From positions 3,086,501-3,150,500 of the forward strand of contig JAOTOL010001662.1 of NCBI GenBank assembly GCA_034440575.1: a stretch of 64,000 nt of DNA, in the 5' to 3' direction. Each line of letters opens with the position of its first letter. Positions within the stretch are counted from its first letter, which is position 1. The notes beneath the pieces are model-generated. The model ran no database searches and was not told the origin of the DNA. It worked only from the letters and a program-made list of their open reading frames with translations. This stretch comes from Imbricaverruca yamaguchii. Lineage: Eukaryota > Arthropoda > Thecostraca > Neoverrucidae. Shown here piece by piece: positions 1 through 64,000 of the stretch. The position numbers were made by a program, and so were the translations under genes.

Positions 1-40
1 TACTCCGCACACTGTAGCACATGGAGGAGTACTTATCGCT

Positions 41-1609
41 GTGCACAACTCTGTTCCCTTCCAGCAAGTATCTATATCTTCAAATATACAGTGTATCGCT
101 GCCCGTATGAAAATAAATCGCCACGCCGTTACCGTATGTAGCGTATATCTCCCGCCGGGCGAGAGGTTCCCACTTTCTGAACTCTCCCAAACGTTGGCGC
201 AGCTCACTCCACCGGTGATGGTATGCGGTGACTTTAACGCCCACCACCCTCTTTGGGGCTCAGCTACCACGACGAGCCGTGGACGTGCAGGCGAATGTTT
301 TGTTCGTGATTTTCCATTATGTGTACTTAATACAGGAAGGCCAACCCATTTTACATTGCCAACTGGGCAGACCTCTGTGCTGGATCTTACCCTTTGCAGT
401 CCAGAACTTGCACCCTCTTTAGAATGGTCCGTGGACGACGATCCACATAACAGTGACCATTTCCCTGTTTGGTCTTGTTTCATTAACAGAGTTGTTGTAA
501 GCCGACGACAGTCGAAATGGATATTTCACCGAGCCGATTGGGGTGCGTTCCAAGCAAATCTTGAGAGTAGACTCGGAGACTATCCTGATGAATCCGGCGT
601 TTCCGTGGAGGCATTCACGACGGCAACCGTGGAGAGCGCTCAGCGATGCATTCCTCGTTCTTCCGGAACTTCAGTTCGAGTACCCGTTCCGTGGTGGTCG
701 GAAAAGTGCCGAGAGGCGTTGCGTGCCAGGAAGAAAGCCTTTCGTACCTTTAATAGAAATAGTTGTATGGCAAATTTAATAGCTTTCCGCAAAGCACGGG
801 CATTCGCTAGACGTACTATCGCCCAAGCGAAACGGGATTCATGGAAAGCTTACGTGAACACATTTAATCGATCCACATCACTGTCGTCTGTATGGTCCCG
901 CATTAAACGCTTTTCTGGAAAGTATACTCCACTCCCACTTCCTACCCTACACATGGCCGGTCGAGATATCATTGACCCAGAAGAAGTAGCGAACGAGATG
1001 GGACGAGCTTTGTCAGCACGCTCGGAAAACACATATAACGAGCAATTTCTGAGACACAAGTATAGGTGCGAGGCACGTGCTCTCGATTTTTCCACCACAG
1101 ATGTCCTACAGTACAACGTACCATTTTCCATTTATGAATTAACCACAGCGATCAGCACGTTGAAAAGCGTGGCAGAGGGTCCCGACACTATGCATAATGA
1201 CATTATAAAGCACTTACCAGCTGCTGCTTTAGAAGCACTTTTGGAAGCCCTAAATGCAATGTGGGCATCGGGCACATTTCCACCTTCATGGCGGGAGGCA
1301 ATTGTAGTGCCCATACGTAAACAAAATAAATCTGGCACTGATCCACCGCATTACCGTCCAATCTCACTGACTTGCTCCCTGTGTAAACTTTTCGAAAAAA
1401 TGGTGAATGTCCGATTGATGTGGTTTCTAGAACATAACAATCTACTTACTGTCATACAGAGTGGGTTTCGTAAGCACCGTAGCACAATTGACCATATTTT
1501 AACACTCGACTCAGTTGTACGCTCTGGTTTCATGAAACGCCACCACACAGCAGTAATATTTTTTGACTTGCCAGCGCATATGACACGGCATGGCGTCACG
1601 GTATCCTGA
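41..1609 (+). pseudogene. LINE ORF2, endonuclease and N-terminal RT part
   Basis: The frame is open for 522 codons. Endonuclease motifs are visible: VCGDFNAHHPLWGS near residue 60 and the catalytic SDHFPVW near residue 140. The RT palm begins with WREAIVVPIRKQ, YRPISLT and QSGFRKHRSTIDH near residues 420-480. It reads into AVIFFDL, the first catalytic Asp block, and then leaves frame at about 1571-1572. There two bases stand where a codon is expected, so a one-base deletion is the simplest explanation. The listed start is only the first ATG; the true protein begins upstream, outside the window. The element is not autonomous as read. Confidence 0.9.
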
Positions 1610-3537
1610 TGAAGCTGCACAATATGGGAATTAGAGGTCCCATGGGTGTCTTCTTGTCAAATTTTCTGTCTTCCAGAACGTTTCGCGTTAGAATAGGAAA
1701 TTCCTTATCTGGCACGTTTTCGCAACCTAACGGAGTTCCACAGGGGAGCGTACTGAGCGTTGCATTGTTTGCTATTTCAATTAATGACGTGGATACATCG
1801 CTGCCAAATTCCGTAGGGAGAGCGCTTTTCGTGGACGATTTCGCCATATGGTCCTCTTCACGCTCTGTGCATACGGTTGAGAGACAACTCCAGATGGCTG
1901 TTCGGAAGGTGCAGGATTGGTGCAACAAAACCGGTTTCGTAATGTCTACGTCGAAAACCACCGCTGTCCACTTCTGTCGCAAACGCTCTTGTACTGACCC
2001 CGTGATTATGCTCAATGGACGCCATATACCATTCAAACCAGCTGTCAAGTTTCTGGGTGTGTGGATGGATCGCCGACTAGCATACACCACCCATATCAAT
2101 GATCTTGCACAGAAATGTGCAAAGCGACTACAAGTAATGCGTATAGTCTCTAGATGTTCGTATGGAGCAGATAGATCTATCTTGCTTCTGATGTATCGAT
2201 CGCTCGTGCGTTCTAAAATTTACTATGGTTGTTTTATTTATGACGGAGCGTGTGCCACATCCAAGCGTCGCCTTGATGTGATCCACAATATAGCTCTTCG
2301 CATCGCTACTGGAGCCTTTCGCACCTCACCGGCTGCTAGTGTAATGGTAGAGGTAGACGAGCCACCTCTTGCACTACGCCGTAAGTTATTGGGCGCGAGA
2401 TACGCATGCAATGTTGCTCAAAACCGGAACCATCCAGCCTATCGGTGGATATTCTCGAGGACATCAAATGCACGCCACATTACCCGGCGTGGATTACCGT
2501 TTTCCACTCGTATGTCCACGATTCTTCGAGAATGTAATATCCGGCCGCGTTCCATAGCACACGTAATCACGCCCAGCATTCCCCCTTGGCAGGTTTTCCC
2601 AGTGAAAACCGACATGACACTAACCTGCTCAAAGAAAGGGCAGGTAAACCCGGAGGAACTTCGAACGTTAGCATTGGAAAAAATACACGAATATAACGAC
2701 TTTTCGCGTTTTTACACGGACGGCTCAAAGTCAGTTTCTGGTGTCGGGTGTGCTTACGTAAGTCGACAAAGTGTTCGATCTTTTTGTTTACCGATGCAAA
2801 CCTCGATTTTTACTGCCGAACTGTATGCCATTCTACAGGCCCTCTATTTTATACAGAAAGACCGGTCCACGAAATACGTGATTTTCACAGACTCTCTGAG
2901 CAGTCTCCAGGCACTGAACATCTTTAATCAGGATAACCGACTTGTTCGGAGGATTATCAAAGTAGTAAAGTCCCTGCATGACATGGAAAATTTTTTAGTG
3001 TCTTGCTGGATTCCTAGCCATGTTGGACTCGCCGGAAACGAAGCTGCTGACATAACCGCCAAGCACGCCATTAGCAATGGCCGTGTGGTCTATCTACGGC
3101 TCCCTCCAAGAGATATATACCCTACTATATTGTCAAGTATACACTCAGACTGGCAACGATCCTGGAATTCAAAGTGTAGTAAGCTCAAGGTTTTAAAACC
3201 GACACTAGGAAAATGGCTATCCTCTCACCGAACCAAACGTCGGGAAGAAGTAATACTCTGTCGATTGAGAATAGGCCATACCTTTGCAACACATATTTAT
3301 ATGTTGACCGGTAATGACCGTCCCGTATGTCCGCGCTGTTCTAACCCGCTTACCGTGTACCATGTTTTAGTTGGCTGTACACTGCTAGAACCTCTACGAC
3401 GCCAGATTTTAGGACGGTTGAACACCGACTCTTCTTTACGTATGCTTATAGGGAACGACTCTGAGGCCGTTGCGTCTGGGAATATTTTTATGTTCATTCG
3501 ACAAGCTCGCTTTGACGTGATATACCCCCATCCGTGA
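1573..3537 (+). pseudogene. LINE ORF2, RT palm/thumb, RNase H and zinc knuckle
   Basis: Continuation of the same ORF in the next frame. It resumes with SAYDTAWRHG at 1573, then GVPQGSVLS and the RT catalytic box FVDD (LFVDDFAIW), where YADD or FADD is usual. The thumb follows (KFLGVWMD). RNase H begins at about 2700 with FYTDGSKS, then TAELYAI, FTDSLSS and WIPSHVGLAGNEAAD, so its D-E-D-D set looks intact. The end carries CPRC...H...C, a CX2CX7HX4C knuckle, shared with the truncated copy at 27.1-27.6 kb. The stop is at 3535-3537. Only the single frameshift separates it from the upstream part, so the copy looks fairly young. Confidence 0.92.
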
Positions 3538-3591
3538 AGATGGATAGTGAGCTATGATAGTAGCACCGTAGATTGATTCCATTCTAGTTAT

Positions 3592-3640
3592 GGGCGCAAA
3601 ATGACCATAGATGTCGACGCGCCCCTAAACTCCAACACAC
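3592..3640 (+). repeat. LINE 3'-terminal hairpin
   Basis: The segment gggcgcaaaatgaccatag then a loop and cgacgcgcccctaaac can fold on the gggcgc/gcgccc arms. The same pattern, with ATGACC after the left arm and CCCAAATAACCAAC after the right arm, recurs at 27.6, 39.7, 47.0, 48.0, 48.1, 49.3, 55.5, 56.9 and 63.2 kb. In non-LTR elements a 3' RNA structure is commonly what the element's own reverse transcriptase recognises; that role here is inference. Confidence 0.8.
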
Positions 3641-4610
3641 CACTTAATGAGAATGAAAATAGCGGCCAGAATGGCCATTGTTTCAGCAGAGTAGATGGAG
3701 AAGTTATCCGGTAGACGTTTGGAAAGTCTGAGACCTGGCCCAGTGATGCCGATGCCTACCTTAGCCTCGTGTTTGGACCCATCCGTGAATATGAGTGATT
3801 TGTGATTGTTGTCATCGGCGAACTTGTGAAAGAGGCCTAGAATATCCGCCGATGTGATAGTGGCTTTCTTCTCCGAGAGCAAATACTCGACCTTTGGTTG
3901 ACTGAAAGTCCAGAAGGGCCTAGTGGGCGGTCGAGCTGCAGTGGATGGCATTGCGAGGTTAAGATCTGAGAGAGCCGTGGGAATTTGAATGCTATATGGT
4001 GGAAGTTTGCGCGCAAATCGGCTCTTGTCGTATCTGCCAGGCATGAAGCAGCGCTGTGCCGGATGATTTGGAATGGATTTGATTTTGATGTGGTAACGGT
4101 ACAGGTGCTGTGTCCTCCTGTGGTGGAGTGATGGTGTGTTTAAGTCTACTAGAAGACTAGCTATCGGTGTAGCGCTAAGGGCGCCTGTGGCTGCTCTGAT
4201 GCAGCTGTTTTGGATGACTTCTAATTTTTTACTCTGACTTTCTGAAATTGTGGAAAAAATGATGCTGTTGTATTCTATGATGGGTCGTATGATTGATGTG
4301 TACAGTCGCAGAAGTGTTTTCCTGTCTCCGCCCCAGTCTGTGCCTGCAAGTGCACGTATTATGTTGACGCGCTTCGCGCTTCGCTTCGTGATGTCGGTGA
4401 TATGGGTGTTGAAACTGAGTTTTTCGTCTAAATACACCCCTAGGAATTTGAAACTTTTCACCTGCTCGAAGGCTTTGCTATCGATCTTAAGTAACGTTGG
4501 GGCACACTTCCCCAGTGCCCATTTTAATCTCCCCTGTCGTACCGTAGGTGGTTTTCGTCTGCGTTGGTTTCGTGGTGTTTGACAGTTTGCGGCGCGTGCT
4601 TTTCGTTCAA
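3641..4610 (-). mobile_element. LINE fragment, RT thumb to RNase H
   Basis: The minus-strand frame shows FLGVYLDEKLSFNTHI and LRLYTSIIRPIIEYNS of the LINE thumb region, then the start of RNase H (LIFTDGSKHEAKVGIGITG, YSAETMAILAAIF). The catalytic RT core is missing upstream, so the copy is 5'-truncated near 4,560-4,610. RNase H stops abruptly at about 3,641, exactly where the plus-strand LINE ends. The missing C-terminus is probably displaced to the left of the window by that insertion. Same broad RNase H-bearing class as the first element, but a different family by sequence. Confidence 0.85.
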
Positions 4611-4782
4611 TCCAAACCGATTGAAGAGGATCAATTTTGTTCTTAACGTGATACTGATGTAGAATGCGGCACACGGATTAATAAATATGGGCGGGGAACG
4701 TTTTGCACCTGCATCATCAGCATCTGTGCGACCAACGGATCGACTCCGTTGATACATACAGCAGTCTACCGTTTCTCCCATA

Positions 4783-5046
4783 ATAAAGACATAAAGACAT
4801 AAAGGCATAAAAGATTAGTGCAACTATGAGCCACAAGGGCTCTTCTTGGTTGCACTCTGTACACTGAACCAGTTGCCCACCCAAATCTGTCAATCAGCCC
4901 TCCCTGTAATACTGAAAGGCAAGCCCTCTATTCTTATAATGATTGTCTATGCTGTATAAGATGTTCAATGTGCTGCTACTGGCAATGTTTTCTGGCAGCT
5001 GGTTCCAGTGTTCTACTACCCTGTTGGTGAAGAAAGTCTGCCTTTG
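4783..5046 (-). mobile_element. 3' end of a CR1/L2-type LINE
   Basis: The minus strand translates to QTFFTNRVVEHWNQLPENI followed by about 30 codons and a stop near 4,909. This is the hallmark C-terminus of CR1/L2 polymerases (FFxNRVVxxWNxLP). Downstream, at plus 4783-4813, are 8-bp repeats of the type ataaagac, the short 3' repeats characteristic of CR1-like elements. The copy is strongly 5'-truncated; its upstream border lies next to a 23-bp palindrome at 5054-5076. Confidence 0.75.
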
Positions 5047-8000
5047 AGCTCATCAAAATGAGCTGAGCTCATTTTGACCTGTTATTGCCCTAATAGATAC
5101 AACCCCTACCCGACTACCAGCCGGAGCTCAGCTCGATCAGTGTTGCTATGCGCTCACGGGCCGGTAGTCTAGCTCTCCACCCGAGTACTTGTCCGGCCGA
5201 CCAGCGACAGAGCGGGTGACCGCAAAGTGAAACCGCTTTATGATCGGTTTACTGGCCGCATGCGGCGCGCCAGATGGGCTCGTCGCTCACCAGTATGACG
5301 CAACTGGCTGCACGCTGGCCCCGCACGCGTCCGCTTCCGGCCTGAAATGTGGACAAAAAGGCGAAAATGGCGCGTAACTCCTGATTTGAGCATTTTGTGT
5401 GCGATCATATTCCCTGCATTTTGCCGCCGTTGATTGATATTTCAATCTCGCGTTATCGTGTCTGCGCAGGCTGGGATAACGCGAAAGGGAGAGAATGGGA
5501 GGGACCCGTTTCCGGGGCCATCTTTTGACATCCAAACGCGTGGGAAGTTATGACTTAGATGTGTATCTGCTCAGCGCCAACTTCGACGTGATCGTCAACA
5601 TGGGTCTATGTGCAGTTTCACACACTTCTTGCGCCCACCAAAACACGGTCAATCACCATATCTAAGCACGATGTGCTTGCTAGCATGCATAGGAAGTTAT
5701 TTTCAGGAAGTTATTCTTACTCATCGTTTAGCGTTTTGGTCATTTGAAAAACAAGTGGGAAAGGGTGCCCATAATATAATGGAGGCCGGTGGAAATGCAT
5801 TCATAGTGTGACATCAGTCTCAGTCGCACCGTCTCACATTGTGAAAACCCACGGGTTAAAGCAGCGGGACCGTTCCGAAGCTTAGCACAGGTACGCACTA
5901 ACGCATGCGATGCTTTATCTATCGTCATAGGCTCGAGACACACTCGACTATCGATCACACGCGTGCCAAAGGAGCCGGTGGTGTCACCTTCGTCGACCAC
6001 TGCAGCTGGCGGGGACCTGACAAATTGCAGGCAATCGCTCCTTCAGCTCCGGCTGACGCGTACAACTAACGTAACGAGCTTCGTTTCACGCGGCATAAAT
6101 CTCGCCGCTGAGTGGAAGAGCCCCAGCCTCCCTAGCGCCACGCGATGTCCCGTCGTCCGCGTCGATGACCCTCGGATGCTCCGACACTTGTTCAAGGTCA
6201 TCGCACAGCATCCGCTACAGGATATACTCGGAGTAGAGGAGGAGAGAGGGGAGACATCATGGCGGTAAAATCCCTTGGATTGGTGGATTCCCGGAGACAG
6301 AACCATGGGCGCAGTTAGCGAAGGGGAGGTGTGACTTTCCCACACTCATCTATCGGCGGAGCCATGTCTGAATGGAGGGAGACTGGACTGGAACAAATAT
6401 CGCAACCCTGACTGGAAAGGGCGCACCTCAATCAATTCAAATTTTCAGACGAAGGTCCCCTTTGAGTGCCAAAGGCTTTACCAAGGGGGATCCGAGTGCG
6501 CCTCCCTTTACAATCTTCCTAGCCAGAGGCGCCCCTGCGGGGAAATGTTATCACCATGAAAATTGTTCACCCCACTTTCCCTGTCGCCTCTTAGTAGGCC
6601 ACATTCCCAGGGTTAGTTCAGTTTAGGGTTACATCAATTGCATTGCGTCATGCAACCAAGGCCAATTACCGCTCATTCTGTGTGCATGAGGTCAGGCGCC
6701 GTGCAGCTTCATCCAATTCCCGTCCAGTCCGCACCAATGTATTGGATCTATCGATGGCGCATTGACCCGCAGGCTGACCAGCACATTAGCCCAACCCGTA
6801 AAGTCTTGGCCGGTTGACGTTCATTGCTACGCTGCTCCACATCGGCACCGTCCAACGCATGTGGAGCACGTCCCCAAGCCCCACTATTCCACGCAAATTG
6901 TCGTCGACAATTTGCCGGGCCGACAGCTGATCCAAGTAGAGTCCCGACAGATAGATCCAAGTAGATCCCGACAGGGATGTAGAGGGGTTGCGACCTCGTG
7001 GAGGTGGAGGGGAGGGGCGCTTCGCGCGGCGCTCGTGGGTCGATGCTGCCATCTGTCGGGCCGGCGCGGCGGAGCGCTGTCCCTCTTCCGACAGCCGTGA
7101 AGAGGTGTGGCTGTCTTAGGAACAGGAGCCGGTGCCAAACACGGGTCTGACGGCGCGCTGCGGGGAACAGGTCGCCGGTGGGCGCGCGACAGTTCACTGG
7201 CAGGTGGCAGAGGTGCTGCAGCGAGCGGCATGCCAATATAATTCTGTACTTATTGCAAACTTTAACAGCAAGCACGTCGCAGACGCGTAATGGCCACCCG
7301 CATTGCGTAACGCCTATTAGGCACCCTAATAATCCGCCGGGTGTGTGGTTTGCTTTATGAAATGACTGATGGAAGGTGTGCATGCAGAAACACAGTGAAC
7401 AAATTTTTTTTTTTCGTGTGCGCGCCTATTGCGTGGTGATGGTCCACGCATATTTTATTCAAATCGAACGATGGGAAATAGTGCCCTTGACCTCGGAGGC
7501 GGAATATTTACCGATAAAAGCGCGGGCGGTGCGGTAGGTCTGCTAATGAGTACCTCAAATCAACATACAAATCGCGGTTGGCTGTGTGCTTACAACACGC
7601 GTGCTCCTGGAGAGTTATTTTCCGATAACGGACACTGATTGGTCCGCCGGATGACTGAGGTTAGTTGGATTTTCAACAGAAAAACCCGCACCCATTGTCG
7701 ACCTCCAGTTGTACTACGCCAGGCGCTACCAACTTAACTTGAGATTGGACCAGTTCTGGAGCTAAATCTGTACAAATCATTGAAACGAAATTGATAACTT
7801 TCATTTCGGCTCGGAGCCTCTTCATTGGTTCAGGGACTTACTCTACTACCGGCGAGGCCCTGTGTCAATCCGGGTGCATTTCATCAACCCGAAACCCATC
7901 CGTCCGCCCAGACCCTTCAATTTTCCCCGACCTGAGAACCGCAGCCTCTGTCCGCGGACACTCTCCGCCAACTCGGGGGTCCTGTTCATCGGCCCGGCAC

Positions 8001-8516
8001 TGTTTGCATCAGCCGGATGCCCTTTTAACTGGCCAGGGGTCTCTCACATCTACCCACCAGGTTCACCTCACATCGACCCAGGGACCCTTTCCGCCAGCCT
8101 TTGGCCCCATCAAGCCTATCAAGCTCTCAGGAGATCTCCAACTCACGAGGACTAACAGATGTCAAGTGTGGTAGGGGTCTCACCAGGTCTCAAGGGGCCC
8201 ATTTGTTCTCACTGGCTCCCCCAGCCCCCGAGGCATCTTTGTTCGTGCTCAAAAATAGAAATTAACTAACGGTCGATGGTCGCATTATGTATTTTCATCG
8301 AAAAATATCGCCCGAACTGTCATTTTTTACGTTTCCCCTCTGGAATGGGATCTTTCCGACGCTATGAGATAGAACGTGCCCCTTGACCCTTGCGTGCGCC
8401 TGTGCTTGGCCGACGGAGGGAGCCCAAGCCCATGCTCAAAGCCCACAAACGCGCTGCGCTGCAAACTATCTCGATGCCACAAACCACACGAAGACTAACA
8501 CAAAGTATGGTACGAT
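5047..8516. other. Anonymous DNA, no gene recognised
   Basis: Open frames here are short, overlap on both strands and show no domain I recognise. A perfect palindrome lies at 5054-5076 (arms caaaatgagct, one-base centre). GC rises around 6.7-7.2 kb. A short direct repeat (agatccaagtagatcccgac-like) occurs near 6,950. The upstream exon of the klingon-like gene, with start codon and signal peptide, could lie here but I could not identify it. Confidence 0.5.
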
Positions 8517-8517
8517 G

Positions 8518-8661
8518 CTAGCTGCAGTACGGCCCAGACATGTTCGGAGCGCACCCTAGCTCCATCTCATGGCCAACGCAAAAAATCAGGGACATGGGAA
8601 CTAATGTGCAGGGGCACCACACTCTGGACCCCTGGATAGATCCTGGATCCGCCACTGTCAC
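8518..8661 (-). mobile_element. Possible hAT-type non-autonomous element end
   Basis: On the minus strand, reading from 8661, the sequence starts CAGTGGCGGATCCAGGATC. A CAGKGGCGGATCCAGG terminus is common in hAT-family elements. A related end (CAGGGGCGGATCCAGGAG) begins at about 62,839 on the minus strand. The partner terminus and 8-bp target duplication were not identified, so this rests on one end only. Confidence 0.35.
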
Positions 8662-8786
8662 AAACTGCATCTGAGTCCCTGCGAGGATCCTCATAAGCCA
8701 CTTACACCGATAGTCCGTGCAACATAGACTGCATGAATGGCATAGCACAGACGGCTATGATGCTGAGGACGTGGTCAGCCCTCTGA

Positions 8787-9385
8787 TCATGGCAATGCTG
8801 CAGTGGTAGCAGCAGTCTCCTGATCATGGCAGGGTTGCAGTACAGCAGCGGCCTGCTGACCATGGTAGTGCTGCAGTGGTAGCAGCGGCCTGCTGACCAT
8901 GGTTGTGCTGCAGTGGTAGCAGCGGCCTGCTGACCATGGTAGTGCTGCAGTGGTAGCAGCGGCCTGCTGACCATGGTAGTGCTGCAGTGGTAGCAGCGGC
9001 CTGCTGACCATTGTAGTGCTGCAGTGTAGCAGCGGCCTGCTGATCATGGCAGTACTGCAGTGTAGCCACGGCCTGCTGACCATGACAGTGCTGCAGTGGT
9101 AGCAGCGGCCTGCTGACCATGACAGTGCTGCAGTGGTAGCAGCGGCCTGCTGACCATTGTAGTGCTGCAGTGGTAGCAGCGGCCTGCTGATCATGGCAGT
9201 GCTGCAGTGTAGCCACGGCCTGCTGATCATGGCAGTGCTGCAGTGTAGCCACGGCCTGCTGATCATGGCAGTGCTGCAGTGTAGCCGCGACCTGCTGATC
9301 ATGGCAGTGCTGCAGTGCAGCCGCGGCCTGCTGATCATGGCAGTGCTGCAGTGCAGCCGCGGCCTGCTGATCATGGTAGTGCTGC
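8787..9385. repeat. Minisatellite, 36/37-bp unit, about 16 copies
   Basis: Units of the type gtgctgcagtggtagcagcg then gcctgctgaccatggta repeat head to tail. The left half has 37-bp units with gtggtagcagcgg; the right half has mainly 36-bp units with gtgtagccrcgg and gatcatggca. Mixed unit length rotates the reading frame, and stop-poor units keep several frames open on both strands. I do not consider these frames genes. Confidence 0.95.
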
Positions 9386-9894
9386 AGTCGTCAGCCGGCG
9401 GTGGCTTTGTGGATATGATTGTGCTGCGCACGCACGCTACATGCACACCGATTACCGAAATCGTGTCATACAAATGTTGTGAAGCGCGTGTACGACACTG
9501 AACAGTATGACGTAGTGGTTGCATCAACCCAACCGCGCTGCCGGCGCGGGCACGTGATGTCCTGCTGGCCACGGCCGCAGCTAATTAACACGCGATCTAC
9601 ACGCTATTCGCACCAGCTCAGTTCAGCGTGTTGCGAGATAATCTGATGGAAACAATAGAGTGGCGGCGGCTGGTCGCAGCACGAGACACGCGCCTCTCGG
9701 GGCCGGGCCAGACCAGGTCAGACAGTGCGCCGGAATAGCCGCAGCGGGCACTGATCGGCGTGTAGGTGGCTGCGTTTGTTGACAGAGGGAACGGCCGGGT
9801 ATAATGCACCCGATACCGAGGGTAATGCACCTTGCAGTCGAGTGTAATATACCCCGATGAAGCATGCAATATATGTACCAAAGGTTTGACATAA
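9386..9894. other. No gene recognised
   Basis: Short overlapping frames only, without recognisable domains, between two tandem arrays. Confidence 0.5.
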
Positions 9895-10140
9895 CCCAGA
9901 CCAGGGACTACGTATGCCAGGAGGATGCGACCTACCCGGGGCGGTTATGCTGTACCCGGTACGAGGGACTATGTACGCCAGGAGGATACGACGTATCCGG
10001 GGACGGTTTTGACGTACCCGGTACACGGGACTGTGTACGCCAGGAGGATGCAGGATCATCGGTGGTCGATTTTGATGTACCCCGGGACTATGTGTAATGC
10101 ACGCAAACTGGGTTTTGATGTATCAGTGACTTGGTGTAAT
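9895..10140. repeat. Degenerate minisatellite, about 62-bp unit
   Basis: The block ccaggaggat recurs at 9917, 9978 and 10040 (spacing 61-62 bp). Each copy is followed by tacccggggacgg-like and gtacccggtac motifs and then gggactatgtacg. Further decayed copies (cccgggactatgtgtaatgc) run to about 10,140. Confidence 0.75.
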
Positions 10141-12229
10141 GCACGTCAGGCGGATGTAATATGTCAGAAGGTCGATTTAGATATAATACAACGAAGAATG
10201 ACTCTTAAGTGCTTCTGGGTTTTAGACATTGCGTGAGACGAAATGTACGACCCTCAATATACCATGAGGTGCTGAGTTTACACCAAAAGTAACGTTAGGG
10301 ATAATGCTATATTACTCAACGTTTCGGCCAGGGGCCATCGTCAGGAGTGACGGTTTAGATATATCCTGGCTAGGTGTAATGCACGTTAGATGAATGTGGC
10401 ATGCACAGGGATCGGCTTTGACATTCCCTGGGACGATCGATGACACCGGGACGAATGCAAAGGTAGCGGAAAGAGCTAACGTCCCCCATACCTCGGCACC
10501 CAAAAGGCCCAATCCAGGGGATTGGCGCCCACCGCTTGACCCCGGCCGGCCGGATCGGCAGGTACCTGGCCGGAGCCCAGGCTTCCCATCAGAGGAAACC
10601 AGACACTCGATCAGTATAGGACCCTGCGAACCCGCTCGTCCATCCACAGAATCGGGACCAAAGAGGAGTCCTGGTCCCCACACCTAACACCGTGCGGCAG
10701 GGGACCTCAACCTACGAAATTTTCTCAACCACGGAGGATGGGATCAAAGGGGCGTGACTATCCCGATACAACGGAGCACATGAATAGCCCATGAGAAGCT
10801 GGCCTGTCTGTTCATGGCTATGGAACGCTGATATGGGATGAATGCTGGAACTGAGGGGTTGGAAGATGCATGCTTAGTCCGGCTCCTCTCCTTCGGCCGA
10901 CAAGGGCCCTAACCGCGGCCCTAACCGCCCGTCGGATATATGGATCCACGCAATCTCCATGTCCCACCACGAGCACGTCATGCCTCGTCGGAGATGTGCT
11001 GTGCGTTGGTTTTCTATGCTTGTATCTTCTCATTAATGGTCTCGCCAGCACCAACCACACTGTCGCTTACGACACGGTATCACAGTGGATGAAGGCGAAG
11101 ACTGGACTTGGACTTTGCGAATGGACGCCATCTGTCACAAAGAGAACAGTTACCAAAAGCCAGCTGCCGACTGACTAGCAACACCTCTAGTTTTGCTGAC
11201 CCTCAGTGGAATTGCTGATGCTGCTTTGCAGACTTCTGGCATCAGCTACGATATACTGCAGCATGTCTCACCGGAGTGGCAAACATACAATGTCCCTGTC
11301 CCACCCTTGAAGCTGCAGGTCTCAGTATGTCTGAGCCATGAACTACATATCCCCAGTATTTCGGTCAATCAAGAAATCAGCAACTTTGTCGACCGATACC
11401 TACACCAACATGTTTTTCCATGAGCGTTATACGTGCCAGCACATTTTTAGACAAACAGCTGAAGAGAAAATGGTCAAATTTCCCCCGCCTTCCTTCCTGG
11501 TATAGAAAATAGTTTCGACCGCACCGGAAAATGGTGCGGTCGGACGAAGTAAGTGGTGCTCAGGCTCTTCCCATTCATCAGTGTGTCTTGGCCGTCGGAC
11601 GAAGTAAGTGGTGCTCAATCTCTTCTGCCGCACCGTAATCAGAACGTTGCGCCTGTTCACTTTGTTTCGCACAAGTGAGTGCATGTCAGCTGCAGAAGGC
11701 CGGTATGTCAGCTGCAGCCTTGACGATGACATCGGCTTTGCCAGCCAATTGCAGCCCTTCATGACGCTGCGCCATTTCCGCCGCAGCTGTGGCCTGCCAT
11801 GAGGTCCTCGTGTCGGCAGGCCATACTTTGTCGTTTTCACGAGGCCTTGAAGTACATCTAGTCGCATTTGAGACATTTTCCCGTTCCTTTTGAAGCAATG
11901 CTAGTTTTGAGCAGCTAAAAGCATGTTCAGAATTATCCTGGTGTCTCTTTAATCTATATCGTGGCACTTTTGCGCGACATTAAACAATAAGTTTAAGCTA
12001 CTATGGTGATCGCTCCTCATCTCCTTTGAACTCACTGTAGCGGAACGAAATAATGTTGGCAATACACAAAGTGCAAATATCCCCCGCAGATTGCAATACG
12101 AGCGATCTCAACTATCCAATAAATAAACTGAGCCGCCCGCAGGCAAAGATAGCGGTTCCAGAGATGTGTCAAAAACGCAACCCAGATGTACCCCAAGGTA
12201 GGGTCGAACAGCTTCGCCGACGACAGACC
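10141..12229. other. Anonymous DNA, no gene recognised
   Basis: No open frame here shows a domain, and no exon could be tied to the neighbouring genes. A 30-bp direct repeat (cggacgaagtaagtggtgct core) occurs near 11,541 and 11,597. A 'caacgtttcggccaggggcc' stretch at 10,318 resembles the ends of some retroelements but is too short to assign. Confidence 0.5.
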
Positions 12230-13375
12230 AGGCCGCCACACGGAACTGGGCCATGTCAGACATGGCAGGCAGGCCGCCATACGGAACTGGGCCATGTCAG
12301 ACATGGCGGGCAGGCCGCCACACGGAACTGGGCCAGGTCAGACATGGCGGGCAGGCCGCCACACGGAACTGGGCCATGTGACATGGCGGGCAGGCCGCCA
12401 CACGGAACTGGGCCATGTCAGACCTGGCGGGCAGGCCGCCACACGGAACTGGGCCATGTCAGACATGGCGGGCAGGCCGCCACACGGAACTGGGCCATGT
12501 CAGACCTGGCGGGCAGGCCGCCACACGGAACTGGGCCATGTCAGACCTGGCGGGCAGGCCGCCATACGGAACTGGGCCATGTCAGACATGGCGGGCAGGC
12601 CGCCACACGGAACTGGGCCATGTCAGACATGGCGGGCAGGCCGCCATACGGAACTGGGCCATGTCAGACATGGCGGGCAGGCCGCCATAAACGGGGCCAT
12701 ACGGAACTGGGCCATGTCGGACATGGCGGACAGGCCGCCATGTCTGACATGGCGGGCAGGCCACCATACGGAACTGGGCCATGTCAGACCTGGCGGGCAG
12801 GCCGCCATACGGAACTGGGCCATGTCAGACATGGCGGGCAGGCCGCCATACGGAACTGGGCCATGTCGGACATGGCGGGCAGACCGCCACACGGAACTGG
12901 GCCAGGTCAGACATGGCGGGCAGGCCGCCACACGGAACTGGGCCATGTCAGACATGGCGGGCAGGCCGCCATACGGAACTGGGCCATGTCAGACCTGGCA
13001 GGCAGGCTGTCACACGGAACTGGGCCATGTCAGACATGGCGGGCAGGCCGCCATACGGAACTGGGCCATGTCAGACATGGCGGGCAGGCCGCCATACGGA
13101 ACTGGAGCCATGTCAGACATGGCGGGCAGGCCGCCATACGGAACTGGGCCAGGTCAGACATGGCGGGCAGGCCGCCATACGGAACTGGGCCAGGTCAGAC
13201 ATGGTGGGCAGGCCGCCACACGGAACTGGGCCATGTCAGACCTGGCGGGCAGGCCGTCACACGGAACTGGGCCATGTCAGACATGGCGGGCAGGCCGCCA
13301 CACGGAACTGGGCCATGTCAGACCTGGCAGGCAGGCCGTCACACGGAACTGGGCCAGGTCGGACATGGCGGGCCC
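12230..13375. repeat. Minisatellite, 41-bp unit, about 28 copies
   Basis: The unit gggccatgtcagacatggcg then ggcaggccgccacacggaact is repeated with few substitutions (c/t in cacacgg/catacgg, a/c in gacatgg/gacctgg). Each unit contains a 15-bp palindrome, ccatgtcagacatgg. Because 41 is not a multiple of 3, the reading frame cycles every three units. No unit frame contains a stop, so all three plus frames stay open over the array, giving spurious frames of up to 492 codons. Two units are truncated or rearranged near 12,690-12,770. Confidence 0.97.
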
Positions 13376-13891
13376 GATTTACGAGCCAGTTGTCCGGATG
13401 CCGCCGACGCGTGTCGGCAGTTGCCTCGAGGTCTCCCACGTCACCGCGGTCGGCGCGAACGAGCCTTGCCGTGCCTAATGATTCTGATTGGACGACCGGC
13501 AAAAACCTGTTTGTCGTCTGCTCGCCGCTGATCACATCGCTCGCGCCGCTGAGGGGTCGCTTCGTTAGACGGTCCGCGGCGTCCGCCGGCGGCCGGCACA
13601 CAAAAACGGCGCTCCCACATCCGCTCGGGAGACAGTGAGATGAGGTGGCGTGATGATCGTGCTGCAGGTTTACCACAGAGGTGCATATAGACGTGAGGCT
13701 TCACTCGGCTTGGACGATATGCAGAATGGTAGACGTTGTGGTGGAAGGGCCGGCGCCTATGTTGTAATTTGTAATGCTCATGTTGGTGAAACCATTTATT
13801 GTCAGTCGATGCGTCGTAAAGCCCAAATAAATGACTAATTACCAACAATTTATTCCAACTTACAAAGTAAATGCCGGTCATATAGGTGCAA

Positions 13892-13893
<2 letters not shown>
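13376..13893. other. No gene recognised
   Basis: Flank of the 41-bp array with short frames on both strands and no domain I recognise. Confidence 0.5.

Positions 13894-13966
<73 letters not shown>
13894..13966. repeat. (AT)n microsatellite
   Basis: An uninterrupted alternating AT run of about 73 bp, ending in cacatatgtataca. Confidence 0.98.
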
Positions 13967-13973
<7 letters not shown>

Positions 13974-15496
13974 GTATACAAAGAGTAGTGGACCGGATAC
14001 ATATGTTGTGATTCACTGCACAACTCTGTTCAGACGTAGCGTATGGCATCTTATGATAAGACATGTCGCTTTGGGATATTTCGGATGCCTACAATTCGCT
14101 CAACTTATAGCGCACCGGAAGTCTCCCACGCATGCAGGAAATGAACGGAAATAATTGGTGACATAGATGAGGTATGCATGACTCAGGCATGAATGAACGT
14201 GACGGTATAATTCCTGAATAAATCGAATACATGAATAATCGCATGGTCATGTATTCACAGATATGTCAATACTTGAAGCGCCAAGGCCATTGTTGTGCAC
14301 CTTGAATTTCCATGACCAAATAACTACGCCATTGGCACGTGGCTTGTAAGCAACGGCCAGAGAAGGTTCGGTATTTAGTCGTATGATGTAGGTCAGCTTC
14401 ACATCCCGGCTTCCGGCCTTACGAGAGCCGTCCTCAGCCACAGCACATGCACTGTGGTCGCCAGCTCGATAGTGCTGTAGTGCCATCTGCCGATTATACC
14501 TATCCTGCGTGACCTTGGCCCTAGCATGTGGCTCCCAATCTGCAGCGTGCCTGTCGAATTCGATGAGCGTGCCATACCAATTCGTGTGGCCCATTTGAAA
14601 ACGCCACGAAGGGATTTTGGTTGAATTAGCTGAGCGCATAACGACACGAAGGTTTTCAGATCGCATTAGCTGCAGTCATCACAGATCATTAACGATATGA
14701 ATGCCTAATGGGTTGGACAAATATTGCATCACCTGAGACCACGACTCTAGGGTTTCATGGCTCTTAATGGGCTGTATCATATATGCCGTTTCTTTAGCCT
14801 TCCCGGAATAAGAGGACACCGTGTCCCAGAATCCCACCCACACCCTTCCCGTATTCCGCAGACTACGAATGTGGATAAAGTAAGTCGTCAGCGAATACTA
14901 TCCGTCTTGAGACGCCCGTGAACCCCGTTGATTGGTTTAATCAGCTTCTAATATTTTTGGTAATTCTCTTGCATATATATTTTTATTTTAGGTATATTTA
15001 AGTACAATTTTGAGGCGATCATCCTCAGGCAGATCGCCGTAGATAGCGGCTTTGGGGACACGAAAGAAATTGGAGGAGACCAATGCTACTTTTCAGAAAT
15101 GGGGGACTCCCCACCCCCCAACAGTGGCTACACATATGAGCACAGTCATGGGGTTTCATGGTAATTGCATGCGTATTTACCGTGAAGTTTTTACAGACAC
15201 TAGGACTTCTGGTCCAAATATAAATATCCAATAAGCTGGCAATGCAGTGTGGCTTAGAAATGAATGCCCCAGTTTAGGAACATTCCCAATAGGCAACTCA
15301 AAAGCATGTTTTGCCAACGACGCGGTTCTGATTGAAGGAACCTCGCTCCAGCAATATCCATAGTAATGCGTCGAAATTATTCTTCACAATGGTCAATTTT
15401 CGCAAGAAAAGCAATCCTGGACTCGCCATGGGATGGGCAAAAATCAGAAGAGCTGCTATTACAAACTGTTGTTATGCTCCCAAAAAAGAACATTGG
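13967..15496. other. Anonymous DNA, no gene recognised
   Basis: No supported gene. AT-rich flank of the transposon that starts at 15,501. Confidence 0.5.
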
Positions 15497-15500
15497 TGAT

Positions 15501-16150
15501 GGGGCATTCCACGTCAAATCGCACAAGAATTGGCTATTTTGAACCCGACCGCCTCCGATTTTTATGAAAATTGATACACCTGTAGTGCCAAGTGAACGAA
15601 CCTCACACGCCAACTTTCAGCCCTGGGTGACCTCTGGGGTCAGATTTAGAGGTCATCCTAGGTCGCCTATTTTTACCGACTTGACAACAATGAATTGCAT
15701 ATATATTAGATGTTAATTAACTTAGCGGAACGACATTGGTGTTAAAGTGCGCAGAAACACTTGGCCATTCAGAAATATGGCAAAGGTTGCACGTGACCTC
15801 TCCGTGACCCTTGACCTAACGAGGTCAAAGTATAAAAATGCATTTTTATATATGTTTGCCTGCCCCTGATTCGATTAAACGTGGCTGAATGAATGGTCCT
15901 GATATTATCTAAGAACGTGCAAAAAAGAAAGGCGGAGACTCTAAAGCTTTTTGAGATATCGGCCTTTGAGTAGGTATTGTCATAGGACCAAATCGAAGCA
16001 TGCCCCGATGCTATTTACCATATCATCGATGATAACTCTGGTTTCCTTGGTCCGATTATCGTCAAATTTGGTGGGCAAATCATCGGTGGCAAGCTGAACT
16101 ATTTTCCAGATTTTCAAGTTGACCTGACCTCACATGACCTGGCAGTGACC
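15501..16150. repeat. Left terminal inverted repeat of the 15.5-18.4 kb transposon
   Basis: Matches the reverse complement of 17,735-18,371 in order. Shared blocks include the terminal cattccacgtcaaatcgcac, gaaaattgrtacacctgtag, the block with tttgcctgcccctgattcg, ggcggagactctaaagc-like, and an inner block ending gattttcaagttgacctgac. Confidence 0.85.
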
Positions 16151-16743
16151 TCTCCATTACAAGCCAACAGGGAAACAAAAATATTTTCATGAACAAAAAA
16201 ACGCTGAATTTGACTCGTACAGGCTATATTACCTAGTTTTAGGTTAGGCTACTCCAAACGAGCCAAGTTTTATTTTGAACAAGTGTACTCTGCAAGGTCA
16301 CGTGAGGTCACTATGAGGTTATGTCACACTTTCGTCAATAACTTTATATAGAATCAAGATAGATAAATAATTTTAATGCCATCGAGATCCTCTGGTTAAT
16401 CATGATGTATAATGTGATCAAGCTAGGTCATCACTTGATCTCGGTTTAGGGTGACCTGGAGGTCAACTGGGGTCAGGATCAAATGTTCAGCTAGCTAAGT
16501 CATGTGATACATCAATCAACGCGGCCTGACGAGGAAAATAGGATTGTAACAAAATTATATTTCTATCTTTATTTTGGCAAAAGTTAGTCGCAAAAAAATA
16601 TGTTTCCTCGGTTTTTATAGCCTGAATATATTGTTTCAGCTCGCGTGCGTTTCGTACTAACATTTTATCGGGAGGGCCAGTAAATGTTTCTGATATGCAA
16701 ATAGCCGCGACCATAAAACAAGTTGAACAGCAGTACCGTATAT

Positions 16744-17742
16744 TCACGAAGAACTACCAACCTTTTTCGCCACACGTACCTCACGGCCCGTCTCGCTGCC
16801 GGAAAACCATCTCACAACCACCATACCATTACGTGGAGACGGAGTAACACGATGGACATTCCTTATTCCCGGTATTGTGCGAGCAGCTGCGAATCTGTCA
16901 TTCAACGCTTTGGTTTCTTTGACCCACTCGGTTTTGGGAAAATACTCCACGCACGTGCCGGTGGCATGGTTTTTTACAAACTGATAAAACTGGTCCGGGA
17001 TCTCAATCAGAGTTCCTTGCAGACTTCCCTTTTTAGCTAACCTTTTCAACGTCCCACCAATGCCATCACACGGTCCCTTTCCGTGAGCGGTTGCGAAGAA
17101 ATGCCACTCGGCGTCTATTCCAAAGTCGACGGAATGCTCTGCCAAATTTAGGAAATTCTTACAATTTTTGTATTGCGAGGCAGCCCCATCTGAAAAATAA
17201 AATATCTTCTTGGGGCGCTGGCCTAATTCTGCTTCCAGGCGCTCAATGAGTTTTCCTTGAAACAGGTGGACAGCCACAGTATCATGCGTCAGGCTGTCGG
17301 AAATGGCAGAGTAAGAAAAATGTTTGAGGTCCCCTGCGTTGTTTCGCCAATAAGCCACAAACGGATGGATTGTCACCTGCAGTTTGTTCCAGTGATGGGA
17401 CTGTACCTCATCCTGTGTAACCATAGCGTAGTTTTCGGAAAAATCTCCAATAACAATTACCTCTGCAGGAGCTAGTGTTTCCTTTAGGACTTTCAGATAA
17501 TTGCCTTGGGCACGGGCGACAAAATCATGCTTTACAAGTATTTCCAGCTGCTCGCAAAATGATCGCACAAAATCTTCAGAAGTTTGCATAACCACCTCTA
17601 AGGTGGACCTATCAGTATTAGTCCACTTTCGGTACTCAATGTTATCGATTTCTTGGTTATCATGAATCATATCATGGCCATGAATATTCACGTAAGTTGC
17701 AATATTGCATGTATTTAGGCAATACAAACTTCCCAAGGTCAT
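16744..17742 (-). CDS. Transposase-like protein of the long-TIR element
   Basis: An ATG-started frame of 332 codons on the minus strand. I recognise the pattern as a transposase-type protein common in invertebrate genomes, without certain family assignment. Candidate catalytic acidic residues sit in strong motifs: IGDFSENY (Asp near residue 100), FSDGAASQYKN (Asp near 185) and HGKGPCDGIGGTLKR (Asp near 226), consistent with an RNase H-fold DDE/DDD nuclease. No N-terminal DNA-binding domain is visible: the frame starts at the inner edge of the right inverted repeat, so the N-terminus may be deleted or on another exon. It ends at 16,744; an adjacent frame to 16,487 could be a 3' exon but shows no known motif. 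Confidence 0.6.
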   Translation of the reverse strand: MTLGSLYCLNTCNIATYVNIHGHDMIHDNQEIDNIEYRKWTNTDRSTLEVVMQTSEDFVRSFCEQLEILVKHDFVARAQGNYLKVLKETLAPAEVIVIGDFSENYAMVTQDEVQSHHWNKLQVTIHPFVAYWRNNAGDLKHFSYSAISDSLTHDTVAVHLFQGKLIERLEAELGQRPKKIFYFSDGAASQYKNCKNFLNLAEHSVDFGIDAEWHFFATAHGKGPCDGIGGTLKRLAKKGSLQGTLIEIPDQFYQFVKNHATGTCVEYFPKTEWVKETKALNDRFAAARTIPGIRNVHRVTPSPRNGMVVVRWFSGSETGREVRVAKKVGSSS

Positions 17743-18371
17743 GTTAGTTAATGTGAGGTCATGTCAACCTGAAAATCTGGAAAATAGTTCAGTTTGCCAC
17801 CGATGACTTGCGCAACAAATTTGACGATAATCGGACGAAGGTTACCAGCGTTATCATCGATAATATGGTAAATAGCCTCGGGGCATGCATGCATTTGGTC
17901 CTATTACAATACTCAAAGGCCGATATCTCAAAAAGTTTTCAAGTCTCCGCCTTTCTTTTTTGCAAGTTCTTAGATAATATCACGACCATTAATATAGCAC
18001 CGTTTCGTCGAATTAGGGGCAGGCAAACATATATAAAAATAGATTTGTATACTTTGACCTGGTTAGGTCAAAGGTCACGGGGAGGTCACGTGCAAATTTT
18101 GCCATATTTCTGAATGGCCCAGGGCTTCTGCGCACTTTGACACCAATTTCATTCCGCTAAGTTAAATAATACATGAGATATTTGTAATTTATTGATGTGA
18201 AGTCGGTAAAAAATCGTGACCTAGGATGACCTCTAGATCTGACCCCAGAGGACACTCTGGGCTAAAAGTTGGCGTGATGTGTTTTTTTACTTGGTACTAC
18301 AGGTGTACCAATTTTCATCAAAATCCGAGGGGGTCGGGGAATTTCTTGTGCGATTTGACGTGGAATGACCC
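17735..18371. repeat. Right terminal inverted repeat of the 15.5-18.4 kb transposon
   Basis: Inverted partner of 15,501-16,150. The outer end reads cttgtgcgatttgacgtgga then atgaccc and is followed by the TGAT duplication. The two repeats differ by scattered substitutions, so the insertion is not brand new. Confidence 0.85.
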
Positions 18372-18451
18372 TGATGAGACATAGCCTGAGCATTGCGTAG
18401 TTGGGTATAACGTATGATGCACAGCTACCAAAGTCCGTGTTTCACCAGGAG

Positions 18452-18775
18452 CTTAACCCGTCCCATCTCGGGGGGTCTTCAACCGCCCCCCCTCAGGTTT
18501 TTCGCGGATAGCGGACGAACGGCGCACGGCAGCACGCCCAAATTTGGCATAATTTTCCCACATCAATTTGACAGGCTGATTCAAACTTTTTAGGTCAGGT
18601 CATCTAAAATCAACGAGTTAGTCGAGGTCAAGTGAGGTCACCTCTGAAAAAGTTAAACCAGTCGTCACGCTTTAACGGATAGATATACTTTAATGAAACT
18701 CAGTATTTCCTTATCTTTAGGGGTGCAACAAAACGTACGAGTTTAATTTTTCTTTTTTTTCGTTTTTGTCTATCT
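18452..18775 (+). repeat. Dispersed repeat family, copy 1
   Basis: Starts at about aacccgtcccatctcggggg, contains a ggggggtcttcaaccgcccccc hairpin-like segment, ttttcgcggatag, then gtgaggtcacctc and ccagtcgtcacgctttaacg, and ends near a tatctttaggggtgcaacaa block. The same order occurs at 29.15-29.59 kb and 40.27-40.69 kb (minus) and 63.58-64.0 kb (plus). No coding capacity; probably a DNA-transposon end or MITE. Confidence 0.75.
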
Positions 18776-18819
18776 ATAAACTATCTATAAACTCTATCTA
18801 TAAACTCTATCTATAAAGG
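18774..18819. repeat. Short tandem repeat (ctatctataaa)n
   Basis: Four copies of an 11-15-bp ctatctataaact-like unit immediately after the dispersed repeat. Confidence 0.85.
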
Positions 18820-19168
18820 GCGCCACCCCCACTGAGTACGGGCCGGACCTGAGACAGGAAAGGACCAGCACCTTACTCCTTTGGCACAGCAATCGTTCCT
18901 GCGCCTATCGGGCTGGACCCACCTGGAGACAGAAGGTGGTGACACCCCCACTCCACATATGCTTCACAGAATGAAAATTTACAACTACAAATAAGTAAAT
19001 CAAGCGGTGGCCATGGGATTGGCGTCAAATGTTGAACGGTACTTACTATACCGCGCTTCTATCACGCGACGCTGGCTGCGACGATCCACCTATGATGCCA
19101 CAAATGAAACTACGTAATGGAATGCCGCACGGATGCGGCTTAGACGCGTACGATGTTCGACAGTATGA
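18820..19168. other. No gene recognised
   Basis: Unique sequence before the 48-bp array. A frame opens here at 19,029 with ATG and runs into the array, but its non-repeat part shows no known domain. Confidence 0.4.
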
Positions 19169-20371
19169 TGTCTTCCATATCGGTGTAACAGGCACCTCAG
19201 CTCTCACAGCACCCCGCGAGTATTGGACACGGACAGTACACCCTACTCGCCCGCTGGCCCCGGCCGAAGTGTTGGCTCGGACAGTACACCCTACTCGCCA
19301 GCTGGCCCCGGCCGAAGTGTTGGCTCGGACAGTACACCCTACTCGCCAGCTGGCCCCGGCCGAAGTGTTGGCTCGGATAGTACACCCTACTCGCCAGCTG
19401 GCCCCGGCCAAAGTGTTGGCTCGGACAGTACACCCTACTCGCCCGCTGGCCCCGGCCAAAGTGTTGGCTCGGACAGTACACCCTACTCGCCTGCTGGCCC
19501 CGGCCGAAGTGTTGGCTCGGACAGTACACCCTACTCGCCTGCTGGCCCCGGGCGAAGTGTTGGCTCGGACAGTACACCCTACTCGCCTGCTGGCCCCGGC
19601 CGAAGTGTTGGCTCGGACAGTACACCCTACTCGCCAGCTGGCCCCGGTCGAAGTGTTGGCTCGGACAGTACACCCTACTCGCCAGCTGGCCCCGGCCGAA
19701 GTGTTGGCTCGGACAGTACACCCTACTCGCCAGCTGGCCCCGGCCGAAGTGTTGGCTCGGACAGTACACCCTACTCGCCAGCTGGCCCCGGCCAAAGTGT
19801 TGGCTCGGACAGTACACCCTACTCGCCAGCTGGCCCCGGGCGAAGTGTTGGCTCGGACAGTACACCCTACTCGCCAGCTGGCCCCGGTCGAAGTGTTGGC
19901 TCGGACAGTACACCCTACTCGCCAGCTGGCCCCGGCCAAAGTGTTGGCTCGGACAGTACACCCTACTCGCCAGCTGGCTCCGGCCGAAGTGTTGGCTCGG
20001 ACAGTACACCCTACACATTGCGGCCAGGCGACGCCAGGGTGACTACGCAGCACGTGGTTTGGAGAGGTGTCGGCGTGTCAACTGTGCCGGGTGGCCCGCA
20101 GATTTCGCACTATCTGGCAGCATGTGATTATCCGGATTCTTGTGGTTTTCGGAGAACAACATCGCTTGACGACGCGGAGCGTTTTTCTCAGTGTACTTTC
20201 TGCATATTTCATGAGCCTCCATTCGAGAACTCGCCCTATCCGACACAGCCTGCACCGCATGATATCGAACAATCAATCAATTCCGTCGTTCCTTCGTATG
20301 ATATCGTCCAGATCTGGTATCCCGCGGTGAAATCTGGAGACTGCGACCGCAGTAGCGACGCGTTCATTTAA
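19169..20371 (+). CDS. Possible repeat-protein exon (SDSTPYSPAGPGRSVG repeats), doubtful
   Basis: One plus frame is open from 19,169 to 20,371 (stop). It consists of about 16 copies of a 16-residue Ser/Pro/Gly-rich repeat plus a unique tail of about 115 residues with several Cys. No ATG lies between the upstream stop at 19,166 and the repeats, so it would have to be an internal exon entered by an acceptor such as ctctcacag at 19,201-19,209. The third-position bias between units is the only support. A non-coding minisatellite is the more likely explanation. Confidence 0.2.
   Translation, partial: CLPYRCNRHLSSHSTPRVLDTDSTPYSPAGPGRSVGSDSTPYSPAGPGRSVGSDSTPYSPAGPGRSVGSDSTPYSPAGPGQSVGSDSTPYSPAGPGQSVGSDSTPYSPAGPGRSVGSDSTPYSPAGPGRSVGSDSTPYSPAGPGRSVGSDSTPYSPAGPGRSVGSDSTPYSPAGPGRSVGSDSTPYSPAGPGRSVGSDSTPYSPAGPGQSVGSDSTPYSPAGPGRSVGSDSTPYSPAGPGRSVGSDSTPYSPAGPGQSVGSDSTPYSPAGSGRSVGSDSTPYTLRPGDARVTTQHVVWRGVGVSTVPGGPQISHYLAACDYPDSCGFRRTTSLDDAERFSQCTFCIFHEPPFENSPYPTQPAPHDIEQSINSVVPSYDIVQIWYPAVKSGDCDRSSDAFI
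19230..20012. repeat. Minisatellite, 48-bp unit, about 16 copies
   Basis: The unit ggacagtacaccctactcgc then cagctggccccggccgaagt and gttggctc is repeated almost perfectly. As 48 is divisible by 3, frames stay open throughout and long frames exist on both strands. In the frame that reads SDSTPYSPAGPGRSVG, most differences between units fall at third positions (cca/cct/ccc; ggc/ggg/ggt; gac/gat), with arginine/glutamine and proline/serine as exceptions. The other frames show mainly replacements. That could be weak coding constraint or chance among a few shared mutations. Confidence 0.95.
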
Positions 20372-20623
20372 TACTAATCATTTCACCCTGCAGACTTGTC
20401 ACCCTTCCTGGCAGATGAGCCAATTCGGCAGCATTGAGCGGATGTACTATAATCTTGAGACGTCGCGGTCAAATCTCACCAGCTGCTTGAAATTTTGCGT
20501 CCCGCAATCGCTCCGAGTCAGTCAACAACGACGCCCGCGCCTGCGCAACCAGCTTCGTCGCACAAGAGCGCGCACTGTGTTTTCTTCTTCATCACTCCCG
20601 CTGACAGCCGGTTCTGTTTTCAG
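20013..20623. other. Sequence upstream of klingon-like exon A; no gene recognised
   Basis: Contains the 3' end of the intron before the first recognised exon. A good acceptor closes it: cactcccgctgac as candidate branch region, then ggttctgttttcag ending at 20,623. Confidence 0.5.
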
Positions 20624-20776
20624 TGACGTTGGCCGCCTCGGACGCGTTAGATGACTATTTCTACGACGAAGAAGTAGAAGAGGAGTCCACGCACGTGCCG
20701 ACGTTCAGCAGCAAGCCGCTGACCCTCTCGGTGATGGAGGGCGACACGGTCAATTTGCCTTGCTACATGGACAAAG
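20624..20776 (+). CDS. klg: Klingon-like protein, exon A (acidic N-terminus and Ig1 first half)
   Basis: Internal exon; it enters with the last two bases of a split codon (phase 1) after gttctgttttcag and leaves after the first base of a codon at aaag|gtaggc. It encodes LAASDALDDYFYDEEVEE, an acidic stretch probably just after the signal-peptide cleavage site, then LTLSVMEGDTVNLPC, the A'-B strands of Ig domain 1 with its first cysteine. The exon with the start codon lies upstream and was not identified. The protein family (Klingon, Wrapper) is a GPI-linked surface adhesion molecule of neurons or glia in Drosophila; this role is inferred from the whole domain layout of exons A-J. Confidence 0.85.
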
Positions 20777-21700
20777 GTAGGCTACCCAAAGGTAGACACC
20801 AGTCACAAGCTAGTCAGATCTATCCTGAAATGTGTCTCCGCAGTCTAGCCAGCGATTTCATATCGAAGTCATGAAATTACCTCCAAAGTATGGTAACAAT
20901 ATTTATGGGATGGAATGACCCTTTAATTTTTTAATGAAAGGGGGTCATCACATAACTATTATTACCATTTTTAAAACCCTTTGATATGTCTCTGAAAGAT
21001 TTACCTCCAAAGTAGTTGTTCTTAGTGTCATTAAAGCTAGCATACGTATTAACTCATCTAGCCAATGGCTACATGTATGGTTTGGGTCAAATGGATGTTG
21101 TTTCGGGTTGTGTGTTTCTGCCCGAGCTTCGTGTGTACTTAGTATGCTTCAAAAGAGAAAGGTGGATACTGAGGCATGATCGTCCATTGCTGGATCACAT
21201 TCGTGGTTTCTGGCGACATCGTTATTTTCTTCCTTTGAAATTTGTTAGCAATGGTGAAACGAATCATGAGTGGACAAACAAATTTCAGAGGCTACTGTTA
21301 ACAATCGTCCAAAGCATGGATGTAACGTCTTTAAAATGATGAGGCGTGGTACAGTCTCATTTGGAACAATCATACATGTGCGAACATGCAAAAAAGTGAT
21401 GTGCTAAAACCGAATGTGGCAAACGCAAGGACCGAAAACAACGTCACAAAGCCCGGTAGTCGGGACCGGTGGACTTTTTGACTGATCTGCTGCACATTCC
21501 GGGCGCTCAGCCGGCTTTCTGTGACTTCGTTGTGAACTATAAAAGAGGTGTACACACTTTAAATTATTTGATGATAATGTCCATTCTAAGGTTCATCTCA
21601 ACATTTCATCCAGGGGATTAGTCCTATACATTGAACAAACTGGGCATGCATCCATAAATAGCTTCACAATGTCAGGGCATGCAATTGTTGAAATAGTCCT
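20777..21700. other. Intron A-B, unique part
   Basis: Intronic sequence with no second gene recognised. It is followed directly by the GC-rich minisatellite that fills the rest of the intron. Confidence 0.6.
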
Positions 21701-22985
21701 GTGCCAGCGCCGACTCTAGCGGCCCGCTCTCATTGTGTCTGTCATGTGTCAGTACCGACTCGGGGGTCCGCTCTCACCGTGTCTGTCGTGTGTGACGGCG
21801 CCGACTCGGGGGGGGTGCGCTCTCACAGTGTCTGTCATGTGTCAGTACCGACTCGGGGGCCGCTCTCACCGTGTCTGTCGTGTGTGACGGCGCCGACTCG
21901 GGGGGGCGCTCTCACTGTGTCTGTCATGTGTCAGTACCGACTCGGGGGGCCGCTCTCACCGTGTCTGTCGTGTGTGACGGCGCCGACTCGGGGGGGCGCT
22001 CTCACAGTGTCTGTCATGTGTCAGTACCGACTCGGGGGGGCCGCTCTCACCGTGTCTGTCGTGTGTGACGGCGCCGACTCGGGGGGGGCGCTCTCACTGT
22101 GTCTGTCATGTGTCAGTACCGACTCGGGGGCCGCTCTCACCGTGTCTGTCGTGTGTGACGGCGCCGACTCGGGGGGGCGCTCTCACAGTGTCTGTCATGT
22201 GTCAGTACCGATTCGGGGGCCGCTCTCACCGTGTCTGTCGTGTGTGACGGCGCCGACTCGGGGGGGGGGCGCTCTCACTGTGTCTGTCATGTGTCAGTAC
22301 CGACTCGGGGGGCCGCTCTCACCGTTTCTGTCGTGTGTGACGGCGCCGACTCGGGGGGGCGCTCTCACAGTGTCTGTCATGCTTGACGGCGCCGACTCGG
22401 GGGGCCGCTCTCACCGTGTCTGTCGTGTGTGACGGCGCCGACTCGGGGGGGCGCTCTCACAGTGTCTGTCATGCTTGACGGCGCCGACTCGGGGGCCGCT
22501 CTCACCGTGTCTGTCGTGTGTGACGGCGCCGACTCGGGGGGCGCTCTCACAGTGTCTGTCATGTGTCAGTACCGACTCGGGGGGCCGCTCTCACCGTGTC
22601 TGTCGTGTGTGACGGCGCCGACTCGGGGGGGGCGCTCTCACAGTGTCTGTCATGTGTCGGTACCGACTCGGGGGGCCGCTCTCACCGTGTCTGTCGTGTG
22701 TGACGGCGCCGACTCGGGGGGGCGCTCTCACAGTGTCTGTCATGTGTCAGTACCGACTCGGGGGGCCGCTCTCACCGTGTCTGTCGTGTGTGACGGCGCC
22801 GACTCGGGGGGGGGAGGCGCTCTCACTGTGTCTGTCATGTGTCAGTACCGACTCGGGGGCCGCTCTCACCGTGTCTGTCGTGTGTGACGGCGCCGACTCG
22901 GGGGGGGGGGGGCGCTCTCACAGTGTCTGTCATGTGTCAGTACCGACTCGGGGGAGCTGCTCTCACCGTGTCTATCACGTGTGAC
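21701..22985. repeat. Minisatellite, alternating ~47/44-bp units, ending at exon B acceptor
   Basis: Two related units alternate: ccgctctcaccgtgtctgtc plus gtgtgacggcgccgactc, and cgctctcacagtgtctgtca plus tgtgtcagtaccgactc. Each is followed by a G run of 5-12. The higher-order period is about 91 bp, repeated roughly 14 times. The last unit is altered to tgtctatcacgtgtgacag and serves as the 3' splice site of exon B at 22,987. Long frames on both strands over the array are not genes. Confidence 0.95.
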
Positions 22986-22987
22986 AG

Positions 22988-23200
22988 CGACGGCCGTCAT
23001 CACCTGGCAACACGGCTCACGAACGCTCTTCACGGGCAACATCCGGAGCCAGCTGGACAAACGGTTCAAGCTGACGGGCAGCAGCTCCAAAGGCGTCAGC
23101 CTGCAGATCGCCGACCTGAAGCGACCCGACAGCGGCGTCTACAAGTGCACCGTCTCATCGTCCCCCACCATCACCATAGCGCACACCGTCAACGTCAAAT
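22988..23200 (+). CDS. klg: Klingon-like protein, exon B (Ig1 second half)
   Basis: Enters at gtgtgacag| (phase 1, completing the codon begun in exon A) and leaves at aaat|gtgagt (phase 1). It encodes AVITWQHGSRTLFTGN with the invariant Ig tryptophan, then SLQIADLKRPDSGVYKC, the DxGxYxC motif with the second cysteine, and the G strand TVNVK. Together with exon A it completes Ig domain 1. The exon is squeezed between a minisatellite that ends in its acceptor and a SINE whose target duplication contains its donor. Confidence 0.92.
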
Positions 23201-23409
23201 GTGAGTAGGGAGCGGTGATGGCCGAATGGTTGATGTGCTGACACTGGGCACCAAATGTCCCGGGCTCAACACTCGCACCATTCGGAACATGAACATTTCC
23301 CAATCCGGCGGCCCACCAGCGAAACAGTGTGGGCGGCGGCATTAACCTTGATCGTGAAAAAAGTGCGTCGAGAACCACCCAATAAACAAACAACAATAAA
23401 ATGTGAGTA
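23197..23409 (+). mobile_element. tRNA-derived SINE (family A) with 11-bp target duplication over a splice donor
   Basis: The body, about 23,208-23,398, shows an A-box-like tggccgaatggttga and a B-box-like gggctcaacac, then ends ccaataaacaaacaac. Related copies are at 54.5 kb and 61.0 kb (both minus). The target duplication aaatgtgagta is at 23,197-23,207 and 23,399-23,409. It includes the exon B splice donor, so an identical donor now exists 202 bp downstream. Confidence 0.85.
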
Positions 23410-25474
23410 CATATATCCACATTCACCAGCGTACCCGACGCGGTCGTCAAACTAAAGTGTTTTTAGCCTGAAAAGAGACCGACCCACCCGGGTTCACCGA
23501 AAGCAAAACAACCCCGGGGACTTTGCCAATCTCGCTCAACCCTTAAGAAAACCGTAAGAACACTTCTGTACGGTCATTGCAAAGCGTGATTCCACCTCGC
23601 ATCGTCAAAGCCAGGCATGAGCACACCTCATCACGAGAGTCATCGGAAAGTGAGAATGTATCTGCTCACCGTCGGTGGCCAGCGTGAGTGTGACGTTTCG
23701 CCATGTGTGCGCCTACTGCGAGTGCCCCAGCATGGTCGTCCCCGCGCCACTGGTGACCACACGTGGCATACGCTCGGCCAGGGCACAACTGAGGCCGCTT
23801 AGGAAGTGCTCAACCCAATTCCTTCCATGAAGCGCCAATGCGCATAATCCTGCATGTCAGGGACACTGGGTAGCATCCTCGCCATTAACAATGCTATCGA
23901 AGAGCGCCATTGTGATACTAAGTGCGCGAATGCATTCCCACAAAATCAGTATGTTCTCGCTGTATATGCTCAGTATATGCTGTTGTATATTCTCGCTGTT
24001 TTACTAATCCAGAAAATTGCGTTTCACTTCCATGTCTAAAATATCACAAAATATCCCAAGATTTTGTTTTAAATTGGCAAGGGACCCAACTCATTCCTAT
24101 GACATCCGCCCAGTCTTGTCCCATCCGTAGCCGATGGACATCCGTAACCGAGATCAAACCAGGATCCATCGACCCACTGTGCCTCGCTGGATCATCTGTG
24201 TCGACTAAACGAACCGGCTCACTCGTATACAGGGACAATCCTGTTCGCTTCCCTCGCACATTATGATTCCGTCCGCCGAAGCACAATGTAACGAATTCGC
24301 GCGAACCAAAAATGCGCCACGCTCTGGTGCATACTTCCTGTGTCCCGGTCGGCCCGCGAAAGGACAAGAAGCTGACTGGCAGTTGGCATCACCGTTGACG
24401 GGGCCGTTCTTCTGGTGCTGTTCGGAGGCGCTCGGTCGGTTACCCCGCACCTGCGGACGGGTCACACCTGTGCCGTCCGTGGTCGCGGTCCGTGGCGATG
24501 GCAAGACGGAAACTCTGCGGTCTGCCGACACGGTTCAAGCCGATGAAAACGCCGTGGCTGATGTCGAATAGTCCGACGTGTTCTGGCGATCGGCAAGTGT
24601 CGAACGGCGGGTTGCGCTGCGGCAATATCGTGAATCAGCTGTGCCGTACTGTCAAATTGGCTGAGGGTCTTCAACACACTGGCGAAAGTGTGGGGTGGAA
24701 AGTCCAGTCGCACTGGCTTGCATTGTGTGGCACGGCCGTGAGTCGCAAGGACAGATCACGCTGAGTTTGCGGCCATCTCTGGAGTGCGGCAAATGCCACA
24801 GGGATGCACGCGACGTGCTGGCATGCGCATTGCCGCCGTTTGTTTATCTCTGCAAATACCACAGCCAGAACCCAAAATCAAACTCTATCTTGATTTACCC
24901 GAAGATCTCTTGCCATCTTCGCGTAAGTCTCTGCCATCTTCGGGTACCTCGGCAGGTCGACTTTCAGTACTTCAATTGTCGGCTTGTTCGAAAGTTGTGT
25001 TCATCCACTGCTTGCCACTTCTACGTGATATTTATTGACATTTCCAATTAACAATGCCTCGTCGTTAGAGTTACACTTCATTTGCATTCAGTATTAATTT
25101 GGATAAGCACAGCTATATTGATAATTAGATCAGGAGTCCGACCCACATACAATAAATAGCTTCGTCAACCAGACGAGATTTTCGGGTATATTTCACCTTG
25201 TTTGGCTTTCCTGCACTTGTATACTTTTGTTGTGGTATTCGCAGCGCTTCACCGATTTATATAACCACATCAAGGTTCGTTGCATCGCAAAATGTTACCA
25301 AACGGTGAAAGATTTTAGCGACGAGAAAGAACTCAATATGAATTTATATCTACTTGGAAGCCTGAAAATGTTCTTGGTAGGTTACCTACGCCGACAAGTT
25401 CGACAGACTACCCGCGTATCGCCACTTCCTGCTGATTCCATTACTTCAATAACTAAGCCCCCTGTGGTTTCCAG
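23410..25474. other. Intron B-C, no other gene recognised
   Basis: Short frames on both strands without domains. The intron ends in ccctgtggtttccag at 25,474. Confidence 0.55.
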
Positions 25475-25596
25475 ACGCCCCGACGGTAACCACAAGTCCC
25501 GACAACGGCGTGGTGGTCATCAAACAGGGCAGCCCGGTCACCATGCGCTGCGCTGTCGACGGCTACCCCCACCCCACCATCACGTGGACCAAGAAG
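25475..25596 (+). CDS. klg: Klingon-like protein, exon C (Ig2 first half)
   Basis: Acceptor gtggtttccag|, phase 1 in; donor aagaag|gtaagt, phase 0 out. Joined to exon B it gives VNVKYAPTVTTSPDNG, the usual Ig1-Ig2 linker pattern. It continues VVVIKQGSPVTMRCAVDGYP with the first Ig2 cysteine and HPTITWTKK with the Ig tryptophan. Immediately after the donor the exon end and donor are repeated three more times (see the repeat entry). Confidence 0.92.
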
Positions 25597-25745
25597 GTAA
25601 GTCGACGGCTTCCCCAGCCCGTCATCACATGGACCAAAAAGGTAAGTCCATGTGATGACGGCTTCCCCAGCCCGTCATCACATGGACCAAAAAGGTAAGT
25701 TGACGGCTTCCCCAGACCGTCATCACGTGGACCAAGAAGTTAAGT
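25571..25745 (+). repeat. Tandem repeats of the exon C 3' end and splice donor
   Basis: After exon C the block cgtcatcacatggaccaaaa plus aggtaagt recurs with GT donors at 25,642 and 25,695, and a third copy is mutated to aagaagttaag at about 25,740. Each copy is preceded by cttccccag, which resembles a 3' splice site. Each copy's coding-like part is 24 nt (PVITWTKK). Splicing at 25,642 instead of 25,597 would add 45 nt in frame (15 residues, no stop); the next donor would shift the frame. Confidence 0.85.
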
Positions 25746-26019
25746 TGTCGGCTGCCCCTAGCGTCTCAATTACAAGGCTTCAAAGCACGTGGATGGGGTG
25801 GGGGTAGTTTCACAAGTTCCCATGTGCAATCTGGAAGACATGCGCGGATCAACATTGGAGTGGCAATAACCACATACGAAGCATATAACACATCAACACC
25901 ACAGCATTACTGGGAAAACTGAACACATCGCCAGCTAACACGACGACGTGGAAAGGCTCGTTGCGCTCGGATCTGGTGATACTTCCCTAACTTGAGTCAG
26001 AAGCACAGCGCTCTCGCTC

Positions 26020-26320
26020 TGGCGACAGGAGCTCTTACGCGGCCCCTGGATCGGTACGCAGTCGCTCCTGGATCAGGAGATCTTGCACGGTCACTAAAAC
26101 GGCACACAGTCGCTTCTGGGTCAGGAACCGTACACGGTCCTGGATCAGGAGCGGTACACGGCCCTGGATTAGGAGCGGTACACGGTTCTGGATCAGGTGC
26201 ACGGTTCTGGATCAGTAGCGGTACACGGTCCTGGATTAGGAGCGGTACACGGTTCTGGATCAGGAGCGGTACACGGTTCTGGATCAGGAGCGGTACACGG
26301 TACACGGTCATAGATCAGGG
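26020..26320. repeat. Minisatellite, 24-bp unit
   Basis: Units of the type ggtacacggttctggatcag plus gagc, about 10 copies, degenerate at the left edge. The unit is a multiple of 3, so spurious frames (PDPEPCTA on the minus strand) stay open. Confidence 0.9.
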
Positions 26321-26469
26321 GCTCTTGCACGGTCGCCACTATCCGTGGGACAATGACCGGCCCGAACATACCTTGTGATGGCACGCGATGAATGGTCGCA
26401 CGCTGACGGGCCCCGTCAGATGCGATCGTTTCTCAGATGTCCGCCAGCAAAGTGAGTGGCATTGGATCG

Positions 26470-26650
26470 GGAGGAACGCATGCATACGACCACACAGCCT
26501 AAGCGGCCGTGGAGGGTGGAGCCGTCGGCTTCTTCAAGAGTCACCCAGCATAGGTGAAGCCGTGGGAAGCACACACACACGCGACCATACAGCCAGAGCG
26601 GGCCGTGGAGGGTGAAGCCGTCGGCATCTCCAAGAGTGGAACCGCGACCC
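26470..26650. repeat. Two-copy direct repeat of about 100 bp
   Basis: The blocks ccgtggagggtgragccgtc and the preceding cgaccayacagcc occur twice, near 26,490-26,530 and 26,580-26,625. Confidence 0.6.
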
Positions 26651-27124
26651 TCTCACATGCATCGACACATTTACAGCGAGGAAACGATTTGGTTTTAGAT
26701 GGAGTGGGTCGACAGAGATGCCTTAGTGGTGGCTTATGTCTAATGGCGCAAAGACTCGGCCCCATCTCGAATAGATAAACTTGTCGCCAATGTGTGTTAC
26801 GAAACTCTCTCAGACGGCGCTCCACCAGTCGTGGCAGCGATTTGTCAGTCAGACACGGCTCCACCGTGGCACACACGGCGTGGCCCAGCTCTCGGCGGTC
26901 GACAAAGCGCCGCGGACGGCGGCGTCGGTGGCTCACCAGAGGCTGCAGCCCGCTCCGCCGCTTGCTGCCGAGACATACACGCTCAGACACCGGCACGGTT
27001 TGCTTACGGTTCGAGATAGCGGCGCGCGCCGACAGCGCACAGTGGCCGCTGTAAGGTCCCAGCAGCCGATGGAAGCCGGGACACCGGGTCACGCCATGTC
27101 CCGGCAGTCTCTCGAATCATTCCA
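26651..27124. other. Intron C-D, no gene recognised
   Basis: GC-rich sequence with open frames on both strands (up to 183 codons on the minus strand). None shows a domain or splice context I can support. Confidence 0.4.
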
Positions 27125-27644
27125 CTAAGCGCTACAGTTGACATGTCTTGAAAAGTGGACTTGGTCCTACTGCAGAACGAGGCGAGACGAGGTCGTGCTC
27201 TGCCGCCTTCTGCTTGAGCGCTTACCCAACACACCGCCATCTGCTCTGTGGGGAGGACAGACCAAACTGCCCCCGATGTCGTGCACCGCTGTCAGTGCGT
27301 CACGTTTTGATTTCATGCCGCCTGCTCGCCGATGCTCGCAGACGCCTTTTTGGAGTCGGGCGGTCGCTGTCACTCCGCGATCTCCTGGGATGATCATTCG
27401 CGAACGGTAACTTCAGGACAGCTTTTTCGCTTTCTTTCAGATGTCGACTTTAGAGCAATCTATATATCTCACTGACATGTAACACTAGAAGATCGAAATG
27501 ACTTGCCGGTATTCTGCAGTTTCGTGTAGTACTGTTGGACCGTTTAAGACCATCGATACCATGTAGCATTGTTATGGGCGCTGTATGACCATCGCAATCG
27601 ATACGCCCCTAAGCCCAAATAACCAACCTAAGCGTTACAGTTGA
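27125..27644 (+). mobile_element. 5'-truncated RNase H-class LINE with 17-bp target duplication
   Basis: The inserted sequence, about 27,142-27,627, encodes the C-terminal tail of the same class of LINE as the one at 1-3,640: TRRDEVVLCRL, then after a frameshift near 27,225 CGEDRPNCPRCRAPLSVRHV with the CX2CX7HX4C knuckle. The 3' UTR carries the gggcgc...acgcccc hairpin (27,576-27,609) and ends cccaaataaccaac. It is flanked by ctaagcgctacagttga (27,125-27,141) and ctaagcgttacagttga (27,628-27,644), one mismatch in 17. This fixes the element's 3' end. Confidence 0.9.
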
Positions 27645-28336
27645 TGTGCCAGGAGCTCCTAGGAGCTGAATTAGAAGTCCACTTGAACGTGTGGCTAGGC
27701 TACGAGTCCCTTCCTTTATGTCGATAGTATACTGTAAAGTCTGCTGTGCATGGTGCAATTTGTGAGGGGTGACTCGGACTTGCTTGAAACAATCTCTACA
27801 TCCATTTGCATACTAAATGAATGCCGACCGTTTTTATTTATTTAAAAATCGTGCTTGATACCACACATTGAATTTCAAATAATGAATCCGCCCCTGGAAA
27901 TACACGCTGTTACATGATGAAACGTAACCTCGTGTTCACCTCAGGCATACAGTAGGTGTGTGGCCTCCCAATCAAAATGTTTCACTCCTCTTAGCGGAAT
28001 GTCACATGGTGTCATGCATCCAATACTCTTAGTTGCCACCAGCCTTGGCTCTCGGAAGATTGTTATCGTACGTCATGTGTCAATTGTATTGCGACATCTG
28101 CCTGAGGTGTATTGATGAGCTCGACAGTAGCTTCATCAGGGATTCACTGACTGACACAGGTAGGTATTTGATAAATGTTCAAGCTTTCTCTTGCGCTGAC
28201 CCGTGACCTTCGCATGGAATATTTTGGTAAAGTGCTGATGAGCTCTATGATCTCCGTCTGGTGTCATGACCAGGAGCATAAAGCCTCTGTCACTCGCATC
28301 ACTGACTGTGCCTTGTGACCCTGACCTGTGCGACAG
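27645..28336. other. Intron C-D, 3' part
   Basis: No gene recognised. The intron ends at gacctgtgcgacag (28,336), an acceptor with a weak pyrimidine tract. Confidence 0.5.
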
Positions 28337-28487
28337 GGCGGTCTGTTGCCGAGCGGAGAAAAGAAGTTTGAGGGAGACACGCTCCAGGTCGACAAAGTGG
28401 ACCGTGAAGACATGGGGAACTACATCTGCACCGTTGCCAACGGCGTCGGCGAGGCCGTTGTCAAGGAATTCCGGCTCGAGGTCAACT
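28337..28487 (+). CDS. klg: Klingon-like protein, exon D (Ig2 second half)
   Basis: Phase 0 in, phase 1 out; donor aact|gtaagt. It encodes GGLLPSGEKKFEGDTLQVDK and VDREDMGNYICTVANGVGEA, with the DxGxYxC motif and second cysteine of Ig2, then VVKEFRLEVN. It joins exon C as TWTKK|GGLLPSG, the expected C-C' strand turn. The other plus frames over this exon are shadows. Confidence 0.9.
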
Positions 28488-29149
28488 GTAAGTCGGCCCC
28501 CTGAATGCCCTGCGGTGCACGACCCACGCTAATGCTGAGGCTGAGCTTGCAGTGCATTGCATTTGTTTTCTCTTTTGGTGTCGACCAGTGGGAACAATGT
28601 TTGGTAGTTGGCTGGGTTGTGTTCTCGAAGTTCGTGATCTCCATTGTGTATCGGTGTCATGGATACTGTGTAGATAAGCGAACGTCAAAACTGTCAAAGC
28701 ACTGTTTGTAAATGCAAAGTTGCCTTTAATGATTCAATCAACTTTTGTCGACCCGCGCCGTCTTTCCATCCAGATCCTCACACCACGTCTCCGGAGGGGG
28801 TCTTTTATACTCCAATTTAATCACCAAACTAGACGTTGCACAAAAACTAAAGTGAAGGAAAGCGCCTGACAAGTACAACACCAAACCACCCCGAAATTTT
28901 GCACCCAAAAGCGACGTACATTGCACCTATGGGATCACGACTGACTTCATATCCTTGGCAATATGGAGTTTTTTTTGGGACACATTAACAACAAAGTTAT
29001 TTGGAATAAAAAATTTAGACGATATCAATGATGGCCCCAAAATATTTGCACAACCAAAAATAAACATGTGCAATATTATAAATGTTGAGTTTTTAATTTT
29101 CTTGAATTTGTTTTTTTTTATAATGGGTATAGCGGACGGAGAACCGTTA
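28488..29149. other. Intron D-E, 5' part
   Basis: AT-rich intron sequence without a recognisable gene. Confidence 0.5.
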
Positions 29150-29590
29150 TATTAAGTCAACTTCACCTTATACAAAGTTCAGACTTTAGCCAGAATCGTC
29201 GATTTTAACCCTAATGGGCACAGATGCAAAACTAATTAGACATTAAATACAGAAAAATATAGCATGGTATGCTTTGTTGCAACTCTAAGGATGAGCAAAC
29301 GCTGAAAGTTTCATTGAATTGTAATTATCCATTAAAACGTGACGACTGGTTGAACGTTTTTTGGAGGTGACCTCACTTAACCTTTGACCGTACCACTTTG
29401 ACTACCACTACCACTTTGACCGTGGATGACCTAACCTGAAAATTCGCACACAACATGCCAAATTGATGCGGGAAAATGTATTCGACATTTCACCTTGCTG
29501 CAGCGCGCCGTGTTTTTAATATCCCCGGAAGACCATAAGGAAAGTGTTAAATGCCCCCCTCTCCCCGAGGCGGTGCGGGTTAATAACCAT
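29150..29590 (-). repeat. Dispersed repeat family, copy 2
   Basis: Minus-oriented copy of the 18.45-kb repeat. On the plus strand it shows cgtgacgactggttgaacg, ggaggtgacctcacttaacc, aacatgccaaattgatgcgg and ccccgaggcggtgcgggtta. It is more diverged at its outer end than the other copies. Confidence 0.7.
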
Positions 29591-32292
29591 GGGCTGTATT
29601 TGTTATGCCATGCTTGCTTAGAGTGTTATCACAAGCTGCTTTGTCTCGCTGGCACCATATTTGCAGGGACTTTCGGAACAAAATCACGGTTTACCACAGG
29701 TAAATGAAACGTGGCTTATGCAGGCCAGCTTCAGTGTTCAATTTCGCAGTTCCATCGAGACTGGCCCCGTAACAATACCAAACATTTCATCGTTGTCATC
29801 GTGTAATCGTTGTCTTCGGCTTCATCACTAGGATAGCGACTGCGCTGATACCACGTGTACGTTTGTATGCACATACCACGCCATGTACGACGGCCTAAGG
29901 TTCGGCCACCATACCATTGGAATGAACCCTCGTCCGACAGCGTCACATAACATTCCCACAACAAACCGTTCGCCCCGTCTTATGACATAGCCTTGGCCCG
30001 TCTTGCCGTTGGAGCGCGAGCTCCCAGGTGCGGACCATGTGCCGGCGACGGGCGCACACCGTCCGGGTCAGGGATGTGGGGGGGGGGGGGCGGAGCAGGC
30101 GCCGCCGAAAATAATCGATCCTTGCGCTGTGCGGCGGCCCGCAGCGGCGCCCATTGTGATGCAGGCAGGTGGGCCGCCGGCGACGGCCGACCCGTGATCC
30201 CCAGCCCTGTTGTGACCGTGTCGTCGGCCGGCCGCAACACGCACACACCATGCTTTGGCAACGGTCACAACAAAACCGCCGCTTCGCCGGCGGCTGGCGG
30301 ACGCCGAAGCAGAAAACCAACAGTGCGATAAACGGATGACGGGCAAATGTTGGGATAATGTTGCGGTTCTTTGTTCACGCTCCGTTTTGTTTCGGGATTG
30401 TTCCGGTCCTTTGTAAGTGGGTGGCCTAACTTTGTCCGGCGAACTCTACCCCTTCCCCCTGCCCCACCTAAAGATTCATATTTCGGCTACTTTTTATGGT
30501 CTTAAAAATGCAGCCAAAGCATTAACCACCTCTAGCAAATAAGATTAAGCGGGGCCGGTGGTCGTAACACCGGCGCCTTCGGCACGCCTCTGCATTCCAG
30601 TCACTTCTGTATCTCTAACCATAGGTGGTGCCTACAAAAGAGGGGTCCCTGTATTTGTAAACTCTAAATGTAATATAAAACTTCTGCCCTCAATCATCAA
30701 ATATGGCCTGAAACTTTTGTAATATCAGATATATTCGATCTAGATTATCCGCCGTCAACATGTAGATTCAAGCTACAATCTTAATTGTCGGCCGATTAAT
30801 ACAATATTAATGGAAATCAGTGCGCTAATATAGCTGTAGGTACCATGAGTGAAATGTTCTTACCATCTGATAATTGTTCACCGAAAAGACACGAAGGGTT
30901 CAGTTGTTTCATAAGTCGCGCTAGTAATTCAATTCGTCGCAATATGAAACATCAAACATTATAGAAAACAAAAGTAGCGATCAAGCAGCATCAAATAATT
31001 CGAGACTTACTTGATAATCGCAATAATCAAGTACACATACATGGAATATCTACTTAGTTCACACTGCCAAATATTACTTCAATGGTTCTTTCAAAATCTT
31101 GTCTTACCACGCCGAGGCCATCCATAGTGAAGAAATCCATGCAATTTCTTCCTCTTAAATTAGCTGCTGGTGTTTTTGATCCGCATGCCAATTCGTTCCT
31201 TACGCCCACCTTTTCTACCCACTGCAGCTTTGGTTTTGGCGGTCAATTTCTTATAACGCACCACTTTTGCTCGAATGTAAAGATAATATTTTTCCCGGAG
31301 GTTATCTCCTGGATTACTCAACTACCAACAGGGCTGGAGGAGCAGGTGAGATGTTTATACCACATGCGTATGAATATGTTGATAGAAAAACCAGTGAAGG
31401 AGTAGCAATTAAAACCAATAAGTTGAGGGAGATGGACCGCTATCATGCAAGCCAAGCCGATAATAAATATAACCAAGATGCACATGGATTTAAGGGATGG
31501 CACCCCTTGCTACTATGAGAACTCGCAAACGACAACTTGTCCCAAAATATGTGGGCTTGCAACCTGCAAGCATTTAATTGATCTTCACATGAATATAATT
31601 GAAGTTCATTTACACAATACCACGTTTGAAAACCAGAGTGGGAACCTACATTGTAAAACCTAGTAAGCTAGCGATATTTATTGGGACTGGACTGGACTGC
31701 ATATACGATTGGACCGACTGGATAGGAGTGGTCGTTCAACCCTATATCAAGGAAAAGGTCAAACCCTTCTCGTACCTACCTGACATCACTGATAAATTAT
31801 GTGACTAACTGAACACATACTCTAAACTAACTGGTCGACGTTATAATTGGCAGGCGTTTAACTGGTCAACGTTAAAATTTGTGGGCGTGAGCGAGTTTTG
31901 TTCATAGTGTTTTGTCATTGCCAGCGAATTGATCCTGCCCGGCAAACGGAAGGATTAAGTGCCTCAACTCAGCTGCCTGAGGACTATTTCTTACCGTCAT
32001 GGATCAATGTAATAGACGGCGACATAACATGACCTAAGTAGTTAATTGCGCCGTGGAAACAACTGCCCTCACCCTCGCGTCTAAACAGGCAAAACGATCG
32101 TCTATGACGAACAATGATTCCTCAAATGTACGCTTGGTCTCCGACCACCCCACCGGTCGCACAACCTATATAAGTCGGTTTCTTTCAACTATTTTCCATC
32201 ATAGCCTCCCTTACTTCATAGTCTCGAAATGCCCAGAGCTAGCTGAAGAGCCATTTGCACAATCACCAGCCGACGGCTTCCATCCGGCGGCG
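29591..32292. other. Intron D-E, anonymous DNA
   Basis: No supported gene. A GC-rich island with a long G run lies around 30.0-30.3 kb and has overlapping frames on both strands. The AT-rich stretch 30.5-31.8 kb has short frames without domains. Confidence 0.45.
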
Positions 32293-32593
32293 ATGTTCGA
32301 CAGTCCACGTCCGGGAACGTCCGACAGTCCACGTCCGGGAACGTTCGACAGTCCACGTCGGGGAACGATCGACAGTCCACGTCCGGGAACGTCCGACAGT
32401 CCACGTCCGGGAACGTTCGACAGTCCACGTCCGGGAACGATCGACAGTCCACGTCCGGGAACGTTCGACAGTCCACGTCCGGGAACGTTCGACAGTCCAC
32501 GTCCGGGAACGTCCGACAGTCCACGTCCGGGAACGTTCGACAGTCCACGTCCGGGAACGTTCGACAGTCCACGTCGGGGAACGATCGACAGTG
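32293..32593. repeat. Minisatellite, 24-bp unit, about 12 copies
   Basis: The unit cgacagtccacgtccgggaa plus cgtt varies only slightly (cgtcc/cgtcg, gttc/gatc/gtcc). The array keeps frames open on both strands; these are not genes. Confidence 0.95.
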
Positions 32594-32873
32594 CACGGCA
32601 GAGAAGACCGGTCGGTTGGCGGACCTATGTATGCCGGACTTGTCTGCGACAGACGGTGTCGTCTCCGCGCCCCACCGTCCGACAACAGCCGTCCACCGTA
32701 CTCGCCTGTCCCAACATGGCGCGCGCGACACGCCACCTCTGCCGCGGACGTGCGGCTGCATTGTGTTGACGCGCTTTTGTTGTTGCACGCGCTCTGTTGC
32801 GGACTGGCCGGTGGCGTTGTGGCCGCGTGCATGGGGCCATTGTCGTGGCCGACAGCGCCGGCAGAAAGAACGT

Positions 32874-32876
32874 CGG

Positions 32877-32941
<65 letters not shown>

Positions 32942-33204
32942 TAGAGATAGATAGAGATAGATAGAGATAGATAGAGATAGATAGAGATATATAGAGATAG
33001 AGAGATATAGAGAGAGATAGAGAGATAGAAAGAGAGAGACGAGGAGGAGAGAGATTGAGAGTCTGTATGGAAGCGAGAGTGGGAGACAGAGAGGGTGGGA
33101 GAGGGAGAAAGGGAGAGACATATGTATATATAAAAATAGAGAAGAAGAAGTAAAGATAAAAGTAGAGGAGGAGATATACACGGATATCGAAATAGAGACA
33201 AAGA
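32874..33204. repeat. Purine-rich microsatellite (GA)n/(GATA)n, left part
   Basis: Runs of gagaga and gatagatagagatag, then decaying purine-rich sequence up to the mariner element's left TA. The matching right part is 34,513-34,719. Confidence 0.92.
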
Positions 33205-34512
33205 TACGAGGGGCGTTCAAAAAGTTCGCGGCCCGACCATGAGGGAGCAGAGATACGAGATCGACTTCATGGACCAAAAATGTTTATTTCTCCACATAAT
33301 CACCGTTCAGACGCACACATTTCTCACAGCGCTTCGCCAGAACCTTCAGGCCCTCTTTGAAGAAATGGGTTTCGAACCCGTCCAGCACGTTCAGGACAGC
33401 TGCCATCGTCTCCTCGTTGTCGGCGAAGACGCGACCGCGGAGCTGTTTCTTCATGTTGGGGAAGAGGTGGTAGTCGGAGGGTGCAAGGTCCGGAGAATAA
33501 GGCGGGTGCGGCAACAACTCGAAGCCGCAGTTCACCGCTTTGTTGATCGCTACCCTGCTCTTGTGCGCCGGTGCGTTGTCCTGGAGCAGGCGCACACCTT
33601 TTTACATCTTTCCACGTCTCTTCTCGATGATTGCCGCTCGCAGCTGTTCCAGAAGGGAGACGTAGTATTCGCCATTAATGGTGCGCCCCTGCTCCAGGAA
33701 ATCGACGAGCAGAACTCCGTCAGCATCCCAGAACACCGTCACCATCACCTTGCCGTCTGACTTCACCACTCTGCACTTCTTTGGTGGCGGTGACGCAGGG
33801 TGCTTACACTGGTGCGACTCGGCCTTGCTCTCAGGGTCGAAGTGTGGCACCCACGTCTGGTCCTGGGTCACAAGTCGTGTCAGGAAATCTTCTGGATCCT
33901 CGTTAAAGAGGTCCAAAATTTCGCGTGACGTCTCCTTGCGAACTTGTTTTTGCTCGGGAGTCAGCAAACGGGGGACCCATCTTGCAGAGACCTTGAACAT
34001 GTTGAGATGCTCATGGAGAATGGTTTCGACGATCCGACAGACATCGGCGTTTCTGCTGCGATGTTTCGGACCGACACACGTCTGTCATTCATCACCAGAT
34101 TCTCCACAGCTTCCACATTTTCTTCAGTCACTGCTGTTGATGGACGATCACTGCGGGGATCATTTTCAATGCTCTGTCGACCAGCTTTGAAGAGAGCTGC
34201 CCACTTTTTGACGCTGCTGTAGGAAAGAGAATCTTCCCCCAGTGTTGCCACCAACTCTTCATGGATAGCTTTTGGTACCTTCTTCTGCAATACCATGAAT
34301 CGAATCACTGCTCTCTGCTGGACGTCGTTCATCTTCGACAAGAATAGCAAACTATGTTACAACAACTAACAGCCTGAAACAAACACAGGACCGATTGGTT
34401 AGTGGTTGCGTCAGTGGACATCTCAATAACACACCATTGGTCACGCCGCGTTGCATGGCGAAATTCCAGCTCCTTCATGGTCGGGCCGCGAACTTTTTGA
34501 ACACCCCTCGTA
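33205..34512 (-). mobile_element. mariner transposon, inactive
   Basis: The element spans 33,207-34,510 (1,304 bp, the usual mariner size) and is flanked by TA on both sides. The terminal inverted repeats begin cgaggggygttcaaaaagtt and continue cgcggcccgaccatga, with one visible mismatch. It contains a transposase read on the minus strand, broken by one frameshift and one stop. It sits inside a purine-rich microsatellite that continues on both sides. Confidence 0.95.
33284..34350 (-). pseudogene. mariner transposase pseudogene (DD34D)
   Basis: The N-terminal helix-turn-helix part starts MNDVQQRAVIRFMVLQKK and continues SYSSVKKWAALFKAG. The frame is lost near 34,030 and regained as FKVSARWVPRLLTPEQKQ. 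The catalytic motifs are TQDQTWV (first Asp; TGDETWV is usual), LLQDNAPAHKS (second Asp) and PYSPDLAPSDYHLFP (third Asp). Exactly 34 residues separate the second and third Asp, the DD34D signature of mariner. A nonsense codon lies at 33,602-33,604, between the first and second catalytic blocks. Confidence 0.93.
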
Positions 34513-34658
34513 GAGGCAGAGGTCGAGGTAAATATAGAGGTAGACAGAGATGAAGAGAGATAAAGGGAGATAAAGGATACAGATAGAGACCGAGATCGAG
34601 ATAGATATAGACACAGAGATAGAGATGAAGAGACAGAGACAGAGACAGAGACAGAGAG

Positions 34659-34708
<50 letters not shown>

Positions 34709-34719
34709 AGGGAGAGAGA
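34513..34719. repeat. Purine-rich microsatellite, right part
   Basis: gagatagagat- and gacagagacagag-type repeats, an atatat run and a final gagaga/ggga run. Probably the other half of the array interrupted by the mariner. Confidence 0.9.
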
Positions 34720-35158
34720 GCGTCAGTGTCATCGCTGCTGGAGGTAGACACCATCGGTAGCGAGTGGACTGACCTTCAGGAGAGCGGCAGGCCTTTGATG
34801 CTGCATATCCCAACGTTGATCTGGAATTATCTCTGTCGACCAATCGATCACGAGCTCGCCCCTAAAAACGGTCCGGCCTTTGTCCTTGGAAACGGCTCCT
34901 TCAGCTACTTCACTCCGCCAGCCGAGGAAAGAGTGCATCACCTGCAACACCACCGGCACCGCTGTCACATTCGCTAACCTCGTGACGGTGGTGATGGTGG
35001 CAGGTCTCGACGTGACGTCTCGCCGTCCGATAATGTGTTGTGTTCACACGTGGCATGTGGTCATACAGCATGTAAAAGGACGTGTCATGTGACAACACGT
35101 GTCACGTGTCCGATCACGTGTCATGTGACCCGTGTCACACATGTCTGCTCTGCCGCAG

Positions 35159-35256
35159 TTCCGCCTGAGATCGAGACGATGAGCAAGGTGGTGCACACGG
35201 GCGCCGGCTACGAGGCCCAGCTCTCCTGCAAGGTCCTTGGACAGCCCCTGCCAAAG
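35159..35256 (+). CDS. klg: Klingon-like protein, exon E (Ig3 first half)
   Basis: Acceptor tctgctctgccgcag|, phase 1 in; donor ccaaag|gtcaga, phase 0 out. Joined to exon D it reads LEVNFPPEIETMSKVV, the normal Ig2-Ig3 linker. It then encodes HTGAGYEAQLSCKVLGQPLPK with the first cysteine of Ig3. The intron just upstream carries several imperfect copies of acgtgtcatgtgac. Confidence 0.92.
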
Positions 35257-35749
35257 GTCAGATCCGAATCGTCATGTCGCAGCGTACTACATCAAGGGTC
35301 TCTTCTATCCATATATTTGTATACAATCCTGGCGTTCTAAGTTACCGGAACTCTGCACTTAAACACGATGAGACGCCAGGTGTTTGCATGACTCTTCGCC
35401 AAAATATTCAAGCCTAATTGTTTCTCTCTTTCGCCGTTACACCGAGCCCGTATGTTAAAAACCGGTACCTTCAGCACTGGACCAAACGTTAGATCCTCCA
35501 AACAATTTTGGAAAAGGTCTATGTTGCCATGCCGCTCGATTAATGCGCGTCAACGTCGTTGTCACCGCTGCCATTGCTACCTATGCGTATCCGCACTAAC
35601 CTTGTGTCCCGTTTCGTTGCCATAGCGACACGCCCAACACTCATGCACCACGCTAGCACGACGTGACGTTTGCTCGTGAGCCGCGCCTTGGAGCCGTTTG
35701 TGCGGATGCGGCTGCGTAGCGCTGCTAGAACGCACCTGATGGTTGTTTG
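35257..35749. other. Intron E-F, first part
   Basis: No gene or element recognised. Confidence 0.5.
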
Positions 35750-35935
35750 TTCACATTACACACCTGTCCACATTACACACCTGTCCACATTACACACCTG
35801 TCCACATTACACACCTGTCCACATCACACACCTGTCCACATCACACACCTTTTCACATTACACACCTGTTCACATTACACACCTGTCCACATTACACACC
35901 TTTCCACATCACACACCTTTTCACATTACACACCT
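35750..35935. repeat. Minisatellite, 17-bp unit, about 10 copies
   Basis: The unit cacattacacacctgtc repeats with small changes (cacatcacacac, ccttttc). Confidence 0.93.
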
Positions 35936-36023
35936 GCCTGACAGCCCGCATCACATGAAAGTCGATGGCTGTGAGCTCAGCACGATAGTGGTAATCGACG
36001 CTCGCTCTGTGCCGATCGCAGCT

Positions 36024-36228
<205 letters not shown>

Positions 36229-38084
36229 AACGTGTGTACGTGCTCATCCTCACACGAGCATATCATGAACAGCAGTCGGAGACAGCGCCCAACATAGCAT
36301 GGGCAGCAATGAAATAGCCGTCCACAGGCGGTGAACAACAGTCAGAGACTGCGGCCCACGCAGCAGGGGTAGCAGTTAGATACTGTGGTCCATGCGGTAA
36401 GGATGCCCACACAGCAGAAGCAGTGGCCAGCCGCACAGCAGGGACATACACCAAGGACGGTAGACCACACAGCACGCATGTCGGCAGAATAGCACAGCTC
36501 TTCCCGAATGCTGCGGCCGCTCAAGCATACTGAAGCGGGAGTGTCGACGTACAAATAAGTCACTAGGCACTGAAAACACACAGCCAAGAGCTCAGCTCGG
36601 GCAAGTTATGGGTACTGAACCACGAGTTATGGACGCTGCAGCACCCGTCGGAAAACGCGAAACTGCATCAAGTCGGGAGGCCGAGGACACTGCTAACACA
36701 GCAGGGGCGGCCTGGGCGCCAGCCGACCGTCCACGCGCCAGGGCGGCAGCCAGTGCCGCCAACACAGCAGGCTGCCAGACGCCAGACCGCCGCCCACGTC
36801 TGGGGCGGGGTGGGGGCGGCGGGCGCCACAGTCGCGCAAGGGACCACCGCCGCACCGAGGCAGCTTCACGCAATCACAGCCCGTCGTCGGCGCCGCTTGG
36901 AGGCCCGCCGATGGACGATTGCCACGCGGTCTCCCGCGATTCTCATCAGAGTGGGAAGCCGGCCAGAAACCTGCCGCGACTCGGGTCTCATCAGCTGACG
37001 AAGACAGACTAAGTCGCCCTGCTATGCACAATGTCCTGCCCGGTGACCACACGATTCATGTCCAAGGATGGACGACTGAACGAAAGGATGTTCGTGTCTC
37101 AGCATGTTCGTGCAATTTGTGTATCTAATTCGATCAATGTTCGCGTTGAAATCGAGCCTCCGACCTTCCGTTTGACATCAATCATGTCATTTGCAATCAA
37201 GTCTTTTCAGAGTGAGCGTACTCAGGATAAGTAAAGTGTGTTTTTATCGGCACAAAATGTCCCTGCATTCAAAGCAACCTAAAGCGTAAATAACCAACGA
37301 GGGCGTGCTGTGCCAAAGTTTCCAGCGACGGAATTCACCCATTGACGTTCCGGTTACGAGTCACCAAAGTCACCAAATCAGGCCAGGTGTGCCGACTTCG
37401 AAGCCTCGAGCGTTGCTCTGACGACCACCTGATGCCCTATCAGCTGATCGTCTGACCGAGATCGGGGCGGCACCGGAACCGCGCACCACTCGTCACGGAT
37501 TCGAGTCGCGGCACGTGCGCCGGCCCAGCGCCGGCAAAAAGGCGGCCCGGGGCTGGCCGCCCCGCCGTGTTTTTGCGCCGCACTTATCGCGAAGTAATTG
37601 CTGACATCCAAATGCGGGGCGGCGTGGTGTGTGAAGCTGCACAGCCTCCGGTCGCGGGTCGAAGCCGCTCAAGACTGCTGCTCGCGGTGCACAGCTCAGG
37701 GTGTCAGCGAACGCATCCGTTAGAGACCAATGCGACTGATGTGTGGTGTTCCTCCGGTTTACTTGTCCAAATATGCATCGCAACTTCAGTGACGCCGACT
37801 CGAAAACTCTGGCACCTTTGGTTGTATTGAAATGCAGGCAAGAATTTGGATTTCAAACGGTCTGAAATGACCGAGTTGACCGGCACTCAAACCAAGTGCA
37901 CCCGCTCCAGCCTAGCGCGGAGGTAGACTTAACGGTGATGAAAACACAGCCAGAGTATGACAGCATCTCCAGCTCGACGAAAACCTCATCCCGAGTTCGA
38001 GCTCGACGCGACGGCGATTGTAGCGCAACGGGAAGCCAGTGGCCGACCGGCGACGACTCGACCGCTACTCGCTGTACCCGCTGA
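36229..38084. other. Intron E-F, anonymous DNA
   Basis: Open frames are short, overlap on both strands and have no recognised domain. Moderately GC-rich at 36.6-37.0 and 37.4-37.7 kb. Confidence 0.45.
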
Positions 38085-38450
38085 CCGGCGACTCGACCTC
38101 TACCCGCTGCACCCGCTGACCTTCACCCGCTCACCGGCGACTCGACCTCGACCAGCTGTACCCGCTGACCTTCACCCGCTGACCTTCACCCGCTGACCGG
38201 CGACTCTACCTCTACCCGCTGTACCCGCTGACCTTCACCCGCTGACCTTCACCCGCTGACCTTCACCCGCTGACCGGCGACTCTACCTCGACCAGCTGTA
38301 TCCGCTGACCGGCGACTCGACCTCTACCCGCTGTACCCGCTGACCTTCACCCGCTGACCGGCGACTCTACCTCGACCAGCTGTATCCGCTGACCGGCGAC
38401 TTAGCCCCACCCGCTGTACCCGCTGACCTTTACCCGCTGACTGGCGACTC
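38085..38450. repeat. Complex tandem repeat, cccgctgacc-based
   Basis: Interleaved short units, cccgctgaccttca (14 bp) and ggcgactcgacctctacccg, in irregular higher-order arrangement. Confidence 0.9.
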
Positions 38451-39221
38451 GACTTCTCGTCGCTGTACCATTGGCGCACTGCTTAAAAAGCGTTGAATCA
38501 CCGACCATGCTAGCCTGGACACTGGCAGGAGTGATTTTTAGAGGCATGCCGGACGACAAAGGTCACTAGCGATTTTAACCTTGGCCGCTTTTTTCTTCTT
38601 CTCTAGCGGTGGCAGAGAGCCATCCGCCAGACAATGCTTTGGTAGTGAAAGGGCTTCGTTAATCTGGATTATGTGGCATCCAGTTATGGGCAAGAAGCTA
38701 GAAAGGAAAGATGAGACGCCGGCAAACAAAGACCGTGGCGTAAAGGGCCGATACGTACATAGCATACAGTTCATATACGAACTTACATACATGCATAATC
38801 TGGACGTTTGTAGGGTGGGCAGCTTCGCAGCCTACGAAGAGGCTCCACTGCCCACCTGCGACCTGAAACGAAGCGGAGGCCCGGCGCCTAGGACGAGTCG
38901 TGGGCGCCAGGCCCGACTTTGTACGTATAGGTATTTGTTTAAGTTAAAGCTTGGAAAACTCTGAGATGGGGAAAACCAAGCTGCTTGAGAAACCCGTGGG
39001 GAAAAACCAAGTGGGATCTTACCAGGGAAACCGTCTGTTTTTGCCGAATTGAATCGGTTCGTGCCTACCTAATGTGAAATAACCTATATGTATGTGTTTC
39101 ACGACGACGGAGAGGCTGATAGCGTTTAACTTCAAATTACTTGCTCAAGTTTGGTGCTGTGCAGAAAGGCAAAAAGTAATTCAAGGAGCTCCGGGTGCTT
39201 CGGCTTTGCAGCGAAAGTGGA
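38451..39221. other. Intron E-F, no gene recognised
   Basis: Unique-looking sequence without a supported feature. Confidence 0.45.
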
Positions 39222-39391
39222 ATCCGACATTTGGCGTGTAAGAAAGGAGTGGGGGACGTTATAATCCGACATTTGGCGTGTAAGAAAGTAGTGGGGGACG
39301 TTATAATCCGACATTTGGCGTGTAAGAAAGGAGTGGGGGACGTTATAATCCGACATTTGGCGTGTAAGAAAGGAGTGGGGGACGTTATAAT
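39222..39391. repeat. Minisatellite, 42-bp unit, 4 copies
   Basis: The unit aatccgacatttggcgtgta plus agaaaggagtgggggacgtt and at repeats four times with one substitution (aggagt/agtagt). It is a multiple of 3, hence spurious frames on both strands. Confidence 0.95.
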
Positions 39392-39633
39392 TGGTATGTA
39401 GGGTAGATAAGCAAAAAAAAAATGTTCGACAGAGTTATGCACGTCACAGATTTGGCAAGGCGGAGCGTGGGGAAGTTGGCGGAGGAGGAAATCGTGGGTG
39501 AGTGTTGTATGTCAGAGTCGGAGCCGAGCAAAGGAAGATTTCGTGTGCGCGTGTGTAATGTCGAGAGGAAGGCCATTTGGAGAGAAAGGATTTAATGTGG
39601 TGTAAATGTGTGATGTTGTGGTTTCAGCATGCC

Positions 39634-39717
39634 TGGATATATCTTATTTATTGATTATTTGGGCTTAAGGGCGCGTGGACTACTAAGGTCATTTTGCGCC
39701 CATGGATATATCTTATT
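39634..39717 (-). mobile_element. Solo LINE-tail hairpin insertion with 15-bp target duplication
   Basis: The 54-bp insert 39,649-39,702 reads on the minus strand tgggcgcaaaatgaccttag, then a loop, cgcgcccttaagcccaaata and a short tail. It is flanked by perfect 15-bp direct repeats tggatatatcttatt (39,634-39,648 and 39,703-39,717). The insert consists only of the hairpin and tail that end the LINEs at 3.6 and 27.6 kb. Confidence 0.8.
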
Positions 39718-39724
39718 AATAACT

Positions 39725-40008
39725 GATTTGCTGGGACAAAAGGTCACCGGGGGCACCGGGAGGTTGGGGGGGAGACCAATCGCTCGACAAGCGAGCTCAT
39801 CCGCTCGCTCGTTGCCCGGTATCACCATGTGGCCAGGACCCAGAGCAGTGAGTTGGAGGTGAGCATGACAGGTGTAGTAGAGTTGACGGATAGCGTGGAG
39901 TGTGGGATGTGAGGTGTTGTGTTTGGCTGCGAAAGCGTCAATGGATGAAGGTGTTAGTGCAGATGATAGTGCGTGTGGTGATATTGTGTTGAATAATGTG
40001 TTGTACAC
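39725..40008 (-). mobile_element. LINE fragment, RNase H domain
   Basis: The minus-strand frame contains TLHAIRQLYYTCHAHLQLTA and GPGHMVIPGNERADELACRA, the last third of a LINE RNase H domain (the usual W.PGH.GI.GNE.AD). The upstream RT and the remaining RNase H are absent, and no element boundary was identified. Confidence 0.75.
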
Positions 40009-40269
40009 AGGTTAGGGTTTCCACTAACTCTGCCGTGTAAACCAAATGGTGTGGTGTTAATTTGGTTTGGCCAAAATTGGGTCCACCGCACCTACGTTAT
40101 GTTCTTGGCTCTGGAGAGTTCATTTTGGGGGATATTTGTAGAGAGAATGGAATCAGTAAAGGAAAGCGAAATCGAAATCGACCAGGGCCATACAAATTGT
40201 TTTGTTGAAATGTCAAAATTTTGTGTTTTCAAGTTTTGTTTAATTTTCCTTTTCTGATGAGTAGAGCTG

Positions 40270-40690
40270 ACCGAAAAACATTGTTCGAAGTCGATTTGCT
40301 GTAATAAAAATGTTCACTTTAGCCATAATCTTCTATTTTAACTCTAATAGGCAAATTGTAAAACTAATAAATAGTCAAAAACTAAAAAATCCTCATTCAT
40401 TTTGCTGCACCCCTAAAGATAAGCAAACGTTGAAAGTTTCATTAAAATATCTATCCGTTAAAGCGTGACGACTGGTTTAACTTTTTTGGAGGTGACCTCA
40501 CTTAACCTAAACTAACTAGTTGACCCTAGATCGTCTGACTTCAAAAGTTGTACACAACATGCCAAATTGATGTGCGAAAAGGCATGCCAAATTTCGGCGA
40601 GATGCCACGCGACGTTTTTTCTCACTATCCGCGAAAATCCTGAGGGGTTGAAGAACCCCCCGAGACGGCGCGGGTTAAAGTTGCAGGTGG
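40270..40690 (-). repeat. Dispersed repeat family, copy 3
   Basis: Minus-oriented copy of the 18.45-kb family. It shows gcgtgacgactggtttaact, ggaggtgacctcacttaacc, acaacatgccaaattgatgt, tatccgcgaaaatcctgagg and cccgagacggcgcgggttaa. About 420 bp is alignable with the copy at 63.58 kb. Confidence 0.8.
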
Positions 40691-40879
40691 CGAGTGTTGT
40701 TTATCGTCATAGTCATAGTCATAGTTGTATATTGAGTTCTCCATGTTCATGGCTTTTCAGCACTCGCGTCAATACATAGTTCAATCATAATAGAGACACT
40801 CGAATTATGAAAAACACTAAATAACGCAAAACGTCCATGAAAAGATATCAAATGATAAAACATACAATCAAATACGCCC

Positions 40880-43343
40880 TTGAGCATCAACCCTATTATT
40901 CCACGTGCTGGCTGCCCGATACAGATAGCTGCGCCTCGCAGCTTCCGTATTCATGCGGGCAGCTTTAATTTGTTTGCGTCAGTTCCTCGAGTGCTCCTAC
41001 TGGAGATTTCGGAGCGGAACTTGATACTGCTAGCCAATGTAAGGGGGACAGATGTTGCAAGCAGTCTTCCAATCATAGCCAAATCGCGCTGCTGAAGCAT
41101 GTTGTCGAACTTCACCCAATCCAGGGCCTCTGGCGCCGCCGTAATGTGCTCTCGTCGACTTAAGCCAGAAACGATACGTGCGCCGAAATTAATGACCTTT
41201 TGAATTCGGTGTTTCTGAGCTTTGTTGCAGCTCATCAAACAGTTATATTATAATAGATATGGGGAAAAACCAATACCTGAACCAGCAACTTTTTCACTTC
41301 GAGGGAATTTTGTGCCGTAATTTTGACAACCCGACGAGAACACAGTAGCATCGGCGAGTTACTTCGGATATGCTTTTTCCCATGATAAAGCTGAATCTAC
41401 ATAGATGCCGATAATTTTGGCGTGCGGCGAGGGCTTCATTTCGTTGTTCCCAAATGTGATAGAGAATTTTCGCCCAGTTCCAGACGCCGAGATTTTACAA
41501 TTATTAGTTCCGTTTTGCTAGGGTTGTTTTTGAACCGATTTTGGGCAAACCAAGTTAGAACCATACTCAAGGTGTGCTCTACTCGTTGTTTTAATACTTC
41601 AAAATTTGCCGGAGTGTCTGAGTCCAAAAATTGTACGTCATCAGCGTAGGCGACCTGTTTTCCGTCTGGGAGATGAGCTCCAAGGTCGTTGGTGAAAATC
41701 AAATATAATTTTGGGCCACACAGAGAACTTTCAATCACACCGTGGGTCACTGGTAGCGCCCCAACGGAGCTGCCCTGAATTGTCTGAGTTCGACCATGCA
41801 GCCAATCCCTAAACCAATGATCGTCAATGCCGTACCAGCCCATCTTATCTAACAGCCAACCGTGTTTCACAGTGTCAAACGCACGAGACGTATGCGCTGT
41901 TAGGAGGGTTACCACACGACCACAGTCTATACTTGTTGACATAAAATTTACGATGTCCAACATTGCTGTCTCCGTAGAATGCCTACTTCGAAAACCGTGC
42001 TGATTTGGGCACAACATGGTTGTCTTCCAAATACGTGGAAAGCTGGAGACAAACCAATTTTTCGCAAAGCTTGCCAACAACGCTCAATATCGATATGGTT
42101 CTAAAATTCCCTGGGTCGCTACGATCGCCCTTCTTATACAGCGGCAAAACGCTCGCCTCCTTCCATCCGGCTGAAACGTCCCAGTGCGCAGTGAACTATT
42201 CACTATGTGCAGCAAATGCTGGCCTATTATGCCAGAGGTCGTCCTCAGCATTTCAATATTGCTATATTCCATCATTGCTACAAGCGCGCGAATCCCCCAT
42301 GGTCTTAAGCGCAAATGAAAGTTCGGGAAGCGTCACAGTCCTAGCTCTAAGCGCACTACTGCACACGCGAAGCGGCCGTGGGGACAGTGGCTTCCCTTGT
42401 GGAGCAGCGGCCAGCGCAGTGGCGACATCTGGACCAGCGCTGACGAAATGTCGGTACAGCCTCTCCGCCCAGGCAGGATCATTGTGTGCTGGTGTGTCCA
42501 TTCTGGGCTCCGGTTTCTTAGATGCCAGCAGGAAACGCCGAACCTTAGTTCAGGGTTTCGTCCTAGAATTTCTATACGAAAGAGCGTAAAACTCTGAACA
42601 GGCTATGTACCGTGCCCTTTTGACCGCATTTCGGCTGTCCTTGTACATCTGCTGTATCGTCGCGTTTGCTGGATCCTGGTCCCTGGCCTCCCGCGCTCAG
42701 TCGCGACTCTGCATAGAGTCTCTGAGATCCTCGTTGCCCTGTAGCCACGGGCATGGTGGGTGTTTGAGTTTAACATCCCGGAGAGGCATGCGTACATCAA
42801 TCCGGGGCTGCCACACAGCACGCCAGGCGTCCCACTTCTCTGTGGTGGTTTCAACAGTGTAAACTTGTCCCCAGTCGGCCTGCAGTAAATCGAGGCACAG
42901 GGCATCCTTGTTGACGTTTCTGGATGACCGGACTTGGATAACCTGTGATTTGGGGCGCACACGCTTAACCGAAACGTTGACAGCGACGATATCGTGGTCG
43001 CTGAATGAGCATTTCACGACACGTGGATCGGTCGTGAGGTCGGGTCTCGTCGTGATAATGTGGTCGATGAGGGTGGCCGTAGTCGGGGTGGTACGGGTTG
43101 GCGCGCTGATGAGCTGCTGGAACGCAAGCTCCTGAAGCATCTCGATGTACCGCTAAACACCCATGTCGCATTTGGTTTGAGTAAGCCCAGGTTTATATCA
43201 CCCAGCACGTAGGACGGCTGATTCTTTGTAAGCACATGCGTTAGCTGATGGTGCACGTCCTCCAGTGTTGAAGCAATTGGCGCTTTCAGTGGTCGATATA
43301 ACACTCGAGTATGAACGGAGATTTGCCTAGGAAACGTAGCCAC
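40880..43343 (-). mobile_element. Decayed CR1/L2-group LINE, endonuclease to RT C-terminus
   Basis: Read on the minus strand. The endonuclease part lies at 43.34-42.6 kb (YVLGDINLGLL, TLIDHIITTRPDL, SDHDIV). RT follows at 42.3-41.4 kb (QHGFRSRHSTETAML, AFDTVKHGWLLDKMGWYGI, LIFTNDLGAHLPDG and the YADD box VAYADDVQF). The C-terminal tail is at 41.2-40.88 kb (SGLSRREHITAAPEALDW; ARRSYLYRAASTWNN). There is no RNase H. Several frameshifts and stops interrupt it, so it is old and inactive. CR1/L2-group assignment is by the style of the RT motifs. Confidence 0.88.
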
Positions 43344-43344
43344 A

Positions 43345-44688
43345 TACTTTCTAATGGGTTTAGGAAGTCGATGGTATGTTGCGAGTATTATGTAGTTTAG
43401 GAGATGTCCGCATAATAGATGACAGTGTTCCGTACGTCTGTCGGTTCTGTGGTGTAGCGTTAATTAATTGTCAGTTGTGTAAATCTGCTATGTGGAGATC
43501 TGCCCTTTGCGAAGGAGTGAATTTGGGTCCAAATTTTGTCCATGGAAATTAAACGATTGAATTAGTTGGAATAAAGTTGCCAGCTGCATATTTTTAGCGA
43601 CAAGGATAGTCCTGTTTAATCCTCGCGGGCTTCTGTGCACTGATATTTGTTTGCGAAATTTTCCCTGAACTCGCCGCCGCAAAGCGACGGCGCGGTGGCA
43701 TTGACCGCTCGCCTTCTGCAAATCCCCTCAGTGTGATCAGGGATTATTCGGCGCCAGATTCGGCTCCCGGTTGGCGCGGCACTGCTTTGTCCGCCCAATT
43801 AGCAGCTACTTGGCTCCTGTCGCGATGCCGCCGCGGCGACAAAAACGGCGCACACCGGCGTCCAGGCGGTCCGCTCAGAACGCTATTCGCATCCCTTACA
43901 CGCGCCGTAAACTGGCGTGTTTTTACGGCGACGGCGGCGCCTGCTAACACGGACAGACGTCCCGTTTTTTTTCCCCACTTTTTCATGGTATGTGCGCGCT
44001 TTCTGATTCATGGCTTCGGGGTGGGCTTTTGTTTCGTCTTCGTGTGATGGCCGCGGCGTTTTTGCGGCGACGGCAGTTCGTCTCACATGGCAAGGGCCAG
44101 CTGACTGACGCGCGAGGGTGGCGCGGGACGGTGAGAAAGGCAGCGGGGATGAGGACAGACTTCGGCCGGTCCAGCAGTGCAGGAAGCCACTGAGCAGTGT
44201 GGTACACGTGACCGGCATGGCGTCACGACTTGTCGGTCACGTGACTCCGTCTGCCTTGGTGCGGCACGTGTAACATCTCGGATATAACGATATCGAAGTA
44301 ACCGGTTTAAATACTACGTCTTCGAAACGTCACTGCAGTCGTACTCAGACATGATACCAACAGAACACACCCGACGAGCACTAGATCGGCGATAACACCC
44401 ATGCAAAACAAACGAAGCACAACAGCAGAGGGGTAAAAGTTTGGTATTGCACAAATTCTGGTTGCAACCAATTCGGTTGGCCAGTACATTAACATTGATA
44501 GTATGGGTGTTGATTTCTGAAAATCATTGTTGGCAAAATACATGAAGACAATGGGCAGACAGAAATGGATGGGAGGCACACTTCATAGGGTCCCATGTTA
44601 AAAGCTGAGATTATTGGTAGGGCAGGGCAAAGCCGACATTTAGGGGACACTTGCCCCCTCGACAGTATATAAAACAACACCCCTGACT
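43345..44688. other. Intron E-F, no gene recognised
   Basis: GC-rich block at 43.65-44.2 kb with recurring cggcgac and gcggcg motifs on both strands, and overlapping frames without domains. Confidence 0.4.
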
Positions 44689-44782
44689 AGTGAGCACCAC
44701 TCGGAGTGCCGAGCAGTTCAGTGAGCACCACTCTGAGTGCTGAGCAGTTCAGTGAGCACCACTCGGAGTGCCGAGCAGTTCA
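44689..44782. repeat. 31-bp tandem repeat, 3 copies
   Basis: The unit gtgagcaccactcggagtgc plus cgagcagttca repeats three times; each holds the imperfect palindrome gcaccactcggagtgc. Confidence 0.93.
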
Positions 44783-45103
44783 GGGCAGTAGTCGGGGCCA
44801 GCACCACTGAGACCCCGGGGTTCCGCCTGTAAACCAGCTGCAGCCACGTGGACTGCTTCGTCAGATGTAACCAGTTGGACAGAAGGCGAAGTCGACATTC
44901 ATCAGATACGCACAACTGATCAGATATTCACAACTGCGGATGGATCTTCAGAAGATGCGGCGCATCTCCCTGACTGAATTTTCAACTCGGTTGCAGGGAT
45001 TGAACGGAAAGAAAAAGCTGAAGCCTACAGTCAGCCAATCAGCGACGAAAGCAGAACGAGGAATACCTTGCACGAAGCGGAATAATAAAAGGCGCAATCT
45101 CAA

Positions 45104-45341
45104 TAACACAGCCACAGTCACTTCTTCCTGAAAATGTTGATCTGTGTTGCTTAATCATACAGCTATATAAACTGCTTCCAATTGTCCGTAATGCTACAAT
45201 CGTATTTTGATAAAAACATATATAACACAGCCACAGTCACTTCTTCCTGAAAATGTTGATCTGTGTTGCTTAATCATACAGCTATATAAACTGCTTCCAA
45301 TTGTCCGTAATGCTACAATCGTATTTTGATAAAAACGTATC
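45104..45341. repeat. 119-bp tandem duplication
   Basis: The segment from taacacagccacagtcactt to tattttgataaaaac occurs twice in direct succession with a period of 119 bp and almost no differences. Confidence 0.95.
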
Positions 45342-46998
45342 TGTGCGCCCTCTGGTTTGGACCAAACTTGGCTAGAGGCGAAAATGGTTCAAAGAAAGTA
45401 CATCACTGCGCACCCTATTCAACATGCCAGCATACACCTTACTTGTGCATACCCTGCCGTTTCTGAAATACTCCCCCGACGGCCAGCGGTGTCACCAGCC
45501 ACATGCAATGAGTGGCCGCATGTATACAGTTTAGGCTCTCGGTGAATTATTTAAGAACTGTAGGATAAAGGAAGAGCAACTTTCTATGCTTTTAAGAGGG
45601 CGCTTACCTCAAATATTGGCTGTGCCCCTACCCTCCAATAATTTCCACTTTTAACATAGGACCCAGGTGGTGTGCCCCCAATCTATTTGTGCCTGTCCAT
45701 TGCATGTGTGTACTATGCCCCTTCCCCAAATCATATTCAAAATCCTACGTCCGTTGATCAGGAAACGCTGGTGTAGGTTGTGTGTTGACCTGTTCTCTCA
45801 TTCTGTGATGTATTTTTATTTGTACACCTTAATATTGGCGATATTATTTAAGGTGGTACAAGCCAAAGTCCTGGGGTATAAGATTACGGTCACGGGATGG
45901 TTGTCCGGTGAATGTTCTAGAAAAGGTGGGGTCCGCAATAGTAAGCTGATGCTAGCCTATTGAATCCTGCGTATTCTCATCACTGCGTGTGGGATCTGCA
46001 GTGATGTGAATTTCTGACCCGTTTTTGCGTCTAGCAGGCAAAGGATACAAGGGCAAATGGCGTGGAACAAAATGTACTGGGCAGGTGTCCGTTTCCTCTC
46101 CGACAATGTTACTGTCCAAGTTGGACATAATTAACAGGGTGCACGATTACTTTCTTGAATTCGCATGCCAATAAGTTGATAGCACCTATTCGAATGGCTT
46201 ACTGGTGAAGGTCGAGTCGCTCGACACGAGCATCGCTAGTCAGGGGCAACCGATCGGGCAGGGCTGATGGAGCTTTTCGATTCTTCCTGTGAGATGCTGG
46301 ATATTCAGCACAAACGGGTGACTACGTATTACTCACTTCCACATGCATCGTTGGCTGGCCATGCTAACCTCGTTCTGCCAATGCACTTCGTTCCTCATTC
46401 TTTGCCAGTGTACACTCGGCAAAGAATGAGGCAAAAATACACAACTTGTAGGGACAGCATCGCAACAGGACATGCTGACGGTCTTTCTGCCAGTGATCCA
46501 CTGTATGTGTCAGTATCCTTGCATCTTGACAACGTGGCCGCCAACTCCTGTAATCGGTCGATGGCCTTGGATTGCTTCCTATCCATCCAGATAAAGACAA
46601 AGAGCCGGTTGTAACTTAACATAGGGTTGTCACGATGTGCTTCCTTCATCTCCGGCGACTTATGATAACTATAAAACGCGTTTATCACCATGTGGTCGCA
46701 TCTGCATGGTTTTAGCTCGGCTTGTTGGAATTGAGCTCACGGACCACAAGTAGCAATAACTGAACCTGGGACCAAATTAAAATGCCTACTAGTTGAAGTA
46801 CTTGTAACCAAGCTCAAGTATGTGTAACCAACTTGGAGCCTTCGACCTCAGCCGACCTCGTCAAACCGTCCTCACCGGCTTGGCGCGACAAATCTGACCT
46901 GTCTGACCATCTGACTTGATCTGACTCGACCCCTGTCCCGCTTAGCCGTCCTCGGAACCACCTGCCAGGGATAACATTTGGACGGATATTGAGACAAC
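45342..46998. other. Intron E-F, no gene recognised
   Basis: No supported coding region. A local inverted pair is visible near 46,386-46,431 (cattctttgcc...ggcaaagaatg), able to form a hairpin. Confidence 0.45.
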
Positions 46999-47181
46999 CT
47001 GACCAGGTTGTTGGTTATTGGTTTTACGACACATCGACCGTTCAGTCATGTAGCGTCACCAATCTCTCACTCCGATTGGCCGCAGGCGAAGAGCAGCGAC
47101 AGGTGAGACTCGAACCCACAATCTTTCGATTGTGAGACGGGCAACTTTCCCCTAGACTACTAGTCCCCTGTCTGACCAGGT
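46999..47181 (-). mobile_element. tRNA-derived SINE (family B) with LINE-type hairpin tail
   Basis: Minus strand, about 47,009-47,171. The tRNA-like head has an A-box-like tagtctagggga and a B box gggttcgagtc. A short body follows, and then a 3' tail gacgctacatgactgaacgg...gatgtgtcgtaaaaccaataaccaac. That tail matches the LINE hairpin pattern (CGC..ATGAC...GATGCGCCC.AAA.CCAATAACCAAC). The direct repeat ctgaccaggt flanks it at 46,999-47,008 and 47,172-47,181. The head is not a working tRNA gene: the anticodon arm spacing is wrong and the acceptor ends do not pair. Confidence 0.78.
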
Positions 47182-47264
47182 GTGTGACGACAGATCGAAT
47201 TTTGCCGGACCGCACGGCCACCACCCTGCACCTCCATGCGACCCGACCCGATGCGTGACCTCAG

Positions 47265-47439
47265 GTGACCTGGAGGCGGACGAACGGCGTCGCGCTCGAG
47301 TCGGGTCACCACCAGCAAGTGCATGAGGGAGACATGCACGGCATCGCCATCGACTCGGTAAAAGACACCGACATGGGCACCTACAGCTGCCGGGCGGAGA
47401 GCACAATGGGCACCGCCGACGCCACGATCGAGCTCACAG
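47265..47439 (+). CDS. klg: Klingon-like protein, exon F (Ig3 second half)
   Basis: Acceptor gcgtgacctcag|, phase 0 in; donor cacag|gtgagg, phase 1 out. It encodes VTWRRTNGVALESGHHQQ with the Ig tryptophan, then IAIDSVKDTDMGTYSCRAES with the DxGxYxC motif, and TMGTADATIELT. With exon E it completes Ig domain 3 (LPK|VTWRR). The acceptor lies 84 bp after the SINE. Confidence 0.93.
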
Positions 47440-47973
47440 GTGAGGTCGCAGACGGGTCACAGGTGGAACGGGCATGCCATAGGTGAGATCAGAGTTGAGG
47501 TAGAGATGTGAGCTATCTGTCAAGTCACATGTGAGTTCACAGAGAGGTGGATCAGAAGAAAGGACAATGACATTTCAATGGTGAGGCCTACAGCAGTCGC
47601 AAGTGGGGTCACTACTAGATCACACGTGAGGTCACTGTCAGGAGGTTCACAGGTTAGGCTACTGCTAGGTCGCCGGGGGCTCATCATCAAGTCACAGACG
47701 AAGTCAATCAGGGAATAGCGCAGGCTACCGTCAGGCTGTAGACGAAGTCACCGCCATGTCAAGGACGGGGTCAGCACGATGGCACGGTTGAGGTGCTTGC
47801 CAAATCAAAGGTGGGTCCATTCCCAGGCCACAGGTCGGTTGGCTGCCTCACCACTGTGGTGAGCGCCAGTGCAATATCGCATGAGGTCATGAGCGGTGAT
47901 ACGGAGGTCGCAGGTTGACATGTCGATGACAGCCTAACACTATAGTCCCATGAAGATCATCAGCGGTCATACA
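47440..47973. repeat. Intron F-G, degenerate gaggtcaca-type repeats
   Basis: The start of the intron is a loose series of gaggtcacaggt, gaagtcacc and gaggtcatgagcggt motifs with no fixed period. The sequence looks like a decayed short tandem repeat. Confidence 0.55.
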
Positions 47974-48055
47974 GAGGCTACAAGCTGGTTGGCTATTGGG
48001 GTTTATGGGCGCATGGACTGCGTTAGTCGTGCATCGCCCAGGAGGCTACGAGTTG
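47974..48055 (-). mobile_element. Solo hairpin insertion, 54 bp
   Basis: The insert 47,988-48,041 reads on the minus strand ctgggcgatgcacgactaac, then cagtccatgcgcccataaac and cccaatagccaac. Flanks are gaggctacaagctg and gaggctacgagttg (two mismatches in 14). The surrounding repeat-like DNA makes the flank match a little less decisive. Confidence 0.65.
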
Positions 48056-48082
48056 ACGTCGTCGATAGCATCGTCATAATTT

Positions 48083-48186
48083 AGTCACATGAAGTTAGTT
48101 ATTAGTGTTTTAGTTAGTCACATGAAGGTTATTATTAGGGGTTTTGGGCGCATCAACTGCATTGGTAATACAGAGGTCACATGAAT
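48083..48186 (-). mobile_element. Two hairpin-tail insertions at one target, tripled target site
   Basis: The target gtcacatgaa occurs three times, at 48,084-48,093, 48,117-48,126 and 48,176-48,185. Between the first two is a 21-26-bp piece (ttagttattagtgttttagt) resembling only the outer tail. Between the last two is about 49 bp with ggggttttgggcgcatcaac, the tail plus most of the hairpin. This looks like two separate insertions into the same site. Confidence 0.6.
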
Positions 48187-48189
48187 GTT

Positions 48190-48923
48190 GATGTCATTGG
48201 TGGGTGAGTTGTCAGTGAGGGGGCGGCAGTGTGACCGACCAGGTCACGGTGAGGTCAACAATTATTTTAAATCAGATGGCGTGTGTAGTCTCAAGTGTGC
48301 ATGTGAGTACCGCTCTTAAACACCTGTGGTCTTGCGCAAGTGAAGGCTAAACAAGGTTGAACGCTTCTGGTACACAACGTGCCCAGAGGTGGATGACTGA
48401 TCGCAGATGAGACCACAAGGTCACTGACGAATCACTGGTTCAAAGTATAGAGGACATTTGGCGGAAAAAAAATTCGTCTGGCATGTCGGAACCCTCTCCG
48501 GCATGGCGTTTTCTCTTCGCCACAGGGGCACACATTTTCCATGGGAGGGACACATGTCTCCAGCTGTATCCGCCCCTACTTGGATCCATGTTGCAGGTGT
48601 TGGCGCGCCCCCACCCGCTGTATCCGCCCCTGCCTGAGATGTATGTTGCAGATTTTCGCTAGCCGCACGATCTGTCAAGTGCACATAACATATGTACTCC
48701 TTATACATGGGATTATGAACATTCGAACCCGCTCCGCTGAGAAGTGCAGATGCCGCAGTTCCCCTTTGCCACTGCAAGAAGGTCGCTGCAAGGCCTTTAA
48801 TTTACCTCATCCCGAAGTTTCGCCGCCGATGCCCGAGGTATCGGCTGACCCAACCTGGCAATATCGTCTGGTTTGATACTTGACCCAGCATTGACCTGAT
48901 CTGACCTTCGGTCTGTCCGGCAG
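48190..48923. other. Intron F-G, 3' part with a possible hAT-like remnant
   Basis: At 48,460-48,640 the sequence shares blocks (ggcatggcg; ttttccatgggagggacaca; tatccgcccctg) with the region 62,530-62,840, partly inverted. This suggests copies of one non-autonomous DNA element. No gene is recognised. The intron ends cggtctgtccggcag at 48,923. Confidence 0.4.
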
Positions 48924-49051
48924 GCAAACCCACACTGGTAGAGGTCAGCTCAGATCCAAACGGCAAACAGGCGCACACCTACACCTTACACTGGAAGGTG
49001 GAGAGCTACGCACCAATCGAAGAGTACAACGTCATCTACGAGGCAACCGAG
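48924..49051 (+). CDS. klg: Klingon-like protein, exon G (FN3 first half)
   Basis: Phase 1 in after gtctgtccggcag|, phase 0 out at accgag|gtgagt. Joined to exon F it reads IELTGKPTLVEVSSDPNG, then HTYTLHWKVESYAPIEEYNV with the fibronectin III core tryptophan, and IYEATE. Together with exon H it forms the single FN3 domain after three Ig domains, the feature that separates the Klingon/Wrapper layout from lachesin-like proteins (Ig only). Confidence 0.92.
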
Positions 49052-49281
49052 GTGAGTGCTGAATGCGCCCGACGAGGTATGTGTCGACGATAGAGCGTCC
49101 CCTCAGAGCCAGCAATACCAGCCGTGTGTGTCTCGCACAACGTCTCCCGCCGATACCAGCCGAGCCGACTCATGAGACGGGGATCCGCGCACACCCGACA
49201 TGGTCATCACCATGGATTGTCATCGCTCATAGCATGGTCATCGACATAGACACGCTCATCTATTCGCTCCAAATCAACGAA

Positions 49282-49351
49282 CTGTACCATAGCTGCATGA
49301 CCTCTGCAGTCGATGCGCCCATACACCCCAATAACCCGACCTGTACCACGG
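49282..49351 (+). mobile_element. Solo hairpin insertion, decayed, about 48 bp
   Basis: Plus-oriented: ctgcatgacctctgcagtcg, then atgcgcccatacaccccaat and aacccgac, between ctgtaccatag and ctgtaccacgg. The left arm of the hairpin (gctgc instead of gggcgc) has decayed. Located 230 bp inside intron G-H. Confidence 0.55.
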
Positions 49352-52300
49352 TTGGCCTCCATTGCCAGCCGATCCGGCGGACCATCACTTCCCCACGGGT
49401 CGTGTCCGAATGTGAGACGTGACCCGCTGTGCAGGACATGACGCCCGCCGCCTCGCTGCGGCAGCCGTGATCGTCGCCCGGCCTCACTCCAACACGTGCA
49501 TGCACATGTGCATACGTACATGCACGCATCTGCGGCCTGGTGCCGAGTCATGTCGCTCTGCGGCGTGACTGTCGTTCGGCGTACGCGTTCCGAGAATGCC
49601 GGCGCGGGCCGACTTTGAGCCGTCTCGTGGTGACAGGGTCGTGCTGCCCGGTAGGCCGCTGTCACTACTTGGACAGCTGAACATGTGGCACGTAGAACAC
49701 GTGAGGGCGTGCAACACGAGAGGACGTTTAGAGCACCAAAGCGAACATGTTGGGGTCGACCGATCGGGGACATGTCCAGAATGGCCATGTCCAGAGCCGG
49801 GAGGGGACGGGAGAGTGCGATCAAGGCTTTAATCAACCCGTCGTCGACCGTAACTTGTAGAGCGCGGACGGGGCGCTCGGTCAAAGTGTCACCTGCACCC
49901 GCCGCTGACCCAAAAGTGTCACGCCATCAGGCGTCCGCAATTGGTGCAAACACGCCAGCTGTCGTTACCAGGCGGGGCAGGATGGCGGCGGGCAGGGACA
50001 GGAGGCACCTGCCACTGGGGATGGGCAACACGTGCTGCGTCAGTGCGTGCGGTCCGGTACACGCAGCGCCGCGTTACCTACGGCGAGGGGTCGTTTGCAT
50101 AATTATAGTGGGGAAGGACTTTACGAATTCCGACAAAAACGTTACTGGCCCGCTGGGCGGTCCCAGCCGTAGTGGAAGATGGGCAGATGGGCAGATGTAG
50201 GCGGTGACGACAGCAGTGGAATGCGTGTGTGGAGGCGGCAGGTAAGCTGGTGTCGAAACTCACCGGCACACCTTCCGTCCCCGAAGGCGCTAAGCGGCTG
50301 TGCTGGTATTTGCGCATATAAAGGCCTTCCAAATCAGGAGACAATTACCAGGCGACGAGACCGCGAAGCAGCTAAGGGTGGAAACACGTACAAAGTGGTC
50401 GCAGGCGGATTTCGAAAGGCCGGTCTTTGCCAGGTTACTCCGACCCAAGTGCCACACATCCTTTTATGAATCAATCACCGGCAATCTCCCGGGACCGAGC
50501 CGGATTACGGTTTAAGAAATCCATTAGGATAAGAAGATTATGTCCGTGTTTGTGTCCCATGAGTCAGCATAGCTGGGCCTCATACTATCCGTAAAATAGC
50601 ACGGGCATAATCTGACTTGGTGACTGGATCGGAAAGAGACGGGAGTCCTACCGTTCCCCATTGGGAATCGAATGGAAGTTTAATAATGCGTTTCAAAGTA
50701 GCACAACTTATCGTTAGAAATGGAAGACTTCAGCGTAACCGCTGGTGAACAGGCTTGATTGGAAATAGAAGCATCAATAGGCTGCCGATATCAATAATCC
50801 CTGCAAGAACGTGTCGCCCGTTCATGTGGTGAATAGTGTAAAATGCTGGTTTCGCCAGCTGGGTGTAGTGAATAGCGTAAAATAGCGCAAGCCCACTTCT
50901 CCCGTGCGTTGTCGTTGGTCCTCCTGTTCACAGTTCATACCTCAGAAAGAAATATACTGGAATTGATGCACTTTGTATCTGTTTATAGATCACTGAGGCC
51001 TCAGCATGCTGCTACTGGTAACTATGATACGTTGCCCATCGTGAGTAATGTACCAATAGTACGCCATCAAACCACACGGATGAAGACCATCTAGGCTACA
51101 CATTTTACATGTAGTTTACTTAGACAAGAGGCAATCATAAGCATGCAGTTTCGCACGATTTGCTGACAGGTACATCCCACATAAGTCTGTTTGGAGTATT
51201 TCGTCAGCTGAGTGAGGTTGCTTGTTAGCCAGTTGGCCTGCCAGCCAATTTACTCTGGACGGTGGCCAAATCTACGTCAAGTACAACATCTCGCGAACGG
51301 CTTCACCGTCGGGTATGTGGGGAGCTAGCATTCCTCACATATTCAGCTTAACATTGAGCCTGCCCATGTTCCATAGAGATAATGGTCCCAGACGACTTGC
51401 GCGGCGGCTCGGTTATCACTCGGCGACGAACATTTCATTTGTGGATGGTCTCATGTGGACGAGGTGGACTCATTTTATCTGTGTCCGAACAACCAACTCG
51501 ACGACTGATGGCCGGGAGCCACGACTTAAAATTGCGGAGTGATTTTTATCGGTGAACTTCGACGATGAACTCTTTGTCCGCCATGAGGAAGCAAGTCTGA
51601 CCGACCCCGTCTCGGTGCTAACCCCGTCCTCATCACGACCGGACGGCAGTTTGTGACGTCACGGCGGTGGTTGGCCAGCCGTGACGATGGGGCGGACAGG
51701 AACCACTGTGGGCGGGGCCTCTGATTAGGTGGCCGAACCGACGGTGAATTAAATTTCACCACTATAATGACTGACTGGGGGCGCAGCCAGGACACAGATG
51801 GGGCGGCGGGCGCCAGCCAGGGGGCGAGCGCCGGAGCCCGCCCGTCGCCTGGCCAGGAGTGGACGGCTGGCGGAGACGGCCCGAGACCCAGCCCGCTGGT
51901 GATAGAGGGCTGGGCTGACATGGAGGTGCTAAGGTGCGGATCAGGTGGATTTAATCGACTTCGATGAATTTGCGAAGGCAAGCGCCTGCGATTTTGCGTG
52001 GAGTGGTGCGAGTCAGCCGCATACGCAAAGATTGCGATACCACGTCGTTGCGTGCTTCTAGATGCTTGCTGGATATTTCCTAGCACTTCACATGGAGCAC
52101 TGGCGAATCGAACCCGCCCATATCATAAGGTTCTTGCGTCTCGAAGACGATTTGTAAAGGGACTTGTTGCCGTGATCTGGTGTTGCACCAATCTGGGCGG
52201 ATTACAAGAACGATGAGGATGATTCGAAATTGCGACCGTCTGTGTCCGGCGTTATTCAGGCGGAATGCCAGCACACTGCGGCCGACCAGTTATGCCTGGC

Positions 52301-54182
52301 GCTACGACCTCTGGATCATGCGGCGTGCGGCGTGAAGCTATCAACCCATTGTTCACGAATTCAACCACATTTGCATCTGAATGACGATGAAGTATGAGCA
52401 CATGTGCGTGCGCGTAAAAAGGCATGCTAACGGCAACGCGGTGCTCTTTGCGGCCGTTCACGCAGTGCTGGGACCGGTTCCAACGGCGGACGTCCGGCAA
52501 CGTCCGAACGTTGGCGGCAGCCGGACAGGACGCCGGACAGGACGCCGGACAGGACGCCGGACATGACCCGACTGGGCGGTGTGGTTGTTGCGAATGAAGA
52601 AATCGAGCCGGAATGAATGTACAATCTCTATTGTTGGCTTCACGAATCGCACACGACAACGCCCAAACACGAACTGATCTGCCGCTCGCCTCACGTTAGC
52701 CACCCACAACAATGCTTCCACCGGTCACACCCTCTGCGACGCAGTCAACTGCCAGCACCTCAGCGCTTCCAACGGGTGCAGGGTTTTTCGCATTGCAAAC
52801 GCACACGCATATAAAATTTCACTCTGCACAAGCACTAGCGCCGGAGTATCATCAGAGGCATCTAGCGGAGGCCTTCTAACTATTGATAAGTCTAGAGCTC
52901 ACGTGCGCCATCTATGGAGCCACATAGTTGGCGCTTATTGATACAACTCGCGGTCTGCAACAGTAGTAGGAAACACGCAATCCGTCTGGGGCGGCGCAGC
53001 TTCTCAGTGTCAGCCCCCACCACCGCCAGTTTTACAACGCTGGGTGACTGAGACGCAGTGATAAATTATTCGTGAAACAGGGTGGAATATACCACTCTGA
53101 ATACTCAATCGACATCCTTCTCCAAGAAGTATTGGCATCCTGCTCATTGATGCATGTTTATGAAGTAGTTGTGTCTCCTTTCTAACGTTTATAAGTAGCA
53201 TATGCATGCTCTCGACAAGGAGTAGTGAAACGCGAACATCTTACAACGTAATTTCAGGTAAAGAGATAACCTGTAATGCGATATGGCACACAATGCCAGT
53301 TTATAGCAAAAGTAACATTTTTCCTATCCCGAATATAGCTCTTCTTAAATTACGAATCTCAAAACAAATGATAAAGATAGTCATAAGTACCTACACCACT
53401 GGCTCAACTTTGAGTCCCAGACATTAAAAGCATTTTTAATGAGACTAAATCCACGTGAACTTTCGACATCCTACTGTGCCCATTTCGACATCTCATACCT
53501 AACGAAAAACCAGTATTTTAACCCTGCTGAGACGTGATGCAGTGTATTGAAACGGAGGTTAGTTCATGGCTATCGGTGGTGAACGCCAGGCGAGTGTGCT
53601 GCCCAGCGTTCGGTACTTACGTTTTTCTAATTGAATGATCTAAGTCAGACGGTTGTCCATATGCTGTTTGTTTAGAGCAGATGGTTTGCCATGAATGACC
53701 GGAATTGCAAGTTTTGATCTGGTCTGATGTAGGATCGGACTCAAGAACCGAGACGAGCATAGGCCACTCCATGGTTGTGGTTTTGTGCAATTTTCCATAG
53801 ATTTTGTAATACGCGGAGGGCAGAGTTCTCATCTTATTTGATCGCAAGCAATCGAGTGTCTAATTGAGGAATGCTATTTTTGTGGTTTTCAGGTGCACAG
53901 AAACCAGATAGTTTTGCGTAAATTGTCATAGGTGCTTTAATACGTTGAGGCCCGGGTTCTCACCTCAATTGGTCACTACAGCAAGTTACTGAGTTGGTAA
54001 TTGAGTAACAGAACAAATGAGTTTTGAGCACAACATTGAGTCAAGACAGCCGCATATGCTGCTCCACCTGCGACGGGAACGGCTTGGCACTCCCTGGTCT
54101 TCGATCCGTTTCGATTGACAGCCAACCCTGAGCCATGCGGTGCCAAACCACAATTTGATCGCCCAACGTGCGCTCGTTTCAG
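49352..54182. other. Intron G-H, anonymous DNA
   Basis: No gene supported. A small ggacaggacgcc repeat (three copies) lies at about 52,525-52,562. Frames on both strands are short or low in information. The intron ends cgtgcgctcgtttcag at 54,182. Confidence 0.45.
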
Positions 54183-54399
54183 GTGAACAGTACAGGTGCC
54201 GTCAAGCCGCGGCGGTGGGAGGAGGTTGTGATTCCGGATCCGTCGACAGATGACACCAACAGCGTCATGTACGGCAATATGTACACGGCGAGCAACCTGC
54301 GGTCCGCCACGGTGTACCAAGCCACCGTGACAGCCAAGAACAAGTACGGGTGGAGCGAGAAGCCCGCGAAGCCCTTCGAGTTCGCCACACTTGGCGCGA
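54183..54399 (+). CDS. klg: Klingon-like protein, exon H (FN3 second half)
   Basis: Phase 0 in, phase 1 out (ggcgcga|gtgagt). It joins exon G as YEATE|VNSTGAVK, creating an N-glycosylation sequon (NST) in the FN3 domain. It then encodes RWEEVVIPDP, SNLRSATVYQATVTAKNKYG (the FN3 F-G strands with the tyrosine corner L..ATxYxxxVxAxNxxG) and WSEKPAKPFEFATLGA. Confidence 0.93.
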
Positions 54400-54756
54400 G
54401 TGAGTTGACGACGACGCGATGGGTTGGGACACTGGTCGGCGAACTCGCGAGGAGGCGGTGGGAAGTTGGGATATGGCTCGCGGGGACCCGGCCTATTGTT
54501 TGTTTATTTGGCGGTTCACGATGTACAATATGCACATTCACGGCTAAAGACACTGCTCACACTTTCGAGTGGGCCGCGGGATTGGTAAATGTCCCGAGTT
54601 GTGTGAGTGTTGAACCCGGGACCTAGAGCACAACACCTTAACAACTTGGCCATCCCTGCCCCAAAGAGGCGGTGGGACGCTGGGAGACGGACTCGCGGGA
54701 CGAAGATGGGACGCATGGAAGTGGCTCGCTGGGAGGCGGTAGAACTATGGGAGACA
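54400..54756. repeat. Decayed gaggcggtgggacgctggga repeats interrupted by a SINE
   Basis: Units like gaggcggtgggaagttggga and gaggcggtgggacgctggga occur on both sides of the SINE at 54,492-54,661 and continue into the duplicated segment to about 54,960. Confidence 0.7.
54492..54661 (-). mobile_element. tRNA-derived SINE (family A)
   Basis: Read on the minus strand: ggggcagggatggccaagtt then gttaagg (A-box region), later cccgggttcaacactc (B box), a body with gggacatttaccaatcccgc, and a tail ccgccaaataaacaaacaat. Same order as the copies at 23.2 and 61.0 kb. The target duplication is obscured by the surrounding tandem repeat. Confidence 0.8.
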
Positions 54757-56152
54757 GACTCGCAGGGCGAAGGGACACTGGGAGGTGGTTCACAGAGATA
54801 CGGTGGGATGCTTGAAGACAGTCTCACTGGACGAAGGTGAGACGCTGGGAGGTTGTTCGCGAGGATGTGGTGGGACGTTTGGAGGTGGCCCGTGGGGCGG
54901 CGGCGGGACGCTGGGAGGTGGCGATGGGACGTTGGGAGGTGGTTCGTGGGGAGGCGGTAGTGCCGCTGGCAGTTCACGCAGAGATTCAGTGCGTTCTGCT
55001 ATCTTCTGCTAGTGTCATGGTTGTCGCACGTGTGTTGTTTCTCTCTGTAGACGTAAGGTATGTGTTGTTAGCACACTTTGTAGTAGCACGGTATGTTGGC
55101 ACACTTTGTATATACACGGCATGTACTAGCACACGTTGTGGGCACACGCTATGTGCTGGCACACTTTGTAGGCGCACGGTACGTATTAGCACCCTTTGTA
55201 TGCGCACGGTATGTGTTAACACACTTTGTATGAGCACCACGTGCAATAGCACACTTTGTATGCGCACGGTATGTGTTAACACACTTTGTATGAGCACCAC
55301 GTGCAATAGCACACTTTGTAGGCGCATGATGTGCTGGCACACTTCATCAACACAGGTCACACCACAGCACCGGTCTCAGCTTCAGATTAACGTCCTACAG
55401 GTTATGCTTGTGCACACCAGTCAGGGTGTTAGTACGGTAATGATCTCCACCACGAGGAGGAATGGATGCATTCAATCTAACTCTTCTCAGAGTTAACACT
55501 ACGCCTGTGGGCGCCTATTTGAATGCTAACTCATGGGGCTTTTGGACGCATCAACTACGTTGTTCATGGAGCGATACTAATTCATGATCACTAATGTTGA
55601 TCATATGCTTATATATCGGCACTAACCTAACGTATGCATTGCACAGTGAATCATTGATACCAGTGCCGACTCCTATTTAGCTGAGATGGACATGTATAGA
55701 TGTGACGACTGGTGGAAACCACCCACCCCAGAACGGTGGGTCTCGAAACAAATGCCGCCAGATGCGGGTACCAAATAGCGACAGGGACTGTGTGGCGACT
55801 GGCCAGGCATACGTGCGTACACCGGTATCGACCGGGAGAGAGTGGCTTTTTGGATGCCACCGACTTCTTGGAAAACTACAACACTTCCATGGAATGGCGG
55901 TGTTGTGATCCATGGACCTCAAGGTGGCCATTGCCGTCCTACGCCGTCCAACTCTGAAAGTTTCAGTGCACACACGCGTAGGCACATTCACCAAGCTATC
56001 GAACCATCAGGTCAAGGCAAACTACTAAGCCAAACCGAAACCCATACCAATCGGCGACGCACACAGACCTACAGAATTACTGGCATCACACAACTACTGC
56101 TCGTTTACCACGCCCCTTGCCGTGCGGGGGCAACACAAGACGCGACTGGAGT
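54757..56152. repeat. 1,396-bp tandem duplication, copy 1
   Basis: Every block of this segment recurs 1,396 bp further on, from gactcgcagggcgaagggac to caagacgcgactggagtg. The only difference I noticed is a G run of five here versus four in copy 2, near the end. It contains a ggtggttcgyggggaggcgg repeat, a short tandem repeat of cacactttgtaggcgcacgg type (about 55,040-55,350) and a decayed hairpin insertion at 55,536. Confidence 0.95.
55526..55586 (-). mobile_element. Solo hairpin insertion, decayed (duplicated copy at 56,922-56,982)
   Basis: The minus strand reads cgctccatgaacaacgtagt, then tgatgcgtccaaaagcccca. Flanks are ctaactcatg and ctaattcatg. The same insertion is present in the second copy of the 1,396-bp duplication, so it predates that duplication. 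Confidence 0.5.
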
Positions 56153-57548
56153 GACTCGCAGGGCGAAGGGACACTGGGAGGTGGTTCACAGAGATACGGT
56201 GGGATGCTTGAAGACAGTCTCACTGGACGAAGGTGAGACGCTGGGAGGTTGTTCGCGAGGATGTGGTGGGACGTTTGGAGGTGGCCCGTGGGGCGGCGGC
56301 GGGACGCTGGGAGGTGGCGATGGGACGTTGGGAGGTGGTTCGTGGGGAGGCGGTAGTGCCGCTGGCAGTTCACGCAGAGATTCAGTGCGTTCTGCTATCT
56401 TCTGCTAGTGTCATGGTTGTCGCACGTGTGTTGTTTCTCTCTGTAGACGTAAGGTATGTGTTGTTAGCACACTTTGTAGTAGCACGGTATGTTGGCACAC
56501 TTTGTATATACACGGCATGTACTAGCACACGTTGTGGGCACACGCTATGTGCTGGCACACTTTGTAGGCGCACGGTACGTATTAGCACCCTTTGTATGCG
56601 CACGGTATGTGTTAACACACTTTGTATGAGCACCACGTGCAATAGCACACTTTGTATGCGCACGGTATGTGTTAACACACTTTGTATGAGCACCACGTGC
56701 AATAGCACACTTTGTAGGCGCATGATGTGCTGGCACACTTCATCAACACAGGTCACACCACAGCACCGGTCTCAGCTTCAGATTAACGTCCTACAGGTTA
56801 TGCTTGTGCACACCAGTCAGGGTGTTAGTACGGTAATGATCTCCACCACGAGGAGGAATGGATGCATTCAATCTAACTCTTCTCAGAGTTAACACTACGC
56901 CTGTGGGCGCCTATTTGAATGCTAACTCATGGGGCTTTTGGACGCATCAACTACGTTGTTCATGGAGCGATACTAATTCATGATCACTAATGTTGATCAT
57001 ATGCTTATATATCGGCACTAACCTAACGTATGCATTGCACAGTGAATCATTGATACCAGTGCCGACTCCTATTTAGCTGAGATGGACATGTATAGATGTG
57101 ACGACTGGTGGAAACCACCCACCCCAGAACGGTGGGTCTCGAAACAAATGCCGCCAGATGCGGGTACCAAATAGCGACAGGGACTGTGTGGCGACTGGCC
57201 AGGCATACGTGCGTACACCGGTATCGACCGGGAGAGAGTGGCTTTTTGGATGCCACCGACTTCTTGGAAAACTACAACACTTCCATGGAATGGCGGTGTT
57301 GTGATCCATGGACCTCAAGGTGGCCATTGCCGTCCTACGCCGTCCAACTCTGAAAGTTTCAGTGCACACACGCGTAGGCACATTCACCAAGCTATCGAAC
57401 CATCAGGTCAAGGCAAACTACTAAGCCAAACCGAAACCCATACCAATCGGCGACGCACACAGACCTACAGAATTACTGGCATCACACAACTACTGCTCGT
57501 TTACCACGCCCCTTGCCGTGCGGGGCAACACAAGACGCGACTGGAGTG
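56153..57548. repeat. 1,396-bp tandem duplication, copy 2
   Basis: Near-identical direct repeat of the preceding segment. It ends about 40 bp before the 30-nt exon I of the klingon-like gene. Confidence 0.95.
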
Positions 57549-57587
57549 GCACGACATGGCTGACGGCCGCGCACCCAAACTTTTCAG

Positions 57588-57617
57588 ATGACTCGGCTGC
57601 CGACCTGAGGGGAGGAG
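57588..57617 (+). CDS. klg: Klingon-like protein, 30-nt micro-exon I (linker)
   Basis: A candidate exon between cacccaaacttttcag| and gaggag|gtaagg. Its 30 nt fit phase 1 in and phase 1 out, as needed between exons H and J. It would read N-DSAADLRGG-G, adding an acidic Ser/Gly-rich linker and an NDS sequon between the FN3 domain and the hydrophobic tail. Because H and J are also phase-compatible without it, it could be optional, or a chance match. Confidence 0.5.
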
Positions 57618-58875
57618 GTAAGGCCGCACGTGGGACGTGTGTGTGGGGTTGCGACCTGGTGGTGTCATCACAGTTACACGGCGGCGGCCGAGTTGCTGCG
57701 AGTTTAACAGACTGGCGTGGCCTGACCCATCCGCCGGCGCTTCACTGGGACGTGGAGCTCGTGGCGACGCGCGCCCTCGCTTCATGCCGGCTCGCCAGGG
57801 ATTTCCTGTATGTCGACTAACATGCACGAGTGTGAACTTGGTTTGAAGTGTGAGGGCACGTTCTCGTTTTGTCCAGCTAAACTGGCATGCATCTGGTACG
57901 ATTCGACGGCTCACTGAAGTAAAACTTTTTGAACACGTCAGAACCGCCGACACACCACCCTCGAGGCATGAGCAATTTGGCACACACCTCGAATGAAGAC
58001 AGACCGGAATAGGAGGGGAAAAGTTGAGGCCCTTGGTACCGCAAAACGAGCGACCTTCAACGTGGCTCCGCCTTTGCTTTGCCACTCTGAAAATCGCATT
58101 TCCTCCTTCTCCCACCCGTTTTTAATACTATTGTTGACTAAAATTTAATACGATTTAATAAGATGGCACTCCGGACTGTACCCATGTTGGGTGTCCACGG
58201 CGATGTATTCAGACTTCTATACGTGCGTACATAAGGCGACACACACATAACGTTGCTATTTAGGGAGATCGCTTCTTAACGCATCTAGCTGGGTGGTGAT
58301 ACGGGTTGCTTCTACACGGCAACATGCAGCTGGCACCGCTCCGGTGTCGCCGTCAGGACTGTGTCAGTACGGGTGACTGCTCGCCGGACCCACGGACGTT
58401 CTGGTTGTCTCGGTGACGGCGGCACGAGACCCGTGACGGGACCTTGGCAACAGCTGATCGGGGGTCACCTGTAACCGACTGCGGTCAGATCAGCTGTCGC
58501 GGCTCGCGTCCCACGCTCTGCATGCCGGCGTAGTCGAGGTGCACGTGACTGGTTCATGACGTGACTGCCCTCCGGCGAAGACCATCACTCATCTCCATCG
58601 GAGTCGGTCAAGCAGCGGGCCAATACACGCGAGGCGTTTGCCTCGCCCTGGTCCCGAGAGTGTGTTGAGTGGCTACGCCTCGAGCCTGGTTAGTCGCGCG
58701 CTAACGTGGGGCTGCCACCCCTGAGTGTCGAGCGTAAACGCACATCCGTTCAAAGCCGTTCTCCTGCAAGCTGCATTTCAGTTTCTAGTGGCGCCAAGGG
58801 TTCGAACCGCACCATGGCGCTCAGCCGGAGGGCGACACCCGCCTCCGACTTCTCACCCGGCCGGTCTCGTTGCAG
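57618..58875. other. Last intron of the klingon-like gene
   Basis: No second gene recognised. It ends in a good pyrimidine-rich acceptor, ggccggtctcgttgcag, at 58,875. Confidence 0.5.
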
Positions 58876-58973
58876 GAGTTTTGGGGCTGACGGACCCGAC
58901 CGGCTCCGCCGACCAGCGGACTGGCCTGCTAGCTTGTCTGGGGGCAATCCTCGCCCTGGCCATCGTATTGTGA
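58876..58973 (+). CDS. klg: Klingon-like protein, terminal exon J (GPI-anchor signal)
   Basis: Phase 1 in. It encodes VLGLTDPTGSADQRTG followed by LLACLGAILALAIVL and a stop at 58,971-58,973. The final ~16 hydrophobic residues, with no charged residues after them and a small-residue stretch (TGSAD) about ten residues upstream, fit a GPI transamidase signal. Klingon and Wrapper in Drosophila are GPI-linked, which supports the family call. The exon is recognised by this tail and by phase match, not by domain similarity. Confidence 0.8.
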
Positions 58974-60799
58974 GCTCTTCCGGGGCTGCCTTAGGTACGT
59001 GTCTTCCTCGGCCATGCCTTCACCTGATGGATATAATGGCTACATGTAATTTTTACTGGTGGCGGTGGTTGGCAATTTCATCGCATACTGTCCTTATCGG
59101 GGGTGGCTCAAACGAACTTGTGGGGATCATCTGCTGGGATCATCTCTGTCCGTGGCCGGAACTCAAGCCCCTATTCCGCAAATGTTCTGTAAATATGCGC
59201 CAGGTGTGCGGCGGGATGAAGTTATTAGCTGTTTTGCAAAGATATTCGAAGTTATTTGATATTGTGGTCTTCAGTCGATGTATCCAGAGCATGCCTATTC
59301 AGTCGTAACCCGAGCTGCAACTCCCGACGACATTTCTGCATTGCAGGTTACGTTTTCAACTTATGCTAGCGCACGCTTGAGTGAAAGTGTGACTTCGGGC
59401 CGGTGATATCGTGCGGCTTCGGCTTTGGTCGATCGCGGATGGCCGCGGTGGAGGTCGACAACACGGCGACACCGCGCACACAACGCGCCAGAGATCACGA
59501 CCCTTCACGATCGCGATCCGATGGAGGTCGTGACCCCGCGCTCGCGGCGCACCAGAGGTCACGACCCGGCGTCACCTAGTCCGGCCCGAGCAGAGGCCTG
59601 ACAGACACTGAAGCGTGTGGATTCCTCACCGAGCAGGAAACCAGAGCGAGCGGCGCGTGCGAGAGGAGGCTTTGCCGCGTGTGCCGGAAGAGGAAGCTCG
59701 GACTTTTGAACCTCAACACTCAGCCGCCCGCCCGGCTGTTCCCCATCCGTAGTGTTAGTGTGTGATCGAGCTGGCACATTCTGGTCGGCGATATCGTTCT
59801 CGCTGCTGGACGCCTAGCATGCAGCGAACGGGTTTTGGAGTATGCTGAGAAATGTGCGGACGCTTCGAGACGTGAGGGTGGTACACAGGTGTGCACGGGA
59901 GGGAAAGCTCCAACGCCGGCGATGGGAGGGGACATCGACAGCGAAGCGGTGGGAATCCGATACGGGGAGAGTGTCAGTCGGAATGGTGGATGCATCATGG
60001 CCGTAACAGTGTAAACCGATGCTGGCGGCGTTGCAGTTCACCCGCTCCGCATTCTGTCGTAGCTAGCGTCGCAGCTGGCGGTGTCGTAACCGGTGAGGTC
60101 AGTGGTGCAGTCGACCCAGGTCAGGTCACTGTCGCGGGTACCCAAATGAGGTCAGTAGCGAAGCTGACCTCCGTCGTAAGCCCGCCGTGAGGTTGGTGTC
60201 GCAGTTTACCGAGCGAGGTCAGCGGCGTAGTTGATCCCCACCGTGAGGTTGGTGTCGCAGTTGACCGAGCGAAGTCAGCAGCGCAGTCGACGCCGTCGTG
60301 GCCGGCCGACCAGTGTCGCAGCTGGTTTGACCTTGACCGGACGGGGAGGTTGGCGTCACACCCTGTCGTCAGTGTCGTTTGGCGCGCGCGCGCCGGTGAT
60401 ATGTGCCCAGCGACGCCCGACTGGTCCGCGACGCTTCTTGTGCACGTCTTCCGCTTTGTCCGCTCTGCTGCGGACTACGGCTGCGGGCGGGCCTCGGCTG
60501 CGAGTCTGCAGCTGCCGGGCCGGTGTTGCACAGTCATACCTGCCGGCCGGGGGCTCTGTACAGGTACGACCTATAGGCAGCTGGCCGTGCGACCTATAGG
60601 GAGCCGGCCGCCACGCTACGCACGGCGTGCAACCATCCGAGGAAACGCCGAACGATGTATTTAAGAGGCCGACAGGACGAAATTCGGATCGTTACGCAGC
60701 TTCTGTATGTTCCTCGTGTTCGCTTTAAACAATGTCGTATCTATGATTTTTGACTGAATACAAACTCTTGAGCTGTTGTACAGTGCGCTTGTCGTCCGC
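58974..60799. other. 3' flank of the klingon-like gene, no gene recognised
   Basis: Presumed 3' UTR and intergenic DNA. I saw no clear AATAAA close to the stop. A loose gaggtcagtggtgcagtcga-type repeat runs at about 60,085-60,300. Confidence 0.45.
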
Positions 60800-60961
60800 C
60801 TCAGGGAATGGTCGCCGCACGTGACAGTGAATGTGGACCGCCCAGGGAATGGTCGCCGCACGTGACAGTGGAAGTGGGTCGCCCAGGGAATGGTCGCCGC
60901 ATGTGACTCGTGACATGTGGCTCAGTCGGGGCACCAGCAGCAGCAGCAGCAGCAGCAGCAA
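60800..60961. repeat. 41-bp tandem repeat (3 copies) followed by (CAG)n
   Basis: cagggaatggtcgccgcacg recurs at 60,802, 60,843 and 60,884. From about 60,933 a run of nine CAG/AGC triplets follows, in non-coding sequence. Confidence 0.9.
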
Positions 60962-60981
60962 CTGGGTGCCAGGTCCCGGCA

Positions 60982-61182
60982 ACGCTTCACTTGCTTGTTT
61001 ATTGGTTGGTTCACGACACACTATGCACATTCACGGCTAATGGCGCCGCCCACACTGTTTCGCCGGTGGGCCGCGGGATTGGGAAATGTCCTGAGTGGCG
61101 CTAAAGTCGAACCTGGGACCTTTGGTACCCATAGCCCGACACCTTAACCACTCGGCCATCCCCGCCCCACGCTTCACTTGCT
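60982..61182 (-). mobile_element. tRNA-derived SINE (family A) with perfect 14-bp target duplication
   Basis: The insert is 60,996-61,168. On the minus strand the head has tggccgagtggttaagg, a textbook A box of the tRNA-Ser/Leu type, and aggttcgactt as B box. A body with ccactcaggacatttcccaa and a tail gtgaaccaaccaataaacaa follow. Perfect flanking repeats acgcttcacttgct lie at 60,982-60,995 and 61,169-61,182. The best-preserved SINE in the window. Confidence 0.9.
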
Positions 61183-61646
61183 GCTTCACACCAAGTCGCA
61201 TATGCTGCTATGAATTTCAACACAGCGCCAGATTCGGTACACGTAATAAAATAGCAAATAGGTGGGAAAATGACAACCAAAGATCACAGCACCGAGCCAA
61301 CCGAATTATCCCCAACATCAACCGTCACAAAGTGGATACACAATGACCCGGCATTCTCATCCGAAAGCAGCGGGCAGATACCACTGATAGTGTATGGCAC
61401 AGTGTATGGTAATATGGCACCAGATGCAAATGGTCATATATACCCTGGCAGTGTCGCATGGTAACCAGTGTCACCGCCAGGAGATATAGGAATAACTTCG
61501 CGTTAGGGCTCCACCTAAGGGCGCCAGCTCTCCAGACATGATTCATAACCGACAGCATCTCATAAGGCGGCTCCGACGTCCATCCGGCTCTCCATCACCG
61601 GACATCGAGTTATAACCTGTAGACAATGGCTGCTGTTGTTTACCGC

Positions 61647-61961
61647 TCAATGTACGTCTTCTGGCAGGACGACCTCACTAGGCGGCGGCACCTCCCCGTC
61701 GAGCTGCGCGCCGCTCGACGCGGGTACGGTCTCCGACAGCTCGTACTGGCGCGGCATGCTCCGCAGCAGCGCGTCCAGTCGCTGCAGCACCACCTCGTTG
61801 TCGCAGATGCACTGTTGGGGGCCGTACGGCGCCTCGATGCGCGCCACGCCGGCCACGGTCACGTGCTCGTCGGACACCTCCACCGGCAGACGGTGCAGCC
61901 GCAGCCAGCTGACCACGTGATCGCGGCGTGCCCACAGCCTGGCGGGCGGCAGCGACTCTGC
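61647..61961 (-). CDS. GEMIN6: Gemin6, last coding exon
   Basis: The minus strand opens after the acceptor ccctcacag (plus 61,962-61,970) in phase 0 and runs 104 codons to a stop at 61,647. It encodes SLPPARLWARRDHVVSWLRL, then HRLPVEVSDEHVTVAGVARI and EAPYGPQQCICDNEVVLQRL. The VAGV..I.(P/A)PYGP..C..xNEx(I/V)L pattern is the conserved C-terminal segment of Gemin6, which follows its Sm-fold domain. Gemin6 pairs with Gemin7 in the SMN complex that loads Sm rings on snRNAs. The tail after RSMP (SETVPASSGAQLDGEVPP) has no counterpart in the family that I recall. The exons for the Sm fold are not in the window. Confidence 0.85.
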   Translation of the reverse strand, partial: AESLPPARLWARRDHVVSWLRLHRLPVEVSDEHVTVAGVARIEAPYGPQQCICDNEVVLQRLDALLRSMPRQYELSETVPASSGAQLDGEVPPPSEVVLPEDVH

Positions 61962-61970
61962 CTGTGAGGG

Positions 61971-63208
61971 TTACAAGTCGGGTTAGGCCAATGCAAGGCT
62001 ACAGCTCACCACAGGTCAACAACACAAGAGGACAAGTATATCAGGTCGCTGAACATCACACAATGCACAGGTCGATGCAGGTCGCAACATCTATAATCAG
62101 ATCTGATATCTGATGGCGACAATGATGGCGTCATTCACTTATTTGGTTTTAATTCCAAAAAATGCCTAAAGCAATTAACAATTCGCCCAGAAACTAATTG
62201 TTGCGTAATTGGTGCACAAATTTCTGATATTCGAAGATGGGGAGTTCAGCGATGTACAGCTAATGGCAATTCCATCCGTGCATCGAAGGCTACCAAGTTG
62301 CTTCAAGCTGGACTCGCACGCAATGTTAAACAGGTGCGTATAATGGTAAGTGGTGTCATCATTTGTGCTATGTTGCAAACAATAGGAACTAAAAGCAGCA
62401 TTCCTCAGCCTCCCGAAGTTCGAAAGGGTCAGAAGATTGTTCAGTGATGCGACATTCTGAAGCCGTCCACCCACTGTTGCTTGTGGTACCACTTGCTATG
62501 ACCACCAAGTACGTAGCAGGAGCGTATATAGATGTTGACACTGGGGGCATGTGTCCCTCGCCCATGGAAAGGTCGTGTGGTAGTGTGTCCGGAAGAAAGT
62601 GCCACCAGGGAGAAGACTGTTGTATCACCTCTCCCGCGCACGGGATGTGTAGGCTAAAAGCGCCATTTTGAGAAAATGGCGCTTTTGGATTCAGTGCATG
62701 CATCAATGTCCCTACCCGCCTCGCTCAACGAATTTTCACCAGACACGTCCCTTCAGGGATCTCTGCAGTGGCACCCTTCCGACGGCATGGCGTCCCTTCA
62801 CACGAGTGTTTCCTCATGAAAACTCCTGGATCCGCCCCTGGCACGTGCCACTGCTAGACAAGTCGTCCGGCGTGGCGAGTGGTGGTGGGATGGAGGCCCT
62901 GACTCTCTCCATAACAGTGGAGGTTGTTTTGCATGGAACTTCAGGTTGAACTTCGTGCGGAGACCAATTATTGGTATTTTGGTCATCAGACAAGTTGGTT
63001 TTTGTTCGGGGAGGAGACGTGAAATATTCCAGAGAAGCCATCTATATCATTCAAGATCAACACATTGGTACAACATGTGGGATATGGGAATGAATTAAAT
63101 TACCCCCGATCACGCCTGTCCCTTCTAACTATTGCCCAGGGCATAGCTTCAGACTACAGCCAACTATAAATATGACATTTACGAAGATTCTATCGGTACA
63201 TGTACGAT
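61971..63208. other. Gemin6 intron with a possible hAT-like remnant
   Basis: No Sm-fold exon found on the minus strand. At 62,656-62,686 is a perfect hairpin, arms aaaagcgccatttt and a 3-nt loop. From about 62,839 leftwards the minus strand starts CAGGGGCGGATCCAGGAG, a hAT-like end. Blocks at 62,530-62,600 match 48,460-48,600 inverted. Confidence 0.45.
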
Positions 63209-63297
63209 GCAATGCCGTATGTTGGTTGGTTGGTTATTTGAGTTTTAGGGCGCATCCACCAGGTTTGGTCATTTAGCGCCCAGGCAATGCCGTATGT
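63209..63297 (-). mobile_element. Solo hairpin insertion with perfect 14-bp target duplication
   Basis: The 61-bp insert 63,223-63,283 reads on the minus strand ctgggcgctaaatgaccaaa, then a loop, ggatgcgccctaaaactcaa and ataaccaaccaacca. Perfect direct repeats gcaatgccgtatgt flank it at 63,209-63,222 and 63,284-63,297. The best-preserved example of the family. Confidence 0.88.
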
Positions 63298-63579
63298 CCA
63301 AACAACTAAACCGTAGGACATGAAAGAAAGTCTCACTGCGGCACTGCAAAATTACCGACCGTTCCATACACCACACTTTCATCGGTACCCGTACAATTTA
63401 ACAAGCGTGAGTCCTGACTACGTCATCCATGGCGGGGGTCGAAAAAACACGCATAGAAACACTCAACGTAAGCGTGCGTTGCGTGTTTCCTGCGCGTTGT
63501 GAGCGCCAGCCTAAACCAACTCCTCATCTCTGACCTCCACCACTATATTTTAAAAACAATCGCACCATTTAATTGTCTT

Positions 63580-64000
63580 TCTTTAATCCGTCCAGTTTCG
63601 GGGGGACTTCAACTGCCCCCCCCCTCAGGGTTTTCGCGGATAGTGAAGGAACGTTGGAATTTGGCATACCTTGTCCCACATCAATTTGACATGTTGTGTC
63701 AAAATTTTGAAGTCAGGTCAACCAGGGTCAACGAGGGGATAGGGTCAACGATTTAGTCAAGGGCAAGTGAGGTCACCTTCAAAAAAGTTCAACCAGTCGT
63801 CACGCTTTAACGGATACAGATATTTTAATGAATCTTTCAGTGTTTGCTTATCTTTAGGGATGCAACAAAACGTATCAGAGGAATTTTTCATTTTTCCAGT
63901 TTTTGACTACATAAATTTTTCGAATATTTGCCTATTGCAGTTCAAATAGCAGATTATGGTTAAACTAAATATTTTTTATTAGGGAAAGCTGACTTCCAAC
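63580..64000 (+). repeat. Dispersed repeat family, copy 4 (continues past the window)
   Basis: Starts near aatccgtccagtttcggggg, then aactgccccccccctcaggg, ttttcgcggatagtgaagga, caagtgaggtcaccttcaaa, ccagtcgtcacgctttaacg and tatctttagggatgcaacaa. It is the longest alignable copy with 40.27-40.69 kb; the right edge is cut by the window end. Confidence 0.82.

What the first reader, a model, noticed from the sequence alone, without database searches (positions are those of the whole stretch)
3592..63297. A 41-61-bp 'solo hairpin' retroelement family built only from a LINE 3' end
Seen: the pattern gggcgc-nnn-atgacc-loop-tgcgccc-taaa-cc-caaataaccaac ends two RNase H-class LINEs (3,592; 27,576) and one tRNA-SINE (47,009). 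It also occurs alone at 39,649, 47,988, 48,128, 49,293, 55,536 and 63,223, in both orientations. Direct repeats flank the solo copies: perfect 15 bp and 14 bp in the two best cases, about 10-14 bp with mismatches in the others. Three solo copies start at nearly the same base, the foot of the hairpin, which ordinary random 5' truncation would not give. Inference: either a folded RNA end stops or protects the template during target-primed reverse transcription, or there is a discrete minimal non-autonomous element far smaller than a SINE.
Basis: partly seen in the sequence, partly recalled or inferred. Interest (0 to 1): 0.85.

Follow-up and report, generated by a model that had tools for sequence, protein, structure and literature searches.

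The report
Tail-only retroelement copies in a barnacle
A barnacle genome carries many tiny inserts of about 55 to 65 bases that are just the folded tail of a longer jumping gene, and most of those read in full begin within a few bases of the same point, which suggests that the gene's RNA is trimmed down to that fold before it is copied into DNA.

Summary
The finding is real. The window lies in a 767-Mb assembly of a thoracican barnacle (COX1). Several LINE families there share a 3' hairpin plus a microsatellite tail. I read 80 copies chosen only by their tail (73 independent): 35 begin at the hairpin foot, 21 run on into a LINE, 6 begin inside the hairpin, 1 ends at -7 and 10 are unclear. The end is sharp: in 57 solo copies LINE-matching bases reach -1 in 49 and -2 in 34, and fall to chance at -3. 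One solo insertion has empty paralogous sites lacking exactly the 61-bp insert and one 16-bp target repeat. For the commonest hairpin, the LINE sequence next to the foot is present in only about 8% of exact copies. A SINE with the same fold shows no end at the foot (0 of 20), which disfavours simple drop-off by the reverse transcriptase. I favour template RNA that already ends at the foot: LINE mRNA trimmed by decay to a hairpin held by its reverse transcriptase. The solos look like by-products; self-propagation is not excluded. New variant of a known kind.

The parts
2..3534 (+). LINE coding region (family A-like tail), open at the window edge: endonuclease and start of reverse transcriptase (2-1606), rest of reverse transcriptase and RNase H (1567-3534)
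   Evidence: Pfam Exo_endo_phos_2 4e-24, RVT_1 1e-17, RNase_H 1e-10; best protein hits 48-50% identical, mostly without a name (120 of 1583 listed)
3590..3635 (+). 3' hairpin and tail of that LINE (GTTAT, then GGGCGC...)
27220..27390 (+). Remnant of the LINE C-terminal coding region, upstream of the tail at 27576
   Evidence: tblastn 48% over 58 aa, 5e-11
27574..27627 (+). LINE-linked 3' hairpin and tail
39649..39702 (-). Solo hairpin; target repeats 39634-39648 and 39703-39717
   Evidence: foot start
47010..47120 (-). 3' part of a tRNA-type SINE with a variant of the same hairpin (47010-47057); the upper limit is that of the part examined
   Evidence: tRNA type from a B box-like motif (recalled, by eye); ARAGORN calls no tRNA there
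47988..48041 (-). Solo hairpin; target repeats 47974-47987 and 48042-48055 (12 of 14)
48131..48175 (-). Short or decayed tail copy; target repeats 48117-48130 and 48176-48189 (13 of 14)
49290..49336 (+). Short or decayed tail copy; target repeats 49278-49289 and 49337-49348 (11 of 12)
55534..55573 (-). Short or decayed tail copy, weak target repeat
56930..56969 (-). The same insertion as 55534-55573, carried in a local duplication
13803..13830 (+).
63223..63283 (-). Solo hairpin, best copy; target repeats 63209-63222 and 63284-63297 (14 of 14)
   Evidence: folds at z = -3.2

Best explanation
The solo copies are products of target-primed reverse transcription made by RNase H-class LINEs that recognise a 3' tail, from RNA templates whose 5' end already lies at the foot of the 3' hairpin. 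Shown: real insertions with target duplications, an empty site, a preferred 5' end that is sharp to one or two bases and the same in families B, B2 and C, and a hairpin with some covariation support. Inferred: the reverse transcriptase holds the hairpin; the long LINE mRNA is degraded from its 5' side until the nuclease is blocked by the bound hairpin (or is cut there, at GUU^AU); the remnant of about 55-65 nt is still docked, is primed at its CTAA or CCAA repeats and copied to its end. The solos would be by-products of LINE RNA turnover, not genes of their own.
For: (1) Copies chosen by tail alone: 35 of 73 independent begin at the foot, 21 run into LINE, 6 begin inside, 1 ends at -7 (L069), 10 unclear (tally by eye, corrected: L082 is LINE-linked, L069 clear; 7 duplicates dropped). 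(2) Sharp end in 57 copies: T at -1 in 49, A at -2 in 34, T at -3 in 13, against 23, 23 and 24 of 25 LINE-linked copies. (3) 24 of 25 LINE-linked copies keep LINE homology for 160 nt or more upstream of the anchor, i.e. about 140 nt upstream of the foot, the limit of what was compared being 167-200; the other 97. (4) Target repeats: score 9 or more in 22/40 C and 15/20 B copies (duplicates included: 5 of the 15 are one insertion), against 0.5% and 5% of mismatched locus pairs. (5) Empty site: 10 paralogues split at the duplication, 3 at 90-91% identity unbroken; insert plus one repeat is exactly what these lack. (6) SINE with the same fold: 0 of 20 at the foot, against 23 foot to 7 LINE-linked in family C, whose tail ends alike; Fisher 2e-8. 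(7) The preferred end lies 5' of a helix; a polymerase coming from the 3' side would stall before a helix. (8) Family C solos and LINE copies share a loop variant (5 of 23, 3 of 7).
Against: No RNA data. The SINE comparison assumes that one reverse transcriptase serves both and that the SINE hairpin (other outer helix, no GTTAT before it) behaves alike; only 20 SINE copies were read. Family A gave only 2 foot copies against 11 LINE-linked (target repeats score 9 or more in 5 of 20), though it has the same GTTAT-hairpin. Ten of 73 copies could not be placed. Of the 6 ends inside the hairpin, 3 lie in predicted loops, 1 at a loop-closing pair and 2 within a helix, so cutting in loops is not established. 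Several copies have 3-13 extra bases between target repeat and foot. A sharp -1/-2 end could also come from a polymerase that lets go just after its anchor.
Confidence: 0.5

Rival explanations
1. Abortive reverse transcription: the LINE protein is anchored to the 3' hairpin and, once it has copied its own anchor, usually lets go, so the cDNA ends 1-2 nt past the hairpin whatever the template length.
For: A single sharp end one or two bases beyond the helix in several families; specific binding of a LINE protein to its 3' stem-loop is known for zebrafish ZfL2-2 (PMC4176376, passages seen).
Against: 0 of 20 SINE copies with the same fold end at the foot; at the C-family ratio the chance would be 2e-13, if one enzyme serves both. 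It does not explain the 6 of 73 ends inside the hairpin.
Confidence: 0.25
2. A discrete minimal non-autonomous element: solo copies inside host transcripts are cut out at the foot and copied again, so the 57-65-nt hairpin propagates itself without a promoter.
For: Solos far outnumber LINE-linked copies: 71 of roughly 850 exact AATGT-type hairpins and 3 of 44 exact AAAGT-type have the LINE GTTAT upstream. In family B, 8 of 10 foot copies have CTAC where the 3 LINE-linked copies have CAAC or CCAC.
Against: LINE-linked copies with CTAC and otherwise identical hairpins exist; family C solos share a loop variant with LINE copies. A source LINE is enough, and no promoter is recognised in 60 bp.
Confidence: 0.13
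3. A transcript starts at the hairpin foot from a promoter in the LINE 3' UTR, and this short RNA is the template.
For: Sharp 5' end in a motif (GTTAT) present at each base in 23-24 of 25 LINE-linked copies of families A, B, B2 and C.
Against: By eye nothing but GTTAT is shared upstream between families A, B and C; no promoter search was made.
Confidence: 0.06
4. Ordinary random 5' truncation of LINEs, with the peak an effect of how copies were chosen.
For: Some copies end inside the hairpin (6 of 73) or at -7 (1 of 73), as random truncation would also give.
Against: Copies were chosen by the tail only, yet 35 of 73 end within a few bases, while 24 of 25 LINE-linked ones run on for about 140 nt or more above the foot.
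Confidence: 0.02
5. The family spreads as DNA (MITE or segmental repeats).
For: Some copies are duplicated in larger repeats (7 dropped as duplicates; the L145 array).
Against: Different target repeats for independent copies, tails of varying repeat number, no terminal inverted repeats by eye; a precise empty site.
Confidence: 0.02

Closest known systems
Stringent-type LINE/SINE pairs with a shared 3' stem-loop (UnaL2, ZfL2; PMC4176376 and PMC5135761, passages seen)
   Same: LINE and SINE share a 3' stem-loop followed by short tandem repeats; the SINE copies keep the fold with two-sided changes at two pairs
   Different: Here the stem-loop plus tail alone is a very common inserted product, with a preferred 5' end at its foot
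5'-truncated LINE copies (recalled)
   Same: LINE 3' end, target duplications, loss of the 5' part
   Different: One preferred end position instead of a spread
Tailless retropseudogenes and truncated snRNA pseudogenes of mammals (PMC5322556, PMC4476161, passages seen)
   Same: Insert ends are set by the structure of the template RNA (there, in loops and single-stranded segments)
   Different: Those are 3'-truncated and made by L1; here the 5' side is missing and the 3' recognition hairpin is kept
U6-L2 chimeras of platypus (PMC4476161, passages seen)
   Same: Only a short L2 3' piece is present, so the enzyme leaves the L2 template early (my inference)
   Different: Those switch to a second RNA; no second RNA was recognised in the solo copies here, though a few have 3-13 extra bases
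R2 templates with a 5' ribozyme fold (PMC11331408, passages seen)
   Same: A stable RNA fold at the template 5' end is thought to protect it from decay
   Different: R2's fold is at the element's true 5' end and is an HDV-like ribozyme; here it is the 3' hairpin and no Rfam family matched

Membership tests
Product of LINE target-primed reverse transcription | Target-site duplication of variable length | tested here: met
   exact empty site
Product of LINE target-primed reverse transcription | 3' end formed by the element's tail with variable simple repeats | tested here: met
   (CCAA)n, (CTAA)n or (ATC)n tails of varying length, by eye
Stringent-type LINE/SINE tail pair | Shared 3' stem-loop with structure conserved | tested here: met
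   19 copies: 87.9% of cells paired against 32-48% when slid; G-C to C-G and G-C to A-U in SINE copies; but two of five measures do not exceed shuffles and one of ten pairs fails in 11 of 19 copies
Stringent-type LINE/SINE tail pair | LINE protein binds the stem-loop and needs it | not testable with these tools
   needs a binding or retrotransposition assay
SINE | Internal RNA polymerase III promoter (tRNA, 7SL or 5S head) | tested here: not met
   solo copies hold only hairpin and tail between the target repeats; no Rfam match. ARAGORN is silent too, but it also misses the SINE head, so this adds little
Random 5'-truncated LINE | Spread of 5' ends along the 3' UTR | tested here: not met
   35 of 73 at the foot; 24 of 25 LINE-linked copies run on about 140 nt or more above the foot
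MITE | Terminal inverted repeats and target duplication of fixed length | tested here: not met
   no terminal inverted repeats by eye; duplications vary, mostly 11-18 bp
Independent self-propagating mini-element | Lineages of solo copies not explained by LINE sources | tested here: inconclusive
   variant shared with LINE copies in C; B has only 3 LINE-linked copies to compare

The most novel reading that the evidence does not exclude
The hairpin-plus-tail is itself a minimal retroelement of about 57-65 nt: any transcript that carries a solo copy can be cut at GTT^AT at the hairpin foot and, docked on the LINE enzyme, be copied elsewhere, so that it multiplies without promoter, head or coding sequence. 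It would be smaller than any SINE I know of (recalled).
Probability: 0.13. Interest if true: 0.9.

Novelty: new variant of a known kind. Interest (0 to 1): 0.68.

Why it matters
If templates are trimmed to the enzyme-bound hairpin, these inserts are a genomic record of where the LINE protein sits on its RNA and of how that RNA decays in living animals. They would show that a fold plus tail of about 60 nt can be a complete retrotransposition substrate, and help to explain how SINEs arise, since any RNA that gains this tail could be mobile. A rough estimate of some 60,000 copies also makes them abundant insertion markers for barnacles, for which no comprehensive repeat library was available in 2022 (PMC8917513, passages seen).

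Tried and rejected
Rfam: no family matched the window at gathering threshold, nor 7 representative loci at E 0.5. I considered a self-cleaving hammerhead or HDV-type ribozyme at the foot: the core motifs (recalled) are not visible by eye. RNA folding: the two-helix hairpin is the predicted fold of most copies folded, but not of the LINE at 27576 (z = 0.2), of two of three B LINE copies or of the longer of two B2 strings; the SINE at 47057 folds little better than shuffles (z = -1.0). A lower stem is predicted in 4 of 5 C copies but not consistently elsewhere; not pursued. I first thought that ends inside the hairpin mark the loops; on recheck only 3 of 6 do, and I lowered the best explanation from 0.55 to 0.50 and raised drop-off from 0.22 to 0.25 for that. 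Literature: for tail-only LINE copies and for barnacle SINE/LINE work showed no description in the listings; one search was for ribozyme-processed elements. They cover open-licence PMC papers only and are phrase searches. This assembly has no relatives on offer, so orthologous empty sites could not be tested. Structure prediction was not used.

Rows dropped: 7 duplicates (L051, L086, L087, L095, L096, L102, L103) before the counts; one search was run before they were dropped. Classes are my reading; after L082 moves to LINE-linked and L069 to a clear end at -7, both from 'unclear'. The 25 LINE-linked copies include 5 B2 copies and not L082. B2 copies were chosen by the whole hairpin, so they cannot show ends inside it and are left out of the 73. 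Places were taken in contig order, from small contigs first; among the first 20 B2 copies 5 are LINE-linked, against about 8% genome-wide, so the foot share may be underestimated. 'Roughly 850' AATGT-type hairpins is 925 less 44 AAAGT-type and an estimate of other variants. L002-L008 were fetched and not studied.
Full report
What the window is. The window is G000:C1429:3086501-3150500 of a 767-Mb assembly in 1430 contigs. A COX1 on another contig reads through under the invertebrate mitochondrial code and is 97% identical to a cluster named for Leucolepas longa and 89-90% to three other barnacle entries. The organism is a thoracican barnacle; the species was not determined.

The observation. 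The LINE at 2-3534 has endonuclease, reverse transcriptase and RNase H domains. The LINE at 27576 is a remnant with 58 matching residues. Flanking direct repeats are present for the solos. In 264 kb (the window plus 20 stretches of 10 kb at fixed intervals on two contigs) a profile finds 32 tails, and none in one shuffled version. By eye these are 7 SINE, 3 LINE-linked and 22 solo or short copies, at least 3 of the 22 being duplicates of others. That extrapolates to about 93,000 tails and 64,000 solo or short copies, a rough figure from few stretches.

Families. Tails fall into families with different microsatellites and different LINE 3' UTRs: A (ATC repeats; 236 exact tails), B and B2 (CTAA repeats; 71 exact B tails; 925 exact B2-type hairpins) and C (CCAA repeats; 271 exact tails; 200 exact whole hairpins). 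LINE-linked copies of all of them have GTTAT directly before the hairpin GGGCGC...GCGCCC (23-24 of 25 at each base). A SINE has 1919 exact tails; I call it tRNA-type from a B box-like motif (recalled, by eye); ARAGORN calls no tRNA in the window copy.

The 5' ends. I took the first 40 C, 20 A and 20 B places in contig order, chosen by the tail only, and read 170-200 bases upstream. After dropping 7 duplicates, 35 of 73 begin at the foot, 21 continue into LINE sequence, 6 begin inside the hairpin, 1 has a clear end at -7 and 10 are unclear. By family, foot to LINE-linked: C 23 to 7, B 10 to 3, A 2 to 11. With 15 B2 solos added, 57 non-LINE copies keep an outer-helix start; 46 of them have a target repeat of score 8 or more ending near the foot, 42 of those within -4 to +2. 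Base by base, the match to the LINE ends at -1 or -2. Of 25 LINE-linked copies, 24 keep homology for 160 nt or more above the anchor, about 140 above the foot.

Target repeats and empty sites. Scores of 9 or more occur in 22 of 40 C and 15 of 20 B copies, but in 5 of 20 A and 1 of 20 SINE copies; the search reached 60 bases upstream, so longer elements are expected to fail. Mismatched pairs give 0.5-5% (duplicates included). For L093, ten paralogues carry the insertion and three at 90-91% identity match the joined flanks without a break, as do several more distant ones (40 of 61 candidates scored). The alignment of three filled and four empty copies shows that the empty ones lack exactly the 61-bp insert and one 16-bp repeat. 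Four B2 solos sit in minisatellites whose neighbouring units show the uninterrupted state (by eye).

Proportions genome-wide. Exact AATGT-type hairpins with GTTAT upstream number 71; their total is roughly 850, being 925 less 44 AAAGT-type and an estimate of others. For AAAGT it is 3 of 44. LINE-linked copies with a changed GTTAT are missed by this count.

Structure. Most single copies fold into an outer 6-bp helix, a 4/2 internal loop, an inner helix and a loop, with exceptions told under Tried and rejected. In 19 copies, 87.9% of pair cells are standard against 32-48% when slid. SINE copies change G-C to C-G and G-C to A-U in the outer helix. Two of five measures do not exceed the shuffles, and the innermost pair fails in 11 of 19 copies.

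The SINE control. Of 20 SINE copies chosen by their tail, none begins at the foot; about 15 run on into the tRNA-like part and about 5 are truncated in the body or unclear (by eye, 110 bases shown). Against 23 foot to 7 LINE-linked in family C, whose tail ends alike, Fisher gives 2e-8. This is the main argument against drop-off as a property of the enzyme on any such hairpin. It assumes that one enzyme serves both, and the SINE lacks the GTTAT.

Mechanism. The preferred end lies 5' of a helix, where a polymerase coming from the 3' side should no longer stall. Truncated pseudogenes made by L1 show that the structure of the template RNA can set insert ends (PMC4476161, PMC5322556, passages seen). 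I therefore think the template RNA itself ended there: LINE mRNA, unlike a short polymerase III transcript, goes through 5' decay (general knowledge), and an enzyme-bound hairpin could block it. Whether exonuclease trimming or a cut at GTT^AT is at work cannot be told from DNA. Ends inside the hairpin do not decide: 3 of 6 lie in predicted loops, 1 at a loop-closing pair, 2 in a helix. Extra bases between repeat and foot in several copies fit run-off ends but also other joining.

By-product or element. In family C, 5 of 23 foot copies and 3 of 7 LINE-linked copies share the CACACC loop, as expected if several LINE sources feed the solos. In family B, 8 of 10 foot copies have CTAC and the 3 LINE-linked copies do not, but LINE-linked copies with CTAC exist elsewhere. 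Self-propagation is open.

Comparison. The tail system resembles stringent-type LINE/SINE pairs. Tail-only copies with one preferred end as a main product were not seen described in the listings (open-licence papers). Passages of seven papers were read: PMC4176376, PMC5135761, PMC8917513, PMC11331408, PMC4476161, PMC5322556 and PMC11331182. The kind (a LINE-made retrocopy) is known, the form I have not found, hence 'new variant of a known kind'.

Noticed in passing
window 55069-56740: Local duplication with a shift of 1396 bases that carries the same tandem repeats and the same short tail insertion twice.
   Followed up: partly
window 3643-4506 (-): An antisense LINE protein fragment (30% identity over 290 residues) lies just after the tail of the LINE that ends at 3635.
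   Followed up: no
L109 (G000:C996:270910-272247): COX1 and COX2 frames under the invertebrate mitochondrial code on a contig much longer than a mitochondrial genome; nuclear insertion or misassembly not decided.
   Followed up: no
L133, L135, L145, L149: Solo hairpins inserted inside minisatellite arrays; in L145 the array holds two copies with the same tail, so array growth may also copy them.
   Followed up: partly
G000:C1255:193909, 195014, 196120: Three exact C hairpins spaced about 1.1 kb, probably a larger tandem repeat carrying one insertion.
   Followed up: no
L074: Two A-type tails in inverted orientation next to each other, with a long imperfect flanking repeat.
   Followed up: no
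G000, pattern: A SINE with 1919 exact 31-base tails, apparently young and abundant.
   Followed up: partly
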